Program-made: the position numbers and the translations under genes | The notes under the pieces: generated by a model | Seen by the model: the letters and a program-made list of their open reading frames with translations, nothing else | What the model was told of the DNA's origin: nothing | Database searches by the model: none | Part shown: in pieces, positions 1-64,000 of the stretch | Layout: every line of letters starts with the position of its first letter | Position numbering within the stretch: the first letter of the stretch is position 1 | Assembly (NCBI GenBank): GCA_034440575.1 | Contig: JAOTOL010001567.1 | Location: 1,039,001-1,103,000 of the forward strand | Origin: Imbricaverruca yamaguchii | Lineage: Eukaryota > Arthropoda > Thecostraca > Neoverrucidae | Direction of reading: 5' to 3' | Length of the DNA: 64,000 nucleotides

Positions 1-487
1 GTGATTTTGGGCTGAATTTTGGACATTCCGGCCAAGGGGCACTTTCGGTAAAAGGATTTTGGCCAAAGGCACTTTTTCATGGGGGCGGCCTGCCCTCCTA
101 TGCAGCTTCCAACCGATATATTGACCGGCTTCAGAACGTCTTCACTCCGGTGGAGCCGGCCATAGCAGACTGGTCGAACCTTGACTATAAAACGTTACCT
201 CTCCGCTATATAGTTTTCCATAAAATCTCAGCTCTCTGCCGCCTAGTTCGTACAGCCCTGGTAAGGACTACCTCTCATACGATGCGTGCCTTACAGGATA
301 GGTGGTACTGCACGGGGTTGGTGGTATGGGTGGTAGTGCACGGGACAGGTGGTACTACACACTGGACGACGTGCCCTCCCCCCACCTCCTCCGCCATTAG
401 ACGAGGGAGTCCTATATTGTATATGGGAGCCTCCTGATAGCCAAGCGCTACTTATCAGATGAGGTGTCACTTATTGGACATATTAGT

Positions 488-670
488 GACTATCCCCTCC
501 AGTGAGGGGAGGTGGCCATCCCCTCCAGTGAGGGGGTGGTGGCCACACCCTCCAGTGATGGTGAGGTGGCCATCCCCTCTAGTAAGGGGCGGTGGCCATC
601 CCCTCTAGTGAGGGGGAGGTGGCCATCCCCTACAGTGAGGGGATGGTAGCCATCCCCTCCAGGGAGGGGT
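488..670. repeat. GC-rich minisatellite, about 26-30 bp unit
   Basis: Irregular tandem copies of a unit built on GGTGGCCATCCCCTCCAGTG. Frames stay open on both strands only because of the repeat. It lies left of the first recognisable exon, so it is either intronic or upstream of the large repeat-protein gene. Confidence 0.85.
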
Positions 671-988
671 GGTTTCCTGGCGACTACTCGCCACTGGACG
701 AAGGTGCTCTCCGGGTATATTTGTATCAGAGACACATCTCCCGAGGAGATCTTCTCGCATTTCCTCAACAGTAAATTGTGTATCTAATTTATCCTATGTT
801 TATTGTTGTTTATGTTTATGTTTATTGTGGGGAGCTAAATGATCAAACCTGGTCGATGCGCACTAAAACTCAAAGAAGCAACTATGTTTATTGTGTATTG
901 TTTATTATTAATTTATGTATTGTGCATTATGGTGTGCATCCCGTTTGGGTTGCTTTCTGGCTCTAAGTCGCAGTGTGTTTCTGGTCAG

Positions 989-1150
989 GTAACTTGCTCA
1001 CGAGCAAAGGCTACAAGCTGCTGAGTCTGGCCGACAGTCTCAGCAGCAAGTACAACTCTGACGGGTACGGCCACGATGAAGGATATGGCAGCAGTGGAGG
1101 ATATGGCAGCAGCGGAGGGTACGACAACGGCGGAGGATATGACAGTGGAG
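989..1150 (+). CDS. Exon A of Gly/Ser/Tyr-rich repeat protein gene (5'-partial gene)
   Basis: A 162-bp exon bounded by a pyrimidine-rich acceptor (TGTTTCTGGTCAG at 976-988) and a strong donor (GGAG|GTAAGT, GT at 1151). It starts and ends in phase 1, so it is 54 codons and can be added or skipped without shifting the frame. It begins with a less repetitive stretch (NLLTSKGYKLLSLADSLSS) and passes into GYGSSGG-type repeats of 18 bp. The final single G combines with GT at 9505 to give Gly, and the joined text continues in the same Gly/Tyr/Asp style (DSGG then YGGSDYSDWDYDETG). No start codon or signal peptide is visible, so upstream exons should lie left of position 1. The exon is inferred from splice signals and composition; I recognise no family. 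Confidence 0.6.
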
Positions 1151-2552
1151 GTAAGTGCATTTACGGCTCGGCGAGACTTACCCTCATTGATTAATGAGGG
1201 TACCAGGGTAGGTCGTGCGATCTGGGTAAGGAGAGAGGTCAGAGGTCAATATTCAAGACCTCTCCTGTGGCTGATCGACCTGAAGCCCCCACGGCTAGCT
1301 AACATGCTGCCAGAACGCAATTACCCTTAAGTACGGCTTGAAATAGCAGCTCATTTTCAGCTCTCCTAGAATCCTAGTGCACAAGGTTCCACTCCGTAAG
1401 GTGTCGAGAAAAAACAGCCATGAACGTCGCAAAGATATCCTACGTCACCGTTTTGAATGTGGGAACTTTTGATCCAGGCACATTACCAATTCCTGAATCT
1501 GTCTTTGATCAACTCGTACAACTGAAAGGCGTCCCAGCTCCAAATCAGACGAGCTCCGCTGTTCCGGCTCGCGCTCGTTCTCGCCGAACGGTTCACCTTT
1601 GACCCCGCCGGCACCTCGCTAGCCCCGGGCGGTGAGGCGCGCGCGCGGATCTGGCCGACGTTTTTCGTAATCACTTTCGCCGCTTACGTCAGGTGTGACG
1701 TCATTTTTCGACGGCAGTGAAACACCCCGATTACAAGCAGTGGTATTCAATCACCATTCACGTCCGAAAATGCACGATGGTTTGAGGATTTCGTTTTGCC
1801 TTTGACACAGCGTAGCCCTCGTGCCACCACCAATAACCAAAACAGCAACTATGGGGGCATGCTCCGAATGATTTCCAAAATAGAGAAAAAAATGTCCAGT
1901 TGCGAAAACGCGACAACTAGCACATTGACATCCAGCTCTGTTGCGTTCTTCCAACGATGAGCACGTTAGTGCAGATGAGTACTTTATAATTGAAATATGA
2001 ATGAAAAGTGGTATGTTCCATCGACATTTTCGCGATCGATATTTTCAAGACTGATATTTTCAAGATCGATCATTTCAAAATCATTGTTTTGAAGGTCGAT
2101 ATTTTCAAGCGACGTGCCATCACCAGTTGAAGACTCTCCAGTTTGTCTCTGGGTACCACTCGTGAGACTTTCTGAAGAATTCCTTCGTGATGATTTTACC
2201 AACATGGAAGTTTATCTCGAAATTTGAGTTCAGACTAAGCTTTTTGGGAAGATAATTGCAACACTTAAAAGCGCACTTGGCATTCGTAGTTTTGGGTCAC
2301 GTAATAATTGTTGTCGTCAATATAACACCAGCAATTCTGGGAATTTGGCAACAGGTGTTTGAAGCTGCGCGGAAATCACTGCCCAAAATCGTACCTCCAC
2401 GACGCTAGTATTTCTGGGAAGCCTCCACCTATGGCGTAGCTGGTTTAAAAGCTTTTTCCGGGTTCCTTTGCTCCATCAGTGCCGCCAAGTCATATAAACT
2501 GCTACTTTGCCGCCGCATGAAGTGATGGAATAATGTCAAACTTTCAAAGACC

Positions 2553-2714
2553 AGGGGACGAGTATTCTGGGGGTAAGTCACCCGTATCGCGATCGAAAGA
2601 TTGTGGGTTCGAGTCTCACCTGTCGCTACTCTTCGCCCGCGATCAATCGGCGTAAGAGATTGACGACGCTACATAACTCAACGGTCGATGTGTCGCAAAA
2701 CGAACAACTAACCA
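2553..2714 (+). mobile_element. SINE-B copy (tRNA-derived), with target duplication
   Basis: The tRNA-like head has an A-box region and a B box reading GGGTTCGAGTCTC, followed by a body (CGACGCTACATAACTCAACG) and an ACCAAC-like tail. The 10-bp direct repeat TTCAAAGACC flanks it at 2543-2552 and 2715-2724, which marks retrotransposition. Other copies lie at 3231, 7657, 39250, 39583, 44553, 48243 and 62851. Confidence 0.85.
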
Positions 2715-2819
2715 TTCAAAGACCTCATTAATCGTTTCTGCATCTATCCTTAGCCCTTCCCTCCGCTTAACAGCATCAGTCTGGTGTTTGCTCAATATTG
2801 GCCTGATCTCGGTCCAGGG

Positions 2820-3222
2820 TTCACTACGTGTTGGTCTAATGTCGGTCCAGTGGAGATACAATGTTGGTCTAATGTCTGGTCCAGTGGAGATACAATGTTG
2901 GTCTAATGTCGGTCCAATGTAGATGCAATGCTGGTCTAATGTCGGTCTAATGTAGATGCAATGCTGGTCTAATGTCGGTCCAATGTAGATGCAATGCTGG
3001 TCTAATGTCGGTCCAATGTAAATGCTATGCTGGTGTCGGTCCAATGTAGATGCAATGTTGGTCTAATGTCGGTCCAATGTAGATGCAATGCTGGTCTAAT
3101 GTCGGTCCAATGTAGATGCAATGCTGGTCTAATGTCGGTCCAGTATAGATACAATGTTGGTTTGATGTCGGTCCAATGTAGATGCAATGCTGGTCTAATG
3201 TCGGTGCAACGTTCATCGAATG
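2820..3222. repeat. 33-bp minisatellite
   Basis: About 12 copies of a 33-bp unit containing CTAATGTCGGTCCAATGTAG. Because 33 is a multiple of three, frames are open on both strands (repeats such as RPTLDQHCIYIG on minus), but no start, splice site or flanking coding context supports a gene. A deleted SINE-B copy begins right after its end. Confidence 0.9.
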
Positions 3223-3230
3223 CTGATCTA

Positions 3231-3319
3231 GGGGACGAGTAGTCTAGGGGTAAGTTGGCGACGCTATATGACTCAGCGGTCGACGTGTCGTAAAACCGAT
3301 AACTAACTAACTAAAATTA
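3231..3319 (+). mobile_element. SINE-B copy with internal deletion
   Basis: The head (GGGGACGAGTAGTCTAGGGG) joins directly to the body (TTGGCGACGCTATATGACTC), so the B box and the middle are missing. It is flanked by a 7-bp direct repeat TGATCTA (3224-3230 and 3320-3326). Confidence 0.7.
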
Positions 3320-4615
3320 TGATCTACTGGCGGTCCAGTATTGGCAAAATGCTGGTTTCATGTCGGTCGAATGTAAGCCCAAACTGTCCGCTACAAAACC
3401 GCTTCTGTTCTTTGGTTTTCAAAGCAGCATAAGATCGGTCGGAATATTATCCCCTTACGTGAGGAGATGCGCTGTCTGATGCCTTGCCCGACTCGCTCCT
3501 GATGCCCCGGGGCACGCCGCAGGGCTGTTCATTGGAGCTGGCGGCGCTGCCGTCAACCCAAATAGGCTCCGCCCCAATCAGCTGTCGGCGGCAGGCCGCC
3601 AACGGCTGGTGTTCAATTGGAGCGAAAACGACGCAAACGAGACATGGGCGGCGCAACTGCATCAGTTTCTTCTCAGTCAGCCATTGGACGGCTCATTTCA
3701 AGTGATCTAATATAGCTGAGCGCACAATATTCATTTTTATGATGTTCCGACGGCTTATTTTGCTCACTTGTCCGTGAAATGTCGGTCCATGCCAGCTGTT
3801 GTCTTCCTCGCTCACATAAGCAACGGTCGCGGCAAGGACACCTGCTTACACCCCCCTACCCTCTCCCTCCCCAGTTGCTCTTTTACCCTCAACCGCGTCA
3901 GCAATCTGGCAACACTGGTCTCACGCATTTGGTCCCGTGTTGAGAGAACAAGAAGTCGGTTGGGTCAAGGAAAGGATCGCGGGGCTCATGCCAAGCCGAC
4001 AGCACAGGAAACTCCGCCTGTGTCACCATGTTCCCCAGAACCTGATGGTCAGCTGATGAGAATGCAGTGCTGGAGAAGTGAAACCCCATTCACTAGTTGG
4101 CGTGATAAATTCACTTTTACTGGCGTTCAATATGGTGATTGCTCGTGGTCTCTGCTCGGCACATTGCTAGAGTGGGGTGTCACAAGGTTGGGTCGGTGTT
4201 TCCTCATAAGTACATCGTCTGTGAGTTGGTGCAGTACCGTGAAAGGTAATCAGCAATTGAGTGACTGCATGAAAAGCATCCAAATTAACTCGACGACAGT
4301 ACATGGGAAGGCATACAGGTTGCACCATAGACAATGACTAGAATGTAGCTAACTTTATCATTTTCAGCCATGACATGGCATGGCATGTCATGTCATGTCA
4401 TGTCAGCAAGTATGTTTTGGTATGGGAAATATTGACAATCCTTCGTCGAATCGCACTGATAAAGCATGAATGCAAAGCGCAGTGGACAAAAACTGATCGA
4501 AAATGGAATACCAGACTACGACATCTCCATTCAAACGAACACTACACGACCCCCCGCTTGAAATCATGAGCCAAAGTGCGGAAACAATTGAACCTGCGGC
4601 TTTGCACTGAGTGAG

Positions 4616-4896
4616 AATGCTGCTACCCACGCAATGCTACCCACGCAATGCTACCCACGCGATGCTACCCACGCAATGCTACCCACGCAATACTACCCAC
4701 GCTATGCTACCCACGCTATGCTACCCACACTATGTTATCCACGCTATGCTACCCACGCAATGCTACCCACGCTACGCTACCCACGCTATGCTACCCACGC
4801 TATGCTGCCCACGCTATGCTACCCACGCTATGCTACCCACGCTATGCTACCCACGCTATGCTACCTACGCAATGCTACCCACGCAATGCTACCCAA
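4616..4896. repeat. 14-bp minisatellite
   Basis: About 20 tandem copies of GCTACCCACGCAAT and variants (GCTACCCACGCTAT). With a 14-bp period all three plus frames read the same peptide in rotation (HAMLPTQCYPRNAT), so the 88-154 residue frames here are not genes. Confidence 0.95.
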
Positions 4897-7117
4897 GTAA
4901 GGGTACCAACGCATCATACTAAGAACGCAATGCATGGCTTCTGTAACATGACGCTTCATTGTACTGCACATTGCATCTCGATGCTTCACAACTCTGCGGT
5001 AGCTTTGTCGGCTTCGCTTTGTCGCTCTAAAGGAAGCACATGGTGTTATGCGTTGCCGTGCTTTTCCATCCGGAGAGACTACAGATGTTCCTCGTCGAGG
5101 TTCTCTCTATGAAGCGCGCTATGTGCGAAGCGTTGAATTTCAACTCCATCGAGGTTCCGTTGTCACTTGACTCGGGTAAACTGTATTAGCTGCCCGCATC
5201 AGCTTTTCGTTTGTTGGCCACCACCTTGAGCATGCGGCTTCTCTGATAAATTTCCTATGTTCTGAAGTGCTCCTGATGGTTGTCACAGATCCGTGCATGT
5301 CACCGCTTCCTTGAGTTCAGGCGAGTGTGTGGAACCATGCAAACTTGAACAGTAGACATCCTTTCGGAGTACCATAATGATAGTCGAGGACTGGATACTT
5401 AACGAATGGTCCAATCGCAAGCTTTGTATACCCCACTCGGAGAGATCTCCCTATACTTCACGGCACGAAACGGTAGCGAATAATTTTTGCCGCTGTTTTA
5501 ATCCAAGCATGTACTGCATCTCGCACGGGACCGTTTCTTTATTTCATTTTTTCTATTTTATTTTCTCTACTTTGGGGAATACATGAATACCTTCATAAAA
5601 CGATAACGTTTCTATCATCACAAAAACGAATTTGTGATTGATGGGAAATCAGAGTTGTGCATTGTTTTTCGTTGGCTATTGTCTCGACTACTATTTCTCC
5701 TCTAGGCATGACACCTCCACACATCTGCCCATTAACCGCATGGTACATGCCATCAGGACCGACAATTGCATTGCTCGTCTGCCGGCTTATCCAATGGCAT
5801 GCCTGTCCTCACTGAACAAACGAAACCGTCGCGTGCCTTTTCGCCGGGCACTTGCAGCTCATCTTGGGAAAGGCACAGCTCACCTTGGGAAAGGCACACG
5901 GAAATTGCGACAGTGCCCGACCGTTGCGCACTCGCGCCATGTATGCACCGACGATCGCTGGCCACAACTCTGACCCGCACGACCCGCGTGACCTGCGTGA
6001 CCTCGACAGTGAGGAGGAGTCCGCCGTGCATGCGTCAGGAACCGACTGCGCTGGTGTCTGTCGGCACCCTGCTCCAGCATGTGAGCGGCGTGATTGGTCG
6101 GGGAGGCGTGACGTCATGGTAAGAGGACGCCGCCGGGCGGTGTTTGGCGAATTCGCTGCTGACAAAAAGTATCAACTGTCACGCCAGGGTGCCGGCCACA
6201 GCTTCCGAAAACATCTTCGGCGGAGGAAATCGCACGCACCGGTTAATCCAGAATTTATCTTTCAATTCGTCGAAAGGTGGATGTCTTTTAAGGGAACCTG
6301 TTCTAATCGATGATAAAAACGGCTTGCATTTGGATCGCTATGGGGAAATTCATATCGTACGACACTTGCATGTTATGTACAGGGTGTCTAAATATTTAGA
6401 TACCTACCTACGCTACGTTTGCCATCAATCGGCAAATTGCTGGCAAAAATCATTACATCTCCCGCTCCTCCCACGGCACAAAATCCGCACGTAACTATAT
6501 ATATTATGAGTGATTATATTTTTAATCACCAGAAAATCTCCAGAGATCGTTTACTTAAACAATGTCATCTAAAGAAGGCGAGCACATTCCTGCTGGGTGA
6601 CTTTTCTTCTTCTTTCGTTCTTTTTCAACGAAGATAAAGTGCCATCTGCAGAGAAGTTGCGGAAAGGAAACGCTACGCTACGTTACGCTGCATATGTGAC
6701 ATTCAAGTAGGAGATTCTAGGAGATTCAAGTAGGAGTTAGCCAAGCAAGATATAAAGACACGTCTGTTCAATGGCCACCCACAGATGTCTGGCGTGATAG
6801 CAGACACCGCCGCCTGGCCGCCCTGACCCCCGCCCGCATGATGGCCCGAGTCTGAGTTTCTCCGCGGTCACCGTGACCCCGCCCCCACGGCCGCGCCTCC
6901 TCCCCCATTGTGATCTCACGGGGTGTGACTCCACTCGATCCAATGGTCCGATTTTTTTATGTGGACAATTCGCACTAATATGACATGTTCTCGAAATTTG
7001 TGAACGCTGTATGTTATAAGTATTGTTTCAAGCAGTCTCAGCGAGTCGTAGCTGTTCAAATTCTGAGTTTTCGAAATCTGAGCTTCTTCATCCCCCAGAT
7101 AGGCTGTTCGATTGGCA

Positions 7118-7324
7118 GCTGGGGCGCTGGTGAGGCAGCTGGGTGTGCTGGTGGGACAGCTGGATGTGCTGGTGAGGCAGCTGGATGTGCTGGTGAGGCA
7201 GCTGGATGTGCTGGTGAGGCAGCTGGATGTGCTGGTGAGGCAGCTGGATGTGCTGGTGAGGCAGCTGGATGTGCTGGTGAGGCAGCTGGATGTGCTGGTG
7301 AGGCAGCTGGATGTGCTGGTGGGA
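7118..7324. repeat. 21-bp minisatellite
   Basis: About ten nearly identical copies of a 21-bp unit (GAGGCAGCTGGATGTGCTGGT). Frames on both strands are open only because 21 is a multiple of three. Confidence 0.95.
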
Positions 7325-7656
7325 AGCTGGTGTTAAGGATGTGTGCAAATTTAAGTCGAAATGGCTTCCAAACCGTGGGAATATTCTCATCAGAATTTGA
7401 ATTTGGTCGCATTTTGAGGTCGAATCAGCTGAACGCAGTTACGCGTCCACTGTTTTTGACAATTTATTCGACGATCATTTTTCTCTTCACAACTTCCCGT
7501 CGAACTAGGCGAATTTAGACTGATGGTCGGCCCAGAAATATGAACTTATTAAAGTGCTGGTAATACGCAGTGCTTTGCCACGTGCAGCATAGCCACAGAA
7601 TTACTGCGCACTGTGCTGTGTAGCTCAACAGCCAAAGTCTATCAGTCCTGCGGGTA

Positions 7657-7817
7657 GTTGGTTACTGGTTTTACGACACATCGACCGTTGAGTCATGTAG
7701 CGTCGCTAATCTCTCACGCTGATTGGTCGCGGGCGAAGAGTAGCGACAGGTGAGACTCGAACCCACAACCTTTCGATTGTGAGACGAGCAACTTACCCCT
7801 AGGCTTCTCGTCCCCCC
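7657..7817 (-). mobile_element. SINE-B copy, minus strand
   Basis: Full head and body of the SINE-B family in reverse, including the reverse-complement B box (GAGACTCGAACCC). The flanking duplication AAGTCTATGCGGGTAG is intact at 7818-7833. On the left the same 16 bp is interrupted by seven extra bases between AAGTCTAT and GCGGGTAG (about 7634-7656). Confidence 0.8.
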
Positions 7818-8018
7818 AAGTCTATGCGGGTAGAATGGCTGTGGTGCTGATCAAGTTGATAATTCTTGCAGCGTGGTTCGGAATTCGCGAATGCGTGTCC
7901 ATTTTTAGCATGCCACCAACACAAGGTCTTGGCATGTATACCAAAACGGTTTACTTGTTTTTCAACTGAAGCCAAGCCTTACAACTAGGTACTAGTCTTG
8001 TCCACTACTGGTTTACTT

Positions 8019-8201
8019 GCTGTTTGTTTATTGGGTGGTTCACGACACACTTTATGCACATTCACGGCTAATGGGGCCGCCCACACTGTTTCGCCGGTGG
8101 GCCGCGGTGTTAGGAAATGTCCTGAGTGGCGCTAGTGTCGAACCCGGGACCTTTGGTACCCATAGCCCGACACCTTAACCACTCGGCCATCCCCGCCCCC
8201 C
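8019..8201 (-). mobile_element. SINE-A copy, minus strand, with 12-bp target duplication
   Basis: SINE-A has a class-II tRNA-like head (GATGGCCGAGTGGTTAAGG), a B box (GGGTTCGA) and a body containing GCGGCCCACCGGCGAAACAG, ending in an AACCAATAAACAAA tail. This reverse copy is flanked by ACTGGTTTACTT at 8007-8018 and 8202-8213. It is a mobile element, not a functional tRNA gene. Confidence 0.9.
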
Positions 8202-8558
8202 ACTGGTTTACTTATAGGTAGCCAATGATAGTTCTGGACGTACTTTATCCAACCTAAATGTGCTCATGATGGTTGCAGCCCACTTCTCAATAGTACAACA
8301 GGACTGTGAACTCTCGTTTATCTAGTCAGTCAGTCTCGGTCAGTCCCGGTCAGTCTCAGTCAGTCTCAGTCAGTATAGTCAGTTTAGCTTTGGCTTTGTA
8401 TCCACTTCTACCTTTCTTCTTAGTAAAAAATGTATAATTTTGGTTAAGCGAGCTAGCGTTTTGAACCCGCACAAGGCCTGTCAAATTGGTACGTAATGCA
8501 CATTGCGAGTGAAGATGAGCGAATCTTCTATCGGATGTCCGCGGAGGTCGGTTGGCCG

Positions 8559-8741
8559 GAGCGGGGATGGCCGAGTGGTTAAGGTGTCGGGCTATGGGTA
8601 CCAAAGGTCCCGGGCTAGGCACCAGCGCCGCTCGGGACAGTTTCCAATCCCGCGACCCACCGGCGAAACAGTGTGGGCGGCGCCATTAGCCGTGAATGTG
8701 CATAAAGTGTGCCGTGAACCAACCAATAAACAATAAACAAA
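8559..8741 (+). mobile_element. SINE-A copy, plus strand, with 13-bp target duplication
   Basis: Same family as the copy at 8019, opposite orientation, 360 bp away. The flanking repeats GGTCGGTTGGCCG (8546-8558) and GGCCGGTTGGCCG (8742-8754) differ at one base. The B box is damaged (CCCGGGCTAGGC). Confidence 0.88.
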
Positions 8742-9299
8742 GGCCGGTTGGCCGCTGCATAACCAATAGCAGTCGATGTGCGAAAATAATCAGCCAAGAA
8801 GCCCAAATAAGCCCAACTAAGACCAAACGATCAGTCAATACTGAGAAAGCTGTACGAGCAGCGAGACTTGACCTGGAGCGGCTGTATCCGCGGGCATGCA
8901 CGCTCGCACGAGCGGTCGCACGATATATTTTTTTCCGCAAACATGGCTCCTGGGGACAATGCTTTGTCGCTCGGGCGACTGGGCTAGTTTTATCGAGAAA
9001 TGGTTAACTGGGAAATGTGATGCCGGCGGCGAATAAGAGTCATAGACTCTGAATTGTGGCCGAGAGGGTTGGAAGTCGATTTTGATAATTGCAAGGCTAT
9101 GGGGGTGCAAAGAAATTTCCGAACTTAAGCCGCTTTTCGTTGCTGTTGAAGATAAGAAGGCCATATTTTAGTTGCCTACAACGTTCGTTTGTATGACAAA
9201 GATTATCGCTAATATTCCGTGAGCATCAAGTATCAGCATTTATTGACCTCAGCCACATGCGGTCGGCACGACCTGGTCATCTCGCCTTGGGCGTTATGT

Positions 9300-9365
9300 G
9301 CACGTCTGTCTGTTTGTTTGTCTGTCTGTCTGCCTGTCTGTCTGTCTGTTTATCTGTCTGTGTTT
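9300..9365. repeat. CTGT/TTGT microsatellite
   Basis: Run of GTCTGTCTGTTTGTTTGTCT-type repeats shortly before the exon B acceptor. It is translated as a Cys/Leu/Ser run in the upward extension of the exon B frame, which supports excluding that extension from the protein. Confidence 0.9.
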
Positions 9366-9504
9366 ATTTATATTGCCTCCCGGTGTGCCTGTCCTGCCTA
9401 TGCTAAATATATTTATTTCAAAGTAACGAACGATAAAATTCGTCATAGTCGGCTGATCATAAATGGACGAGTGTTGAAAGGTGCAAACCTTCGCTGCATT
9501 TCAG

Positions 9505-12500
9505 GTTATGGCGGGTCCGACTATTCCGACTGGGATTACGACGAAACGGGATACTCATCCGGCTACAGCAACTCAGGAGGTAGCGGGGGATCCGGGTACT
9601 CGTCAGGAGGCAGTGGAGGGTCCGGATACAACTCCGGAGGAGGCAGTGGAGGGTCCGGATACTCCTCCGGAGGAGGAGGCGGCGGAGGATCCGGATACTC
9701 CTCTGGAGGAGGCGGAGGAGGATCCGGATACTCCTCTGGAGGAGGAGGAGGCGGAGGATCCGGATACTCCTCCGGAGGAGGAGGAGGCGGAGGATCAGGA
9801 TACTCCTCCGGAGGAGGAGGAGGCGGAGGATCCGGATACTCCTCGGTGAACAGCGGCAGCTCGGGCCACTCCTCTGGAGGCGGTTTTGGCGGCGGCGCTA
9901 CGTTCGGACAGTCCGGCGGAGGCAGCTCGGCCTACAGCAGCAGCTACAGCAGCTTCGCCCCCGGCGGCGGCGCGACGCACGGTTCATTCAGCGGCCAGGG
10001 AGGCACGGCGTACGGGACCCCCGCAGCCAACCAGCAGACCAACCAGCAGACCAACCAGCAGTCCGCCGGGTTCGTGGCGCCGCAGCTCACCTTCAGCGCG
10101 TTCCGTCCGATGGCCGGCTCTGTCGGCCAGCGGCAGCAGGGCTACCCGTCGCCGCAGACGGGCGGCGCGGCGCGGCCGGCGACGCAGCAGGCGTTCGCGG
10201 CCGCCCCGCTTGTCAGGCCGGCGGTGCAGCAGGCCTACTCCGGCTCGCAGGCGAGCGGTCTGAGCGGGTCCGCCGTCCAGCAGGCCTACCCGGCCCGGGC
10301 GCCGCTGCGCGTGCAGACCACCCTGCGGCCCGTGTTCTCGCAGACGTTCAGCCCCGGCCAGAGCTTCAGTCCGCTGCCGCTGCGCGCCACCACCGTCAGC
10401 GCTCAGCAGAACTACGCCGGTATAGGCGGCGCCACCTTCGCCACGCAGAGCCCCCGGCCGCCGACGTTCGCCAGGAACGTGCTGAGCCAAAATAGCGTGA
10501 GTCTCAACTCGGCGGTGACGCGGCCAGCGGGTCTGGCCGGTCTGACCGAGTCTTCCACCCTGGGGCCGGTCAGTGAGGTGCGGCCGCTGCAGGGAAACAG
10601 CTTCGGCGGCGGAAACCTGCAGGGAAACACCTTCGGAAGCCAGACCCGTATCGTGAACAGTGGAAGCCTCCAAGGCAACGCCATAAACGGTGGAAGCCTC
10701 CAAAATAACGTCATAAGCAGTGGGAACGTTCAGAGCAACTTCATAAACGGAGGGAACGTTCAGAGTAACGTCATTAGTGGCGGAAACGTGCAGGGAGGCA
10801 CCATCAGCAGTCAATACACCCAGGGCAGCACGCTAGGTGGTGTTGTTCAGCAGGGAAACTTCATCAACGGAGGTATCCAACAGGGAAGCATTGTCAACAG
10901 CGGGTTTCAACAGGGCAACATTATCAACTCTGGTGTCCAGCAAGGCAGTCTCAGTGGGCAATACCGGCAGTCAAGCGTGACCTCGACGAACCAACAGGGA
11001 AACATCATCACTAGTGGGAACCAACAGGGAAACATCATCACCGGTGTGAACCAACAGGGAGGTTTCGTCAGCGGTGGGAACCAACAGGGAAACATTATCA
11101 CCAGTGGGAGCCAACAGGGAAACATTATCACCAGTGGGAGCCAACAGGGGAGCATCATCACCGGTGGGAACCAACAGGGAGGTTTCATCAATGGTGGGAA
11201 CCAACAGGGAAACATCATCACTAATGGGAACCAGCAAGGAGGCTTCATCACCGGTGGGAACCAACAGGGAGGCTTCATCAACGGTGGGAACCAACAGGGA
11301 GGCTTCATCAACGGTGGGAACCAACAGGGAGGCTTCATCAACGGTGGGAACCAACAGGGAGGCTTCATCACCGTTGGGAACCAACAGGGAAACATCATCA
11401 CTAATGGGAACCAGCAAGGAGGCTTCATCACCAGTGGGAACCAACAGGGAGGTTTCATCAACGGTAGAAACCAACAGGGAGGTTTCATCAACGGTGGGAA
11501 CCAACAGGGAAACATCATCACTAATGGGAACCAGCAAGGAGGCTTCATCAACGGTGGGAACCAACAGGGAGGCTTCATCAACGGTGGGAACCAACAGGGA
11601 GGCTTCATCAACGGTGGGAACCAACAGGGAGGCTTCATCACCAGCAGCGGCAGCAGCCAGCCGGGCGGCTTCGTCGGCGCCGGCGTGCAGCAGGTGTACC
11701 CGGCCTCGGCGCTGACCTGGTCCCAGCAGACGGTCGAGATGCCAGCCGCCGTCGGCACGACCAGGGGGACAGGCCGGCCTCGACGTGCGCGGCGGGGACG
11801 GCGGGCCGGCGCAGCTCACCAATTCGTACCTGACGCCGGCGCCGGCGACGGCCTCGACGACGTCGACGTGGAACTGCTGCCGATCGTCGGCGGCGGCGTC
11901 TCCGGCAAGCTGGTCGTCGACAACTCGAGCAACTTTATCGACGACGACGACTCGAGCAACTTTATCGGCGACGACTCGAGGAACTTTATCGGCGACGACT
12001 CGAGCAACTTTGTCGGCGACGACTCGAGCAACTTCGTGAACGGTGGTCCGAGCGCGGTCGGCGAAGCGAACAGCTTTGTTGGTGGCGACTCGGTCATCTC
12101 CTTCAGCGACGACTCTAGCAGCTTCATTGCCGACGGCTTCGGCAACCTATTCGGCGACTCAACCGGAGATTCCGCCACCGACGCCATATCTGGTGACGCT
12201 TCCAACTTTTTTGTCAGCAGCGATGATGCCGACGCATCCGGCAGCTTCGCCGACGTCCTCACGGATGCGTCTAACGACGTCATCAGCGCCCTCTCCAGCG
12301 ATCCGGTGACCGACCGGGCCGTCACCGACATCAGCACCTTCTCCCCATTCACGGTGAAAGTCTCCAGCACGACGCCCAGCACGCCTGAACACGTCACCAT
12401 CGACCGGGGTCTCTTCACGCTCCTCGAGTCGGCCGACTTCTCCGAGGCGGCCGGCGACGTCGGCGGGCCATCTGGCGGCGACCACTTCATCGTGGACGGC

Positions 12501-12841
12501 ATGACGTTCGACGAGGACGGCTTCTTCACGCTGGAGCTGGTCCAGACGGACCGGCCGCCGGCGGCGCTGCTGTCGTCGGCGTCGACGTTCGATCTGGACG
12601 CCGGCAGCGGCGGCGGCGGTGTGCCGTCCGACGAGGTGCTGGTCGACCTGGGCGGCGCCGGCGGCGACGCGCCGACCAACTCCGAGGCCGACCCGTCGCC
12701 ACGCCTGGACGACCGGTCGGCCGAGGTCACCGCCCTGCTGGCGTCGCCGGAGGTCAACAGCGCGCTGCTGCCATCTGGCGGCCAGTCGGCGCAACAGAGC
12801 CGGAAACGAGACGTCCTCTGGCCGTACTGGCTGCCCGGCAG
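9505..12841 (+). CDS. Large exon B: Gly/Ser-rich and Asn/Gln/Gly decapeptide-repeat structural protein
   Basis: About 1,112 codons in one exon. Acceptor TGCATTTCAG ends at 9504, and phase 1 matches exon A. In order: a Gly/Ser/Tyr region (GYSSGGGGGGGS repeats, to about 10020); a Gln/Pro/Ala-rich region (10020-10560); a degenerate then near-perfect 10-residue repeat (10580-11640) with consensus NQQGGFINGG or NQQGNIITSG, encoded by 30-bp units; a short Gly-rich linker; an acidic decapeptide repeat (GDDSSNFI, about 11925-12040); and an acidic Ser/Asp-rich C-terminal part. A basic RKR site lies at 12801-12809. Composition resembles extracellular structural proteins (silk, cuticle or adhesive type). 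The 10-residue repeat, with Ile/Phe at fixed spacing between Gly and Asn/Gln, could form a beta-solenoid or amyloid-like stack; that is inference. The open frame reaches a TAA at 12843, but this lies inside a perfect donor (CAG|GTAAGT), so translation probably continues in a later exon. The frame also runs upstream to 9219 through intron sequence, which I exclude. Confidence 0.75.
10580..11640 (+). repeat. Coding 30-bp tandem repeat (decapeptide NQQGGFINGG)
   Basis: Regular 30-bp units within exon B. They begin as diverged copies (SLQGNAINGG, NVQSNVISGG types) and become almost identical from about 10990 on. Two main variants alternate, ending GGFINGG and GNIITSG. The left-to-right rise in similarity suggests recent unequal exchange at the right end. 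Antisense and shifted frames are also open over this stretch but are by-products of the 30-bp period. Confidence 0.9.
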
Positions 12842-13065
12842 GTAAGTCACGCTGCGAAACGGAACAGAACGGAGAAACTTGGCAGCAAGCAACAGGGAGT
12901 TCGTAAGTGAACTTAGTACGCTTGCGGAGGCCACCCAGTAATGCATTGCCGCTGCTCACCACTTCCATTGAATGCTATTCCATTTCCATTGTATACGTAT
13001 TCCATTGTATACGTATTCCATGATGTTCAATTATATACACAGCACCAAGTACATTGCACGCTTGG

Positions 13066-13243
13066 GGCGGGGATGGCCGAGTGGTTAAGGTGTCGGGCTA
13101 TGGGTACCAGAGGTCCCGGGTTCGACTCTAGCGCTACTCAGGACATTTCCCAATCCCGCGGCCCACCGGCGAAACAGTGTGGGCGGCGCCATTAGCCGTG
13201 TATGTGCATAAAGTGTGTCGTGAACCAACCAATAAACAAACAA
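13066..13243 (+). mobile_element. SINE-A copy with perfect 15-bp target duplication
   Basis: The cleanest SINE-A copy: intact A-box region, intact B box (GGGTTCGACTC), body and AATAAACAAACAA tail. It is flanked by ACATTGCACGCTTGG at 13051-13065 and 13244-13258 with no mismatch, implying a recent insertion. It sits between exon B and candidate exon C. Confidence 0.95.
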
Positions 13244-13350
13244 ACATTGCACGCTTGGTCTCTTCGATATTCCAGCATAATTTGTTCAGTGGGCAATTGC
13301 CACAGCTTGTTTTGCTTGTGCTCTTTGGATGTGTGCCAGTTCTTTTCTTC

Positions 13351-13446
13351 AGGTTCGCGCAGCACATGGTGTTCAGTTCTCGTCTTTTTTCCAAGTTCGC
13401 GCAGCACATGGTGTTCAGTTCTCGTCTTTTTTCCAGGTTCGCGCAC
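13351..13446. repeat. 42-bp tandem duplication
   Basis: Two full and one partial copy of a 42-bp unit (AGGTTCGCGCAGCACATGGT and following). No gene identified. Confidence 0.85.
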
Positions 13447-13619
13447 TGAATGCTGTGGCAGGGACAGCGGTGGTGTTATTTCACCCAGTGATAGCTGTCC
13501 GCCTGCTATCGCCGATCACTGCCGATCACCCAGTGATGGCTACCGGTCACCGACAGGTCACCACCGGTCACCGACAGTCGTGGCTGATGTCACCGAGTGA
13601 TCTGAACATGTCGCGAAAC

Positions 13620-14870
13620 CGTCCCAAACCTGTCGTGTCAGCCAGGCGCAGCTTTTTCGAACTGCCGCTAGGGGCGCTGGCGGCAGGTTGCCTGTATAGG
13701 TGGCGCCACTAGAGCAGTCGCCAACCGATCGTCTATGGTAACGGCGATTCCAACCGCATGTGAAGATCGACGCGGCTAGGCTGGCGCCCCATCTCGTGTC
13801 ATACGTCGACGGCGCGTGACACGGCCTTGTGACATCCGCTGATGTCCGGAATTAGATTCTGTTCGGCACAATGTCGCGCACCACTTTCAGCATGGGAAGG
13901 CGACTCGGTGCGCTTCCATTACGGCGACAGTGGATTTCTGAACTGTTGCGCTCTGACGTCACTGCTGACGTGGACTTTGATACGTCACGCTTCGGTGCAC
14001 TGTCAACTCGGGGAGGGTCCATCGATCAATGGGGAGAAATCTAATCAGATCGGGGGATGAGTAGACAAGGGGAGAGGTGAGTGGCTGAAGCTCTCTCGTG
14101 CAAGCTTTTAGTCCTGAATGACCATTTCACAAACTGTGTTCGCAACCAGATGCGTCCACTTTACATACGGCAGTATTGACAACAGCTGTATCTTTTCATC
14201 TGAGTTCTCTGGACTGGACGATCGGGAATTACCGTTAACCTGCGCCGTCTCGGGGTGGGGGGTCTAAAGGTCTCTGGGAAAGGTTAATTTGCTGAGTGGC
14301 TCTCCGTAAATATGAATGGCATTGTATGACATTTGTGGGCAGCTATTTTCCTTATTCGCGAAAGGAGTTCATCGCTAACGGCTAAAAGAAAAAAACAACG
14401 ACGTTTGGAAGAGTTAATGGATAGACTGTGAACTACTTAGCTAAACTACTGCTATGAAACTATTTCACAAATATTTGCGTATATTAACGATGTGTTTAAC
14501 TTCGCCAATGTTTGATTTCAAAATTAATAAAAGTTCGATCACTGAGTAGAGGGTTGGGGGCGGCAACTACACCCTCCAGGAAACATGAATTCATATGCAT
14601 CTGGCTCGCTTGTGTGAAAGGAAGCGTGCTGTTTTGCTAGATGCAGGTAGTGTTTGTTATCGAATCGTGTGGTAGGTATCGTGCTTTGTCCGCTTGTAAA
14701 TACTGATTCTTAGCTGTGTTTATATTTTGTTACCTGTATTTGTTGTTCGATTTCTTGTTTGGATATTATGTGCATACGATCCTGCAATGTTGGTCGAGTC
14801 GTCAACAGTGCACTCAAGACACCAATAAACTGGGCCGATATAATCGGCCGAGCATCAGTTGTGAATGTCA
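13620..14870. other. No gene recognised
   Basis: Between the SINE-A copy and candidate exon C. Mixed GC and AT stretches with short frames only; no family, RNA gene or clear repeat is visible. Confidence 0.5.
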
Positions 14871-14887
14871 CACCCGGCGACCAACAG

Positions 14888-15070
14888 CGTGGTCTTTGAC
14901 CAACAGATCACGACGTTCGACGAGAACTTCAAAAGGTCTCTGAAATTCCAGCCGGTTACGCCGATCGGCGATAATTTTAAAAAGTCTCCGAAATTCAAGC
15001 CGGTCATGCCTGTGGGCAAAAACTTTAAAGGGCCTTGGAAATGCGTACAACAGATGAAGTATTTTCGCAG
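14888..15070 (+). CDS. Candidate exon C with three FK-rich repeats
   Basis: A 183-bp open stretch ending at a good donor (TTTCGCAG|GTAGGT, GT at 15071). It holds three roughly 16-residue repeats, each with an NFK core (DENFKRSLKFQPVTP, GDNFKKSPKFKPVMP, GKNFKGPWKCVQQ). A possible acceptor (GACCAACAG, ending 14887) gives phase 2, exactly what the donor after exon B at 12841 requires, and the exon also ends in phase 2. Joined, the text reads WLPG-S-VVFDQQITTFDENFK. The pyrimidine tract before the acceptor is poor, and an ATG at 14865 could instead start a separate short frame, so the assignment is tentative. Confidence 0.35.
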
Positions 15071-15865
15071 GTAGGTGCCCTTCTACAAGACGTGAACTTC
15101 AGCTGCAGCAGAAGCGAAGCAGAAACGCTGCATTCAGCAGTAGAAACGAGGTCCGGGAAATGTTTGACCCATAGCAATCCAGTGTTAATTGTTGCTAGAT
15201 GTTGTTGGCATTACTGCTGTTGTTGTGTCGTTGTTTTGTTGCTCATTTTTGTCAACTTCACAACCGTTTTGTATCGGCTTGAATGCTTCGTGATGTAAAT
15301 ACCAAAGTCCTTGTGATATTGGTCTGGAAATTGTCATTGTCATTACCAAATGGATGTCCAATTTAACTGCTTACAAAAATGTTGACGACGTCAAAGTTAT
15401 CGTAATTCAAAGTTATCGCATTGTGATGCGACTTAACTTACTCGCGAGTTGCAATCATTTGCTTCGTCTTTTAATCATGACACTATGCACAATTAATTAT
15501 CTGACCTAAAACGTAACGGAAAAACATTTTGAAGAAAAAGAAACAAACTAGGAAATGTGCCTCCTGCGGAAAAGAAGCGTAATGCTCTCGATACGCCTGC
15601 GCAGACATATGCACAACAGTAAGCAAGCACACTCGTGATAGAACACAAGCTCAATGTAGTTCGTGCATCCTCACAAATGAGAAATCAATATAAGGCCAAA
15701 ATGTTCCATGCAGCGTAGGCGCCTGCCGCCCCCACGTTTAAGCAACTAAAAATGCACTAGATGAAAAGTGGCCACTGTGGTTTCACACGTCATTAAACAC
15801 ATTCTTCTCATTTCCCGGCAGTTCTTATGTGGGGCATAAATAGCCGTTAAGTAGCGGAGCCCGTG

Positions 15866-16290
15866 TTAGCTCTGTCGCCTGTATGTCAGATGTCTCAAAG
15901 CTCTCGGATGTAAACAAACTAGTTACCAGAACCAGCCTTCCTCAAACCGAGTTAGATGTTCCGGTCGATTTGTTTACATTTTCACGGCCTTGCGTTGCTA
16001 CTGGGTTTAGCCAGCTGATTTTAGCAGACAAGTGGCGTCGCCTATTGTCGAATTCATGTTGGTTCTGCTTTGCCGCCAGTCGTGAGGCTAAATGTAAAAG
16101 TCATGCTAACTAAGCCACTCGTGACCGCATGGACCAGAAGATACTGTTGGTGGGGGCCAATTCCATGCTGCCTAGCTTTATTGGTTTAGTGCATTGTGCA
16201 GACTAGCTCTTCACTGAAAATATTTGTTACTTATTATTGCTATGCATAATTCCATTTTGTTTTTGTATAAATTTTGGAGCGGAAAATTAA
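15866..16290 (+). repeat. Dispersed repeat D1, copy 1
   Basis: About 420 bp shared with 35677-36115 in the same orientation, with common blocks such as GATTTGTTTACATTTTCACG and GCAGACTAGCTCTTCAC. No terminal repeats or coding motif identified; class unknown. Confidence 0.8.
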
Positions 16291-16299
16291 TACTTAATG

Positions 16300-17205
16300 T
16301 CGGGAAGTTTTGCACCCCCAGAGCTTTATCAGACATTTTCGTACACATGATGGCGGCCTTAAACAATCAGCATGTTTCGGTTCATTGACCCTCCCAAACT
16401 ACTTTTGGGGAAGGACATGTGTCACATCCCCTTTCCTTTCATCAATGATTATAAAATATTTACTTTGCTTTTGGTGTATATTTGAGTACAACACTATGTC
16501 AGAAATCGTGTTGTTGGCACCACGGTTGGCAAGTTATAGCGGGAACAAGAGGTGATACAGTGTCAGTATTGGGCCCAAAACATGAAGCAAATAATGCATG
16601 CTTCTATCGGCACAGGTAATTGCAGGCGGTATTTTTCTTGCACGTGTTTTGTTTTCGTTTTAGTGTGTGTTATGTGTAGCGCTGGGAACTTCCTTCTCTA
16701 GAGCTGCTTTTGCATGCATTTCGCGGGGAAATAGTCCTACTTCCTTTCGGAACTGCATTCGGTGCATTGTTGTGCACTATTTCTAGAAACGCTATTTTTG
16801 TTTTCTTTGGTGGCTCATTGGGTTTGAAAATAAGAAAAAGAGAAATATCCCTGTAGTTCTCGCTTGCGGCCGATATTTATTCCCTCAATAAAGAAGGCAT
16901 GCGCATCTGAAATGGAGACAATTTGTTCATGAATGAAGTTCGGGCCACTCGTTACGCTTTCCAATGTATTCAGATATTTTACCCATATGTTCACGGCACA
17001 GGTATATTTCATATTACTATAATAGCTTCACACTGTCGTCTTTTCGAAGCACTGGCATAGGGCCAACATCCCAGCATCGTAGAAACCCACTGTTCTCCTG
17101 TACAGGTTGTATTTCCTTTTGCCGCATTTTGAACCAAGACGAAACAAATAATTTTATCAGTCAGGGGGCTTCTGACGACGCGACTCAACTTTCTTTTCGA
17201 ACAAG
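16300..17205. other. No gene recognised
   Basis: AT-rich sequence with short frames on both strands and no recognisable repeat or RNA gene. Confidence 0.5.
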
Positions 17206-17207
17206 GC

Positions 17208-18231
17208 CATTAACACTCGCACGTCCGGCGGTCCGCGCCAACTTCGCATGTCCGGGGGGCAGATGTCTGCTCCCCTAAGATCTCTGGAACTACGCTAGCT
17301 AGCGACAAACGAAAAATGGGCGTTGGACAGCTAGTGACGGGCTCTATCGAAAGTTATTCGGTCATTTTTTTCGCTCAGGTCAGCATTCAGGTCAGTGGGA
17401 TATCATATGTCAAATTGGACAGGATCAGGTGGAACTCAGATATTGACACATATCTCAGGACCTGTAACAGATAGAAACAAACGGAGAACGCTATTCGACA
17501 GTCCTTGAATTGCGCTACCGACGATAGGCGATGTAATTTAAGTTCGGGGCAACCGAAATTCAGGCCAAGGTCATCAAGTCATGAAATCAGGTCAAGGTCA
17601 TGAAGTCGCCTAGGGAGGTCATGCAATGTATCAATCGCCACGTCTTGGCGATACAAGCACAATGCCGGTATTTCAGCCTACTGGCTTAAAGCAGTGCGAT
17701 ATAATGCGCAGCAATGTGTAGTGATCTCAGGTGACCTCGGAGACGTTGATGAGGTCACTGAGTAAAAATGTCAGCGGTAACATTGAGCATAGCTTCCATC
17801 TACATGCTACAACCGTTGTGAGATCATTCCGAGCGCAAATATGTAACCTGGAAACATTTGTATATTTTACCATAGCCCTATAATGGGGAAGCCATGGCAG
17901 CGACCTGACCTAAGGTCAATGCTACGAAAAAACGACATGCATATTATGGTCCCTGATGAGATCATGACATGTTATAAGTTTGAAATCAATCGCCCAATTA
18001 TTGTGGAAGTTATGCCACCAAGAACTCAGAGTATAGTTGGGTCACTTCGCCTGACCTGGTGACCTGACCTGAGGTGACCCAGGATTAAAAATGTATGAGG
18101 GTATGCGGAAAAGACGATTGAACAGCTATACGAGGTTCGGCCTTGCTAACCCGATTAGTTTGGTGGCAAATGATGACAAACCGGAAGGGGCAGACATCTG
18201 CCCCCCCCCCCCCGGACCTGCTCGGGTTAAG
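17208..18231. mobile_element. TTAA-bounded DNA element with terminal inverted repeats, about 1 kb
   Basis: The left end reads TTAACACTCGCACGTCCGG and the right end, reversed, TTAACCCGAGCAGGTCCGG. Just inside both ends is a G-run followed by GCAGATGTCTGC. TTAA plus CCC ends recall piggyBac-like elements. No transposase frame is present, so it is non-autonomous. The left terminal copy is more diverged and carries about 25 extra bases before the shared inner motif. Confidence 0.55.
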
Positions 18232-18234
18232 TAT

Positions 18235-19615
18235 ATCCACCGGGCGGTTGAGCATAGTACAGGGGCGGTGGAACGTATCGCGGCAAAGGGTGTGGGCGCT
18301 GCACACATACGTTTATTTTTCGGTAGCTAGTGTTGGCGACAATTTGTTGTCACGCAGGCGACTAATTCTGATTCTAGACGCACGGTTAGCTGATAATTGT
18401 GCTGCCCGGTGGCGAAGTGACGTCACGAAAGTTGGACCGGGGGCGAGGTCAGATGGGTAGCATAACACTTCTTTAGTTCGACATATGATTTTCCGCTCAT
18501 AAGGAGGCCACATTTTGGATCAGGTGCGAGGCCATATGGGTGGCATGAAATTTCATAAGTCGGATATAGGCCTTCCGGCTCAAAAAGAGGCAACATTTTA
18601 GCTGCGTGTGATATTCGTTTATGAGGCAAAATGTCCAACAGATTTTTAGTGATCGGCAAGTATCATAATTGATTGAACTCTGATTGTGCTTCCAGGAGTA
18701 AGGCAATGTGTTTGCGTCCTCTGACAAGTAGGTATCTTGTATATGCAATATCAATTATCAATCCTCGGGGCCGGAAGAGGCCAAATCACCTCATACCAGC
18801 GGTTGGGCTAGAAACGACCAAGTTCGTCGTCACGGTCTCCGGTAGACAAGCTTAAGCTAGTGCAGGATTTAACCCGACATTAACCGGGGAGGGGGAGCGA
18901 ACCTGTGCTTCCTATTGAATATTCGCGACTACTTGAAAGCGTGTTACGACGCGTGCATATCATGATATAGTGTGACGTAATGTATGATGATATCGGTGTG
19001 ATGTAAGAGCGAAGTGGTTATGTGGGCTGCGTAGGGTTGCTTCCGGATTTCCTGACACCCGCTCTGCGGGTATAACTCGCTACCGTTCCTCTATGAGCTT
19101 GCATGTACTGCTTTGGAGCCCTTGCGCTAAGTTTTCCTCGCGACCGCTCTGACAGAGGCTGTACGGTGTGAGGTGGCTCGATCAGACGCTGTACTTCAAC
19201 TTGTCGCTTGCGCTGCAGTATCGTTGTCATGGTTACGATAGATACAATGGCCATCTGTGTGTCGATGTATATATTTTGTTATCTACTCGCCTGGGTATCT
19301 AACGAGGCATGGTTTATCATTCCGTCGAAATATATTCTCGGAAGCCCATGTTACGCAATGTGTGCTACCTGAAATGGGAAACCCTAATCTGAGACGTAAA
19401 CCCCGGCTCCCCTCCCCACCAGTCGTATTCTCTGCTCACTCTCCAGCCTGTGGTATGCCGTAGCATTTAAAACTCACGCGATTTGTCCGTAATAATAGAA
19501 CGCGTTTCATTTTGTGCTCCGTGTAGTGCCCTTGGGGAGTCCACATTTCCCTTCGGATGCCACTTTTTTAATCCTTAGCAGAGGCAGAGTGTCATCCGCT
19601 GGAGATATGCCACGT
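18235..19615. other. No gene recognised
   Basis: Contains partly repeated blocks (CATAAGGAGGCCACATTTTG-like text near 18440-18600) and short frames only. Confidence 0.5.
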
Positions 19616-19630
19616 CGAGGAAGAGTTACT

Positions 19631-20468
19631 TTAACCCGCGCCGTATTTCAGGTCTTTCCTCACACCCCCCGGGGGGGCGGTTGAAGACCCCCTCTAAAAT
19701 CCAAAATAAGCATCGCACGAAAACGAAAGAGGTGTCATTGGAAAGCGCTCGACGAGTAGGGTCCGTGTCCACCCCCCAAAATAATCTTCCCCCAAAAGTG
19801 ACGTCACCAGGGTGGCTAGATTTTCATGACTTTACACGACTTACATAATGTTTTTTACTCTGGGGAGTTCATTTTGTGGGATATATAAAAACAAAATGTA
19901 TTTGGAATGAGAAAAGGACAGCGAAATCGACCAGGGCTATAATTTTTCTGCCCCCAAATTTTTAAACATTTAAATTTCACAATTTTGAGTTTTCGACTTT
20001 TCTTTAATTTTCCCTTTCCATTGGGTACAGCAGACCGAGAAACGTTGTTGGAAGTCAACTTCCCCTAATAAAAATGCTTACTGTAGCCAGAATCCTGTAT
20101 GTTAACTGCAATTTGGCACATACGCAAAATTTCTATGTAGTCAAAAACGAAAATAAAAAATAAAAAATTTGATTCGTACGTTTTGTTGCATCCGTAAAGA
20201 TAAGCAAATGCTGAAAGCTTCCTTAAAATATCTGTATCCGTTAAAGCGTGACGACTGGTTGAACCTTTTTGGAAGTGATCTTACTTGACCTCCACTAACT
20301 CGTTGACCCTACATGATCTGACCTAAGAATTTTGAATCAGCACGTCAAATTGATGTGGGAAAAGGTATGCCAAATTTGGCCGCGCTGCCGCGCGCCGTTC
20401 GTCCGCTATCCGCGAAAAAACCTGAGGGGGCGGGTGAAGACCCCCCCCCCCGGAGACGGGACGGGTTA
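19631..20468. mobile_element. TTAA-bounded MITE-like element, copy 1 (about 840 bp)
   Basis: Begins TTAACCCGCGCCGT and ends ACGGGACGGGTTAA, giving terminal inverted repeats on TTAA, as in piggyBac-like elements. Inside both ends are C/G homopolymer runs and a GTTGAAGACC/GTGAAGACC motif. A second, closely similar copy lies at 29775-30616 in the same orientation. No transposase frame; non-autonomous. Confidence 0.7.
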
Positions 20469-21559
20469 ATCCAGCTTATGTGGCATTCGGTTATAACAAA
20501 TAACAAATATAACAAATAAGGGAGGAAAGATGAGACATCGGCAAGCAAAGCACGTGGCGTAATGGCCGATACATGCATACACGGATGAAACATACATATA
20601 CATTGGTACACACACGACACTTAGAAGTACACTTTGGAGGGTAGGTAGGATCGTAACTTCCGGAGAGGCTCTACTGCCCACCTGCGACCTGAAAAGCGAA
20701 GCGGAGGACCGACGCCTAGGGCGAGTCGTAGACGCCGGGCCCGACCTGGTATGTTTAAGTGTATGATTTAGTTAAAGCTTGGGAAAACATATGTATGAGA
20801 AAATCCAAGCAGCTTGGGAAACCCGTAGGCAAAAAAAAATCACGCAATTTATAAGGAGCGCCATCCGTTTTGGCCAAATTGGATCGTTCTCTTCCTACCT
20901 AGTGTAAAATGTCCAATATGGATGTGTTTTTCCAACGACGGAGAGGAGAACGGGTGTAATGCAGTCGGACAACTAACAGAGGGTGCAGCGCGCGTCTTGT
21001 GTCTTGCAGCTATACTTCTGGTCACGTTGGACGAGGAAATGTGAAAATGTGAAAATGTGAAACAGAATCAGATTAGTTCTGCGAGTTTCGCTTTCTTGTA
21101 GAAAGCGAAATAAAAGTTCGAGGAGTGCCGGGTAATCATTCCCAAGGAGTGCCCGGAGCGAAATCTGCTGATGGTTGCGGTTGAAATACTGGAGAATAGC
21201 GTGGTGATGAGGAACATATGTTGTACATGTAAATAAGACATGGGTGGAAGTGAGGCGAACACGACATGTGGAGCAATTTCGAGATCGACGTAATCCAGTA
21301 AAAATATAATTATGTGTTAATTTCGTGTGTCCAAGGCCATGTCTGACGAGTAGTACCTCATACAAACGGGAGTGTTGGTGAGAAGTGGTCCAGTTGGCCA
21401 ATGTGGGCTTCATGGTGTGTAGGTGTGTGGTGCCCTGTGCCCAGTAGGCCTGTACGTATTTACGGAACAACATATTGGTTAAGGTAAGCATATCGCCGGG
21501 TTGTGCTAGTTGTGGTGAAGTTTTGCTCCCCAGAGCTTTTTCAGACATTTCCCACACTT

Positions 21560-22415
21560 TGTCTGAGGTAAACTTCCATTAGGCACGTGATAGACTATGG
21601 ACCTCAGCGTTACGATAACCCCGGTATAATTATTTCACCAGCTCGCAGCTTCCAATTTCATAGCTCTGATCTCACATCTCTGAGCTCTGAGCCGTCTCAC
21701 ACATATCTGCATCCAGGTCTTCATATATACTCAGTCTGATATCATCTCAATCTCTTGTTAGCAACGTTCACACACAATCTCCAACTTGGACACAGATCGA
21801 TCTTCAAACATACTACTCCCGTCTTACAAGCTTACATCTCGCCAGTTATACAGCGTTTACAAACAGTTAGTACCAGACATACCTGCAGTAGTCAGCCCGG
21901 GGCGGCTGACCACAGGCAGCCGCCCTGCGGCGTCCACGCAGAGTGAGCGACAGAGAGAGAGTCAGGTGAGGTCCAGACAGAGAGCGATCCGTCTCGCTCG
22001 GCGGCTATATAGCTTCAGGGGATCCGCCCTTGGCCACACGCCAGGAGACACGTCATCGTCACGCGGCTCTGAACTAACCAGAGCAATGCCCGGACTCGAT
22101 GCACTACAGCAGCGTGTCAGACCGTATCAGACATTCCGTCAGCTCAGACACCTCTGAGCCTCGGCCCCGGTCGGCCGACTCAACGACTGGCGACAGACAC
22201 ATTTAACCCATAACATGTTTACGTAAACTAAAACCACGCTGCCGCAGGCAGCCGGTAGTTCGTGGTGCTACGGCCCAGAACAGGCTGTCACATCATCATA
22301 CACCCATGCCGGCCACAACCAGGGTTCTATTGCTAAGCAGAGCTTGTTGCGTGAACCCTGGCCCCACCACCCGATCCATGAACTCCAGTTAAACGGCAGA
22401 ATTTAGACCGAAAGC
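21560..22415. other. Unidentified insertion interrupting the LINE
   Basis: About 0.85 kb between two parts of the LINE. It has a plus frame of 123 codons (21786-22157) of no recognised family, and a short inverted motif (GCTGCCGCAGGCAGC near 22240). It may be a remnant LTR or other element, but I found no paired ends. Confidence 0.35.
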
Positions 22416-22603
22416 TTAACGTGCCGCCAATACACCGACACGACCGCCCGGTAGCTCGTCCCCGGCCTTATCGGGCCGGCTGCCAACTGACACTCTCGGC
22501 CAGGGGCTAAATGCGAGCGCGCAAAGCAGCTCGAACCCTGTGTTGCCAGTACAGAGGAGACCACTGCAGGCCAGCGCTCTAACCAACTGAGCTACCGACA
22601 TCT
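22416..22603 (-). mobile_element. tRNA-derived SINE candidate (family C), minus strand
   Basis: On minus the head reads GGTAGCTCAGTTGGTTAGAG (A box) with a later B box ACAGGGTTCGAG, then a GC-rich body. It lacks a well-paired anticodon arm, so a SINE rather than a tRNA gene. It lies inside the damaged LINE. Confidence 0.6.
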
Positions 22604-23709
22604 AACTAGTTGTAGTGTTCTGCGGTGTTGTAGGCTAGCAAGGTTGGTCTCAGCCTGGAGACTGGTGACAGGTGTGGTGCGGAGTGCTCCGGTGATGATG
22701 CGGAGTGCGTGGTTTTGTGGGCATTCGAGTGATCTGGTGAGTGTAGGTGGATATATGCTCGAAACTAAGCGCACTGTATTCCAGGATTGAACGAATCAGT
22801 GCGATGTACATTTTGTTAAGGGTAGTCCTGTCTGCACCCCAGTCCCGACGGAAGATGCAGCGCAGGACATTAATACAAACAGCGTAACGTTGCTTGATAT
22901 GGGTAATGTGAGGGCCGAAATAGAGCCGAAATCGAGTATGATTTCGAGATACTTGAAGGAGGTTTGGGGGGGGATAATTTCATCGAGGTAGCGGAGCGGT
23001 TTATTAGGGGGAGTATGCTTGTGAAGCCAAGAGAAAAGCACTGTGACTGATTTTGTGGGGATATTTTGAGATATGTGGCCCACAGAGGGAGCACCATGAA
23101 TCTATGTGATTCATAGCTATTTGGATGTAGTGATTAGCTGTGTCGGCGGATGGGTGGGTGCACCAAATTGCTATATCATCAGCGTATATAGAGTATTTCA
23201 GTAGGGGGAACTCAGGGGAATTTGGTCCAGAGCATCGTTAATCATAATGAGAAATAAGGTTGGGGGAGGAAGCTGCCTTGCGGCACGCCTTGATCAAGAG
23301 TGTGGGACTGGGAATTGATGTTGCCACAGCGGACGCTGAAGGAACGATCTTTAAGAAAGTTGACATTGAAGGTGGTCATTCTGCCCTTTATACCAATTCG
23401 ATGCTATTTAATTAAAAGGGCAGAGCTATGTACTTTGCTAAACGCGGATTCTAAGTCTAGGAAAAGGGCGATGGTTTCGGATTTTTTTCGCGAAGCCACG
23501 CTGAATTGAGTTTACAATTTCGAGGAGGTTTTCAGCAGTGCTTCGCCTTGGGCGGAAGCCACTCTGAAAGGGGAAGATAATTTGGTTGTTTTCGAGATAA
23601 ACTCTTATTCGTTCATTGACCATGAGTTCAAAAATTTTGCAACCACAACTAGTGAGAGAGATAGGGCGATAGCTGGAGGAAAGGTGTTTATGTTTGAATG
23701 CCATGCCAA

Positions 23710-24250
23710 GGTGTTATGGATGCCACATAAAGTATGTCTACGCACCGGTTAAGAATGCTATTTTCCAACCGCTCGCGCAGAGGATTCCAACAGCGGCGAT
23801 CTATGACAGCAGAGCATTCGTGCTGTGGAAAGGAGCAGCGCCCCACGCATCGCAGCAGCTGTGAAACGCTGCCTTTGGGCACCGTTTCGATATAGTTTGC
23901 CCGAACAGATGGGGAGTGGCCACCTGCGATGAGCATGAGAACGCGCACTGGGCGGTTTCTCATAACGCGAATCGGAGCGACTAATCCCACTCCTCTCAGA
24001 ACTCGAAGAGCTCGGACTGCTGAAGCTGGAAGCGCACAGTTTGAGGGGAGACTATGGCTGTAGCGAACTTTGTGACATGAATTTTGCGCCGCCTGGCCGA
24101 CGAAACCTGTGTAGCCTTCCACGCCAGGCGGCCGGCCATTACAATCAATTACAATAATGCAGTTCGTTTATGAAATCTCGTTAAAAAAGGCCCGAGGGTG
24201 GGCGGATTCCCCCGCCCCTCCCTGGTGAGCGTGCTGGTCAACAAGGCCTG
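23710..24250. other. No gene recognised
   Basis: A minus frame of 144 codons (24122-23688) exists but matches no family I know. The stretch lies between the LINE and the PBLD 3' minisatellite. Confidence 0.45.
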
Positions 24251-24339
24251 AAGAAATGCGTGGTCCGGACCGAGCCGATTTCACGAGGCCGTCCCACACC
24301 CGGCCGCCGGCCTGCGTGCTGGCCGATGCGAGACCTCCG

Positions 24340-24690
24340 GCCGGCGCCTCAGACCATCGCGAGACCCTGGCGAGCGCTTCAGACCACTGCGAGACCCCGG
24401 CGGGCGCCTCAGGCTACTGCGAGACCCCGGCGAGCGCCTCAGGCCACTGCGAGACCCCGGCGAGCGCCTCAGACAACTGCGAGACCACGGCGGGCGCCTC
24501 AGGCCACTGAGAGACCCCGACGGGCTCCTCAGACCACTGAGATACCCCGGCGGCTCCTCAGACAACTGCGAGACGCCGGCGGACTCCTCAGACCGCTGCG
24601 AAACTCCGGAGGGCGCCTCAGGTCACGAGACCCCGGCGGGCGCCTCAGGCCACTGCGAGACCCCGACGGGCGCCTCAGGCCACGCGCAGC
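24340..24690 (-). repeat. About 30-bp minisatellite starting at the PBLD stop codon
   Basis: On minus the unit reads GTGGCCTGAGGCGCC then GGGGTCTCGCA. The first copy is the PBLD end itself (CGCGTGGCCTGA at 24675-24686), so the repeat was seeded by the last codons plus stop. About 11 imperfect copies run into the 3' flank. Confidence 0.88.
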
Positions 24691-24998
24691 CGGCCTCTGA
24701 GCACCACGGTGGCCTGTCCGGCCACCAGGGTCCTGCCTGCGGCCCACTGCACCTCGACAGTGAGCAGACCGCCCCGGGCCGAACACTGCCGGGCCGACAG
24801 ACGGTCAGAGTGCAGCCGACGCGCCCAGTAGGGCGCCAGCACCGTGTGTGCCGAGCCGGTCACCGGGTCCTCGGCGATGCCCACCCACGGCGCGAAGTAG
24901 CGGCTGACGAAGTGGACCGCGGTGCCGGCGAGGAGGGTGACGATGATGCCGCGCACCTCGCTGCCGTCGTGCAGCCGCGTCAGCTGACCGAGGTCCGG
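24675..24998 (-). CDS. PBLD: PBLD exon 3 (residues 183-289, stop)
   Basis: Acceptor GTGTCGTCCCCAG|CCGGACCTC. Contains RGIIVTLL, SRYFAPWVGIAEDPVTGSAH, CSARGGLLTVEV and the terminal LRGRLRVA followed by TGA. Upstream, the acceptor plus the first 21 exon bases recur as 40-bp copies; downstream, the stop region recurs as 30-bp copies. Confidence 0.93.
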   Translation of the reverse strand, partial: PDLGQLTRLHDGSEVRGIIVTLLAGTAVHFVSRYFAPWVGIAEDPVTGSAHTVLAPYWARRLHSDRLSARQCSARGGLLTVEVQWAAGRTLVAGQATVVLRGRLRVA

Positions 24999-27807
24999 CT
25001 GGGGACGACACGGAACGTCAGCTGACTCACATCCACGGTGGGAAACACGGAACGTCAGCTGACTCACATCCACGGCTGGGGACGACACGAACGTCAGCTG
25101 ACTCACATCCACGGCTGGGGACGACACGGAACGTCAGCTGACTCACATCCACGGCTGGGGACGACACGGAACGTCAGCTGACTCATCCACGGCTGGAACA
25201 TCAGCTGACTGGCCCATCATGCTGGCAGTCTTGGCATTCTAGGCAGCTAGCTCATATTCGCAACAGTTGATCGTTACTTCACACTCCTTGAACTGCTCAA
25301 TGACCACCGGAAACTGTCCCTACTGCTGGGTACTCGTCCTAATTTGCTACAGGTGCTCAATGGTCACATGGAACTGCTCCAACTGCTGGACGGATGCCTG
25401 GAGTTGTTCCAGGTGCCGGACTGTTGCCTGGAGCTGCCGGAGTTACATGGAGCTGCTCAAGCTGCTGGACGGCTACCTGGAGCTGTTGGACGGTTATCTT
25501 CAGGTGTCGGGCGGTTATCTGACCTGGCGGACGTCCGCGCTCCAGCTCCTGACGTTATCTGGAGCATCTGCCGGACAGTTACCTGGAGCTGCTCCAGCTC
25601 CCTGACCGTTGTCTGGAGCTGCTCATCTGCCGAGCAGTTACCTGCAGCTGCTCAAGCTGCTGGACGGCTACCTGGAGCTGTTGGACGGTTATCTTCAGGT
25701 GTCGGGCGGTTATCTGAACCTGCTGGACGGTTACCTGGCGCTGCTCCAGCTGCCTGACGGTTATCTGGAGCTGCCGGACGGTCATCTGGAGATGCAGGAC
25801 GGTTACCTGTAGTTGCTCCAGCTCCCTGACCGTTGTCTGGAGCTGCTCATCTGCCGGACAGTTACCTGCAGCTGCTCCAGCTGCTGGACGGTGCAGGAGT
25901 CGGCCAGCCTCAGCAGCAGTTTGCCGGTCGCCGGCGACAGCTGAGTGTCCGCCAGCGGCAGGCCGCCGCAGACGGCGTCGATCAGGACGCCGAAGCGGTC
26001 GGCCGGCACCGGCTGCGGCACGTTCAGCGGCAGGTCCAGCACGATGGTGTCGCCCTGCCGCCGCGCCGACAGCTCCACGCCCCAGCGGGTGACGAACGTC
26101 AGCTTGGGAGACGTGTTGCCGAGCACCTGTGCACGATACGGGATGTACGCGAAAGTTGGCCCGCCTCCTTGATTGTTCAGCTTGCTGGAGCATCGGCCCG
26201 CATTGGCATTGTCATATTCTGGGAAAATGTGTGTGGCGTGGCTTCACGCGCTTGCCTTTGGGAGAGCCCCCGGCTGGAAGGTTCCGGTGGCAACTGATCC
26301 AGTAAGGACGGCGCATACCGTAAGACCAGCGGGAAGTCCCTGCATGAGTTGTTAGTCTGGTGGTGTGCGAGCCGTGTCCCTGTCTCGGTCCTTCCCACCC
26401 CGCTCGTACTCCCGTCGTTGTCACTGCTCCTTCTGCCGCGACTTTCCCCACCAATCTCCGCGCTGCACTGTACAGAGGCGGGTCCAGCGGCCGGCTTTGG
26501 ACGCCGGAATTAGCCAAGGTGCCCAATGCTGTCTAACACTGCCAACAATTTAACCCCCAGGTTGTCATGACAACCTCGTCCGATTCCATTGCACATGCCA
26601 GAGGAGACGCATCACAGCAAACCTCAAAATGACGATGGGCGAAAAGAATGATGTGCGGCTCCAAACGTGGCAAGTATTTCGCTCAAGCTGGCCGGTTTTG
26701 GGAGGCGTGGCTTAATTTGGCCCTTGGATCCACCAGCGTTCCGTGGCCTCGGCCACACCCACCTTGAAGAGGATAGCAACTCCGGCCACACCCACCTTGA
26801 AGAGGACAGCGGCCCCGGCCACACCCACCTTGAATAGGACAGCAGCCCCGGACACACCCACCTTGAAGAGGACAGCAACTCCGGCTACACACACCCACCT
26901 TGAAGAGGACAGCAACCCCGGCCACACCACCTTGAAGAGGACAGCAACCCCGGCCACACCCACCTTGAAGAGGACAGCAACCCGGACACACCCACCTTGA
27001 AGAGGACAGCAACCCCGGCCACACCCACCTTGAAGAGGACAGCAACCCCGGCCACACCCACCTTGAAGAGGACAGCAACCCCGGCCACACCCACCTTGAA
27101 GAGGACAGCAACCCCGGCCACACCCACCTTGAAGAGGACAGCGCCCCGGCCACACCCACCTTGAGGAGGACAGCGGCCCCGGCCACACCCACCTTGAAGA
27201 GGACAGCAGCCCCGGCCACACCCACCTTGAAGAGGACAGCAGCCCCGGCCACACCCACCTTGAAGAGGACAGCAACCCCGGCCACACCCACCTTGAAGAG
27301 GACAGCAACCCCGGCCACACCCACCTTGAAGAGGACAGCAACCCCGGCCACACCCACCTTGAAGAGGACAGCAACCCCGGCCACACCCACCTTGAAGAGG
27401 ACAGCAACTCCGGCCACGCCCACCTTGAAAAGGACAGCAGCCCCGGCCACACCCACCTTGAAGAGGACAGCAACCCCGGCCACACCCACCTTGAAGAGGA
27501 CAGCAACTCCGGCCACACCCACCTTGAAGAGGACAGCGGCGGCGGCCAGCGTGCCGTGGCCACACAGCTGCACCTCCGTGGTGGGCGTGAACCAGCGCAG
27601 CGAGAACCGGTCGGCGGTGTCGAAGGCGTCGGCGGCGCACAGCCGCGTCACGAACGCCGTCTCCGAGTGGTTCATCTGGGCGGCGACGCCGCGCAGCAGC
27701 GCGTCCGCCTCCTGCTCCTGCAGCAGGCACACGGACGCCGGGTTGCCGCCGAACGGCTCGGCCGTGAACGAGTTGACGGTGAAGATCTCCAGCTGGCGGC
27801 CCTCCAT
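24675..27807 (-). CDS. PBLD: PBLD: phenazine biosynthesis-like domain protein (PhzF superfamily), complete, 3 exons
   Basis: Exons at 27807-27523, 26126-25866 and 24998-24675 (minus), all phase 0: 285+261+324 bp, giving 289 residues, the size of animal PBLD proteins. Seen: MEGRQLEIFTVNSF start; GGNPASVCLL (20-29); NHSETAF (46-52) with Glu49 at the position of the PhzF catalytic glutamate; RWFTPTTEVQLCGHGTLA (71-88); IVLDLP in exon 2; SRYFAPWVGIAEDPVTGSAH (214-233), the second half-site; ends VVLRGRLRVA. The family has the diaminopimelate-epimerase fold and is thought to be an isomerase; the animal substrate is not settled. Probably cytosolic, since no signal or membrane segment is seen. The ATG at 27807 is chosen because upstream in-frame text is repeat-derived. 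Odd: both introns and the 3' flank carry minisatellites made of copies of the adjoining exon edge. Confidence 0.93.
24978..25205 (-). repeat. 40-bp minisatellite duplicating the PBLD intron 2 acceptor
   Basis: About five units with, on minus, GTGTCGTCCCCAG|CCGTGGATG...GTCAGCTGACG. The real exon edge reads GTGTCGTCCCCAG|CCGGACCTCGGTCAGCTGACG. Each unit therefore offers a further 3' splice site. Confidence 0.9.
25285..25890 (-). repeat. Degenerate minisatellite duplicating the PBLD intron 2 donor
   Basis: Imperfect units of about 24-36 bp. On minus they read like the end of exon 2 plus donor (CAGCTGGAGCAGCTGCAG then GTAACTGTCC). The exon frame stays open deep into the intron as QLEQLQVTVRQ-like repeats. 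Copies are more diverged than in the intron 1 array, suggesting an older expansion. Confidence 0.85.
25866..26126 (-). CDS. PBLD: PBLD exon 2 (residues 96-182)
   Basis: Acceptor CGTGCACAG|GTGCTCGGC; ends GAGCAGCTGCAG|GTAACT. It encodes the inter-domain part (LTFVTRWGVELSARR, IVLDLPLNVPQP, LSPATGKLLLRLAD). Downstream in the intron the exon tail and its donor recur as imperfect tandem copies. Confidence 0.92.
26165..26742 (-). other. Distal part of PBLD intron 1
   Basis: No repeat array and no other gene. It contains a perfect 18-bp palindrome, AGGTTGTCATGACAACCT, at 26559-26576. The acceptor region of exon 2 lacks the edge duplication seen at other PBLD junctions. Confidence 0.5.
26743..27535 (-). 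repeat. 33-bp minisatellite duplicating the PBLD intron 1 donor
   Basis: About 24 copies. On minus each has GCTGTCCTCTTCAAG|GTGGGTGTGGCC, the exact end of exon 1 plus its 5' splice site. The period is 11 codons, so the exon frame runs on as repeats of AVLFKVGVAGV until units with small deletions shift it. The copy nearest the exon is the functional edge. Confidence 0.93.
27523..27807 (-). CDS. PBLD: PBLD exon 1 (residues 1-95)
   Basis: Begins at ATG 27807 and ends CTCTTCAAG|GTGGGT, donor GT at 27522-27521. It carries the first half of the PhzF active site (NHSETAF, FTPTTEVQLCGHGTL). The frame stays open past the donor because the intron starts with in-frame 33-bp copies of the exon end. Confidence 0.93.
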
Positions 27808-27837
27808 GGTGAAACGAACGGCTGGAAATCTGCCGGG

Positions 27838-28075
27838 GAAGCTCATAAGATCTACTTTCAGAAGGTCTACGTTCAGAAGATCTACCTTCAGAAGCCCTAT
27901 TTTCACGAGATCTACTCTCGGGTCTGAGTGTTCAGAAAATCTACTCCAAATTCTGAATGTTCAGAAGGTCTACAAATCGTCCTTGGCTGTTCAGAAGATC
28001 TGCAAATAGGCCTAACATGTTCAGAAGATCTACCCACAATCCAAATGTTCAGAAGATCTACTGAGATCTTGTGAG
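27838..28075 (-). repeat. Degenerate repeat just upstream of the PBLD start
   Basis: Irregular copies of GTAGATCTTCTGAAC (minus) start about 30 bp before the ATG and cover the likely 5' UTR or promoter. They put in-frame codons before the start, so they matter for start choice. Confidence 0.75.
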
Positions 28076-28139
28076 TCTGACCCCAATCTGCCGGCCCGCG
28101 TCAGGTGAACACTGGCCGGAAGTGGGCATCGGGAACCGG

Positions 28140-29530
28140 CTCACTGGCGTTGCGAAACGTCGTGATCTGTGATATTCTGTGACCAGTGTCATGATCTGTA
28201 GTCAGAGTTGTGATCTGTGCCCAGAGTCGTAGTCTGTAGTAAGAATAGTGAGCTGTAGTCAGAGCCAGAGTCAGTAATGCATCCCACTACATTCAGCACA
28301 CGTTGTTTCCAACTTGACTGAATTGTTGCGGTACGCGCCAATGATTGTGTGATGACAATTTACCCAGGTGTCCCCCCTACCCTACCCCCACCCTCAGTAT
28401 ATTCGAGAAAATGAAAAATCAAACAATTTGAGCTGTGGCCTTTCGCCATTCAATGGATTCGCCTCTTACCGTTGCATACTGTGGCAAGCCGTGACCATTG
28501 GCCACTGCAATGGGTTCGCCTCCCCTCCCCACCTCTCCCCGGCATACGACTCCGACTACAGATCACGACTCTGACTATATATCAAGACTATGACTACATA
28601 TTACGACTCTGACTACATATCACGACTCTGACTGCATATCACGACTCTGACTACATATCACGACTCTGACTACATATCACGACTCTGACTATAGATCAGG
28701 ACTCTGGCTATATATCACGACTGTGGCTACAGATCACGACTATAGATCAGGACTATAGCTACAGATCACGACTATAGATCACGACTCTGGCTATATATCA
28801 CGACTCTGGCTACAGATCACGACTATATCGACTATAGATCAGACTCTGACTACCGATCACGACTCTGACTACATATCAAGACTCTGAGTACAGATCACAA
28901 CTATGGCTACATATAACGACTCTGACTACATATCACGACTCTGACTACATATCACGACTCTGACTACATATCACGACTCTGACTACATATCACGACTCTG
29001 ACTACATATCACGACTCTGACTACATATCACGACTCTGACTACATATCTGACTCTGACTACATATCACGACTCTGACTACATATCACGACTCTGACTACA
29101 TTACACGACGACTCTGACTACATATGACTCTGACTACAATCACGACTCTGACTACGACTCTGACTACATATCACGACTCTGACTACATATCACGACTCTG
29201 ACTACAGATCACGACTCTGGCTACATATCACGACTCTGACTACAGATCACGACTCTGACTACAGATCACGACTATCACGACTCTGACTATAGATCACGAC
29301 TATATATCAGGACTCTGGCTACAGATCACGACTATAGATCACGACTATAGATCAGGACTCTGACTACAGATCACGACTATAGATCACGACTATAGATCAG
29401 GACTCTGACTACAGATCACGACTATAGATCACGACTATAGATCAGGACTCTGGCTACAGATCACGACTCTGGCTAGAGATCACGACTCTGGCTAGAGATC
29501 ACGACTCTGGCTATAGATCACAACTCTGGC
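28140..29530. repeat. Diverged minisatellite (about 19-20 bp), orientation reversed at left end
   Basis: From about 28550 to 29530 the plus strand shows CACGACTCTGACTACATAT and variants. At 28185-28270 the related text is in reverse complement (TGATCTGTAGTCAGAGT). The stretch between holds no recognised gene. The array lies upstream of PBLD. Confidence 0.85.
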
Positions 29531-29774
29531 TACAGGCGGTGTACCACGGAGCAGTACGTACCGTGCCGTGCCGAGTAGTACAGTGGTCACGCTCCGTGAC
29601 GGGAGGGGGAGGGGCTGGGCGGCTGGAGCCAGGTCTCGGCTGCCAGTCGGCCGTCCTCGGCAGACCCGGGCCAGGCGCGCCAAATCAGTGGCGCGCCCAG
29701 GAGTCGGACCGATGGTGCAGCTTCGTTTGCGCCGGGGCGGTGCTCAACAGCCCGGCTCTGTCTGGTTGGTCCCA

Positions 29775-30616
29775 TTACCCGCGCCGTCTTTCCGGTCAGA
29801 TCCTCACACCCCGTCTCGGGGGGGGGGGGGGGGGGGGGGGTTAGTAACCCCCCTCTAAAATCCAAACTAAGCATCGCACGAAAACGAAAGAGGTGTCATC
29901 GGAAAGCGCTCGACGAGTAGGGTCCGTGTCCACCCCCCAAAACAGTTTCCCCCAAAAGTGACGTCACCAGGGGGGGGGCTAGATTTTCACGACTTTCCAC
30001 GACTTACATCATGCTTTTGGCTCTGGGGATTCATTTTTGGGGATGTATGAAAAGCAAAATTCATTTGGAATGAGAAAAGGACAGCGAAATCGACCAGGGC
30101 TATAATTTTTCCCGCAGAAATAATTTTTTTTAATTGAATATTTTTGAGTTTCCAAGTTTTCTTTAATTTCCTTTTCCAATGAGTAGAGCAGACCGAGAAA
30201 CGTTGTTGGAAGTCAACTTGCCCTAATAAGAAAATGCTGACTTTAGCCAGAATCATCTATTTCAACTGCAATTTGGCAAATACGCCAAATTTATATGTTG
30301 TCAAAAACTAAAAAAATCAAGTCCTACGTTTTGTAGCATCTCTAAAGATAAGCAAACGCTGAAAGTTTCATTAAAATATCTGTATCCGTTAAACCGTGAC
30401 GACTGATTGAACATTTTCGGAGGTGACCTCACTTGACCTTGACTAACTCGTTGAACCTAGATGACCTGACTTCAAAATTTTTGAAACAGCATGCCAAATT
30501 GATGTGGAAAAAGGTATGCCAAAGTTGGGCGCACTGCCGGCGCCGTTCGTCCGCTATCCGCGGAAAAACCTGAGGGGCGGGTTGAAGACCCCCCCCCCCG
30601 AGACGGGACGGGTTAA
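29775..30616. mobile_element. TTAA-bounded MITE-like element, copy 2
   Basis: Same element as 19631-20468, with ACGGGACGGGTTAA at the right end. The left end has lost one A (TTACCCGCGCCGT), and the inner G-run near 29820 is longer. The interior is similar throughout, for example GAAAGAGGTGTCATCGGAAA. Confidence 0.7.
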
Positions 30617-30619
30617 GCG

Positions 30620-31595
30620 CTGGGTCTGACGCCGTGCGAAGCTTGTCCGGCGTCGTTAAGTTAAGCGCTTGGTCTTTGCCCTGCAAAGCTTCGAGACAGG
30701 CCTCAGAATTTCTAGCAAACGTCGTCAGCTCACGGAACTCTTGTTAGCTCTTCGGTGACTGTTCACCCCTCAGTGTTTCGCCCTTTCCTCAGGAGCAGGA
30801 CCTGCTCTAACGTGTTTACTAGGTGGGAGTCGTCCTACCTAGTGCAGTGAAATCCCACCTAGTGAGCGAAAAGTCCCACCTTTCAAAGGGTGTTTCAATG
30901 GAGAAAATAGTGAAAGAAACTGTCTGATATCTCTGGTAGCGTAAGTTTATTGCCATGAACGATGCATCGTTTTTAAGAAGAAAATAACAGTAGCAAGTTG
31001 GCAGCACTACTGAGATCAAAGCACGAACAAAGCTCAAATGTGAATTGCTTCAATGGGAAAAGTTCATGCTACAAAGCCAGCAATTATATTAACCAATCAT
31101 ATAGACCCAATTATAACTACATAGAACCAATTGCTGGTGGAATATCCGGATACAATACGCGGAAAAGAACTCACACATTTATGTTTGACATTGCGCCAAC
31201 TGATCTGCTACAACCCTAACTGCCTTTGAAAAGTGAGATCTATGCCATTTTCTTGAAGACTAAGGCAGTCTTAACCCTGTCCAGTGCTACATTGCCTACT
31301 AATAAATAAATGGCTTGCGAAATAAAACATGCTGCCCTTGCTTTATCGGATACGTCCAGCGTTCTTCAAAGCGCTAGCCGTGTGCGAACCAATGTTGTGA
31401 ATGAGTGAGAGATGGTGGTGAAGATCGAACGACTATCTAAAACACACAGGAATCTGTCTAAACGGAAAACGGTCACGTACAACAAGAGGTGATGCAAGTT
31501 TCAGGACAACAAACAAAGGCTCCAAATGGACGAGCTCTTTGACATTACATATTGCCGGTGAAAGATCATGGACGAGCAGCGCTGAGTCTGTCCCC
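30620..31595. other. No gene recognised
   Basis: AT-rich intergenic sequence with short frames only. Left part has a short duplicated phrase (TTAAGCGCTGGGTCT / TTAAGCGCTTGGTCT). Confidence 0.5.
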
Positions 31596-31599
31596 TGGG

Positions 31600-32335
31600 C
31601 AGACTCAGATGGGTGACAGACTCAGGGGTGTGACAGACTCAGGGGTGTGACAGACTCAGGGATGTGACAGACTCAGGGGTGTGACAGACTCAGGGATGTG
31701 ACAGACTCAGGGATGTGACAGACTCAGGGATGTGACAGACTCAGGGATGTGACAGACTCAGGGATGTGACAGACTCAGGGGTGTGACAGACTCAGGGGTG
31801 TGACAGACTCAGGGGTGTGACAGACTCAGGGATGTGACAGACTCAGGGGTGTGACAGACTCAGGGAGGTGACAGACTCAGGAATGTGACAGACTCAGGGA
31901 TGTGACAGACTCAGGGGTGTGACAGACTCAGGGATGTGACAGACTCAGAGGGTGACAGACTCAGGGGTGTGACAGACTCAGGGGTGTGACAGACTCAGGG
32001 GTGTGACAGACTCAGGGATGTGACAGACTCAGGGGTGTGACAGACTCAGGGGTGTGACAGACTCAGGGGTGTGACAGACTCAGATGGTGACAGATTCAGA
32101 TGGTGGCAGACTCAGGGTTGTGACAGACTCAGGGGTGTGACAGACTCAGGGGTGTGACAGACTCAGGGATGTGACAGACTCAGGGATGTGACAGACTCAG
32201 GGATGTGACAGACTCAGGGTTGTGACAGACTCAGGGGTGTGACGGACTCAGGGGTGTGACAGACTCAGGGAGGTGACAAACTCAGGTATGTGATATACTC
32301 AGGGAGGTGACAGACTCAGGAATGTGACAGATCTC
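31600..32335. repeat. 17-bp minisatellite
   Basis: About 43 tandem copies of TGTGACAGACTCAGGGG with A/G variants at the last bases. The 17-bp period keeps no long frame open. Confidence 0.95.
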
Positions 32336-32486
32336 TCACATCCCTGCGGGATGGGCAGTTCCTGTGTGGCCAGAAAAACGAGGGATGCCTTCATATAAGT
32401 CCAGTCGTGGATACCTCTGGTACGAGATGCCTTCAAGCGAGACCGGCCTCTGATGGCGATCAGAGGTACGCTGGTTCCGAATTAAA

Positions 32487-33160
32487 CGGGCCGCGATCGC
32501 TCAACGTCCACGACCGCAACGTCAACGGCAGCGACCACAACAGCACAGGACAGCGCCAGTGCAGACGAGGTACCGAGTGATTCAGACCTTGCGACCAGCA
32601 CTGGCGGCAAGTCAGCGTTCGTGGCCGACTCTGAGGTCAGTGCCGGTGCCAAGTCAGCATCCATGGCCGACTCTGAGGTCAGTACCGGTGTCAAGTCAGC
32701 ATCCATGGCCGACTCTGAGGCCAGTACCGGTGTCAAGTCAGCATCCATGGCCGACTCTGAGGCCAGTACCGGTGCCAAGTCAGCATCCATGGCCGACTCT
32801 GAGGCCAGTACCGGTGCCAAGTCAGCATCCATGGCCGACTCTGAGGCCAGTACCGGTGCCAAGTCAGCATCCACGGCCGACTCTGAGGTCAGTACCGGTG
32901 TCAAGTCAGCATCCAAGGCCGACTCTGAGGCCAGTACCGGTGTCAAGTCAGCATCCATGGCTGACTCTGAGGTCAGTACCGGTGTCAAGTCAGCATCCAA
33001 GGCCGACTCTGAGGCCAGTACCGGTGTCAAGTCAGCATCCAAGGCCGACTCTGAGGCCAGTACCGGTGTCAAGTCAGCATCCATGGCCGACTCTGAGGCC
33101 AGTGCCGGTGTCAAGTCAGCATCCAAGGCCAATGCCGACGCAGTAGCTGCCGCTGAGTGA
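32487..33160 (+). CDS. Open frame over 48-bp minisatellite; possible exon edge, unresolved
   Basis: The frame opens after a TAA at 32484 with Ser/Thr-rich text (STSTTATSTAATTTAQDSAS), then about ten 16-residue repeats (KSASMADSEVSTGV), and stops at 33160. The minus strand is equally open (DADLTPVLASESAM repeats, 33243-32482). On plus, several units carry GACTCTGAG|GTCAGT, which resembles a donor, and a strong acceptor (CCACCCCCTCACAG) ends at 33190. This could be a real exon whose donor was amplified, as in PBLD. No family is recognised and no upstream acceptor is convincing. Confidence 0.3.
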
Positions 33161-33199
33161 CTGTTCTCTCTGCCCCCCACCCCCTCACAGCGAGCCGCA

Positions 33200-34660
33200 T
33201 GCGTCACGTGATTCGAGAGCAGCGACGAGACGGCGTTTGGCATCGGATGCCCGAGACCGATCTATCTTCGCGAAGAGACCGACCTGTCCTCTCGACACAC
33301 GTACGTGGCCAGTGCCCGCACTTGTCAGACATGGAAAATTCTCGTCAGCAACACGACGGCAAAGATGACTGAATTTGCTCTGGAACTTATCTTTGTATTG
33401 TTATTTGCATTGCCATGTCACCAGAAGGTATTTAAGCAATGGCAATTACCCATCGATTTTCGCTATAAGGCATTGTCGTTGATCAAGTCGCATATACACA
33501 AGTTACATTTTTGTACAACATACTAAATGTCATCAATGCACTTAGCAGACAATTATCTATCGTCTGTACACTTCAAGCTACTAAGCGACATAAACGATGA
33601 AAATTGTCGGTGTTATCTTCCTGCTCGACATGCTAATGCCGATGGAAATTGCAATGCCTGATGAGCGCAAACTGTACTTTTTCCACATAAAGTTGGGATC
33701 CAAAAATATATTTTGTAAAGTTATGTTTCATCCTTCTCCATTGCTTAAATGTCCAATGTACGGTAGGGTACGTGCGGAACCGGGTAAACAAGTAAAAAAT
33801 ATATCAGATCTACGGCCCAGCGCCGGCCGCCCACGGTGGATCTGGCGCCGCGCCGGCTTCCGGTTCAGCTTCGTCATCACCCCGGCTGCACTCGTCACAG
33901 ATCCAACTCAGCGGCGGCCGCCCGACCTGCCGAAGATGGTGCCGGTGGGTACCGCATGAAGCTCCCGCTGCTTCCTGCACTAATTGTCCCTCCCACCTAA
34001 CGCGATTACCTATATTTTCGAGCCTGGTGTGCGGTCACTGAGGATTTTCCGTTGAGTGCAGACTGTGACACATGTGACCGATGCGAAGACTGAAACTATC
34101 GAAGGAGATGTTTATTTGTCTTGCGTCAGTGATGCTCTGTGGCAGCTGGCAGCCCGACGGTCTGTGTTCTCAGCTGCAGTGTGCTCACGCGATGCACAGG
34201 TGTTGTCGAGAGATCGTAAAAGACATATTGCGTAGTAGGTGGGGTGGTGATGGCTTCGTCGGCAACAGTGTGAGTATAGACAAGCCACCAAAAACCACGC
34301 TAGTTCCGAGGCAGGACGAAGCCCGAATGGGTTTGTTTTGAACTGTCGGAGACCTTCTTCAGCGTACGAGAGACCCGAACCGTCGGGAACCAGGCGACAT
34401 GAGGCGTTTGAAGAGCTGGTATCAGCGTGGCTATGCAATTTACTCTATTCGAGATAAGAGTAGGTAATATAGCATTAGGTTGCGTTTTGTTCAGCATTTT
34501 ACGTTGTTTTTGGATGATCACCACCAGAGGCGCAGCCAAGGGGGTCGAAAGCCCCCCTACCTCCCGTAGCATCGAAAAGATCAAAGCATAAATGATCAAA
34601 CAATAAATGTTGAGATACGCACAACTCGAAATCATCAATTTTCGGCGCCGTTCACACGCT
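33200..34660. other. No confident gene
   Basis: A GC-rich patch at 33814-33960 has an open plus frame (RPSAGRPRWIWRRAGFRF) but no recognised family. The rest is AT-rich with short frames. Confidence 0.45.
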
Positions 34661-34674
34661 GACTTACTTTGACA

Positions 34675-34905
34675 TACTGACTCTGACATACTGACTCTGA
34701 CATACTGACTCTGACATACTGACTCTGACATACTGACTCTGACATACTGACTCTGACATACTGACTCTGATATACTGACTCTGACATATATACTGACTTA
34801 CTGACATACTGACTCTGACATATTGACTCTGGTATACTGACTCTGACATACTGGCCCTGACATACTGACCCTGACATACTGACTGACTCTGGCGGACTCT
34901 GACTC
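34675..34905. repeat. 14-bp minisatellite
   Basis: Copies of CTGACATACTGACT. All minus frames rotate through the same peptide (SESVCQSQYVRV), so the frames there are artefacts of the repeat. Confidence 0.95.
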
Positions 34906-34984
34906 TGACAGGCTATGCTTCTTCGCATTTTTGGAGGATTTGGTTCCCCTTTGGAAAATCCTGGCTGCGCGAATTTTTCTCACG

Positions 34985-35549
34985 TTTTCTTAAAAAAAAA
35001 AAAAAAGACACAAAAAAAAAATGGTGCTCTTGCATGATGCACTCTTTTTTCTCTCAGAGCGAGGTGCTTGTTCATCAGCGCCTTAAACCCAATTTTCCCT
35101 TTGTGTAAAAAACCATTTTGGGGAATAAAAAAAAAAAAAACAACCTAAAATAAAATATATTATAAGGGCCAAGCCTAAAAAAAACAAACCCCCCCCACCC
35201 CGCTTTCATTGACCTCCCAAGTTCTCAACAGCATTTCGGGCTGTCAGGGAAAGTCTAGCTCTGAAATTGGGTTCAACCATTACCCCGACCAACCGGTTCC
35301 CTTAGGGACAACCGATGGCTCTTTAGATGGCTCTTTAGAACCGACGAACGATGGACTCTCTTTAGATCTCAGAGGGCCTGTTCTTCTCATAGGGACCCAT
35401 TCCAAACCTATTGCGCGTCCTAGTCCGGCTTTCTCTAGCACGCAATGGCCATTTTCAATCGTTAGGGCCCCACTGAAGCTGTTTGAGGACCATCCCAGTG
35501 TCCAAAATATACTTTTTTTCCCCCCCCCCCTCCTCCATAAAAAAAAACT

Positions 35550-35597
<48 letters not shown>

Positions 35598-35680
35598 CCC
35601 CCATAAGGAACAAGCTCTATAAAAAACCCCCCCAAAAGGGGGGGGGGGTTCTTCAAATTTTTAAAAAAAAACCAATCTGT
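34985..35680. other. Homopolymer-laden stretch, probable assembly or gap-filling error
   Basis: Many A-, C- and G-runs of abnormal length (for example near 35520-35600 and 35630-35650) break otherwise ordinary sequence. A run of lysine codons in the plus frame derives from them. Base-level reading is unsafe here. Confidence 0.6.
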
Positions 35681-36115
35681 CGCCTGCACGTCAGATGTCT
35701 CAAAGCTCTCAGATGCAAACAAACTGGACAACTAGATACCAGAACCGCCCTTCCTCAAACCGAGGTAAATGTCCCGGTCGATTTGTTTACATTTTCACGG
35801 CCTCGGGTTGCTACTGGGCTTAGCCAGCTGATTCTAGCAAACAAGTGGCACTGCCTATTGCCGAATCCATGTTGGTTCTGCTTCACTGCCAGTCGTGGTG
35901 CTCAAGGTAAAAGTAATGCTTACAAAGCCACGCGTGACCTCATCAACCACATATACTGTTGGTGGAGGTCAATTCCATTGTTCCTAGCTTTTTTGGTTTA
36001 GTTCATTGTGCAGACTAGCTCTTCACAGAAAATATTTGTTGCTTATTATAGCTATCCATAACTGGCAATTTAACAGAAAAATTAAATTTGAGATGGAAAA
36101 TGAATACTTGATGTC
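35677..36115 (+). repeat. Dispersed repeat D1, copy 2
   Basis: Same sequence family and orientation as 15866-16290, diverged by scattered substitutions and small indels. Confidence 0.8.
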
Positions 36116-36119
36116 ATAT

Positions 36120-36790
36120 ATTAGTGGTTTTCAATGCTCTTAACTAAACGGGAATCGAACGTGCTACATTTTTGCACCATCTTGAATAACTTCCATGGGG
36201 GTTTAACCCTGTCAATTTTGCACTAAATTCCAGAATTTGTGTCCCAAATTATCACATGGTACTACTTTAAATGGTATATCAGATGTTCTATATTACGGGA
36301 TTTATTGCCAATGATCTCAAGTAAACTGGCATGAGATAAGCTGCCTTTTGATGCCATACTCAACCACTTTTATATATATCTAATCCTGTCGGTTTTGCAC
36401 TCAATTCCAGGATTTGTGTCTCGAATTATCGCATGCTATTCCTTAGAATTGTATATCAGATGTTCTACATTAGTGAATAAATTATCAATGGTCTCAAATA
36501 AGCTGACGTAAACTTAGCTGCCTCCTGATGCCATACTCGACTACTTCTATAAATATCTAACCCTGTCATATTTGCACTCAAGTCCAGGATTTCTGTCGCG
36601 CATTATTACATGGTATTACTTTTATTTGTACAGCAGATGTTCTACATCAGCGAATTAATTTTAAATGGTCTCAAATAAACCGCCATACAATCAACTGCCT
36701 TTTGATGCCATTCTCGACTACTTTTATAGACATCTAACCATGTCATTTTTTACCTCTTGACATGAAGCTTTCTCGCATTATTGAGGTCCT
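36120..36790. repeat. Weak tandem repeat, unit about 180 bp
   Basis: Phrases such as TATCAGATGTTCTA, CTGCCT/CTGCCTTTTGATGCCAT and TCTAACCCTGTCA recur about every 180 bp, three to four times. No coding potential. The repeat is old and diverged. Confidence 0.6.
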
Positions 36791-36924
36791 GTCATAGCTC
36801 GATACACGTCGAGCGCCGATGGTTGCTACCCAGAGGATCTGGAGGGCCGCCGAGCGGTGGCATGACAAAAAGTATAGTTCCACCCTTCAACAATACTAAG
36901 CAACACCGGCTTTGCCACGCCAAA

Positions 36925-37460
36925 ATGGTGTAGGAGAAATTAACGTTTGTAGATGCCTTCTTTCCATTCAACGCCCATAAGCGTAATGTTTTTAAGCAAT
37001 ATCGAGAAAACCTGTGAGCCTCAACTGCAATGGTGTCGTAGCTGATGCCAAGCACATCGACTACCGATTAAAATCTGAAAATCTGCATCTAGTGGAAGGA
37101 GGGGATTGCGCAGGCCGGGAGCCGCCCGCGTCGCCGCCGGCGTCCAGCCGTCTATGATGAAAAAAATAGTTCCAGAAAGCAATACGCATAGTAACAATAT
37201 GCGCAATATATCACTGTAAGTTGCAATAAAATATTGGCGTTTAAATGCAAGATAACTTTCATTAATGCACTTCACATCATATTTTATGGAGAAAGAGTCT
37301 CATAAATTGCAACTATATTCTTCGCGCGCACACTAGTGAGCATCCGGGCGCGTTTGTCGCGGGCGCATGTTTCAGAGTTCTTGAATGACATCAGGAACCT
37401 GTCTGTTTTCTTTCTTCACTGGAGATCCCCTTGATGTCCGCATTAACATTGCTACCAACT
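36925..37460 (+). repeat. Dispersed repeat D2, copy 1
   Basis: Shares with 52895-53445 blocks such as CAATATCGAGAAAACCT, GTAACAATATGCGCAATATA and GATGTCCGCATTAACATTGC in the same order and orientation. No coding motif or terminal repeat identified. Confidence 0.8.
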
Positions 37461-37479
37461 TCACCGGAGAGAAAAAAAA

Positions 37480-37985
37480 GAAACCCCCCAAAAAGATTTA
37501 GGAAAAAAAAAAAAAATAAAAAATTATATTATATTTTTTTTTTTTTTTTGGGGGGATTGGTAGACGCCTAATGTCGTCGGGAGTGCAGAGATAAAAAAAA
37601 AAAACTCTCCCCCAGTAAAAAACCCTTTTTAGGCGAATAAAAATTAAAAAAAACCAATTTTTAAAAATTTATTTTTATTTTATTTTTTTTTTTGTTTTTA
37701 ATTTTATTTAATTTGGGGGAAAAAAAAATTTAAAAAAAAGTTTTTCAACCCAAGCCAACCAAAAAATTTTTTTTTAAAATTTTTGTGGAAAAGGGTTTTT
37801 TTTTTTTGTTTTTTCTATTTTTTTTTATTAAAAAAAAAAACATAATTTTAATTTAAAATATTACACAAAATTTTTTATTTTTTTTTTTTTAATTTTCTTT
37901 TTTTTTTGTGGGTTTTATTTTTTAATTTTTTAAAATTTTAACATTTTTTTTTTTTTTTTTTTTTTAATATATTTTGGGGAATTGA
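37480..37985. other. A/T homopolymer stretch, probable assembly error
   Basis: Nearly pure runs of A and T, unlike anything nearby, ending abruptly at a GGGGAATTGAG-type short repeat (37975-38130). Most likely low-quality sequence. Confidence 0.6.
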
Positions 37986-38792
37986 GAGCCATGTCGGGGA
38001 GTGTGGGGAATTGAGGGCGGTGTCGGGGAGTGGGGGATTGGGGTTGGTGTCGGAGAGTGGGGGATTGAGGGCGGTGTGGGAGATTGGGGGATTGAGCGCA
38101 GTGTGGGGGATTGGGAGTGGGGGGATTGAGCGCGTGTCAGATCTTCATGTATGACTTGTTGAATATGATGCGATTTCTACACAAATAATCTTAGTCGGTT
38201 TTTGTTTAAACACAGTCAGCCGCATTCGATATCTTTCTGTCGACCCCTCCCCTCCACAGTGACTCGGAGTTGGAGGAGTGAGGGTTTTCCTATCACTGGA
38301 GGAACAATTTTGAGATTAAACTTTTGTTGTCGGGTTGCAAGGCTGCGGGAAAACAACAATCATCAATCAATCAGTCTTCGAGTTGTATATTTTCAATATC
38401 TATCCACATATCTCTGAAGTTCCGCTGAAACACATGGGTCCAGATACTAACGCCCGGGTAATTATTGTGGCGCTACGGTACCTCACAAAATGGCTGCCCT
38501 CCGAATTCACTCCCGTAACGCTGGATTATTCGTGAGCGCAAATGTTTCCGTTCACGCAAGCTTGACAACAGTTGCAACGTCTTTCCCACAAACCGTTGGA
38601 CGGATATGAAGTTAATTGCATGGAGAAAAGCACAACAGGCAGACTAAGCACGGCGCAGAACATAGGCACAGTCGGATCCACCACGCGATAATACAGTGAC
38701 ATTCGTTACGAGGCTATAACGCTTTGTGTTGACAAATAAGGAATGCCTTGAAGCATTTTTCGTCAATGCAAATTAAACCTTCGACTAAACAC

Positions 38793-38885
38793 CGCGGCAC
38801 ACCGACGAAACAGCGTGGGCGGCGCCATTAGCCGTGAATATGCATGAAGTGGCTAGTGAACCACCCAATGAAGAAAGAAACTAAA
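38793..38885 (+). mobile_element. 5'-truncated SINE-A copy
   Basis: Only the body is present (GCGGCACACCGACGAAACAG, then GGCGGCGCCATTAGCCGTGA, then an AACCACCCAATGAA tail). The tRNA-like head is missing. Confidence 0.8.
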
Positions 38886-39119
38886 CAAAAAATGCTACGA
38901 TTACCGGCGTTTTTTTTTCAGTTGTACTGAATCATGATGATGCAAAATTGATACATACATATAATGAAACATCTATATTGCATCCCTTCGTGTCACCCTG
39001 ACATTTCATGTTCCATACCACATATCACCAGTCATGAATGACTAAAGCAGAGCTAGTGATTATCACACGGATCCATCCGATGTACAACTTCTAAGGATTG
39101 GCATGTGATAACTGATCAT

Positions 39120-39246
39120 GCGGTACCGACCGTGAGGTACCGACCATGAGGTACCAACCATGAGGTACGGACCACGAGGTACCGACCATGAGGTACCAAC
39201 CATGAGGTACCAACCATGAGGTACCGACCACGAGGTACCGACCATG
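39120..39246. repeat. 14-bp minisatellite
   Basis: Copies of ACCGACCATGAGGT and ACCAACCATGAGGT. It abuts a truncated SINE-B copy. Confidence 0.9.
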
Positions 39247-39249
39247 ATT

Positions 39250-39345
39250 AACCTGTCGCTACTCTTCGCCCGCGACTAATCGGCGTGAGAGTTCGGCGAC
39301 GCTGCACGACTCAACGGTCGACGTGTCGCAAAGCCAGCAGTCACC
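39250..39345 (+). mobile_element. 5'-truncated SINE-B copy
   Basis: Starts within the SINE-B head (CCTGTCGCTACTCTTCGCCC) and continues through the body to the GTCGCAAAGCCAGC tail. Confidence 0.75.
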
Positions 39346-39582
39346 ACTGGGTTGGTGCCGTGTTCCCACGTACGCCACTGGCGGCGTCATACCCAGTCTC
39401 CAGAAGCATTGCTCCACCGTCGAATGCCTTGTTGGAGTCGACATCACCGGCAGGTTGCCGCACCCGTCACGAGACTGTGCTGTTCGTGCTGTTGGTGTCA
39501 TTGGAGATGCTGTTGCTGCTTGCTGCCGTCGATGCCGTCCCCAACATCGGCGTTCACACAAATCTCGCTCCTAAATTTCCCG

Positions 39583-39709
39583 TCTCACAATCGAAAGAGT
39601 GTGGGTTCGAGTCTCACCTGCCGCTACTCTTTGCCGCGACCAATCGGCGCGAGAGATTGGCGACGCTACATGGCTCCACGGTCGACGTGTCTCAAAAACC
39701 AACAACAAA
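39583..39709 (+). mobile_element. 5'-truncated SINE-B copy
   Basis: Contains the B box (GTGGGTTCGAGTCTCACC), the body and an AAAACCAACAAC tail. The first part of the tRNA-like head is missing. Confidence 0.8.
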
Positions 39710-40031
39710 TATCGCTCCCCACGCCATTTCGGCACCCGCCACCGCTCCTCCTCCTGCCCCCCCCCCCCACCTTCCGCGTAAACGTTCAGCCCAGAGGTCA
39801 ATAGTTGCTGATGTTTGTCGCCCACGAAATATCAGGTGGACACCTTTTCAAGCAGGTCAGATGTGCCCTACCCTTGAACGGAGAGTGGTCAGCTTTCTGA
39901 AACTGAATGGCACCTCCAGACCCCAGCAAGAAAGATCGGTCTGAAGCCCTCTCGCCCGTGATCCGGAATCGGTGGCGTCGTTTTGCTCTCGTGCATGTTT
40001 CCTCGAGAAAAGCAAACCTGCCGTCTGAACG

Positions 40032-40459
40032 CTACTGGCCCGTCGACGACTCATCGATCGTGGCGACAGACGTGTGGTTCGCCTCGCCGCCTGGGCTCGC
40101 GTCGACGCCGCCGCTGACCCGACGGCCGACGCGGCGTCGATGCAGGCTGACCCGCCACCTGACCAGCGCCCACGTGGCGGCGTGCAGCACCGCCGTCGCC
40201 AGGACCGAGCCGGCCGTCACGCCCAGCGTCATGCCGGGCCGCGCCCAGTCCAGGACGGGGTAGATGGCGGTGCCGCCGCCGATCGGGTTCAGCCCGCCGC
40301 ACAGGTAGTAGACGACGGTGAAGAGGATGTAGGCGATGCCGAAGCCCAGCGGGAAGACGGCGTGGTAGAGCCGGCGCGGCGTGGCGTGCACGCACAGGTC
40401 GACCAGCGTGTACAGCGTCGTCAGCAGGTGCAGATGGAGGTCCGAGTACGTCACGGACC
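40032..40459 (-). CDS. Rolling stone-like exon 4 (residues 143-284, stop)
   Basis: Acceptor GTGTCCGACAG|GGTCCG. It encodes YSDLHLHLLTTLYTLVDL through IYPVLDWARPGMTLGV and a basic tail (RRRVGRR). About 31 bases near its 5' edge recur, with a few changes, just upstream in the intron (40478-40508). Confidence 0.9.
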
Positions 40460-43400
40460 CTGTCGGACACGGTGACGTCAGCAGGTGCAGCTGGACGTCT
40501 CAGTACTGTAGTAGGTGAGCTGGACGTCTCGATCGATCTCGCGCGGCACACACGTGCTCGTGGCAGGACAGGGCAGCGTAAGGGCCGCAGCCAACAACCG
40601 TAGGACGAGCGCGAGTCCTTTTATCGTCGCCAAGCCAAAAACGCAGTTCCGCCACTGACGTCACCGTGTTCCACACGTGACGTCACGGACCCGTGACGAT
40701 TTTTCGGTTTCGGTTATCGTTGGTTGGTTATCGGGCTTTCCCACAGGGTCATGGGTCCGTGACGTCACGTGTATAAACATGACACATGTCTGTAGACATA
40801 AAAACATCAAGGCATAAAGACATAAAAGATTAGTGCAACTATGAGCCACAAGGGCCCTTCTTGGTTGCACTCTGGACACTCAATCAGTTGCCCACCAAAT
40901 CCGTTCATCAGCCTTCCCTGGAATACTAAAAAGCAAGCCCTCTATTCTTATGATTGTCTATGCTGTCTTTAAAGATGTTCGATGTGGAGAAATTGAATAG
41001 TGAAGGAATTGAATATGTTTTCACTTAGATATAGAAGGCTGAGAGGAGATCTCATCGAGGTCTTTAAATTTGTCAATGGCCTGGAGAGGGGATACCTTGG
41101 GTAAATGTTTGAATTTAACAGAAATGATGCAATTAGAGGTCATAAATTAAAAATTAAAGTTAACCACAGCAGAACAAGGTTAAAGCAAACTTTCTTCACC
41201 AACAGGGTAGTGGAACACTGGAACCAGCTGCCAGAAAACATCGTCAGTAGCAGCACATTGAACATCTTTAAAAACAGCATAGACAATCATTATAAGAATA
41301 GAGGGTTTGCTTTTCAGTATTACAGGGAGGGCTGATTGACATATTTGGTGGGAAACTGGTTCAGGGTACAGAGTGCAACCAAGAAGGGCCCTTGTGGCTC
41401 ATAGTTGCACTAATCTTTTATGTCTTTATGTCTTTATGTGCTGCTACTGACAATGAACAATGGACAGGGGAACACGCCGCACAAGTACATCAGCGTCACG
41501 AACATACTTACTATCGAGGTAGGAGAACACGCCGCACCAGTATATCAGCGTCACGAACGTACTTACTATCGAGGAAGGAGAACACGCCGTACCAGTATAT
41601 CAGCGTCACGAACGTACTTACTATCGAGGAAGGGGAACACGCCGCACCAGTACATCAGCGTCACGAACGTACTTACTATTGAGGAAGGGGAACACGCCGC
41701 ACCAGTACATCAGCGTCACGAACGTACTTACTATTGAGGAAGGGGAACACGCCGCACCAGTATATCAGCGTCACGAACGTACTTACTATTGAGGAAGAAC
41801 GCCGCACGAATAGCGTCACGAACGTACTTACTATTGAGGAAGGGGAACACGCCCCCATACATAGCTACGAACGTTTACTATTAGAACACGCCGCACCAGT
41901 AATCAGCGTCACGAACGTACTTACTATTGAGGAAGGGAACACGCGCAGTCTAGCGTCACGAACGTACTTACTATTGAGGAGGGGAACACGCCGCACCAGT
42001 ATATCAGGTACACGTACTTACTATTGAGGAAGGGGAACACGCCGCACCAGTATATCAGGTCACGAACGTACTTACTATTGAGGAAGGGGAACACGCCGCA
42101 CCAGTACATCAGCGTCACGAACGTACTTACTATTGAGGAAGGGGAACACGCCGCACCAGTACATCAGCGTCACGAACGTACTTACTATTGAGGAAGGGGA
42201 ACACGCCGCACCAGTACATCAGCGTCACGAACGTACTTACTATTGAGGAAGGGGAACACGCCGCACCAGTACATCAGCGTCACGAACGTACTTACTATCG
42301 AGGTAGGAGAACACGCCGTACCAGTACATCAGCGTCACGAACGTACTTACTATTGAGGAAGGGGAACACGCCGCACCAGTACATCAGCGTCACGAACGTA
42401 CTTACTATTGAGGAAGGGGAACACGCCGCACCAGTATATCAGCGTCACGAACGTACTTACTATTGAGGAAGGGGAACACGCCGCACCAGTATATCAGCGT
42501 CACGAACGTACTTACTATTGATAAAGGGGAACACGCCGCACCAGTACATGAGCGTCACGAACGTACTTACTATTGAGGAAGGGGAACACGCCGCACCAGT
42601 ATATCAGCGTCACGAACGTACTTACTATTGAGGAAGGGGAACACGCCGCACCAGTATATCAGCGTCACGAACGTACTTACTATTGATGAAGGGGAACACG
42701 CCGCACCAGTACATCAGCGTCACGAACGTACTTACTATTGAGGAAGGGGAACACGCCGCACCAGTATATAATAGCGTCACGAACGTACTTACTATTGAGG
42801 AAGGGGAACACGCCGCACCAGTACATCAGCGTCATGAACGTACTTACTATTGATGAAGGGGAACACGCCGCACCAGTACATCAGCGTCATGAACGTACTT
42901 ACTATTGAGGAAGGGGAACACGCCGCACCAGTACATCAGCGTCACGAACGTACTTACTATTGACGAAGGGGAACACGCCGCACCAGTACATCAGCGTCAC
43001 GAATGGCTCTGACGTATGAGACACGTTCACGGTGAACCAGTGCAGCATGCAGAGGCCTCTTGGAACCACCGGCTTCACGCCTGAAACCGTCCGCAGAGGT
43101 CAGACGGGTCAGCCTGGGTCGGTAGAGGTCAGCCTGGGTCAGTAGGCGTCGCCAGAGGTCAGTCGAGGTCAGCCAGGGTCGCATGATGTCAGCTGGGTCA
43201 GACGGGGCCAGCAGAGGTCGCCCTGGATCAGCTGGGGTCAACAGAGGTCAGCCAGGGTCACCTGATGTCAACTGAGTCAGACGGGGCTGCCCAGGGTGAG
43301 CCTGAGTCGGTAGTGGTCAGTCGGCGTCAAACTGGGTCAGCAGGGGTCAGCAGGGATCACCCGGGGTCAGTATGAATCAGTAGGGATAAGCATCTATCTA

Positions 43401-46400
43401 CCGATATGGATACTTATTATATTTTATTTGCCATATTTTACCTCGTTATCTTCAGAACAATCCGTGAGTCACGAACCAATGAAGCCCATAGCCGATGCAC
43501 ATCGCTGGTGGACATCGTTGTACTCCCGCAGCCATAAGGTCCAAGGTTCAAAGCGCGCCTGCTACTTTACATTTCGGCTGACCTGACCTGACCTGACCAG
43601 ACCAGGGGGTTGGCGGTCTTCCGCGGTACCCAACTCGTGGTCAGGCAGACACCAAGAAGTACACCTGACACTGCTATCGGTAAATTCACACGACTATTTA
43701 ATTTTGTAAACTATAGTGGACGTTATCTTAATATTCAACTGGTTAAATGTCAAAGTTCACCACTCGAATTGATGATATGCCTGCTTCGCGCTTGTATGAA
43801 CGCTGGAAGAGTCCGGTATCTTGCATCAATGTCACCCGCTATGTAAGCTGCTATGCTACCCTGGTCAAGTTCATCATTGAGTTGCCACTATACCATTGCT
43901 CTCCTACAGTCTCATGTAGCTCCCATGGCATCCCTTACCTCCAGATATTCCTGATATGTTTAAATTTGATGTTCTTTTTTGATGACTGCTGCTGCGTTGG
44001 GGTTGCCCAGAATCCTGCGCCGGTTTTCGCCGCCATGAGGATTAGGTTCTGCATTGGTCAAGTTCATCATTGGGCCACCAATATATCAACGCTTCAATGG
44101 TCCACTATGCTTGCTATTACGGGATACCCCACCTCGCGATATTCCTTGTGCTTTTGCTGTGCTCTAGGCAATACCTCCCCTCCCGCTTCAGTAGCCCAGC
44201 GTTCGCCTTTAGTCCTCTCTCCTGGCAAGGCGCTTTGTGTTGCGTCACTCCACACGCTCACATTATCCCGCTACCAGAATCAGTTGACAAATGACCCAAT
44301 AATGCCGAGGGCACTGCATCAAAGCGCCGCGTTCCAGCATTGGCAGCACGCCAAACTGTCGTTAGGCCGCTTCAGTGGATAATGCTGTTGCGGAGAGTCG
44401 TACTGAGCGTTGTTGCTTGCTTCCATACAGTTGAAATTTCTCCATTCGGTGGCGATATCATAGCGCACGCAGCAAACACTTCCTAGCGCGCGCTAGAAAT
44501 CAAGAAATCAAGAATGCAATCAAGAATTCCAGAAACCCAGCACGAACACACGGGGTCGAGTAGTCTAGGGGTAAGTTTCCCGTCTCATAATCGAAAGATT
44601 GTGGGTTCGAGTCTCACCTATCGCTACTCTTCGCCCGCGGCGAATCGGCGTGACAGATTGGCGACGCTGCGTGACTCAACGGTCGTTGTGTCGTAAAACC
44701 AATAACCAACCAACCAACCCGAACACACGATCCGTTTTTCTTCGTTTTAGTTGTCACCTTTCCGCAGCCGGTAGGCGGCCACCGCAGCTGACGCCAGCTG
44801 GACGCAGATGTCCGACATGGCGGTGAGGTAGGTCCAGTTGGTGAGGAAGACCAGGTAGTAGGCTCTGAGGCCTGGCGCCTGGTAGTCGGCGATCAGGTCC
44901 CAGATGAAGAAACCCCCGAAGTAGAGGAAGACCGCCAGTCGGTACAGCAGAAATGCCACGCTGACACTCTCTGCGTTCTGCCACTGTGGAGAAGACCAAG
45001 TTGATTCAGACATTACAAGTAGCTTTGGCTCGCAAACAGTGTCCAGAAAACGCCTACCTGTGGTCGTAGGTGCATTTCTTGCGGAAGCCTAAATATTACT
45101 AACAGTCCCATAATTTCACAATCATGTATTTTCGTCAACTCCTTTCGTAATAGAACCACCGGTTTTCAATGTTCGTCTCTAGAATTAAAACAAAACAAAA
45201 TTTGAGCATCGACATGACATCGACGCGTTTCTCCCGATGTAATTCTAAATTCGTCTAGATTCTCCAGGTCGGGGCAAGCCGAAATCCGCCTCTCCACTCG
45301 GTGCGTTATTCGCCGCAAACGAAACACGGCGCACAGCAGCGCGCCCAGACTTCGTACACCTTTTTCAATATCAATTCGGACGCTTTGAAACAGAAACCTG
45401 GAGTCAGGTCACTCAAGGTCACTGACCTATGGTTCGTTATGTGAGGTTGCGTCCAAAAATTGATGAATCACGCACTCCGGAATGCATACATTTTCATGAA
45501 CAGGCAGGAGATTGCTTATGTCAGAAGAATTAACAAAACTGCCATGTCAGATTTTTCGGAAGTTCGTTTTTGCACACGCCATTTTTCAGTATCGGCCTTC
45601 TGAGGCTAAGGTCACAAGCTTCACCTAAACCGTACACCTGAGATACAGCTCACTTGCTATAGGGAAATATTTATAGGTGTGATCTACCCACCAGATAAAA
45701 TAAACTGAAAGGAAAATTGAACACAAAACTTAATTTTTTCACGGAAAATTGAACTGTTTCGAACGTAAAATTTTCTAAATTGCAGTGTCATGAATTTTTT
45801 CTTCCTGGTTCAAGAATGCTTGTTATTCTATAAATCTTCAAGAACAGAAAAGAACAATTGCACGATATAAGGAGGAACGCAAAATCTGAAATCAGCAGTG
45901 CCCATAGTCCCACCGTTTGATGCAATTTGAAATAGTTTTGTGTTCTTCCGGTATCGTCACGTGCAGATCGACTGCACTTGTACTTTTTATCTGACAAAAA
46001 GTAAAACGGGGCGGGGATGGCCGAGTGGTTAAGGTGCCGGGCTATGGGTACCAATCCCGCGGCCCACCGGCGAAACAGTGTGGGCGGCGCCATTAGCCGT
46101 GAATATGCATAAAGTGTGTCGTGAACCAACCAATAAACAAACAAGACAAAAAGTAAAACGAAGCAAAGCGACGGAAAAGCAATTATTCTAACTCCTCGAT
46201 CTGGCGAAGGACGATCTGTGACTCGGCTGGGAGCAGGTTAAGTTATCGTCCAACTTAAGTGAACTTTGTGTTCAATGTAGTCAATAACGAGTCACATTTG
46301 CAGGCCGAAGACAAAGAATGTCGCATATGAAGACATGAGTGGCTCGAATACGACCAGGCTAGGATGGCGTTACTTAGGTTACGATATTTTGTGATGGCAC

Positions 46401-47130
46401 GCTATGTACAGTGCGATTTTGTCCTGGTGTGCAATAATGTTGTCATATGTGTCATGATACTTCATCACAATCATAAACTGGATTGTGATGTAGGATGTAC
46501 CTCGTGTTCGTAAGAAAATCATGCGACGCAGTTTGTGGGAAGGTGGAGTTCGTGATCAGCGTAGTAGTAAGCAGTTACGCAAATTGCGTTACGCCTATTA
46601 GGTTACATTACAATGTTGGAATAGGTTCATTTACAACACTTGATGTGGATGTTAGCCGTCGAGCGTAAGAAAACCTGACAGCAAGGACGAGCCATTCGCA
46701 AATGTGACGCTTGCATCAAAATGTATCCCAGAGCCACACAATGGCGGATCCAGAAGGCTGGTTTTCGATAGGCTTGGAAGGAGGCAACATTAATTTTTGT
46801 CCACGATTTAAAAAAAAACAATTCAGCTTTGAACAGCTAACTATCGATGGGTCCGGTTAAACAAATATTTCTGGGCTCCTCATCAAATGTTTCTGGATTA
46901 AAAAGCATTGTGTGGTGCAGAAATTGTGGAAAATCTGTGTTCGAATGGACCCAATGGGCAGGTCCACTTGTCCCACCGCCACCCACACCGTGGTATGCTT
47001 GGTGTTGTGTGACAAATGGCGCTGCTGCGAGGTAAGCGACAACGATAATTACCTGAGATGTGCCGAATTTGGTGGGGCTGCGGGGGCTCAACCAGAACTT
47101 CTCCCATTGCAGCTCCATGTGGCATCTCAT
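40032..47130 (-). CDS. Rolling stone-like multi-pass membrane protein, complete, 4 exons
   Basis: Exons (minus): 47130-47053, 44983-44758, 43080-42958 and 40459-40032, of 78+226+123+428 bp, giving 284 residues. Junction phases 0, 1 and 1 all agree. Seen: N-terminal QWEKFWLSPRSPTKFGTSQW; membrane segments near 33-53 and 68-97, then W116 to V141 with TLMYW, and two or more in exon 4; H151/H153 and DLCVHATPRRLYH; LGFGIAYILFTVVYYLCGG; and IYPVLDW. This order (FxxSQW, LLYR, FLTNW, TLxYW, H, D, P-R-H, YxxF-YY, IYxxLDW) is that of the Rolling stone family, named for the Drosophila myoblast-fusion gene. Its biochemical role is not known. Exon 3 lies at the edge of a 55-bp minisatellite and is easily missed. 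Confidence 0.9.
40673..40772. repeat. 25-bp inverted repeat with CRE and E-box in each arm
   Basis: Arms at 40673-40697 and 40748-40772 match at 24 of 25 positions. Each arm holds CACGTGACGTCAC, i.e. overlapping CACGTG and TGACGTCA. The spacer is 50 bp. It lies in the last rolling stone intron, 210 bp upstream of exon 4. Confidence 0.8.
40787..40985 (-). mobile_element. 3' end of CR1/L2-like LINE, minus copy
   Basis: Reverse complement of the LINE 3' end seen at 41255-41440 (CACAAGGGCCCTTCTTGGTT, AAAGACATAAAAG tail). It faces a plus copy that starts almost immediately, making a large inverted repeat. Confidence 0.85.
40990..41440 (+). mobile_element. 3' end of CR1/L2-like LINE, plus copy
   Basis: Encodes the last part of the RT protein (FEFNRNDAIRGHKLKIKVNH, VEHWNQLPENIVSSSTLNIF) and the 3' UTR with a TTTATGTC repeat tail. 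Same family as 57890-58580 and 59190-60447. Confidence 0.88.
41480..42980 (-). repeat. 55-bp minisatellite duplicating the rolling stone exon 3 donor
   Basis: About 27 copies. On minus each reads CGTGACGCTGATGTACTGG then the exon tail, then CAATA|GTAAGTACGTT, i.e. the end of exon 3 with its 5' splice site. With a 55-bp period the frame changes each unit, so minus frames alternate between YWCGVFPFLNSKYV and RDADVLVRRVP. The right-most copy (42958) is the true exon end. Copies near 41800-42050 have deletions. Confidence 0.95.
42958..43080 (-). CDS. Rolling stone-like exon 3 (residues 102-142), hidden at repeat edge
   Basis: Acceptor GACGGTTTCAG|GCGTGAAG; donor GTCAATA|GTAAGT; 123 bp, phase 1 at both ends. 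It encodes VKPVVPRGLCMLHWFTVNV then SEPFVTLMYWCGVFPFVN, supplying the W and YW membrane segment that exons 2 and 4 alone lack. The last 47 bases plus donor are the unit of the 55-bp array that follows in the intron. Confidence 0.88.
43085..43395 (-). repeat. Degenerate GGTCAGC(C/T)GGGTCAG repeat before rolling stone exon 3
   Basis: Irregular 10-24 bp phrases. On minus they give CTGACCTCTG-type pyrimidine-rich text leading into the acceptor at 43081, so the array forms the 3' end of the intron. Confidence 0.75.
43400..44510. other. Rolling stone intron 2, no other gene recognised
   Basis: A plus frame of 211 codons (43747-44382) is open but matches no family I know and lacks a clear start or splice context. 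Left part has a GACCTGACCTGACC microsatellite (43580-43600). Confidence 0.4.
44553..44719 (+). mobile_element. Full-length SINE-B copy with 10-bp target duplication
   Basis: Head (GTCGAGTAGTCTAGGGGTAA), B box (GTGGGTTCGAGTCTCACC), body and CCAATAACCAACCAACC tail. CGAACACACG flanks it at 44543-44552 and 44720-44729. It ends 38 bp from the donor of rolling stone exon 2. Confidence 0.9.
44758..44983 (-). CDS. Rolling stone-like exon 2 (residues 27-101)
   Basis: Acceptor CTTCTCCACAG|TGGCAG; donor CGGAAAG|GTGACA, phase 1. It carries the first two membrane segments (FLLYRLAVFLYFGGFFIWDL and YYLVFLTNWTYLTAM). No edge repeats flank this exon. Confidence 0.9.
45020..45990. other. Rolling stone intron 1, no other gene recognised
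   Basis: AT-rich with short frames only; part of the 2.07-kb intron between exons 1 and 2. Confidence 0.5.
46009..46144 (+). mobile_element. SINE-A copy lacking the B box, with perfect 16-bp target duplication
   Basis: Head and body are joined after an internal deletion of about 43 bp that removes the whole B box (GGGTACCA runs directly into ATCCCGCGGCC). It is flanked by GACAAAAAGTAAAACG at 45993-46008 and 46145-46160. Confidence 0.9.
47053..47130 (-). CDS. Rolling stone-like exon 1 (residues 1-26)
   Basis: ATG at 47130 in a good context (GGCACCATGAG); ends ACATCTCAG|GTAATT in phase 0. It encodes the cytoplasmic N-terminus through GTSQ, which joins WQNAE of exon 2 to make the family's SQW motif. 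A second ATG four codons later is a possible alternative start. Confidence 0.85.
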
Positions 47131-47149
47131 GGTGCCGGCTAGGGGTCGT

Positions 47150-47700
47150 TTCGGCGTTGATCCTTTATTTGTCCAGGATCGTTCCCGTGTTGGTCCTATA
47201 TTGGTCCGGTATCGTTTTGGCGTTGATCCTTTATTGGTCCGGTATCATTTCCGTGTTGATCCTTTATTGGTCCGGTATCGCTTCCGTGCTGGTCCTTTAG
47301 TGGTCCAGTATCGCTTCCGTGCTGGTCCAATATCGTTTCCGCGTTGATCCTTTATTGGTCCAGTATCGTTTTTGTGTTGGTCCTTTATTGGTTCGGTATC
47401 ATTTCCGTGTTGATCCTTTATTGGTCCGGTATCGCTTCCATGCTGGTCCTTTAGTGGTCCAGTATCGCTTCCGTGTTGGTCCTTTAGTGGTCCAGTATCG
47501 TTTCCGCGTTGATCCTTTATTGGTCCAGTATCGTTTTCGTGTTGGTCCTTTATTGGTCCGGTATCGTTTCCGTGTTGGTCCTTTATTGTTCCGGTGTCGT
47601 TTCCGTGTTGATCCTTTATTGGTCCGGTCTCATTTCCGTGTTGGTCCTTTACTGGTCCGGTATCGTTTCCGTGTTGGTCCTTTATTGGCCCGGTGTCGCT
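47150..47700. repeat. 33-bp minisatellite with an ATTGG/CCAAT box in most units
   Basis: About 16 copies of a unit like GTTGGTCCTTTATTGGTCCG followed by GTATCGTTTCC. It starts about 20 bp upstream of the rolling stone ATG. Read on minus, most units contain CCAAT (ACCAATAAAGG). Plus frames here (repeats of LVRYRFRV) are by-products of the period. Confidence 0.9.
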
Positions 47701-47844
47701 TCGGTATTGCGACCAGTCGGCTCTTGGGCAGGCCTTGGCTTCGCTATCGGTCCGTTCCGGTCACTCTGGCTCTGTTCCAACTGGCTGTTGGTACGACGTG
47801 TGTAGATGTGTACAAGGAGTACCTCCGGCTCACGGGGCGGTCAG

Positions 47845-47935
47845 CCAATCACAGAGGCGCTGGGTGAGTCAGTCAGCCAATCGGAGCGGCGCTGGCCCGG
47901 ATCGGTAGCCAATCACAGCGCCGCTCAACGATTCA
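47845..47935 (-). promoter_or_regulatory. Three CCAAT boxes at exactly 32-bp spacing
   Basis: GCCAATCACAG, GCCAATCGGAG and GCCAATCACAG, with CCAAT at 47845, 47877 and 47909, each followed by a GGCGCTG- or GCGCCGCT-like GC box. A TGAGTCA (AP-1-type) lies between the first two. This is about 0.7-0.8 kb upstream of the rolling stone start. Promoter function is inferred. Confidence 0.45.
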
Positions 47936-48242
47936 CGGGATCTGAAAGAACGCACACAAGTGATTTTGTACAATTTGGGCTTTATCTGTCTAGGCTGGAG
48001 AGAAATTCAACACGTGGGAGTTGTTGTGGTGCTATATGTCAGGTAGCTGCTGGGCAAATGCATGTAACCGCGTATCAACCCTGACTGGCACTAGTGATGA
48101 AGCCTCTGGGTCTTCCCTTTCTTTGGTTATCAGATTATTTTCGATTTATTTGAGATACATGATCTTCTGAATCCTTCCTTAAGATCAGAACTAAACTTGC
48201 AAATGTAGCATGGTAGTACATAGCATGGCGCTGCATGTCTAG

Positions 48243-48288
48243 GCATGACTCAACGGTCGATGTGTTGTAAAAACCAGTAACCAACCAG
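48243..48288 (+). mobile_element. SINE-B 3' fragment
   Basis: Only the last part of the body (CATGACTCAACGGTCGATGT) and the AACCAGTAACCAACCAGC tail remain, directly before the 42-bp array. Confidence 0.7.
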
Positions 48289-48349
48289 CTGAAGCTGAAA
48301 CCCACCACCTGGGGACGGACGTGGTCTTACCCTCCCACCTGAAGATCGC

Positions 48350-49200
48350 TTCCACACCCATCGGGCTGGACTCCACCTGACACCTGAAGGTGGTGATTCC
48401 CCTGAGCCAGGACTCCACCTGGCACCTGATGGTGGTGACTCTCTGAGCCAGGACTCCACCTGGCACCTGAAGGTGGTGACTCCCCTGAGCCAGGACTCCA
48501 CTTGGCACCTGAAGGTGGTGACTCCCTGAGCCAGGACTCCACCTGGCACCTGAAGGTGGTGACGCCCCTGAGCCAGGACTCCACCTGGCACCTGAAGGTG
48601 GTGACTCCCTGAGCCAGGACTCCACCTGGCACCTGAAGGTGGTGACTCCCCTGAGCCAGGACTCCACCTGGCACCTGATGGTGGTGACTCCCCTGAGCCA
48701 GGACTCCACCTGGCACCTGAAGGTGGTGACTCCCCTGAGCCAGGACTCCACCTGGCACCTGAAGGTGGTGACGCCCCTGAGCCAGGACTCCACCTGGCAC
48801 CTGAAGGTGGTGACTCCCCTGAGCCAGGACTCCACCTGGCACCTGAAGGTGGTGACTCCCCTGAGCCAGGACTCCACCTGGCACCTGAAGGTGGTGACTC
48901 CCCTGCGCCAGGACTCCACCTGGCACCTGGAAGGTGGTGACCCCCTGGCCAGGACTCCACCTGGCACCTGAAGGTGGTGACCCCCTGAGCCAGGACTCCA
49001 CCTGGCACCTGAAGGTGGTGACTCCCCTGCGCCAGGACTCCACCTGGCACCTGATGATGGTGACTCCCCTGAGCCAGGACTCCACCTGACACCTGATGGT
49101 GGTGACGCCCCTGCGCCAGGACTCCACCTGCAGCTGATGGTGGTGACTCCTGAGCCAGGACTCCACCTGGCACCTGAGGTGGTGACCCCTGGCCGACTCA
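48350..49200 (-). repeat. 42-bp minisatellite
   Basis: About 20 copies. On minus the unit reads GTCACCACCTTCAGGTGCCA then GGTGGAGTCCTGGCTCAGG. All three minus frames are open for about 300 codons because the unit has no stop and is 14 codons long. The right-most unit merges with the candidate exon edge at 49206-49230 (GTCACCACCTTCAATTG|GTAGG). Confidence 0.93.
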
Positions 49201-49205
49201 CCTAC

Positions 49206-49273
49206 CAATTGAAGGTGGTGACGTAATTGCCTTCCGCCGTTCTAATCGACCGCCCTGCGCACACCACGGCCAT
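49206..49273 (-). CDS. Candidate first coding exon of an unidentified gene
   Basis: ATG at 49273 in an excellent context (GTCACCATGGCC), 22 codons (MAVVCAGRSIRTAEGNYVTT then FN), then TTG|GTAGGTGAGT, where either GTAGGT or GTGAGT could be a donor. Its last bases match the 42-bp array unit, the same relation seen at PBLD and rolling stone donors. It does not fit the phase of rolling stone exon 1, so it would belong to another transcript. No family recognised. Confidence 0.3.
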
Positions 49274-49366
49274 GGTGACGGACGCTTCCGTTCACGGGAG
49301 TTGCCTTGAGCGAGTTTCATAAGCTCATTGACGGCTTGTGCGGGGGGATGCTGGCATCTGAGCGAT

Positions 49367-49647
49367 CAGGGGCGTATCCAGGGGGCACTGGTGGCGCGAG
49401 CCCGCCCCCGCCACGGAAGTGTGACGCCTCTTCAGGAAGTCTCGAGTGCACCTGCCACCCCTCCCTGATACCTCCCGCTCAATGGACTGCTTTGCAGTCA
49501 AATACAACCCTTTAAAACGAAAACGCCCCCTGGATATGCTGGAATGCACCAGTTCCTCCCCTCCCCCGCTCAACGAACGTCTGCGCTAAAGGGAATAGAT
49601 GCATTCACCCCCCCCCCCCCCAAGGAAGATTCCTGGGTCCGCCCGTG
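49367..49647. mobile_element. Short DNA element with CAGGGGCG-type ends
   Basis: The left end is CAGGGGCGTATCCAGG and the right end, reversed, CACGGGCGGACCCAGG. It is about 280 bp with no coding capacity and an inner C-run. The ends resemble common non-autonomous DNA transposons; no clear target duplication seen. Confidence 0.5.
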
Positions 49648-49649
49648 GC

Positions 49650-52600
49650 AGTGGAATAGCACTTTCCACAAGTGCCGTGGCGAAGTGCCGGCGACGACTT
49701 CAAACCGCCGCAAACGTGCGCTCGATCGATCGACAGGGCCGCATACTCTAGTCGCGATAAGATATGGCGGACGCTATCGAAATCCGGCAGCTGTGAAGCA
49801 AGCTTAACGTCAGCGAGTGCTGCATCAACTACGGCGGGCATTATCAGAACCAGGTAGATCCAGGGCGAATCCGCGGGATGGTGGGACCGTAATGATCACC
49901 ATTTCCGGTTGTGGGTTTGGCCTCGGGCCACGTCCAGCCTATTCTGCCCGATGGCTTCCCGGTGCGACTTTCATATCGACCGCTTTTGTGAAGGGAGGTA
50001 GCGTACTTTTCCATATTCGAGAGTTTCTTGGCATGCTCGGTATTCATGTTATAGCAACTCATCTATTTCTGCGAAGACGTTGGTTCACCGCACGTTTTAC
50101 AGTCTGTTATGCATTGTTCTCAGGCAAACAATTTCCCCAACGGGGAACAGAATATCGGAAACGAGCTGGGCCTCATTAACTATGTGCAAAAAATGCAGCT
50201 CTTCGTTTCATAAGTATAGCGTCCCAAGGAATTGAAACGTTCCCATTCTCCGACCCCATTTTCGTAACGATGGTATCTCACATGCAGGATGTTCCTGGGG
50301 TTCGCTTACTACAGTGCATAGGATCTTATTCAGTTGGGAGGGCTCCAGCCGACCCCCTCCAAACTTGCAACTCAGTCCCTGAACTTGGCAGCAGCCCCTA
50401 ACTTTGAAAGTGAAACTTATGAAAAATTCAGGCAATGCTGCCTAAATGTCGAGTACGAAATATTGCTCGTGTTCAACCTAGGTAGGTGTAAGATTGTCCA
50501 AAATGTATAATGAGTGGTCCTGATATTCTCGCAGCTCTTCTAAGTATTCTTTAGTATTGGTGATGATAGCCTCTTTGATAAGTTGTAATAGTGCAATCAA
50601 TCATATTCTATGTTTTCTCAACTCGAGAATCACACTGGTCATTTAACACTGATTACAACGTGGAGTTTCCTATGACGGTTACATGTTGTTTCTTTTCGTG
50701 CCGTTTTTAATCCATTTTGATCGACGGAAATTTGAAGTAGCACATATCAATATAAAAACAACAATAAAATTAGGCGTAATGCGAAGCGAAAGGGGAGGAC
50801 ATTGTTCGCAAGATCATGTGTGCAGATTGGGCTGCAAACAGCAATGCTATTTGAGGGACGGAATTAGCACCCCACCGGCCACTCCGCACAGTACTTGGTA
50901 ACCGAAGACAACACCATTCCACACAGGAATATGTTTCCTTCACGTCCAGTGCCAGCCTCAAGTGGCTGAAGGTGCATCCTGAGCCGAATATAGATTCGTT
51001 TTTCATTTATTTGTTTAAACTCGTATGATTTCGTTAGTTGGTGATTATATGAGCTGATGAGCATTATGATTATATATGAATAAAAATGAGTTAGCCTCCG
51101 GTGTACAGATGAAGTCACAATGTGCTAAAACCACCGCAAAACATATGAAGAAACAAGTGTTGAGCATAGGAGTGATATAAACATAAGCAAAATACGTGGT
51201 CTAAGGTAATTGTAAACACCAGTCAAATGTGTACTAAAAGGGTGAAAAAAACAGCATCAACTTGCGATAAAAAAGATAACGACTAACTAGTCTCTTGCGA
51301 TGAGACGCTTCATGGCCATCTCTCACACGTTACCTCATAGTGACTACGAATCCATGCTTTCACTGTTGCCTCTAAGGAGCCTGGCAGGCAGGGTGGGAAT
51401 TATGGCACTTTTTTCAGAGATTTCATCTCTTAAAACATTTTTGCATTCGGGGTTCATACTAGATAGAATGGGCTCCACATGCACTCCGACACAAACATGC
51501 AGAACGAACAAAAATAACACTAAAATACAAAATTGAAGAAAACATCCACCAAACATGTTATTTTACTTACGATTAGCAAATAACCTAGCCACTTTTCGTA
51601 CCATCAAGCACACAGACGACATCCGAACACACACCACACCGAACTACAACCAACGGAAATGCCGACGACAATGCGCCAAACCTCGCGCCTGCGCACTGAA
51701 CAGCGGCCTCCGGTCGCTACGAATTCGACAGATGCGTCTCCAGAAACCTTTTCGAGCCACCCTATCGTGGGAAAAATCGACAGTTTTAAGAGACGTCTTC
51801 CGAAGTCCCGGAGGCTGCCGACCAGAATTTGCTTCGTTAGCTTTTTCTGTTCTGAAAACTGCCTTTCAGCCAATCGGTGCAAGGTATTTCTTATATGACG
51901 TCATAACCATTAGCAACTTTGAACACATGTCTAACAGTGTCATACTGCAAACACAAGACCTTGACTGATCCTTTGCTTTGCGCACCGCTATCGCTTCCGA
52001 CTGTCGCGTGTGTGGTAGTGATGTTGGGTTCGCTTCACGCAAGGAATTGGCTGCGTAGGTAGGCAGGTGTGCGCTCTGAGCTGAGGGTGAAGTGTGAATT
52101 ATTTGTGTTTGTTTTTCATTTGGCTAGCCTTGTACCGAGACCAACGGTGAAAGGAAAGCGCATTGCTCCCGTGAGTTATGAGAGACAAAGCTGAGCTGAT
52201 CATCAAGACTTGCGGTGCCATCCATTGTTCACTTCTCTGTTACTATGCTTTGATGTGACCACAAATGACGATGTGTATTGCTTATGCATATTACATAGGT
52301 ACTGACTAGTTACGTATGATCTTCCCGTCGGTTACCGGCAAATAGATTCCATGCATCAAAAAATAATACGTCCATGAAAATGTTCTCCGGAAGAAATATG
52401 TTTGCACTCCGAATCCAAACCCAGAAAGTAAGTTTCCCACTCTGCTGACGGCATGTGAAAGATGCCCACCATATTCGAAAGAAACTTCGAAAGAAACCCA
52501 TTCGCTAACCTGTGCCAAACACTGACGCCACTCCAGTGCATAATTCCGCTGTTTGCAGGCGCATCATGCAGGGTAGTGCTCATGGGAACCGACCAGTACT

Positions 52601-52890
52601 GCCAGGCTGCCTGCAAACACTTCGTGCTTGTGGCGAGCGAATGCAATAGCCGGTAGCCCTCCCCACCAATGTTGCAGAGTTGCGAATTCTGCTTATATGT
52701 TGAGTCCAAGAAGCTACACAGGCGCATTTGTGGCATCATTCAACAGCATCGTACTTAGTTGCTGTTGTAAGATTAGCACACTGTGAGGGGTTAGCTAACC
52801 AACTGTGTTCTTATGTAACACCGTTTTGCAAGACATGCAAGACCTGTTGGTTCGGGACTTTTGTGGCGAGTAATGTGCAAATTTCGGTGC
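49650..52890. other. No gene recognised
   Basis: Mostly AT-rich sequence with short frames on both strands (up to about 137 codons at 51555-51968, plus). None has a recognisable domain or a paired set of splice sites. Confidence 0.45.
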
Positions 52891-52894
52891 ATGC

Positions 52895-53445
52895 AATTCC
52901 GTCGTGGCCCATAAGCGCAATATTCTTAGACAATATCGAGAAAACCTATCGGCCTCCACCGTACTAGTGGCAGATCTCATGCCAGGTACATCGCCTAGTG
53001 TTTTAAATCTGAAAAATATATCGGTTACTTTAGCGTTGGGGTTCATTAACGTTTGGTTTGCGCCCCACCATTTATGAATGGCGGCGGGCAGTCGGGGACG
53101 GGCCGGGGGCCGCCAGCATCGCCGCCAGCGTCCGGCTGTCTATGATGGAAAGTTCCAGAATGCAATGCGCAAAGTAACAATATGCGCAATATATCACTGT
53201 AAATGGCAATGGAATTGACGTCTGAAGGCAAACTAGCTTTCATATCTGCAATTCGGATCATATTTTATGGAGACAGTCTCATAATTTGTAACAATTTTTT
53301 TTCTCGCGCACACACTAATGAACATCCGGGCGCGCTTCTCGCGTGCGCATGCTTCAGAGTTCTTGAATGGCATCAGGAAGCTACCTGTTCTTTACTGGGG
53401 GTCCCCCTGATGTCCGCATTAACATTGCGTCTGACGCCTAACGAT
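52895..53445 (+). repeat. Dispersed repeat D2, copy 2
   Basis: Same family as 36925-37460, same orientation. In both copies a GC-rich block (GCCGCCAGCGTCCGGC-like) is followed by GTAACAATATGCGCAATATA. Confidence 0.8.
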
Positions 53446-53449
53446 CTAT

Positions 53450-54145
53450 CCATAACTTTTCATGTTACAAGATTTCATTCCAGGGCCAAAATGCATGGGA
53501 GTGGGCGGCGCGCTCAATCTTTTGCCCATATACTGCTGCTCCAGCCGGGACAGGCCGGAATAGGACGCGGACCGTACGGCGAGTCGGCCGTCTAGTTATA
53601 TATATAGAGAGAGGTCAATGCCAGATGTCATTGACATAGAGGGCAATGCCTGATGGTATGAATTCCTGCTGTAGTAAAGGAAAAAGCTATGACGTCACTA
53701 AGGCTTCCCGAAAACTTAGATGCTTCTTCTAATGTAATGGTATCGTTGGTGTCATTTGATGCGCGCTGCCAGACATTAGCCCTGCTGCGTAAGAACACGT
53801 TGCAAAGATTGCTGGTGTGCCCGCTGATTTCCTCATAATTTCTCAGTCGGCAGGCAAATTAACAAACAAAAAGAGGTTCATAGTAGGGTCATGTATAATA
53901 GATAGTATTGTTAAAAATATATCCAAAAGGATATAGCATAACATTACCTACCCTAGCTTAAGCTTCCATGACAGAAGTCGAATTATTTTTAATGGGAATC
54001 TTCCAAATCTGTTTTTCTCGTGTTCAATTTTTTGAAAACCTAAACTAAGTTAGCCTGAACTGTGTTTGAGGAAACATCAAGTATAAAGATCAAATTTTCT
54101 TCTGGCCTACAGACAAGAGCCTAACCTAACCTTTTGGAATATACT
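53450..54145. other. No gene recognised
   Basis: AT-rich sequence leading into the satellite, with short frames only. Confidence 0.5.
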
Positions 54146-54149
54146 AATG

Positions 54150-54988
54150 TATTTCCGCATGGAGATGCCAGAACTGCATGAGGGCAGTAACTAAAAGAGA
54201 CTGTTTTATCAAGTTATGCACGTATTACGGCAGCGAGAAACCACCACGAAACCATCGCAGTGGCTCCAGACCATCAGGACTTCTTTCCATAGATCCAGTG
54301 ATAATATTCTAGTGGTATTGACACATGGGGACACCAAGGACTGCATGAGGGCAGTAAGTAAAAGAGACTGTTTTATCACACTATGCATACGTTACGCCCA
54401 GCGAGAAACCACTATGAAACCATCGCAGCGGCTCCAGATCATCAGGACCTCTTCCAATAGGTTCAGAGATCATATTCTTAATGTATTTCCGCATGGAGAT
54501 GCCAAGAACTGCATGAGGGCAATAACTAAAAGAGACTGTTTTATCAAGTTATGCACACATTACGGCAGCGAGAAACCACCACGAAACCATCACATCGGCT
54601 CTATATCATCAGGACATCTTCCATTAGACTCAGGGATCATATTCTCGTGGTATTTCCACATGACAATACTAAAAACTGCATGACGGCAGCAAGTAAAACA
54701 GACTGTTATATCACTGTGTATGCGTTACGGTAGCGGGAAACCACCATGAAACCATCACATCGGCTCTATATCATCAGGACATCTTCCATTAGACTCAGGG
54801 ATCATATTCTAGTGGTATTTCCACATGGGGATGCGAGGAACTGCATGAGGGCAGCAAGTAAAAGAGACTGTTATATCACACGATGTATGCGTAATGGCAG
54901 CGAGAAACCACCACGAAACCATCACAGCGGCTCTAAATCATCAGGACATCTTCCATTAGATCCAGGGATCATATTATAATGGTATTTC
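54150..54988 (+). repeat. 167-bp satellite, forward arm
   Basis: About five units of 167-168 bp (period measured from AGAGACTG at 54197, 54364, 54532 and about 54699). Units contain AAGTAAAAGAGACTG, GGCAGCGAGAAACCACC and CATCAGGACATCTTCC. Short plus frames are repeat artefacts. Confidence 0.93.
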
Positions 54989-57110
54989 CTGATGATATAG
55001 AGCCGCTGTGATGATTTCGTGGTGGTTTCTCGCTGCCGTAATGTGTACATAACTTGATAAAACAGTCTCTTTTACTTGCTGCCTTCATGCAGTTTTTACT
55101 ATTGTCATGTGGAAATACCATTAGAAAATGATCCCTGGATCTAATGGAAGATATCCTGATGCTATAGAGCCGATGTGATGGTTTCATGGTGGTTTCCCGC
55201 TGCCGTAACGCATACATAGCGTGATATAACAGTCTCTTTTACTTGCTGCCGTCATGCAGTTTTTAGTATTGTCATGTGGAAATACCATTAGAATATGATC
55301 CCTGGATCTAATGGAAGATGTCCTGATGATCTAGAGCCGCTGTGATGGTTTCGTGGTGGTTTCCCGCTGCCATTACGCATATATCGTGTGATATAAGTCT
55401 CTTTTACTTGCTGCCCTTATGCAGTTCCTCGTATCCCCATGTGGAAATACCACTAGAATATGATCCCTGAGTCCAACGGAAGATGTCCTGATGATATATA
55501 GCCGATGTGATGGTTCCATGGTGGTTTCCCGCTGCCGTAACGCATACACAGTGTGATATAAGTCTCTTTTACTTGCTGCCGTCATGCAGTTTTTAGTATT
55601 GTCATGTGGAAATACCACTAGAACATGATCCCTGAGTCTAATGGAAGATGTCCTGATGATATAGAGCCGTTGTGATGGTTTCTTGGTGGTTTCTCGCTGC
55701 CATAACGCATACATCGTGCGATATAACAGTATCTTTTATTTGCTGCCGTCATACAGATTTTAGTATTGTCGTGTAGAAATACCACTAGAATATGATCACT
55801 GGATCTATGGAAAGAAGTTCTGATGATCTGGAGCCGCTGTGATGGTTTCTTGGTGGTTTCCCGCTGCCATAACGCATACATAGTATGATATAACAGTCTC
55901 TTTTACTTGCTGCCGTCATATGGTTTTTAGTATTGTCATGTGGAAATACCACTAGAATATGATCCCTGGGATCCAATGGAAGATGTCCTGATCTAGAGCC
56001 GCTGTGATGGTTTCATGATGGTTTCCCGCTGCCGTAACGCATACACAGTGTGATATAACAGTCTCTTTTACTTGCTGCCGTCATGCAGTTTTTACTATTG
56101 TCATGTGGAAATACCATTAGAATATGATCCCTGGATCTAACGGAAGATGTCCTGATGATATAGAGCCGTTGTGATGGTTTCTTGGTGGTTTCCCGCTGCC
56201 ATAACGCATACATAGTGCGATATAACAGTCTCTTTTACCTTCTGCCCTCATGCAGTTCCTCGTATCCCCATATGGAAATACCACTAGAATATGATCCTTT
56301 CATCTAATCGAAGAGACCATGATGATCTGGAGCCATTGCGATGGTTTCATGTTGGTTTCTTGCTGCCCTAGAATGTACATACTGTGACAACACAGTCTCT
56401 TTTACTTGCTGCCCTCATGCAGTTCTTGGCATCTCCATGTGGAAATACCTTCAGAATATGATCTCTGAACCTTTTTGAAGAGGAACTGATGATCTGGAGC
56501 CATTTCTATGGTTTCATAGTGGTTTCTCGCTGCCGCAACTTATGCATAGTGTGGTATAACCTTCTGTTTTACCTTCTGCCGTGAGGCAGTTTGTAGTATT
56601 CACATGTGGAAATACCTTTAAAATATGATCCTTCTATCCATCGGAAGAATTCCTGATGATCTGGAGCCACTGCGATGGTTTCATGATGGTTTCTCGGTGC
56701 CGTAACTTATGCATAGTGTGATAAAACAGTCTCTTTTACTTGTTGCCCTCATGCAGTCCTTGGTGTCCCCATGTGTCAATACCACTAGAATATGATCCCT
56801 GGATCTATTGGAAGATGTCCTGATGAACTGGGGCCGCTGCGATGATTTCATGATGGTTTCTCGCCGGCGTAACGTATGCATAGTGTGATAAAACAGTCTC
56901 TTTTACTTGCTGCCCTCATGCAGTCCTTGGTGTCCCCATGTGTCGATACCACTAGAATATGATCCCTGGATCTATTGGAAGATGTCCTGATGATCTGGGG
57001 CCGCTGCGATGATTTCATGATGGTTTCTCGCTGCCATAACATATGCATATTGTGATACAACAGTCTCCTTTACTTGCTGCCCTCATGCAGTTTTTTTAAC
57101 ACCATGTGGA
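54989..57110 (-). repeat. 167-bp satellite, reverse arm
   Basis: About 12-13 units of the same satellite in reverse complement. The switch occurs within one unit near 54988/54989, where TGGTATTTCC runs straight into TGATGATATAGAGCCG. Units become more diverged towards the right end (56300-57110). Confidence 0.93.
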
Positions 57111-57119
57111 AATACCACC

Positions 57120-57885
57120 AGGATATGATACCTGGATCTATGGGAAGAGGTACTGGTGATCTGGAGGTACTGCGATGATTTATTGGCGGTTTCACGCTGC
57201 CCTGTCATACGTAATGCTGCAAAACCGTGCGGTTTCCCGATGAGCAAATAAGTCGTATTATCGTGACTGTTCGTGACGTCATCGAAACGTTGCATCCATA
57301 TCCAGCTGTATATTTCACCAGTGCGGCATATCCTGCCTATATGCGGCACATTCGGTTACATATCTAGTGTGAACAACGCTACTAACCTAACTTAGCCAAA
57401 CCTAATCCCTTTGGGTGCTGCATGTAGGTAAGATGTGTGTAAAACCTGTCTAGTGGTTACCTTAAACTTCAATAATACTGATAGGTAAGTTGGTACCTAT
57501 CTATGCACCTACCTAGGTAGGTAGGTAGGTAGGTATATTGTAGCAGTGAAGATTGATGTAAATTTGGCTTAGGTGGTTTTTAAATTTGTCTTCAGAATAG
57601 GTACCAAGTTTATTATGGTGATTAAGATGATAGGACTACATATTTACTGTGCAAATGAATTTTATTTATTTGATATTTTTTTCTTCAAACTTATAGAACT
57701 TCAACTAGCTTTACCTAACCAAAGTGAATATACCTTAAAGCCTCTTTAAAATGATTTTGTTCAACCTGAAGAGTAAGCATTTGCACAGAAAATATATGGT
57801 CATATCATCTTTGTCACCTTCATAAACATTGTCTTCTAAGGAAAATTTGGAAGAATAAATACTGTTTAAGAACAGACAAGGAACA
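57120..57885. other. No gene recognised
   Basis: Contains a CTAGGTAGGTAGGTAGG microsatellite (57508-57535); otherwise AT-rich with no coding signal. Confidence 0.5.
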
Positions 57886-57889
57886 GACC

Positions 57890-58580
57890 GGACAGGAACA
57901 TCAGAACAGACCAAGGAAGCCAGGAAGAAGGCACTGAGAATGCTCAGGGCAATAAATAGGAATGTATCATACAGAAGTGAGGAAGTGATCAGGAAGCTTT
58001 ACTGTGCATACGTCAGGCCACATTTGGAATACTGCATCCAAGCTTGGTCTCCTAGCTATGAAAAAGATTGTTGGCTTTTAGAGACAGTACAAAAGAGGGC
58101 TACAAAAATGGCTAATGGCATAAGCAACCTGGCATATGAGGAAAGATTGAAGAAATTGAATATGTTTTCACTTAGATATAGAAGGCTGAGAGGAGATCTC
58201 ATCGAGGTCTTTAAATTTGTCAATGGTCTGGAGATGGGATACCTTGGGGAAATGTTTGAATTTAACAGAAATGATGCAATTAGAGGTCATAAATTCAAAA
58301 TTAAAATTAACCACAGCTGAACAAGGTTAAGGCAAACTTTCTTCACCAACAGGGTAGTGGAACACTGGAACCAGCTCCCAGAAAACATTGTCAGTAGCAG
58401 CACATTGAACATCTTTAAAAGCTGCATAGAAAATCATTATAAGAATAGAGGGCATGCTTTTCAGTATTACAGGGAGGGCTGATTGGCAGATTTGGTGGGC
58501 AACTGGTTCAGTGTACAGAGTGCAACCAAGAAGGGCCCTTGTGGCTCAGAGTTGCACTAATCTTTTATGTCTATGTCTTT
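57890..58580 (+). mobile_element. CR1/L2-like LINE, 5'-truncated 3' end
   Basis: Encodes the C-terminal part of the RT protein (YCAYVRPHLEYCIQAWSPSY, YRRLRGDLIEVFKFVNG) and the 3' UTR with GTGCAACCAAGAAGGGCCCT and a TTTATGTC tail. One stop (TGA at 58318) breaks the frame where sister copies read on. Confidence 0.9.
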
Positions 58581-59189
58581 AAGACAAATTTATCCAAATT
58601 TATAAGTGAGTAGGTAGTCCTTTTGAAACCAAAATGTGTGAATTGATACAGGAAATAAATGGCCCAATATTCTTAATCATGTCCATAAATGTTTTTTCTT
58701 GTGTTCCTCAAAGAATTATCTTAAATTTCATTAAAATTGCATAAATTCCCTTTTGGAAACAATAGCCAAACAAAACTTCAAGTAAAATTCAAGCTATTGT
58801 ACTGACATTTTCCAACTTAAAACATGGAACCCGAGCTAACTCAACCTACGATAATTTAATTTTCAAGAGAAACAATTTCCAAATAGGAAGGAAATTTTGT
58901 TAACACAATTTCAACTGTAAGACTAAGCTACATAGCCATACTTAGAAACTTTTTGCCTGATGGTGGCAAACTCTCAAGATTATCCTGTGAAGACCTGAGA
59001 ACACAATATGAACATAATTTTTTGCTGGTGGCTAGGACAAGTGGTGATTTTTGTTGTGACTATGAGTGACCATTTTGTGTGCATCATTTTATGTTGGTTT
59101 TAGTGATAATTGTTTTGTTCTTTAGCTTGGTGTCAGAGGAGGGACCTACCTATATCCTAGACTGACTTTGCCACAAAACAATTTGATCA

Positions 59190-60447
59190 GGGAAATCAGG
59201 TTGATGTAGCATGTCTTGACTTTAGTAAGGCCTTTGACAAGGTACCCCATAAACTGTTAATGTTACAGCTTCAGTCCCATGGTATTGCAAGTAGCATCTT
59301 AAAATGGATAGAGTTGTGGCTTTCAGATAGACAGCAAAGAGTGATGCTAAATGGTACAAAGTCATCATGCCAAAATGTTCTTAGTGGAGTCTCCCAGGGG
59401 TCAGTACTGGGGCCACTGCTGTTCATTATATTTGTAAATAACATTGAAAGTGGCATAAGCAGTAAAGTTTTGAAATTTGCAGATGATTTGAAGGTCTTCA
59501 GGGCAATAACAGGTCAAGATGAGCATCTTGACCTGTTATTGCCCTAAAGACTTTCAAAAAGTTATCTCTCTCCAAAAAGACTTAGACAAGCTTGTGAAGT
59601 GGTCCGAAGAATGGCAAATGAAATTTAATTTTCATAAGTGCAAAATCATGCGTGTAGGTAAGCAGCATATGAAGGCTCCATACTTGATGGGTGGCCAAGT
59701 GCCATCAGTGACTTAACAGGAGAAGGTTTAGGTGTTATTCTAAACACAAAACTGGGGGCATCAGAACAGACCAAGGAAGCCAGGAAAAAGGCACTGAGAA
59801 TGCTCGGGGCAATACATAGGAATGTATCATACATAAGTGAGGAAGTGATCAGGAAGCTTTACTGTGCATATATCAGGCCACATTTGGAATACTGCATCCA
59901 AGCTTGGTCTCCTAGCTATGAAAAAGATTGTTGGCTTTTAGAGAGAGAGAGTACAAAAGAGGGCTACAAAAATGGTTAATGGCATAAGCAACCTGGCATA
60001 TGAGGAAAGATTGAAGAAATTTAATATGTTTTCACTTAGATATAGAAGGCTGGGATGAGATCTCATTGAAGTCTTTAAATTTGTCCATGGTCTGGAGAGA
60101 GGATATCTTGGGGAAATGTTTGAATTGAACAGAAATGATGCAATTAGGGGTCATAAATTCAAAATTAAACTTAACCACAGCAGAACAAGGTTAAGGCAGA
60201 CTTTCTTCACCAACATGGTAGTAGAACACTGGAACCAGCTGCCAGAAAACATTGTCAGTAGCAGCACATTGAACATCTTTAAAAACAGCATAGACAATCA
60301 TTATAAGAATAGAGGGCTTGTTTTTCAGTATTGCAGGGAGGGCTGATTGACAGATTTGGTGGGCAACTGGTTCAGTGTACAGAGTGCAGCCAAGAAGGGC
60401 CCTTGTGGCTCATAGTTGCACTAATCTTTTATGTCTTTATGTCTAGA
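59190..60447 (+). mobile_element. CR1/L2-like LINE with RT core, rearranged
   Basis: RT motifs: VACLDFSKAFDKVPH (59210-59255), SGVSQGSVLGPLLF, KFADDLKVF, then EEWQMKFNFHKCK and the C-terminal part as in sister copies. The frame is broken just after FADD by a 28-bp palindrome (59494-59551), near 59715 by a stop, and near 59945 by an AGAG expansion. The 3' end at about 60447 has the ATGTCTTTATGTC tail. Confidence 0.9.
59494..59551. repeat. Near-perfect palindrome inside the LINE RT region
   Basis: Arms 59494-59521 and 59524-59551 match at 27 of 28 positions around a 2-base centre (AG). The inner 22 bp (AGGGCAATAACAGGTCAAGA and on) are perfect. The right arm replaces the expected coding order, so the palindrome arose by local fold-back copying. 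Confidence 0.95.
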
Positions 60448-60449
60448 CT

Positions 60450-62590
60450 GCAAAGTATGGTAAACTGCTTGAAGAGGCACCCCAGTCATGGAAAGATCTG
60501 CATTGAAATGCATTAGGAGTGCAAAAATCTGCATCAGGGAGATGCAATAAATGCACAAAATGCAACAAAAAATTATGTGAGGCAAGAAGATAAAAACCCT
60601 AACAGCAGGCTCCTTTTTTATATCAACATATCATTCACATCAAATAAACAAAACAAAAATGCACAAATGGCACGACTATAGGAGAACAACCTCCTGCACT
60701 ATCCCACCCCACTATTTCTAGTTGCATCAAACACTGAATGGAATCTGGTGTCAGGATATTTTTTGTGGTAGAAGAATATTGATAGCTATCAACTGAGACA
60801 GATGCTGCACACTGTATTTTTTAACAGTTTTCTCCAATTGTGGTGATTTTCTTGAGATTTCTGAAGTTGTGTGTGAGTTGTCAGTGAATTACCAGCCCAC
60901 CCACACCAGGTACCCATCCCTGCACCAGACAGTGCACCAGCCACACCAATGGCTGCCCACACTTTACCCAGTAGATCTTGTTGAGAGTGCCACACTTTGT
61001 AGTCTGTCCTATGTGTAATGACAATCCTATCTGGGTAGAACCTGGAGTGCAAACTATTTTTGTGTTTGTCAGTGTTAAAATCTCTGAAAAGTGTTTTACT
61101 ACCATTCTGCTGACTTGGCATTATTGTGTGGGTAGTGATGATCACACTAAGTAAAGGAAGATCATTTCCACTTCCAATCAATGAAGGTAAAGCAATTGGC
61201 AATCAACCATATTGAAGTCTATGTACACAATTGTCTCTTGGCTGAGGCTTTGGATTTGTGTCTCTCCCTGTCCATACTGCATGTCCCTATTATAATAATT
61301 TTGTGGAAGTGATGATTCATTAACACAAGCACTGGAGGAGCTTGGCACAATCCTCTTATCCATCCAGTTTTTTGTACATGACTTCAGATTTTACTGGTCG
61401 ATACATGCCATTTTGTGTACATACTTATAAATGTCAGGTGTGTCACTGAAAGCAAGAAAAGAAGAATTCTGCCAAAAAATGTCCATTTAGGGGCCATTGA
61501 AGTCAAAACAGTTTGTATCACCTGGCCACAAAAGTCGGCGCTGATGGGCTTCATGTGTATTAGCAAAAGGAAAGTATTCTTGGCAACACTAGTGACATGT
61601 TTGATGTAAATTGTCATGTTATATAGTTTCAAGGTCATGGTAGGTCACCGAGGTCATGTCAGAAGTTCATGGCAGGTTAATGGAACGAAACTTGGTCAAC
61701 CAGAGTGTTGTCATAAACCCAAATGACTGTTATGCAATTGATGTCACTTTGCATGTTACTCCCTACACGTTCTGAAAACTACTGTTTGTCATTGTGTAAC
61801 TAAGCATTTCTATACTTTATTCATGCACTTCACTCCTTTCTTCGCGAAGCTGATTGCGCCGAGCCGCCCGACGGAGCAGTCAGGTGGGCAGCCCTGTTCA
61901 AGTAACTGGAACAGGTAACTGACTCGATAAAGTGCTGCTATACAGGTGGCCTGAGGTCAAGTGCCAAATGTAGGATCTGTATTGCTTCATTAGTAATGTC
62001 AAAAACATCATTGATGCCCATTTTGGAGCGTTTAAATACAATCACATCGATCCAAAACAATGACAAGCCAAGACACGCAACCATCGACCGTGCAAATTTT
62101 CTTACTCCACCTCTAATAGGAGTTGAGGTGTTAGGTTGTGGAATCCCCCGCCTTCAGTGCATGCAATTTCCAGAGGCCCCCCAGGGCGCATGTTAATGGC
62201 GCACTCACTTGCTGTTCTGAACTCCCAACAACCTGGTCTCTTGATGGTTATGGAAGTGATGTTCAATGATGAGGTATGCTTATCCCAGTGCTTACCCCAG
62301 CATGCAGACATAGGTTAGGGTGTCTGCTTTTTTTGTTTAAAATGTCTCCAGTTCCCAGGAGAATTTCTGGTACATTTTTCACTGATTCCCAATCTATCCT
62401 CACATTTCAAAATGCTGAGTCTTTCACGCACCCAGGCTTGAATTCTTACAGATGTTTATAAATTGTGCCGTCTGCAAATCATACTATGGCAAGTGAAGTG
62501 ACACATTAATATTATGAGGACACTTCAGTATCATATCATTGCGCCGTCCCAACTGCCTTTCGTTGGCCCGAGATTCCGGTGGCAAGATAC
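60450..62590. other. No gene recognised
   Basis: About 2.1 kb with short frames only (longest 137 codons on minus, 61202-60789). No domain, RNA gene or repeat array recognised. Confidence 0.5.
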
Positions 62591-62599
62591 CCTATACCC

Positions 62600-62778
62600 G
62601 TCCGACGTAGATGGCGCTGCTGTCGGCTCGTAGATGGCGTTGCTGTCGGCTCGTAGATGGCGCTGCTGTCGGCTCCCCGGCGACCTGTCGCTGACCGGTG
62701 ACGGGCCGACAGCAGCGCCATCTACGAGCCGACAGCAGCGCCATCTACGAGCTGACAGCAGCGCCATCTACGCCGGAC
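62600..62778. repeat. 74-bp inverted repeat made of three 23-bp units per arm
   Basis: Arms 62600-62673 and 62705-62778 match at 71 of 74 positions, with a 31-base loop. Each arm holds three copies of CGTAGATGGCGCTGCTGTCGG (plus CT), reversed in the other arm. The transcript of either strand could fold into a long hairpin. Confidence 0.95.
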
Positions 62779-62850
62779 GGGCACTCTCACCTCCGGAATT
62801 GCGAGCCAACGACAAAAGATACGACTGGTAGGCTGACTAAAACATGTTGC

Positions 62851-63014
62851 TTGGTTGGTTGGTTATTGGTTTTACGACACATCGACCGTTGAGTCATGCA
62901 GCGTTACCAATCTCTCACGCCCATTGGCTGCGGGCAAAGAGTAGCGGCAGGTGAGACACGAACCCACCATCTTTCGGTTGTGAGACGGAAACTTGCCATT
63001 AGACTACTCGTCGC
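62851..63014 (-). mobile_element. SINE-B copy, minus strand
   Basis: Tail (GGTTGGTTGGTTATTGGTTT), body and head in reverse. The B box is mutated (GTGAGACACGAACCCACC). No clear target duplication. Confidence 0.85.
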
Positions 63015-63199
63015 CTTAAGACGTGCTGAAGGGGACCGAGGTTGCCCCGTGATCATGGTTTTCCCAGTCGTTTGCCATGGTTTTCCTTGCAGGCAATTGT
63101 TGGCAAAAGTCAACACTGGCAAGCGCCAGGGCTGGCAAATATTTCGATGGTTTTTGGGAATCAGAGGACAGATTTATAATTGGCACATAAGAGTGACAG

Positions 63200-64000
63200 A
63201 CAGACACACAGGCAGACAGACTTTATTGAGGTCATCCACAATTGGCTTGTGGCTATTACGACATCGCGTCAAATAGATAAAACAACACAGCACAAAAGGT
63301 AAAAGGGGGTCAAAATCACAGAATACAAGTTAAACTATAAAAAAAAATATATATATATAAAATAACAGCAAGTCGAGCAGTCTATCAGTCCGGCACGGGT
63401 GCCACGTCAAGTAGATACTCCCGTAGGTGGCGACCAAAGATCGACACGGGAAGTCGCGTCAGCTCAGGTGGCAGTGAGTCGTACATGTGTGGCGCTCTGG
63501 AACTAAAGCGTCTCTTCCTCATCTCGGTGCGGGACCGGGGGACATACAAGTTGTGGTCTTGACGGGTGGTCCGGTCACGAATCTCCGCCATGGTGGTGAG
63601 ATCGTGAGCCAGTGACTCTGGCTCACCATGGAGACGCACCTTGTGTATGAGGCGAAGGGTGTGATAACTCGCCAGGTTCTCCGCGCTGAACCAGCCCAGC
63701 CTCCTCAGCAGATCCGAAACGTCGTCAAACTTTTTGCGGCCGAAAATTACCTTAGCCGAGTAGTTGATAATTTTTTGATGCGAGATAGGTTCTTTTTGCC
63801 TCCGTTACCATACACAGAAATACAGTAGCGGATCTGCGATAAGATCAGAGCATTGACCAGCGCGGAGATGACGGCAGGTGGAAGGTGCCCCCTCAGATGC
63901 GACAGACCACCCAGAACTCCGAAACAACACTGAGTCAATTCTGAGACGTGCGAGTCCCAGCTGAGAGAGCGATCGAAAATAATACCGAGATTTTTGCATT
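63200..64000 (-). mobile_element. 3' part of another LINE, running off the window
   Basis: On minus: RT thumb-region text (LTQCCFGVLGGLSHLRGHLP, ILSQIRYCISVYG, 63938-63750), broken frames, then a C-terminal frame (RTTRQDHNLYVPRSRTEMRK, SRAPHMYDSLPPELTRLPVS, 63639-63385). An AT microsatellite (63340-63365) and AATAAA on minus (about 63225) mark the 3' UTR. Different family from the 57-60 kb LINE. Confidence 0.8.

Follow-up and report, generated by a model that had tools for sequence, protein, structure and literature searches.

Probable mirage-type minisatellites across predicted splice junctions in a barnacle genome

Exon-edge arrays in a PBLD-like and a rolling stone-like gene

The window analysed here, a 64,000-nucleotide stretch of the genome of the barnacle Imbricaverruca yamaguchii, carries on its minus strand a PBLD-like and a rolling stone-like (Rost-like) gene, whose models agree with orthologue alignments; the best named protein relatives are from barnacles (Table 1). 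PBLD-like exon 2 taken alone had no match in Pfam or PDB, and Rfam and tRNA searches of the window gave no match. Of the 24-mers of the window, 20.4% are tandem, compared to 0 in one shuffle, and hence the arrays are not due to chance. An array at 48368-49222 adjoins no known exon.

Table 1. Exons and arrays of the two genes, in window coordinates.
Feature	Position	Strand	Evidence
PBLD-like exon 1, N-terminal part of PhzC-PhzF domain	27523..27807	-	Pfam PF02567, E 1.1e-27; aligns with Amphibalanus PBLD P0001
33-bp array across PBLD donor 1 (exon end 27523)	26750..27537	-	TRF, 23.8 copies, 94%; tiling
PBLD-like exon 2	25866..26126	-	Ungapped joins to exons 1 and 3 versus Amphibalanus P0001
~30-bp degenerate array across PBLD donor 2 (25866), CAG/GTAAC copies	25441..25889	-	TRF rows; tiling
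40-bp array across PBLD exon 3 acceptor (24998)	24996..25196	-	TRF, 5.2 copies, 92%; tiling
PBLD-like exon 3	24678..24998, stop 24675-24677	-	PF02567, E 4.2e-17; PDB 1s7j, E 1.5e-17
30-bp array from last codons and stop of PBLD; no splice site	24327..24683	-	TRF, 12 copies, 83%; 20/24
Rost-like exon without exon-edge copies	44758..44983	-	PF21534, E 0.0021, below curated cut-off; alignment; edge test
~30-bp degenerate array beside Rost-like acceptor 43080	43092..43287	-	TRF
Rost-like exon with repeated 3' end	42958..43080	-	Joins ungapped versus Pollicipes P0122 and P0121
55-bp array across Rost-like donor 42958	41466..43003	-	TRF, 28.7 copies, 91%; 27 donor motifs
Partial ~20-bp copy flanking Rost-like acceptor 40459 on both sides, weak	40411..40500	-	Sequence; 14/24, tested 2 nt off
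Rost-like last exon	40035..40459	-	PF21534, E 3.8e-12; alignment

In the modelled parts of both genes, arrays cross three of the four donors and, less exactly, one of the five acceptors. At PBLD donor 1 the 24-mer centred on the junction recurs at 24/24, and the 33-bp unit may be parsed into 26 exon plus 7 intron nucleotides with TGGCCG at both ends (exactly 33 nt apart in the first unit). This array, which is open in frame within a 425-aa ORF, holds 21 further donors scoring no more than 0.5 bits below the first donor or better. By the same measure, further donors number 26 in the array across Rost-like donor 42958 (junction 24-mer copied at 23/24; 55-bp unit of 46 exon nucleotides plus GTAAGTACG) and only two in that across PBLD donor 2 (20/24). 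At the acceptor of PBLD exon 3, CCCCAG ends four of the five tiled units, and the AG is copied together with about 21 exon nucleotides, imperfectly (17/24 ungapped, under the 18-20 of 24 used as the cut-off for a junction copy in the edge survey below). Exon-edge copies are absent at PBLD acceptor 26126 (13/24) and at two Rost-like edges: donor 44758, whose closest tandem stretch lies some 26 nt off, scored 13/24 at a point 2 nt from its final coordinate, and acceptor 44983 scored 14/24 at a point 1 nt from its own. Together with 40459, these are the three Rost-like edges tried 1-2 nt off their final coordinates. The array beside Rost-like acceptor 43080 stops 2 nt short of the junction, without a copy of the exon (13/24).

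The original prediction, which placed exon-edge copies at no fewer than six boundaries of these genes, is thus borne out at both PBLD donors and at Rost-like donor 42958 and, less exactly, at the acceptor of PBLD exon 3. The array that it listed at the PBLD stop does exist, although no splice site is part of it, and its fourth Rost-like acceptor is weak, whether taken as 43080 or as 40459. Its treatment of each junction as an independent event is supported, as the units are unrelated to one another and the 55-bp unit matched only the Rost-like gene and one inverted duplicate of it (in a search that skips very common words). The copied exon edges of both genes are conserved coding sequence in the alignments, which argues that the copies derive from the exon.

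The two diverged copies of the Rost-like gene are alike in junction structure and differ in array copy number (28.7 versus 13.6). The last residues of the exon are VN in the window and LD in the duplicate; CTCGATA, the LD-type motif, is present among the array copies of the window, whereas counting it over the array of the duplicate gave the exon copy alone. A palindromic contig was considered and dropped, the colinear inverted copy above 350 bits being limited, within the 60 kb covered, to 13.5 kb (16.6 kb on the side of the window).

Array frequency at predicted exon edges of three further gene families

We surveyed exon edges predicted through family matches and site scores in myosin, CCT and kinesin genes. 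For myosin and CCT, 151 edges were counted, after removal from 163 (118 + 45) of 12 in six loci (L051, L060, L066 and L069, presumed second copies; L009, an intronless open frame; and L053, doubtful). Junction-spanning copies were present at 7/74 donors and 3/77 acceptors (windows inside exons, 0.000 and 0.013), two of these ten positives being doubtful edges (both in L062) and the L023 acceptor scoring poorly (-3.5). A first pass over 106 of the 151 edges had given 5/52 donors and 2/54 acceptors, and in a strict subset (54 donors, 51 acceptors) there were 6 and 1 junction matches, respectively, at 19/24, and 7 and 1 at 18/24. Donors and acceptors do not differ significantly in this alone (p = 0.20; at a looser cut-off, 9/74 versus 4/77, p = 0.15); acceptor junctions are depleted relative to the intron interior (0.039 versus 0.146). 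For kinesins, where donors were taken by E-value rank (20 of the first 22 rows, two presumed second-copy rows being skipped; the L077 donor scores poorly), 3/20 had junction-spanning copies, and wherever a donor had an array within 120 nt (three cases), that array crosses the junction. Altogether, 10 of the 94 donors sampled in the three families carry such copies. Myosin L034 has 19 further donors that score at most 0.5 bits below the first, and the two copies of a CCT locus have five and six acceptor-like motifs.

Arrays were met between -60 nt (inside the edge) and +100 nt (beyond it) at 23/74 donors (0.311), 23/77 acceptors (0.299) and 1541/5105 pseudo-edges (0.302), the latter being random intron positions from the same loci (up to 40 draws per edge, non-independent, with intervals bootstrapped by edge) whose flanks may include unknown exons. 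Arrays are thus no commoner around edges than around random intron positions, and hence a border-specific initiator is not needed. Array starts 10-60 nt on the exon side were less frequent at donors (0.108) and acceptors (0.052) than at pseudo-edges (0.199), with differences of -0.091 (CI -0.168 to -0.002) and -0.147 (CI -0.211 to -0.074), respectively. Array coverage 24-120 nt inside donors was about twice that found distally (0.150 versus 0.078; CI of the difference 0.009 to 0.139; in the strict subset, 0.173 versus 0.081), whereas acceptors in the myosin/CCT survey had no near-edge excess. Outward from donors, 23 of 37 first array starts fell at -60 to +100 nt and 14 at +100 to +600 nt; from acceptors, the corresponding numbers were 23 of 44 and 21.

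Origin of the arrays and rival explanations

We consider it probable, at roughly 0.75, that these arrays are mirage-type minisatellites, a tolerated overflow of repeat-rich introns that reflects random tandem duplication and selection on exons. Short tandem duplications would arise across the introns of the genome, probably via slippage or short-homology repair, and some duplicated units would straddle a splice junction by chance. With the first donor kept in use, the extra copies would be intronic and the protein unaltered, so that the array could grow by unequal exchange; the suggestion in the original prediction that copies are tolerated because splicing hides them fits the evidence. Duplications entering the exon, or offering an earlier acceptor, would be purged more often, and arrays would thereby be trimmed where exons begin and end, seemingly less so at donors than at acceptors, for which such purging is the putative reason. 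This reading takes together the anatomy of the arrays, their presence in three further gene families, their equal frequency at edges and random positions, the cut-back at exons and the copy-number difference between gene copies.

The original prediction also held that some process seems to set off slippage or repair duplication at exon-intron borders, with R-loops or a paused polymerase as candidates. As a rival explanation, such a border-specific process, or repair at splice sites, would act mostly at donors. The raised near-donor coverage, in the full and the strict set, and the crossing of three of the four modelled window donors and of all three near-donor kinesin arrays are what such a process would give, but there is no array excess around edges (31.1% at donors, 29.9% at acceptors and 30.2% at random intron positions) and none near acceptors, and the window had been picked out for being extreme. 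Initiation at exon borders was therefore dropped as the main cause, and we regard a border-specific process as unlikely. A mild donor-edge bias in initiation may exist, and would equally yield the near-donor coverage, the distribution of starts at donors and the kinesin crossings.

The arrays might also be coding, with exons extending into the repeats to give repeat proteins or with variable donor choice adding in-frame repeats. The in-frame 33-bp unit at PBLD donor 1 and its 21 like-scoring donors would suit this idea, which we nevertheless find quite improbable: the Amphibalanus orthologue P0001 has no extra residues at either PBLD junction, Rost orthologues join cleanly in the alignment, the 55-bp Rost-like unit is not a multiple of three, and the 10 extra residues in Amphibalanus gene model P0034 at the donor 1 junction are not array-like. 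That many exons are flanked by many arrays could point to a mobile or satellite repeat spreading into splice sites, as introners do, but this is hardly credible given that the junction units in the window show no relation to one another, each matching the edge of its own exon, as do those shown from survey genes, and that the 55-bp unit, the sole one searched genome-wide, matched only one gene and its duplicate. The assembly of long arrays is difficult, and copy numbers may be wrong; an assembly artefact as the source of the tandem regions is nonetheless very improbable, since the junction structure recurs in the two diverged Rost-like copies, the CCT pair and other genes.

Significance and comparison with known systems

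Mirages, so far described in the accessible literature from lancelets and, in a related form, from duplicated human genes, are here carried to a crustacean, in another phylum. The quantitative picture is simple: dense intronic minisatellites trimmed at exons, where donors seem to tolerate more than acceptors do. With about 20 like-scoring donors in natural tandem, such arrays open 5' splice-site choice and the drift of exon edges to direct tests. It is conceivable, though doubtful, that tandem duplication across 5' splice sites in barnacles is frequent enough (10 of the 94 sampled donors) to act as a standing mutational force, through occasional use of downstream donors in arrays of 20 or more and array-exon exchange that rewrites the last codons; the VN/LD difference, together with CTCGATA in the window array, is offered as a possible sign of such exchange.

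We found no report of barnacle intron or splice-site minisatellites in the open-licence literature, including the accessible text of two barnacle genome papers. The original prediction knew of no named system, but amphioxus 'mirage' minisatellites have been described, in the portions of the papers available, in Adh3, the globins BflGb6 and BflGb9, PGBD5 and troponin C, with units that span exon-intron boundaries, AG/GT in many copies, site-specific unit lengths and haplotype differences in copy number (PMC3087553, PMC3902484). Somatic instability is reported for the Adh3 mirage, and regular mRNA splicing despite the copies belongs to the description of mirages. The barnacle arrays are similar in that boundary-spanning tandem repeats occur at four window boundaries (imperfectly at acceptor 24998) and in further genes, that the splice signal is copied (21, 26 and 19 like donors at PBLD donor 1, the Rost-like donor and myosin L034, and two at PBLD donor 2), that each unit is site-specific and taken from the local exon edge, and that array length differs between gene copies, possibly alleles (Rost-like, 28.7 versus 13.6; CCT, 5 versus 6 motifs). 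They differ in their host, a barnacle rather than a cephalochordate, in window arrays reaching about 24-29 copies, in splicing being predicted indirectly, from the clean joins of orthologue proteins, and in the array-density control added here, compared to what the available text of those papers describes. In human segmental-duplication genes, the accessible text reports ~30-bp minisatellites at exon-intron boundaries, variable among paralogues and able to create novel introns (PMC2812944); those were picked as variable among recent primate paralogues, whereas our conserved families were sampled regardless of duplication. Duplicated AG/GT segments are also the raw material of introns where these are gained through internal duplication within a gene (Rogers 1989; Gao and Lynch 2009, as cited in PMC3087553), but the introns here pre-exist. 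Introner-like and other mobile intron elements place one family at many unrelated introns, whereas the junction units of the window are unrelated and the 55-bp unit, the one searched genome-wide, matched one gene and its duplicate. Judged by sequence, the junction-spanning arrays of this barnacle are probably of the mirage kind known from lancelets, and what is new is their occurrence in a crustacean.

Exon edges and tandem arrays in two genes

The window lies on contig C1334 of a 767-Mb eukaryotic genome. The best relatives of its PBLD-like gene, with a PhzC-PhzF domain, come from two barnacles, Amphibalanus amphitrite at 71% identity and Pollicipes pollicipes at 67%; its rolling stone-like (Rost-like) gene has only two relatives at E 1e-10, P0121 (58%) and a Pollicipes protein (59%). 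On this evidence the host is very probably a barnacle. Both PBLD junctions are gap-free in alignment to Amphibalanus P0001, and both junctions of the partial Rost-like protein align cleanly with Pollicipes P0122 and with P0121; judged from these orthologue alignments, the junctions named in the original prediction are very probably splice sites, as it had claimed.

Coordinates of the features discussed (window positions unless a contig is named)
Feature	Position	Strand	Remarks
PBLD-like exons	27807-27523, 26126-25866, 24998-24678	minus	phase 0 at both joins, 289 aa
Rost-like exons	44983-44758, 43080-42958, 40459-40035	minus	partial protein, 5' exons outside model
Inverted duplicate pair	C1334:463305-476853 (13.5 kb) vs 50167-33525 (16.6 kb)	inverted	L039, L040
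167-bp satellite	54139-57201		two arrays that abut near 54988 and whose consensus units seem to run on opposite strands
Open frame	9213-12845	plus	single, 1210 codons, partly minisatellite-built (Gly/Ser-rich and GNQQGGFINGG-type repeats)
Related dispersed copies	2554-2714, 7657-7815, 39572-39706, 44544-44712, 62856-63012		tRNA-like look (GGTTCGAGTCTCACC)
23-bp arrays	62606-62772		two, short, facing as inverted repeats
Myosin locus L009	C1177:278919-280796		myosin head positions 3-646 of 679 matched in one unbroken frame

When the arrays were tiled, AAG/GTGGG was counted 23 times at PBLD donor 1, one of these being the exon's own, and the unit there begins within the exon; donor 2 has degenerate, older-looking CAG/GTAAC copies; and at the exon 3 acceptor a 40-bp unit occurs five times, four of them with CCCCAG, and includes the exon start in imperfect copy. 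The Rost donor has 27 donor motifs (28.7 copies by TRF), its unit being 46 exon nt plus GTAAGTACG. Junction-centred 24-mer repeat scores were 24/24 and 20/24 at PBLD donors 1 and 2, 23/24 at the Rost donor and 17/24 at the exon 3 acceptor, which fell under the 18-20 cut-off of later tests because its copy lengths vary by two bases. Of the arrays predicted at six or more exon boundaries, those at the three donors are borne out and that at the exon 3 acceptor is imperfect; the array at the PBLD stop codon is real but away from any splice site, and 'acceptor 4' of the Rost-like gene is weak as an exon-edge repeat.

Donor 2 and the exon 3 acceptor share one PBLD intron but have unrelated units, which therefore reflect independent events, in agreement with the proposal of a separate event at each junction. 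The 55-bp Rost unit, the one unit searched against the genome (skipping very common words), matched only at its own gene and the inverted duplicate. The exon edges repeated at the Rost donor and at both PBLD donors are coding sequence that other barnacles conserve, which makes the exon the origin of the copies. One TGGCCG starts 26 nt before PBLD donor 1 and a second 8 nt inside the intron, at a spacing of exactly 33 nt, as would be expected had duplication there occurred via slippage or short-homology repair.

The inverted duplicate, on the same contig and with ~83-96% identity over its main colinear pieces, carries a second Rost-like gene and may be a misplaced allele or a true paralogue. 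Its Rost array has 13.6 units versus 28.7 in the window, and its exon ends in LD versus VN. The LD-type sequence CTCGATA is also present among the window's array copies (in the duplicate's array it was counted at the exon only), which hints, no more, at exchange between array and exon at the Rost donor. For one CCT locus the count of acceptor-like motifs is 5, and for the second copy of that locus it is 6.

Among other repeats in the window, the five dispersed copies, for which ARAGORN and Rfam reported nothing, are probably a SINE family, and the 1210-codon frame possibly encodes a repeat protein.

Junction crossing in myosin, CCT and kinesin genes

Exons of myosins and CCT chaperonins were sampled with 1.5 kb of flank on either side, splice edges being predicted from reading frame and site score (151/163 retained) and a 24-mer taken as tandem when 19/24 bases recurred within 200 bp, low complexity excluded. 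Copies spanned the junction at 7/74 donors and 3/77 acceptors, with tandem fractions of 0.000 and 0.013 in exon-interior control windows; among these positives both L062 edges are open to doubt and the site score of acceptor L023 is poor, and a strict edge filter gave 6/54 donors and 1/51 acceptors. Clear cases are myosin L034 (39-bp TRF unit, 19 further donors scoring like the first) and CCT loci L067, L068 (acceptor) and L071. In a separate kinesin set ranked by E-value, 3/20 donors were crossed (L078, L079, L091), making 10/94 donors combined. Taken alone, donor and acceptor crossing rates did not differ significantly (p = 0.15-0.20).

At L068 and L069 (contigs C89 and C1012) a 76-bp array crosses a CCT acceptor to ~47 nt into the exon (two copies, 94% identity). 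The unbroken frame of L009 differs from the other myosin matches listed, and this locus may be a retrocopy or come from a contaminating organism.

Proposed border initiation versus tolerance

A process starting arrays at exon borders had also been proposed. Walking outwards, the first array started at -60 to +100 nt in 23/37 cases from donors and 23/44 from acceptors (14 and 21, respectively, at +100 to +600), a crowding that, viewed alone, looks like what border initiation predicts. A random intron position is also often within or near an array: one was met at -60 to +100 nt from 23/74 donors (0.311), 23/77 acceptors (0.299) and 1541/5105 random intron positions (0.302), with every confidence interval of the edge-random difference spanning zero. 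The proposal is not upheld at these frequencies, and the control favours tolerance rather than a border-specific process. The difference between real edges and random positions is in where arrays stop: the fractions with an array that starts 10-60 nt past the edge, on the exon side (donors 0.108, acceptors 0.052, control pseudo-edges 0.199) and array ends at -10 to +25 nt (0.068, 0.169 and 0.039, respectively) form the pattern that trimming through selection on exons predicts. Counter-evidence comes from coverage 24-120 nt inside donors, about double the distal value (0.150 vs 0.078; interval of difference 0.009 to 0.139), so that array initiation may be mildly biased to donor edges, although donors match random intron positions in array frequency; acceptors have no near-edge excess (0.151 vs 0.146 distal).

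As to tolerance, duplication over a donor would leave the first donor and the entire exon untouched, so that splicing could hide the remaining copies; duplication over an acceptor would place an earlier AG upstream, at the risk of extra sequence in the mRNA. Acceptor junctions are depleted relative to intron interior (0.039 vs 0.146, the interval for this difference running from -0.159 to -0.054), which fits lower acceptor tolerance, and donor junctions do not differ from it (0.095 vs 0.078; interval -0.044 to 0.090).

Relation to mirages

The original prediction knew of no named system like this, but tandem repeats across exon-intron boundaries, called 'mirages' in work on Adh3, are described for amphioxus globin genes; there, unit lengths are site-specific, both boundary types are hit, splicing is apparently normal and a model of intron gain is put forward (PMC3087553). 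PGBD5 and troponin C are further mirage genes in another report (PMC3902484), and a third describes minisatellites at boundaries in human duplicated genes (PMC2812944). The papers listed by literature searches, and parts of two barnacle genome papers, included no account of minisatellites in introns or at splice sites of a barnacle. The window arrays are therefore a mirage-type phenomenon extended to another phylum, to which the present analysis adds the random-intron-position control, bearing on tolerance versus a border-specific process. As far as the amphioxus account goes, its mirages are like the window arrays in that repeats span the exon-intron boundary with a unit length that varies by site.
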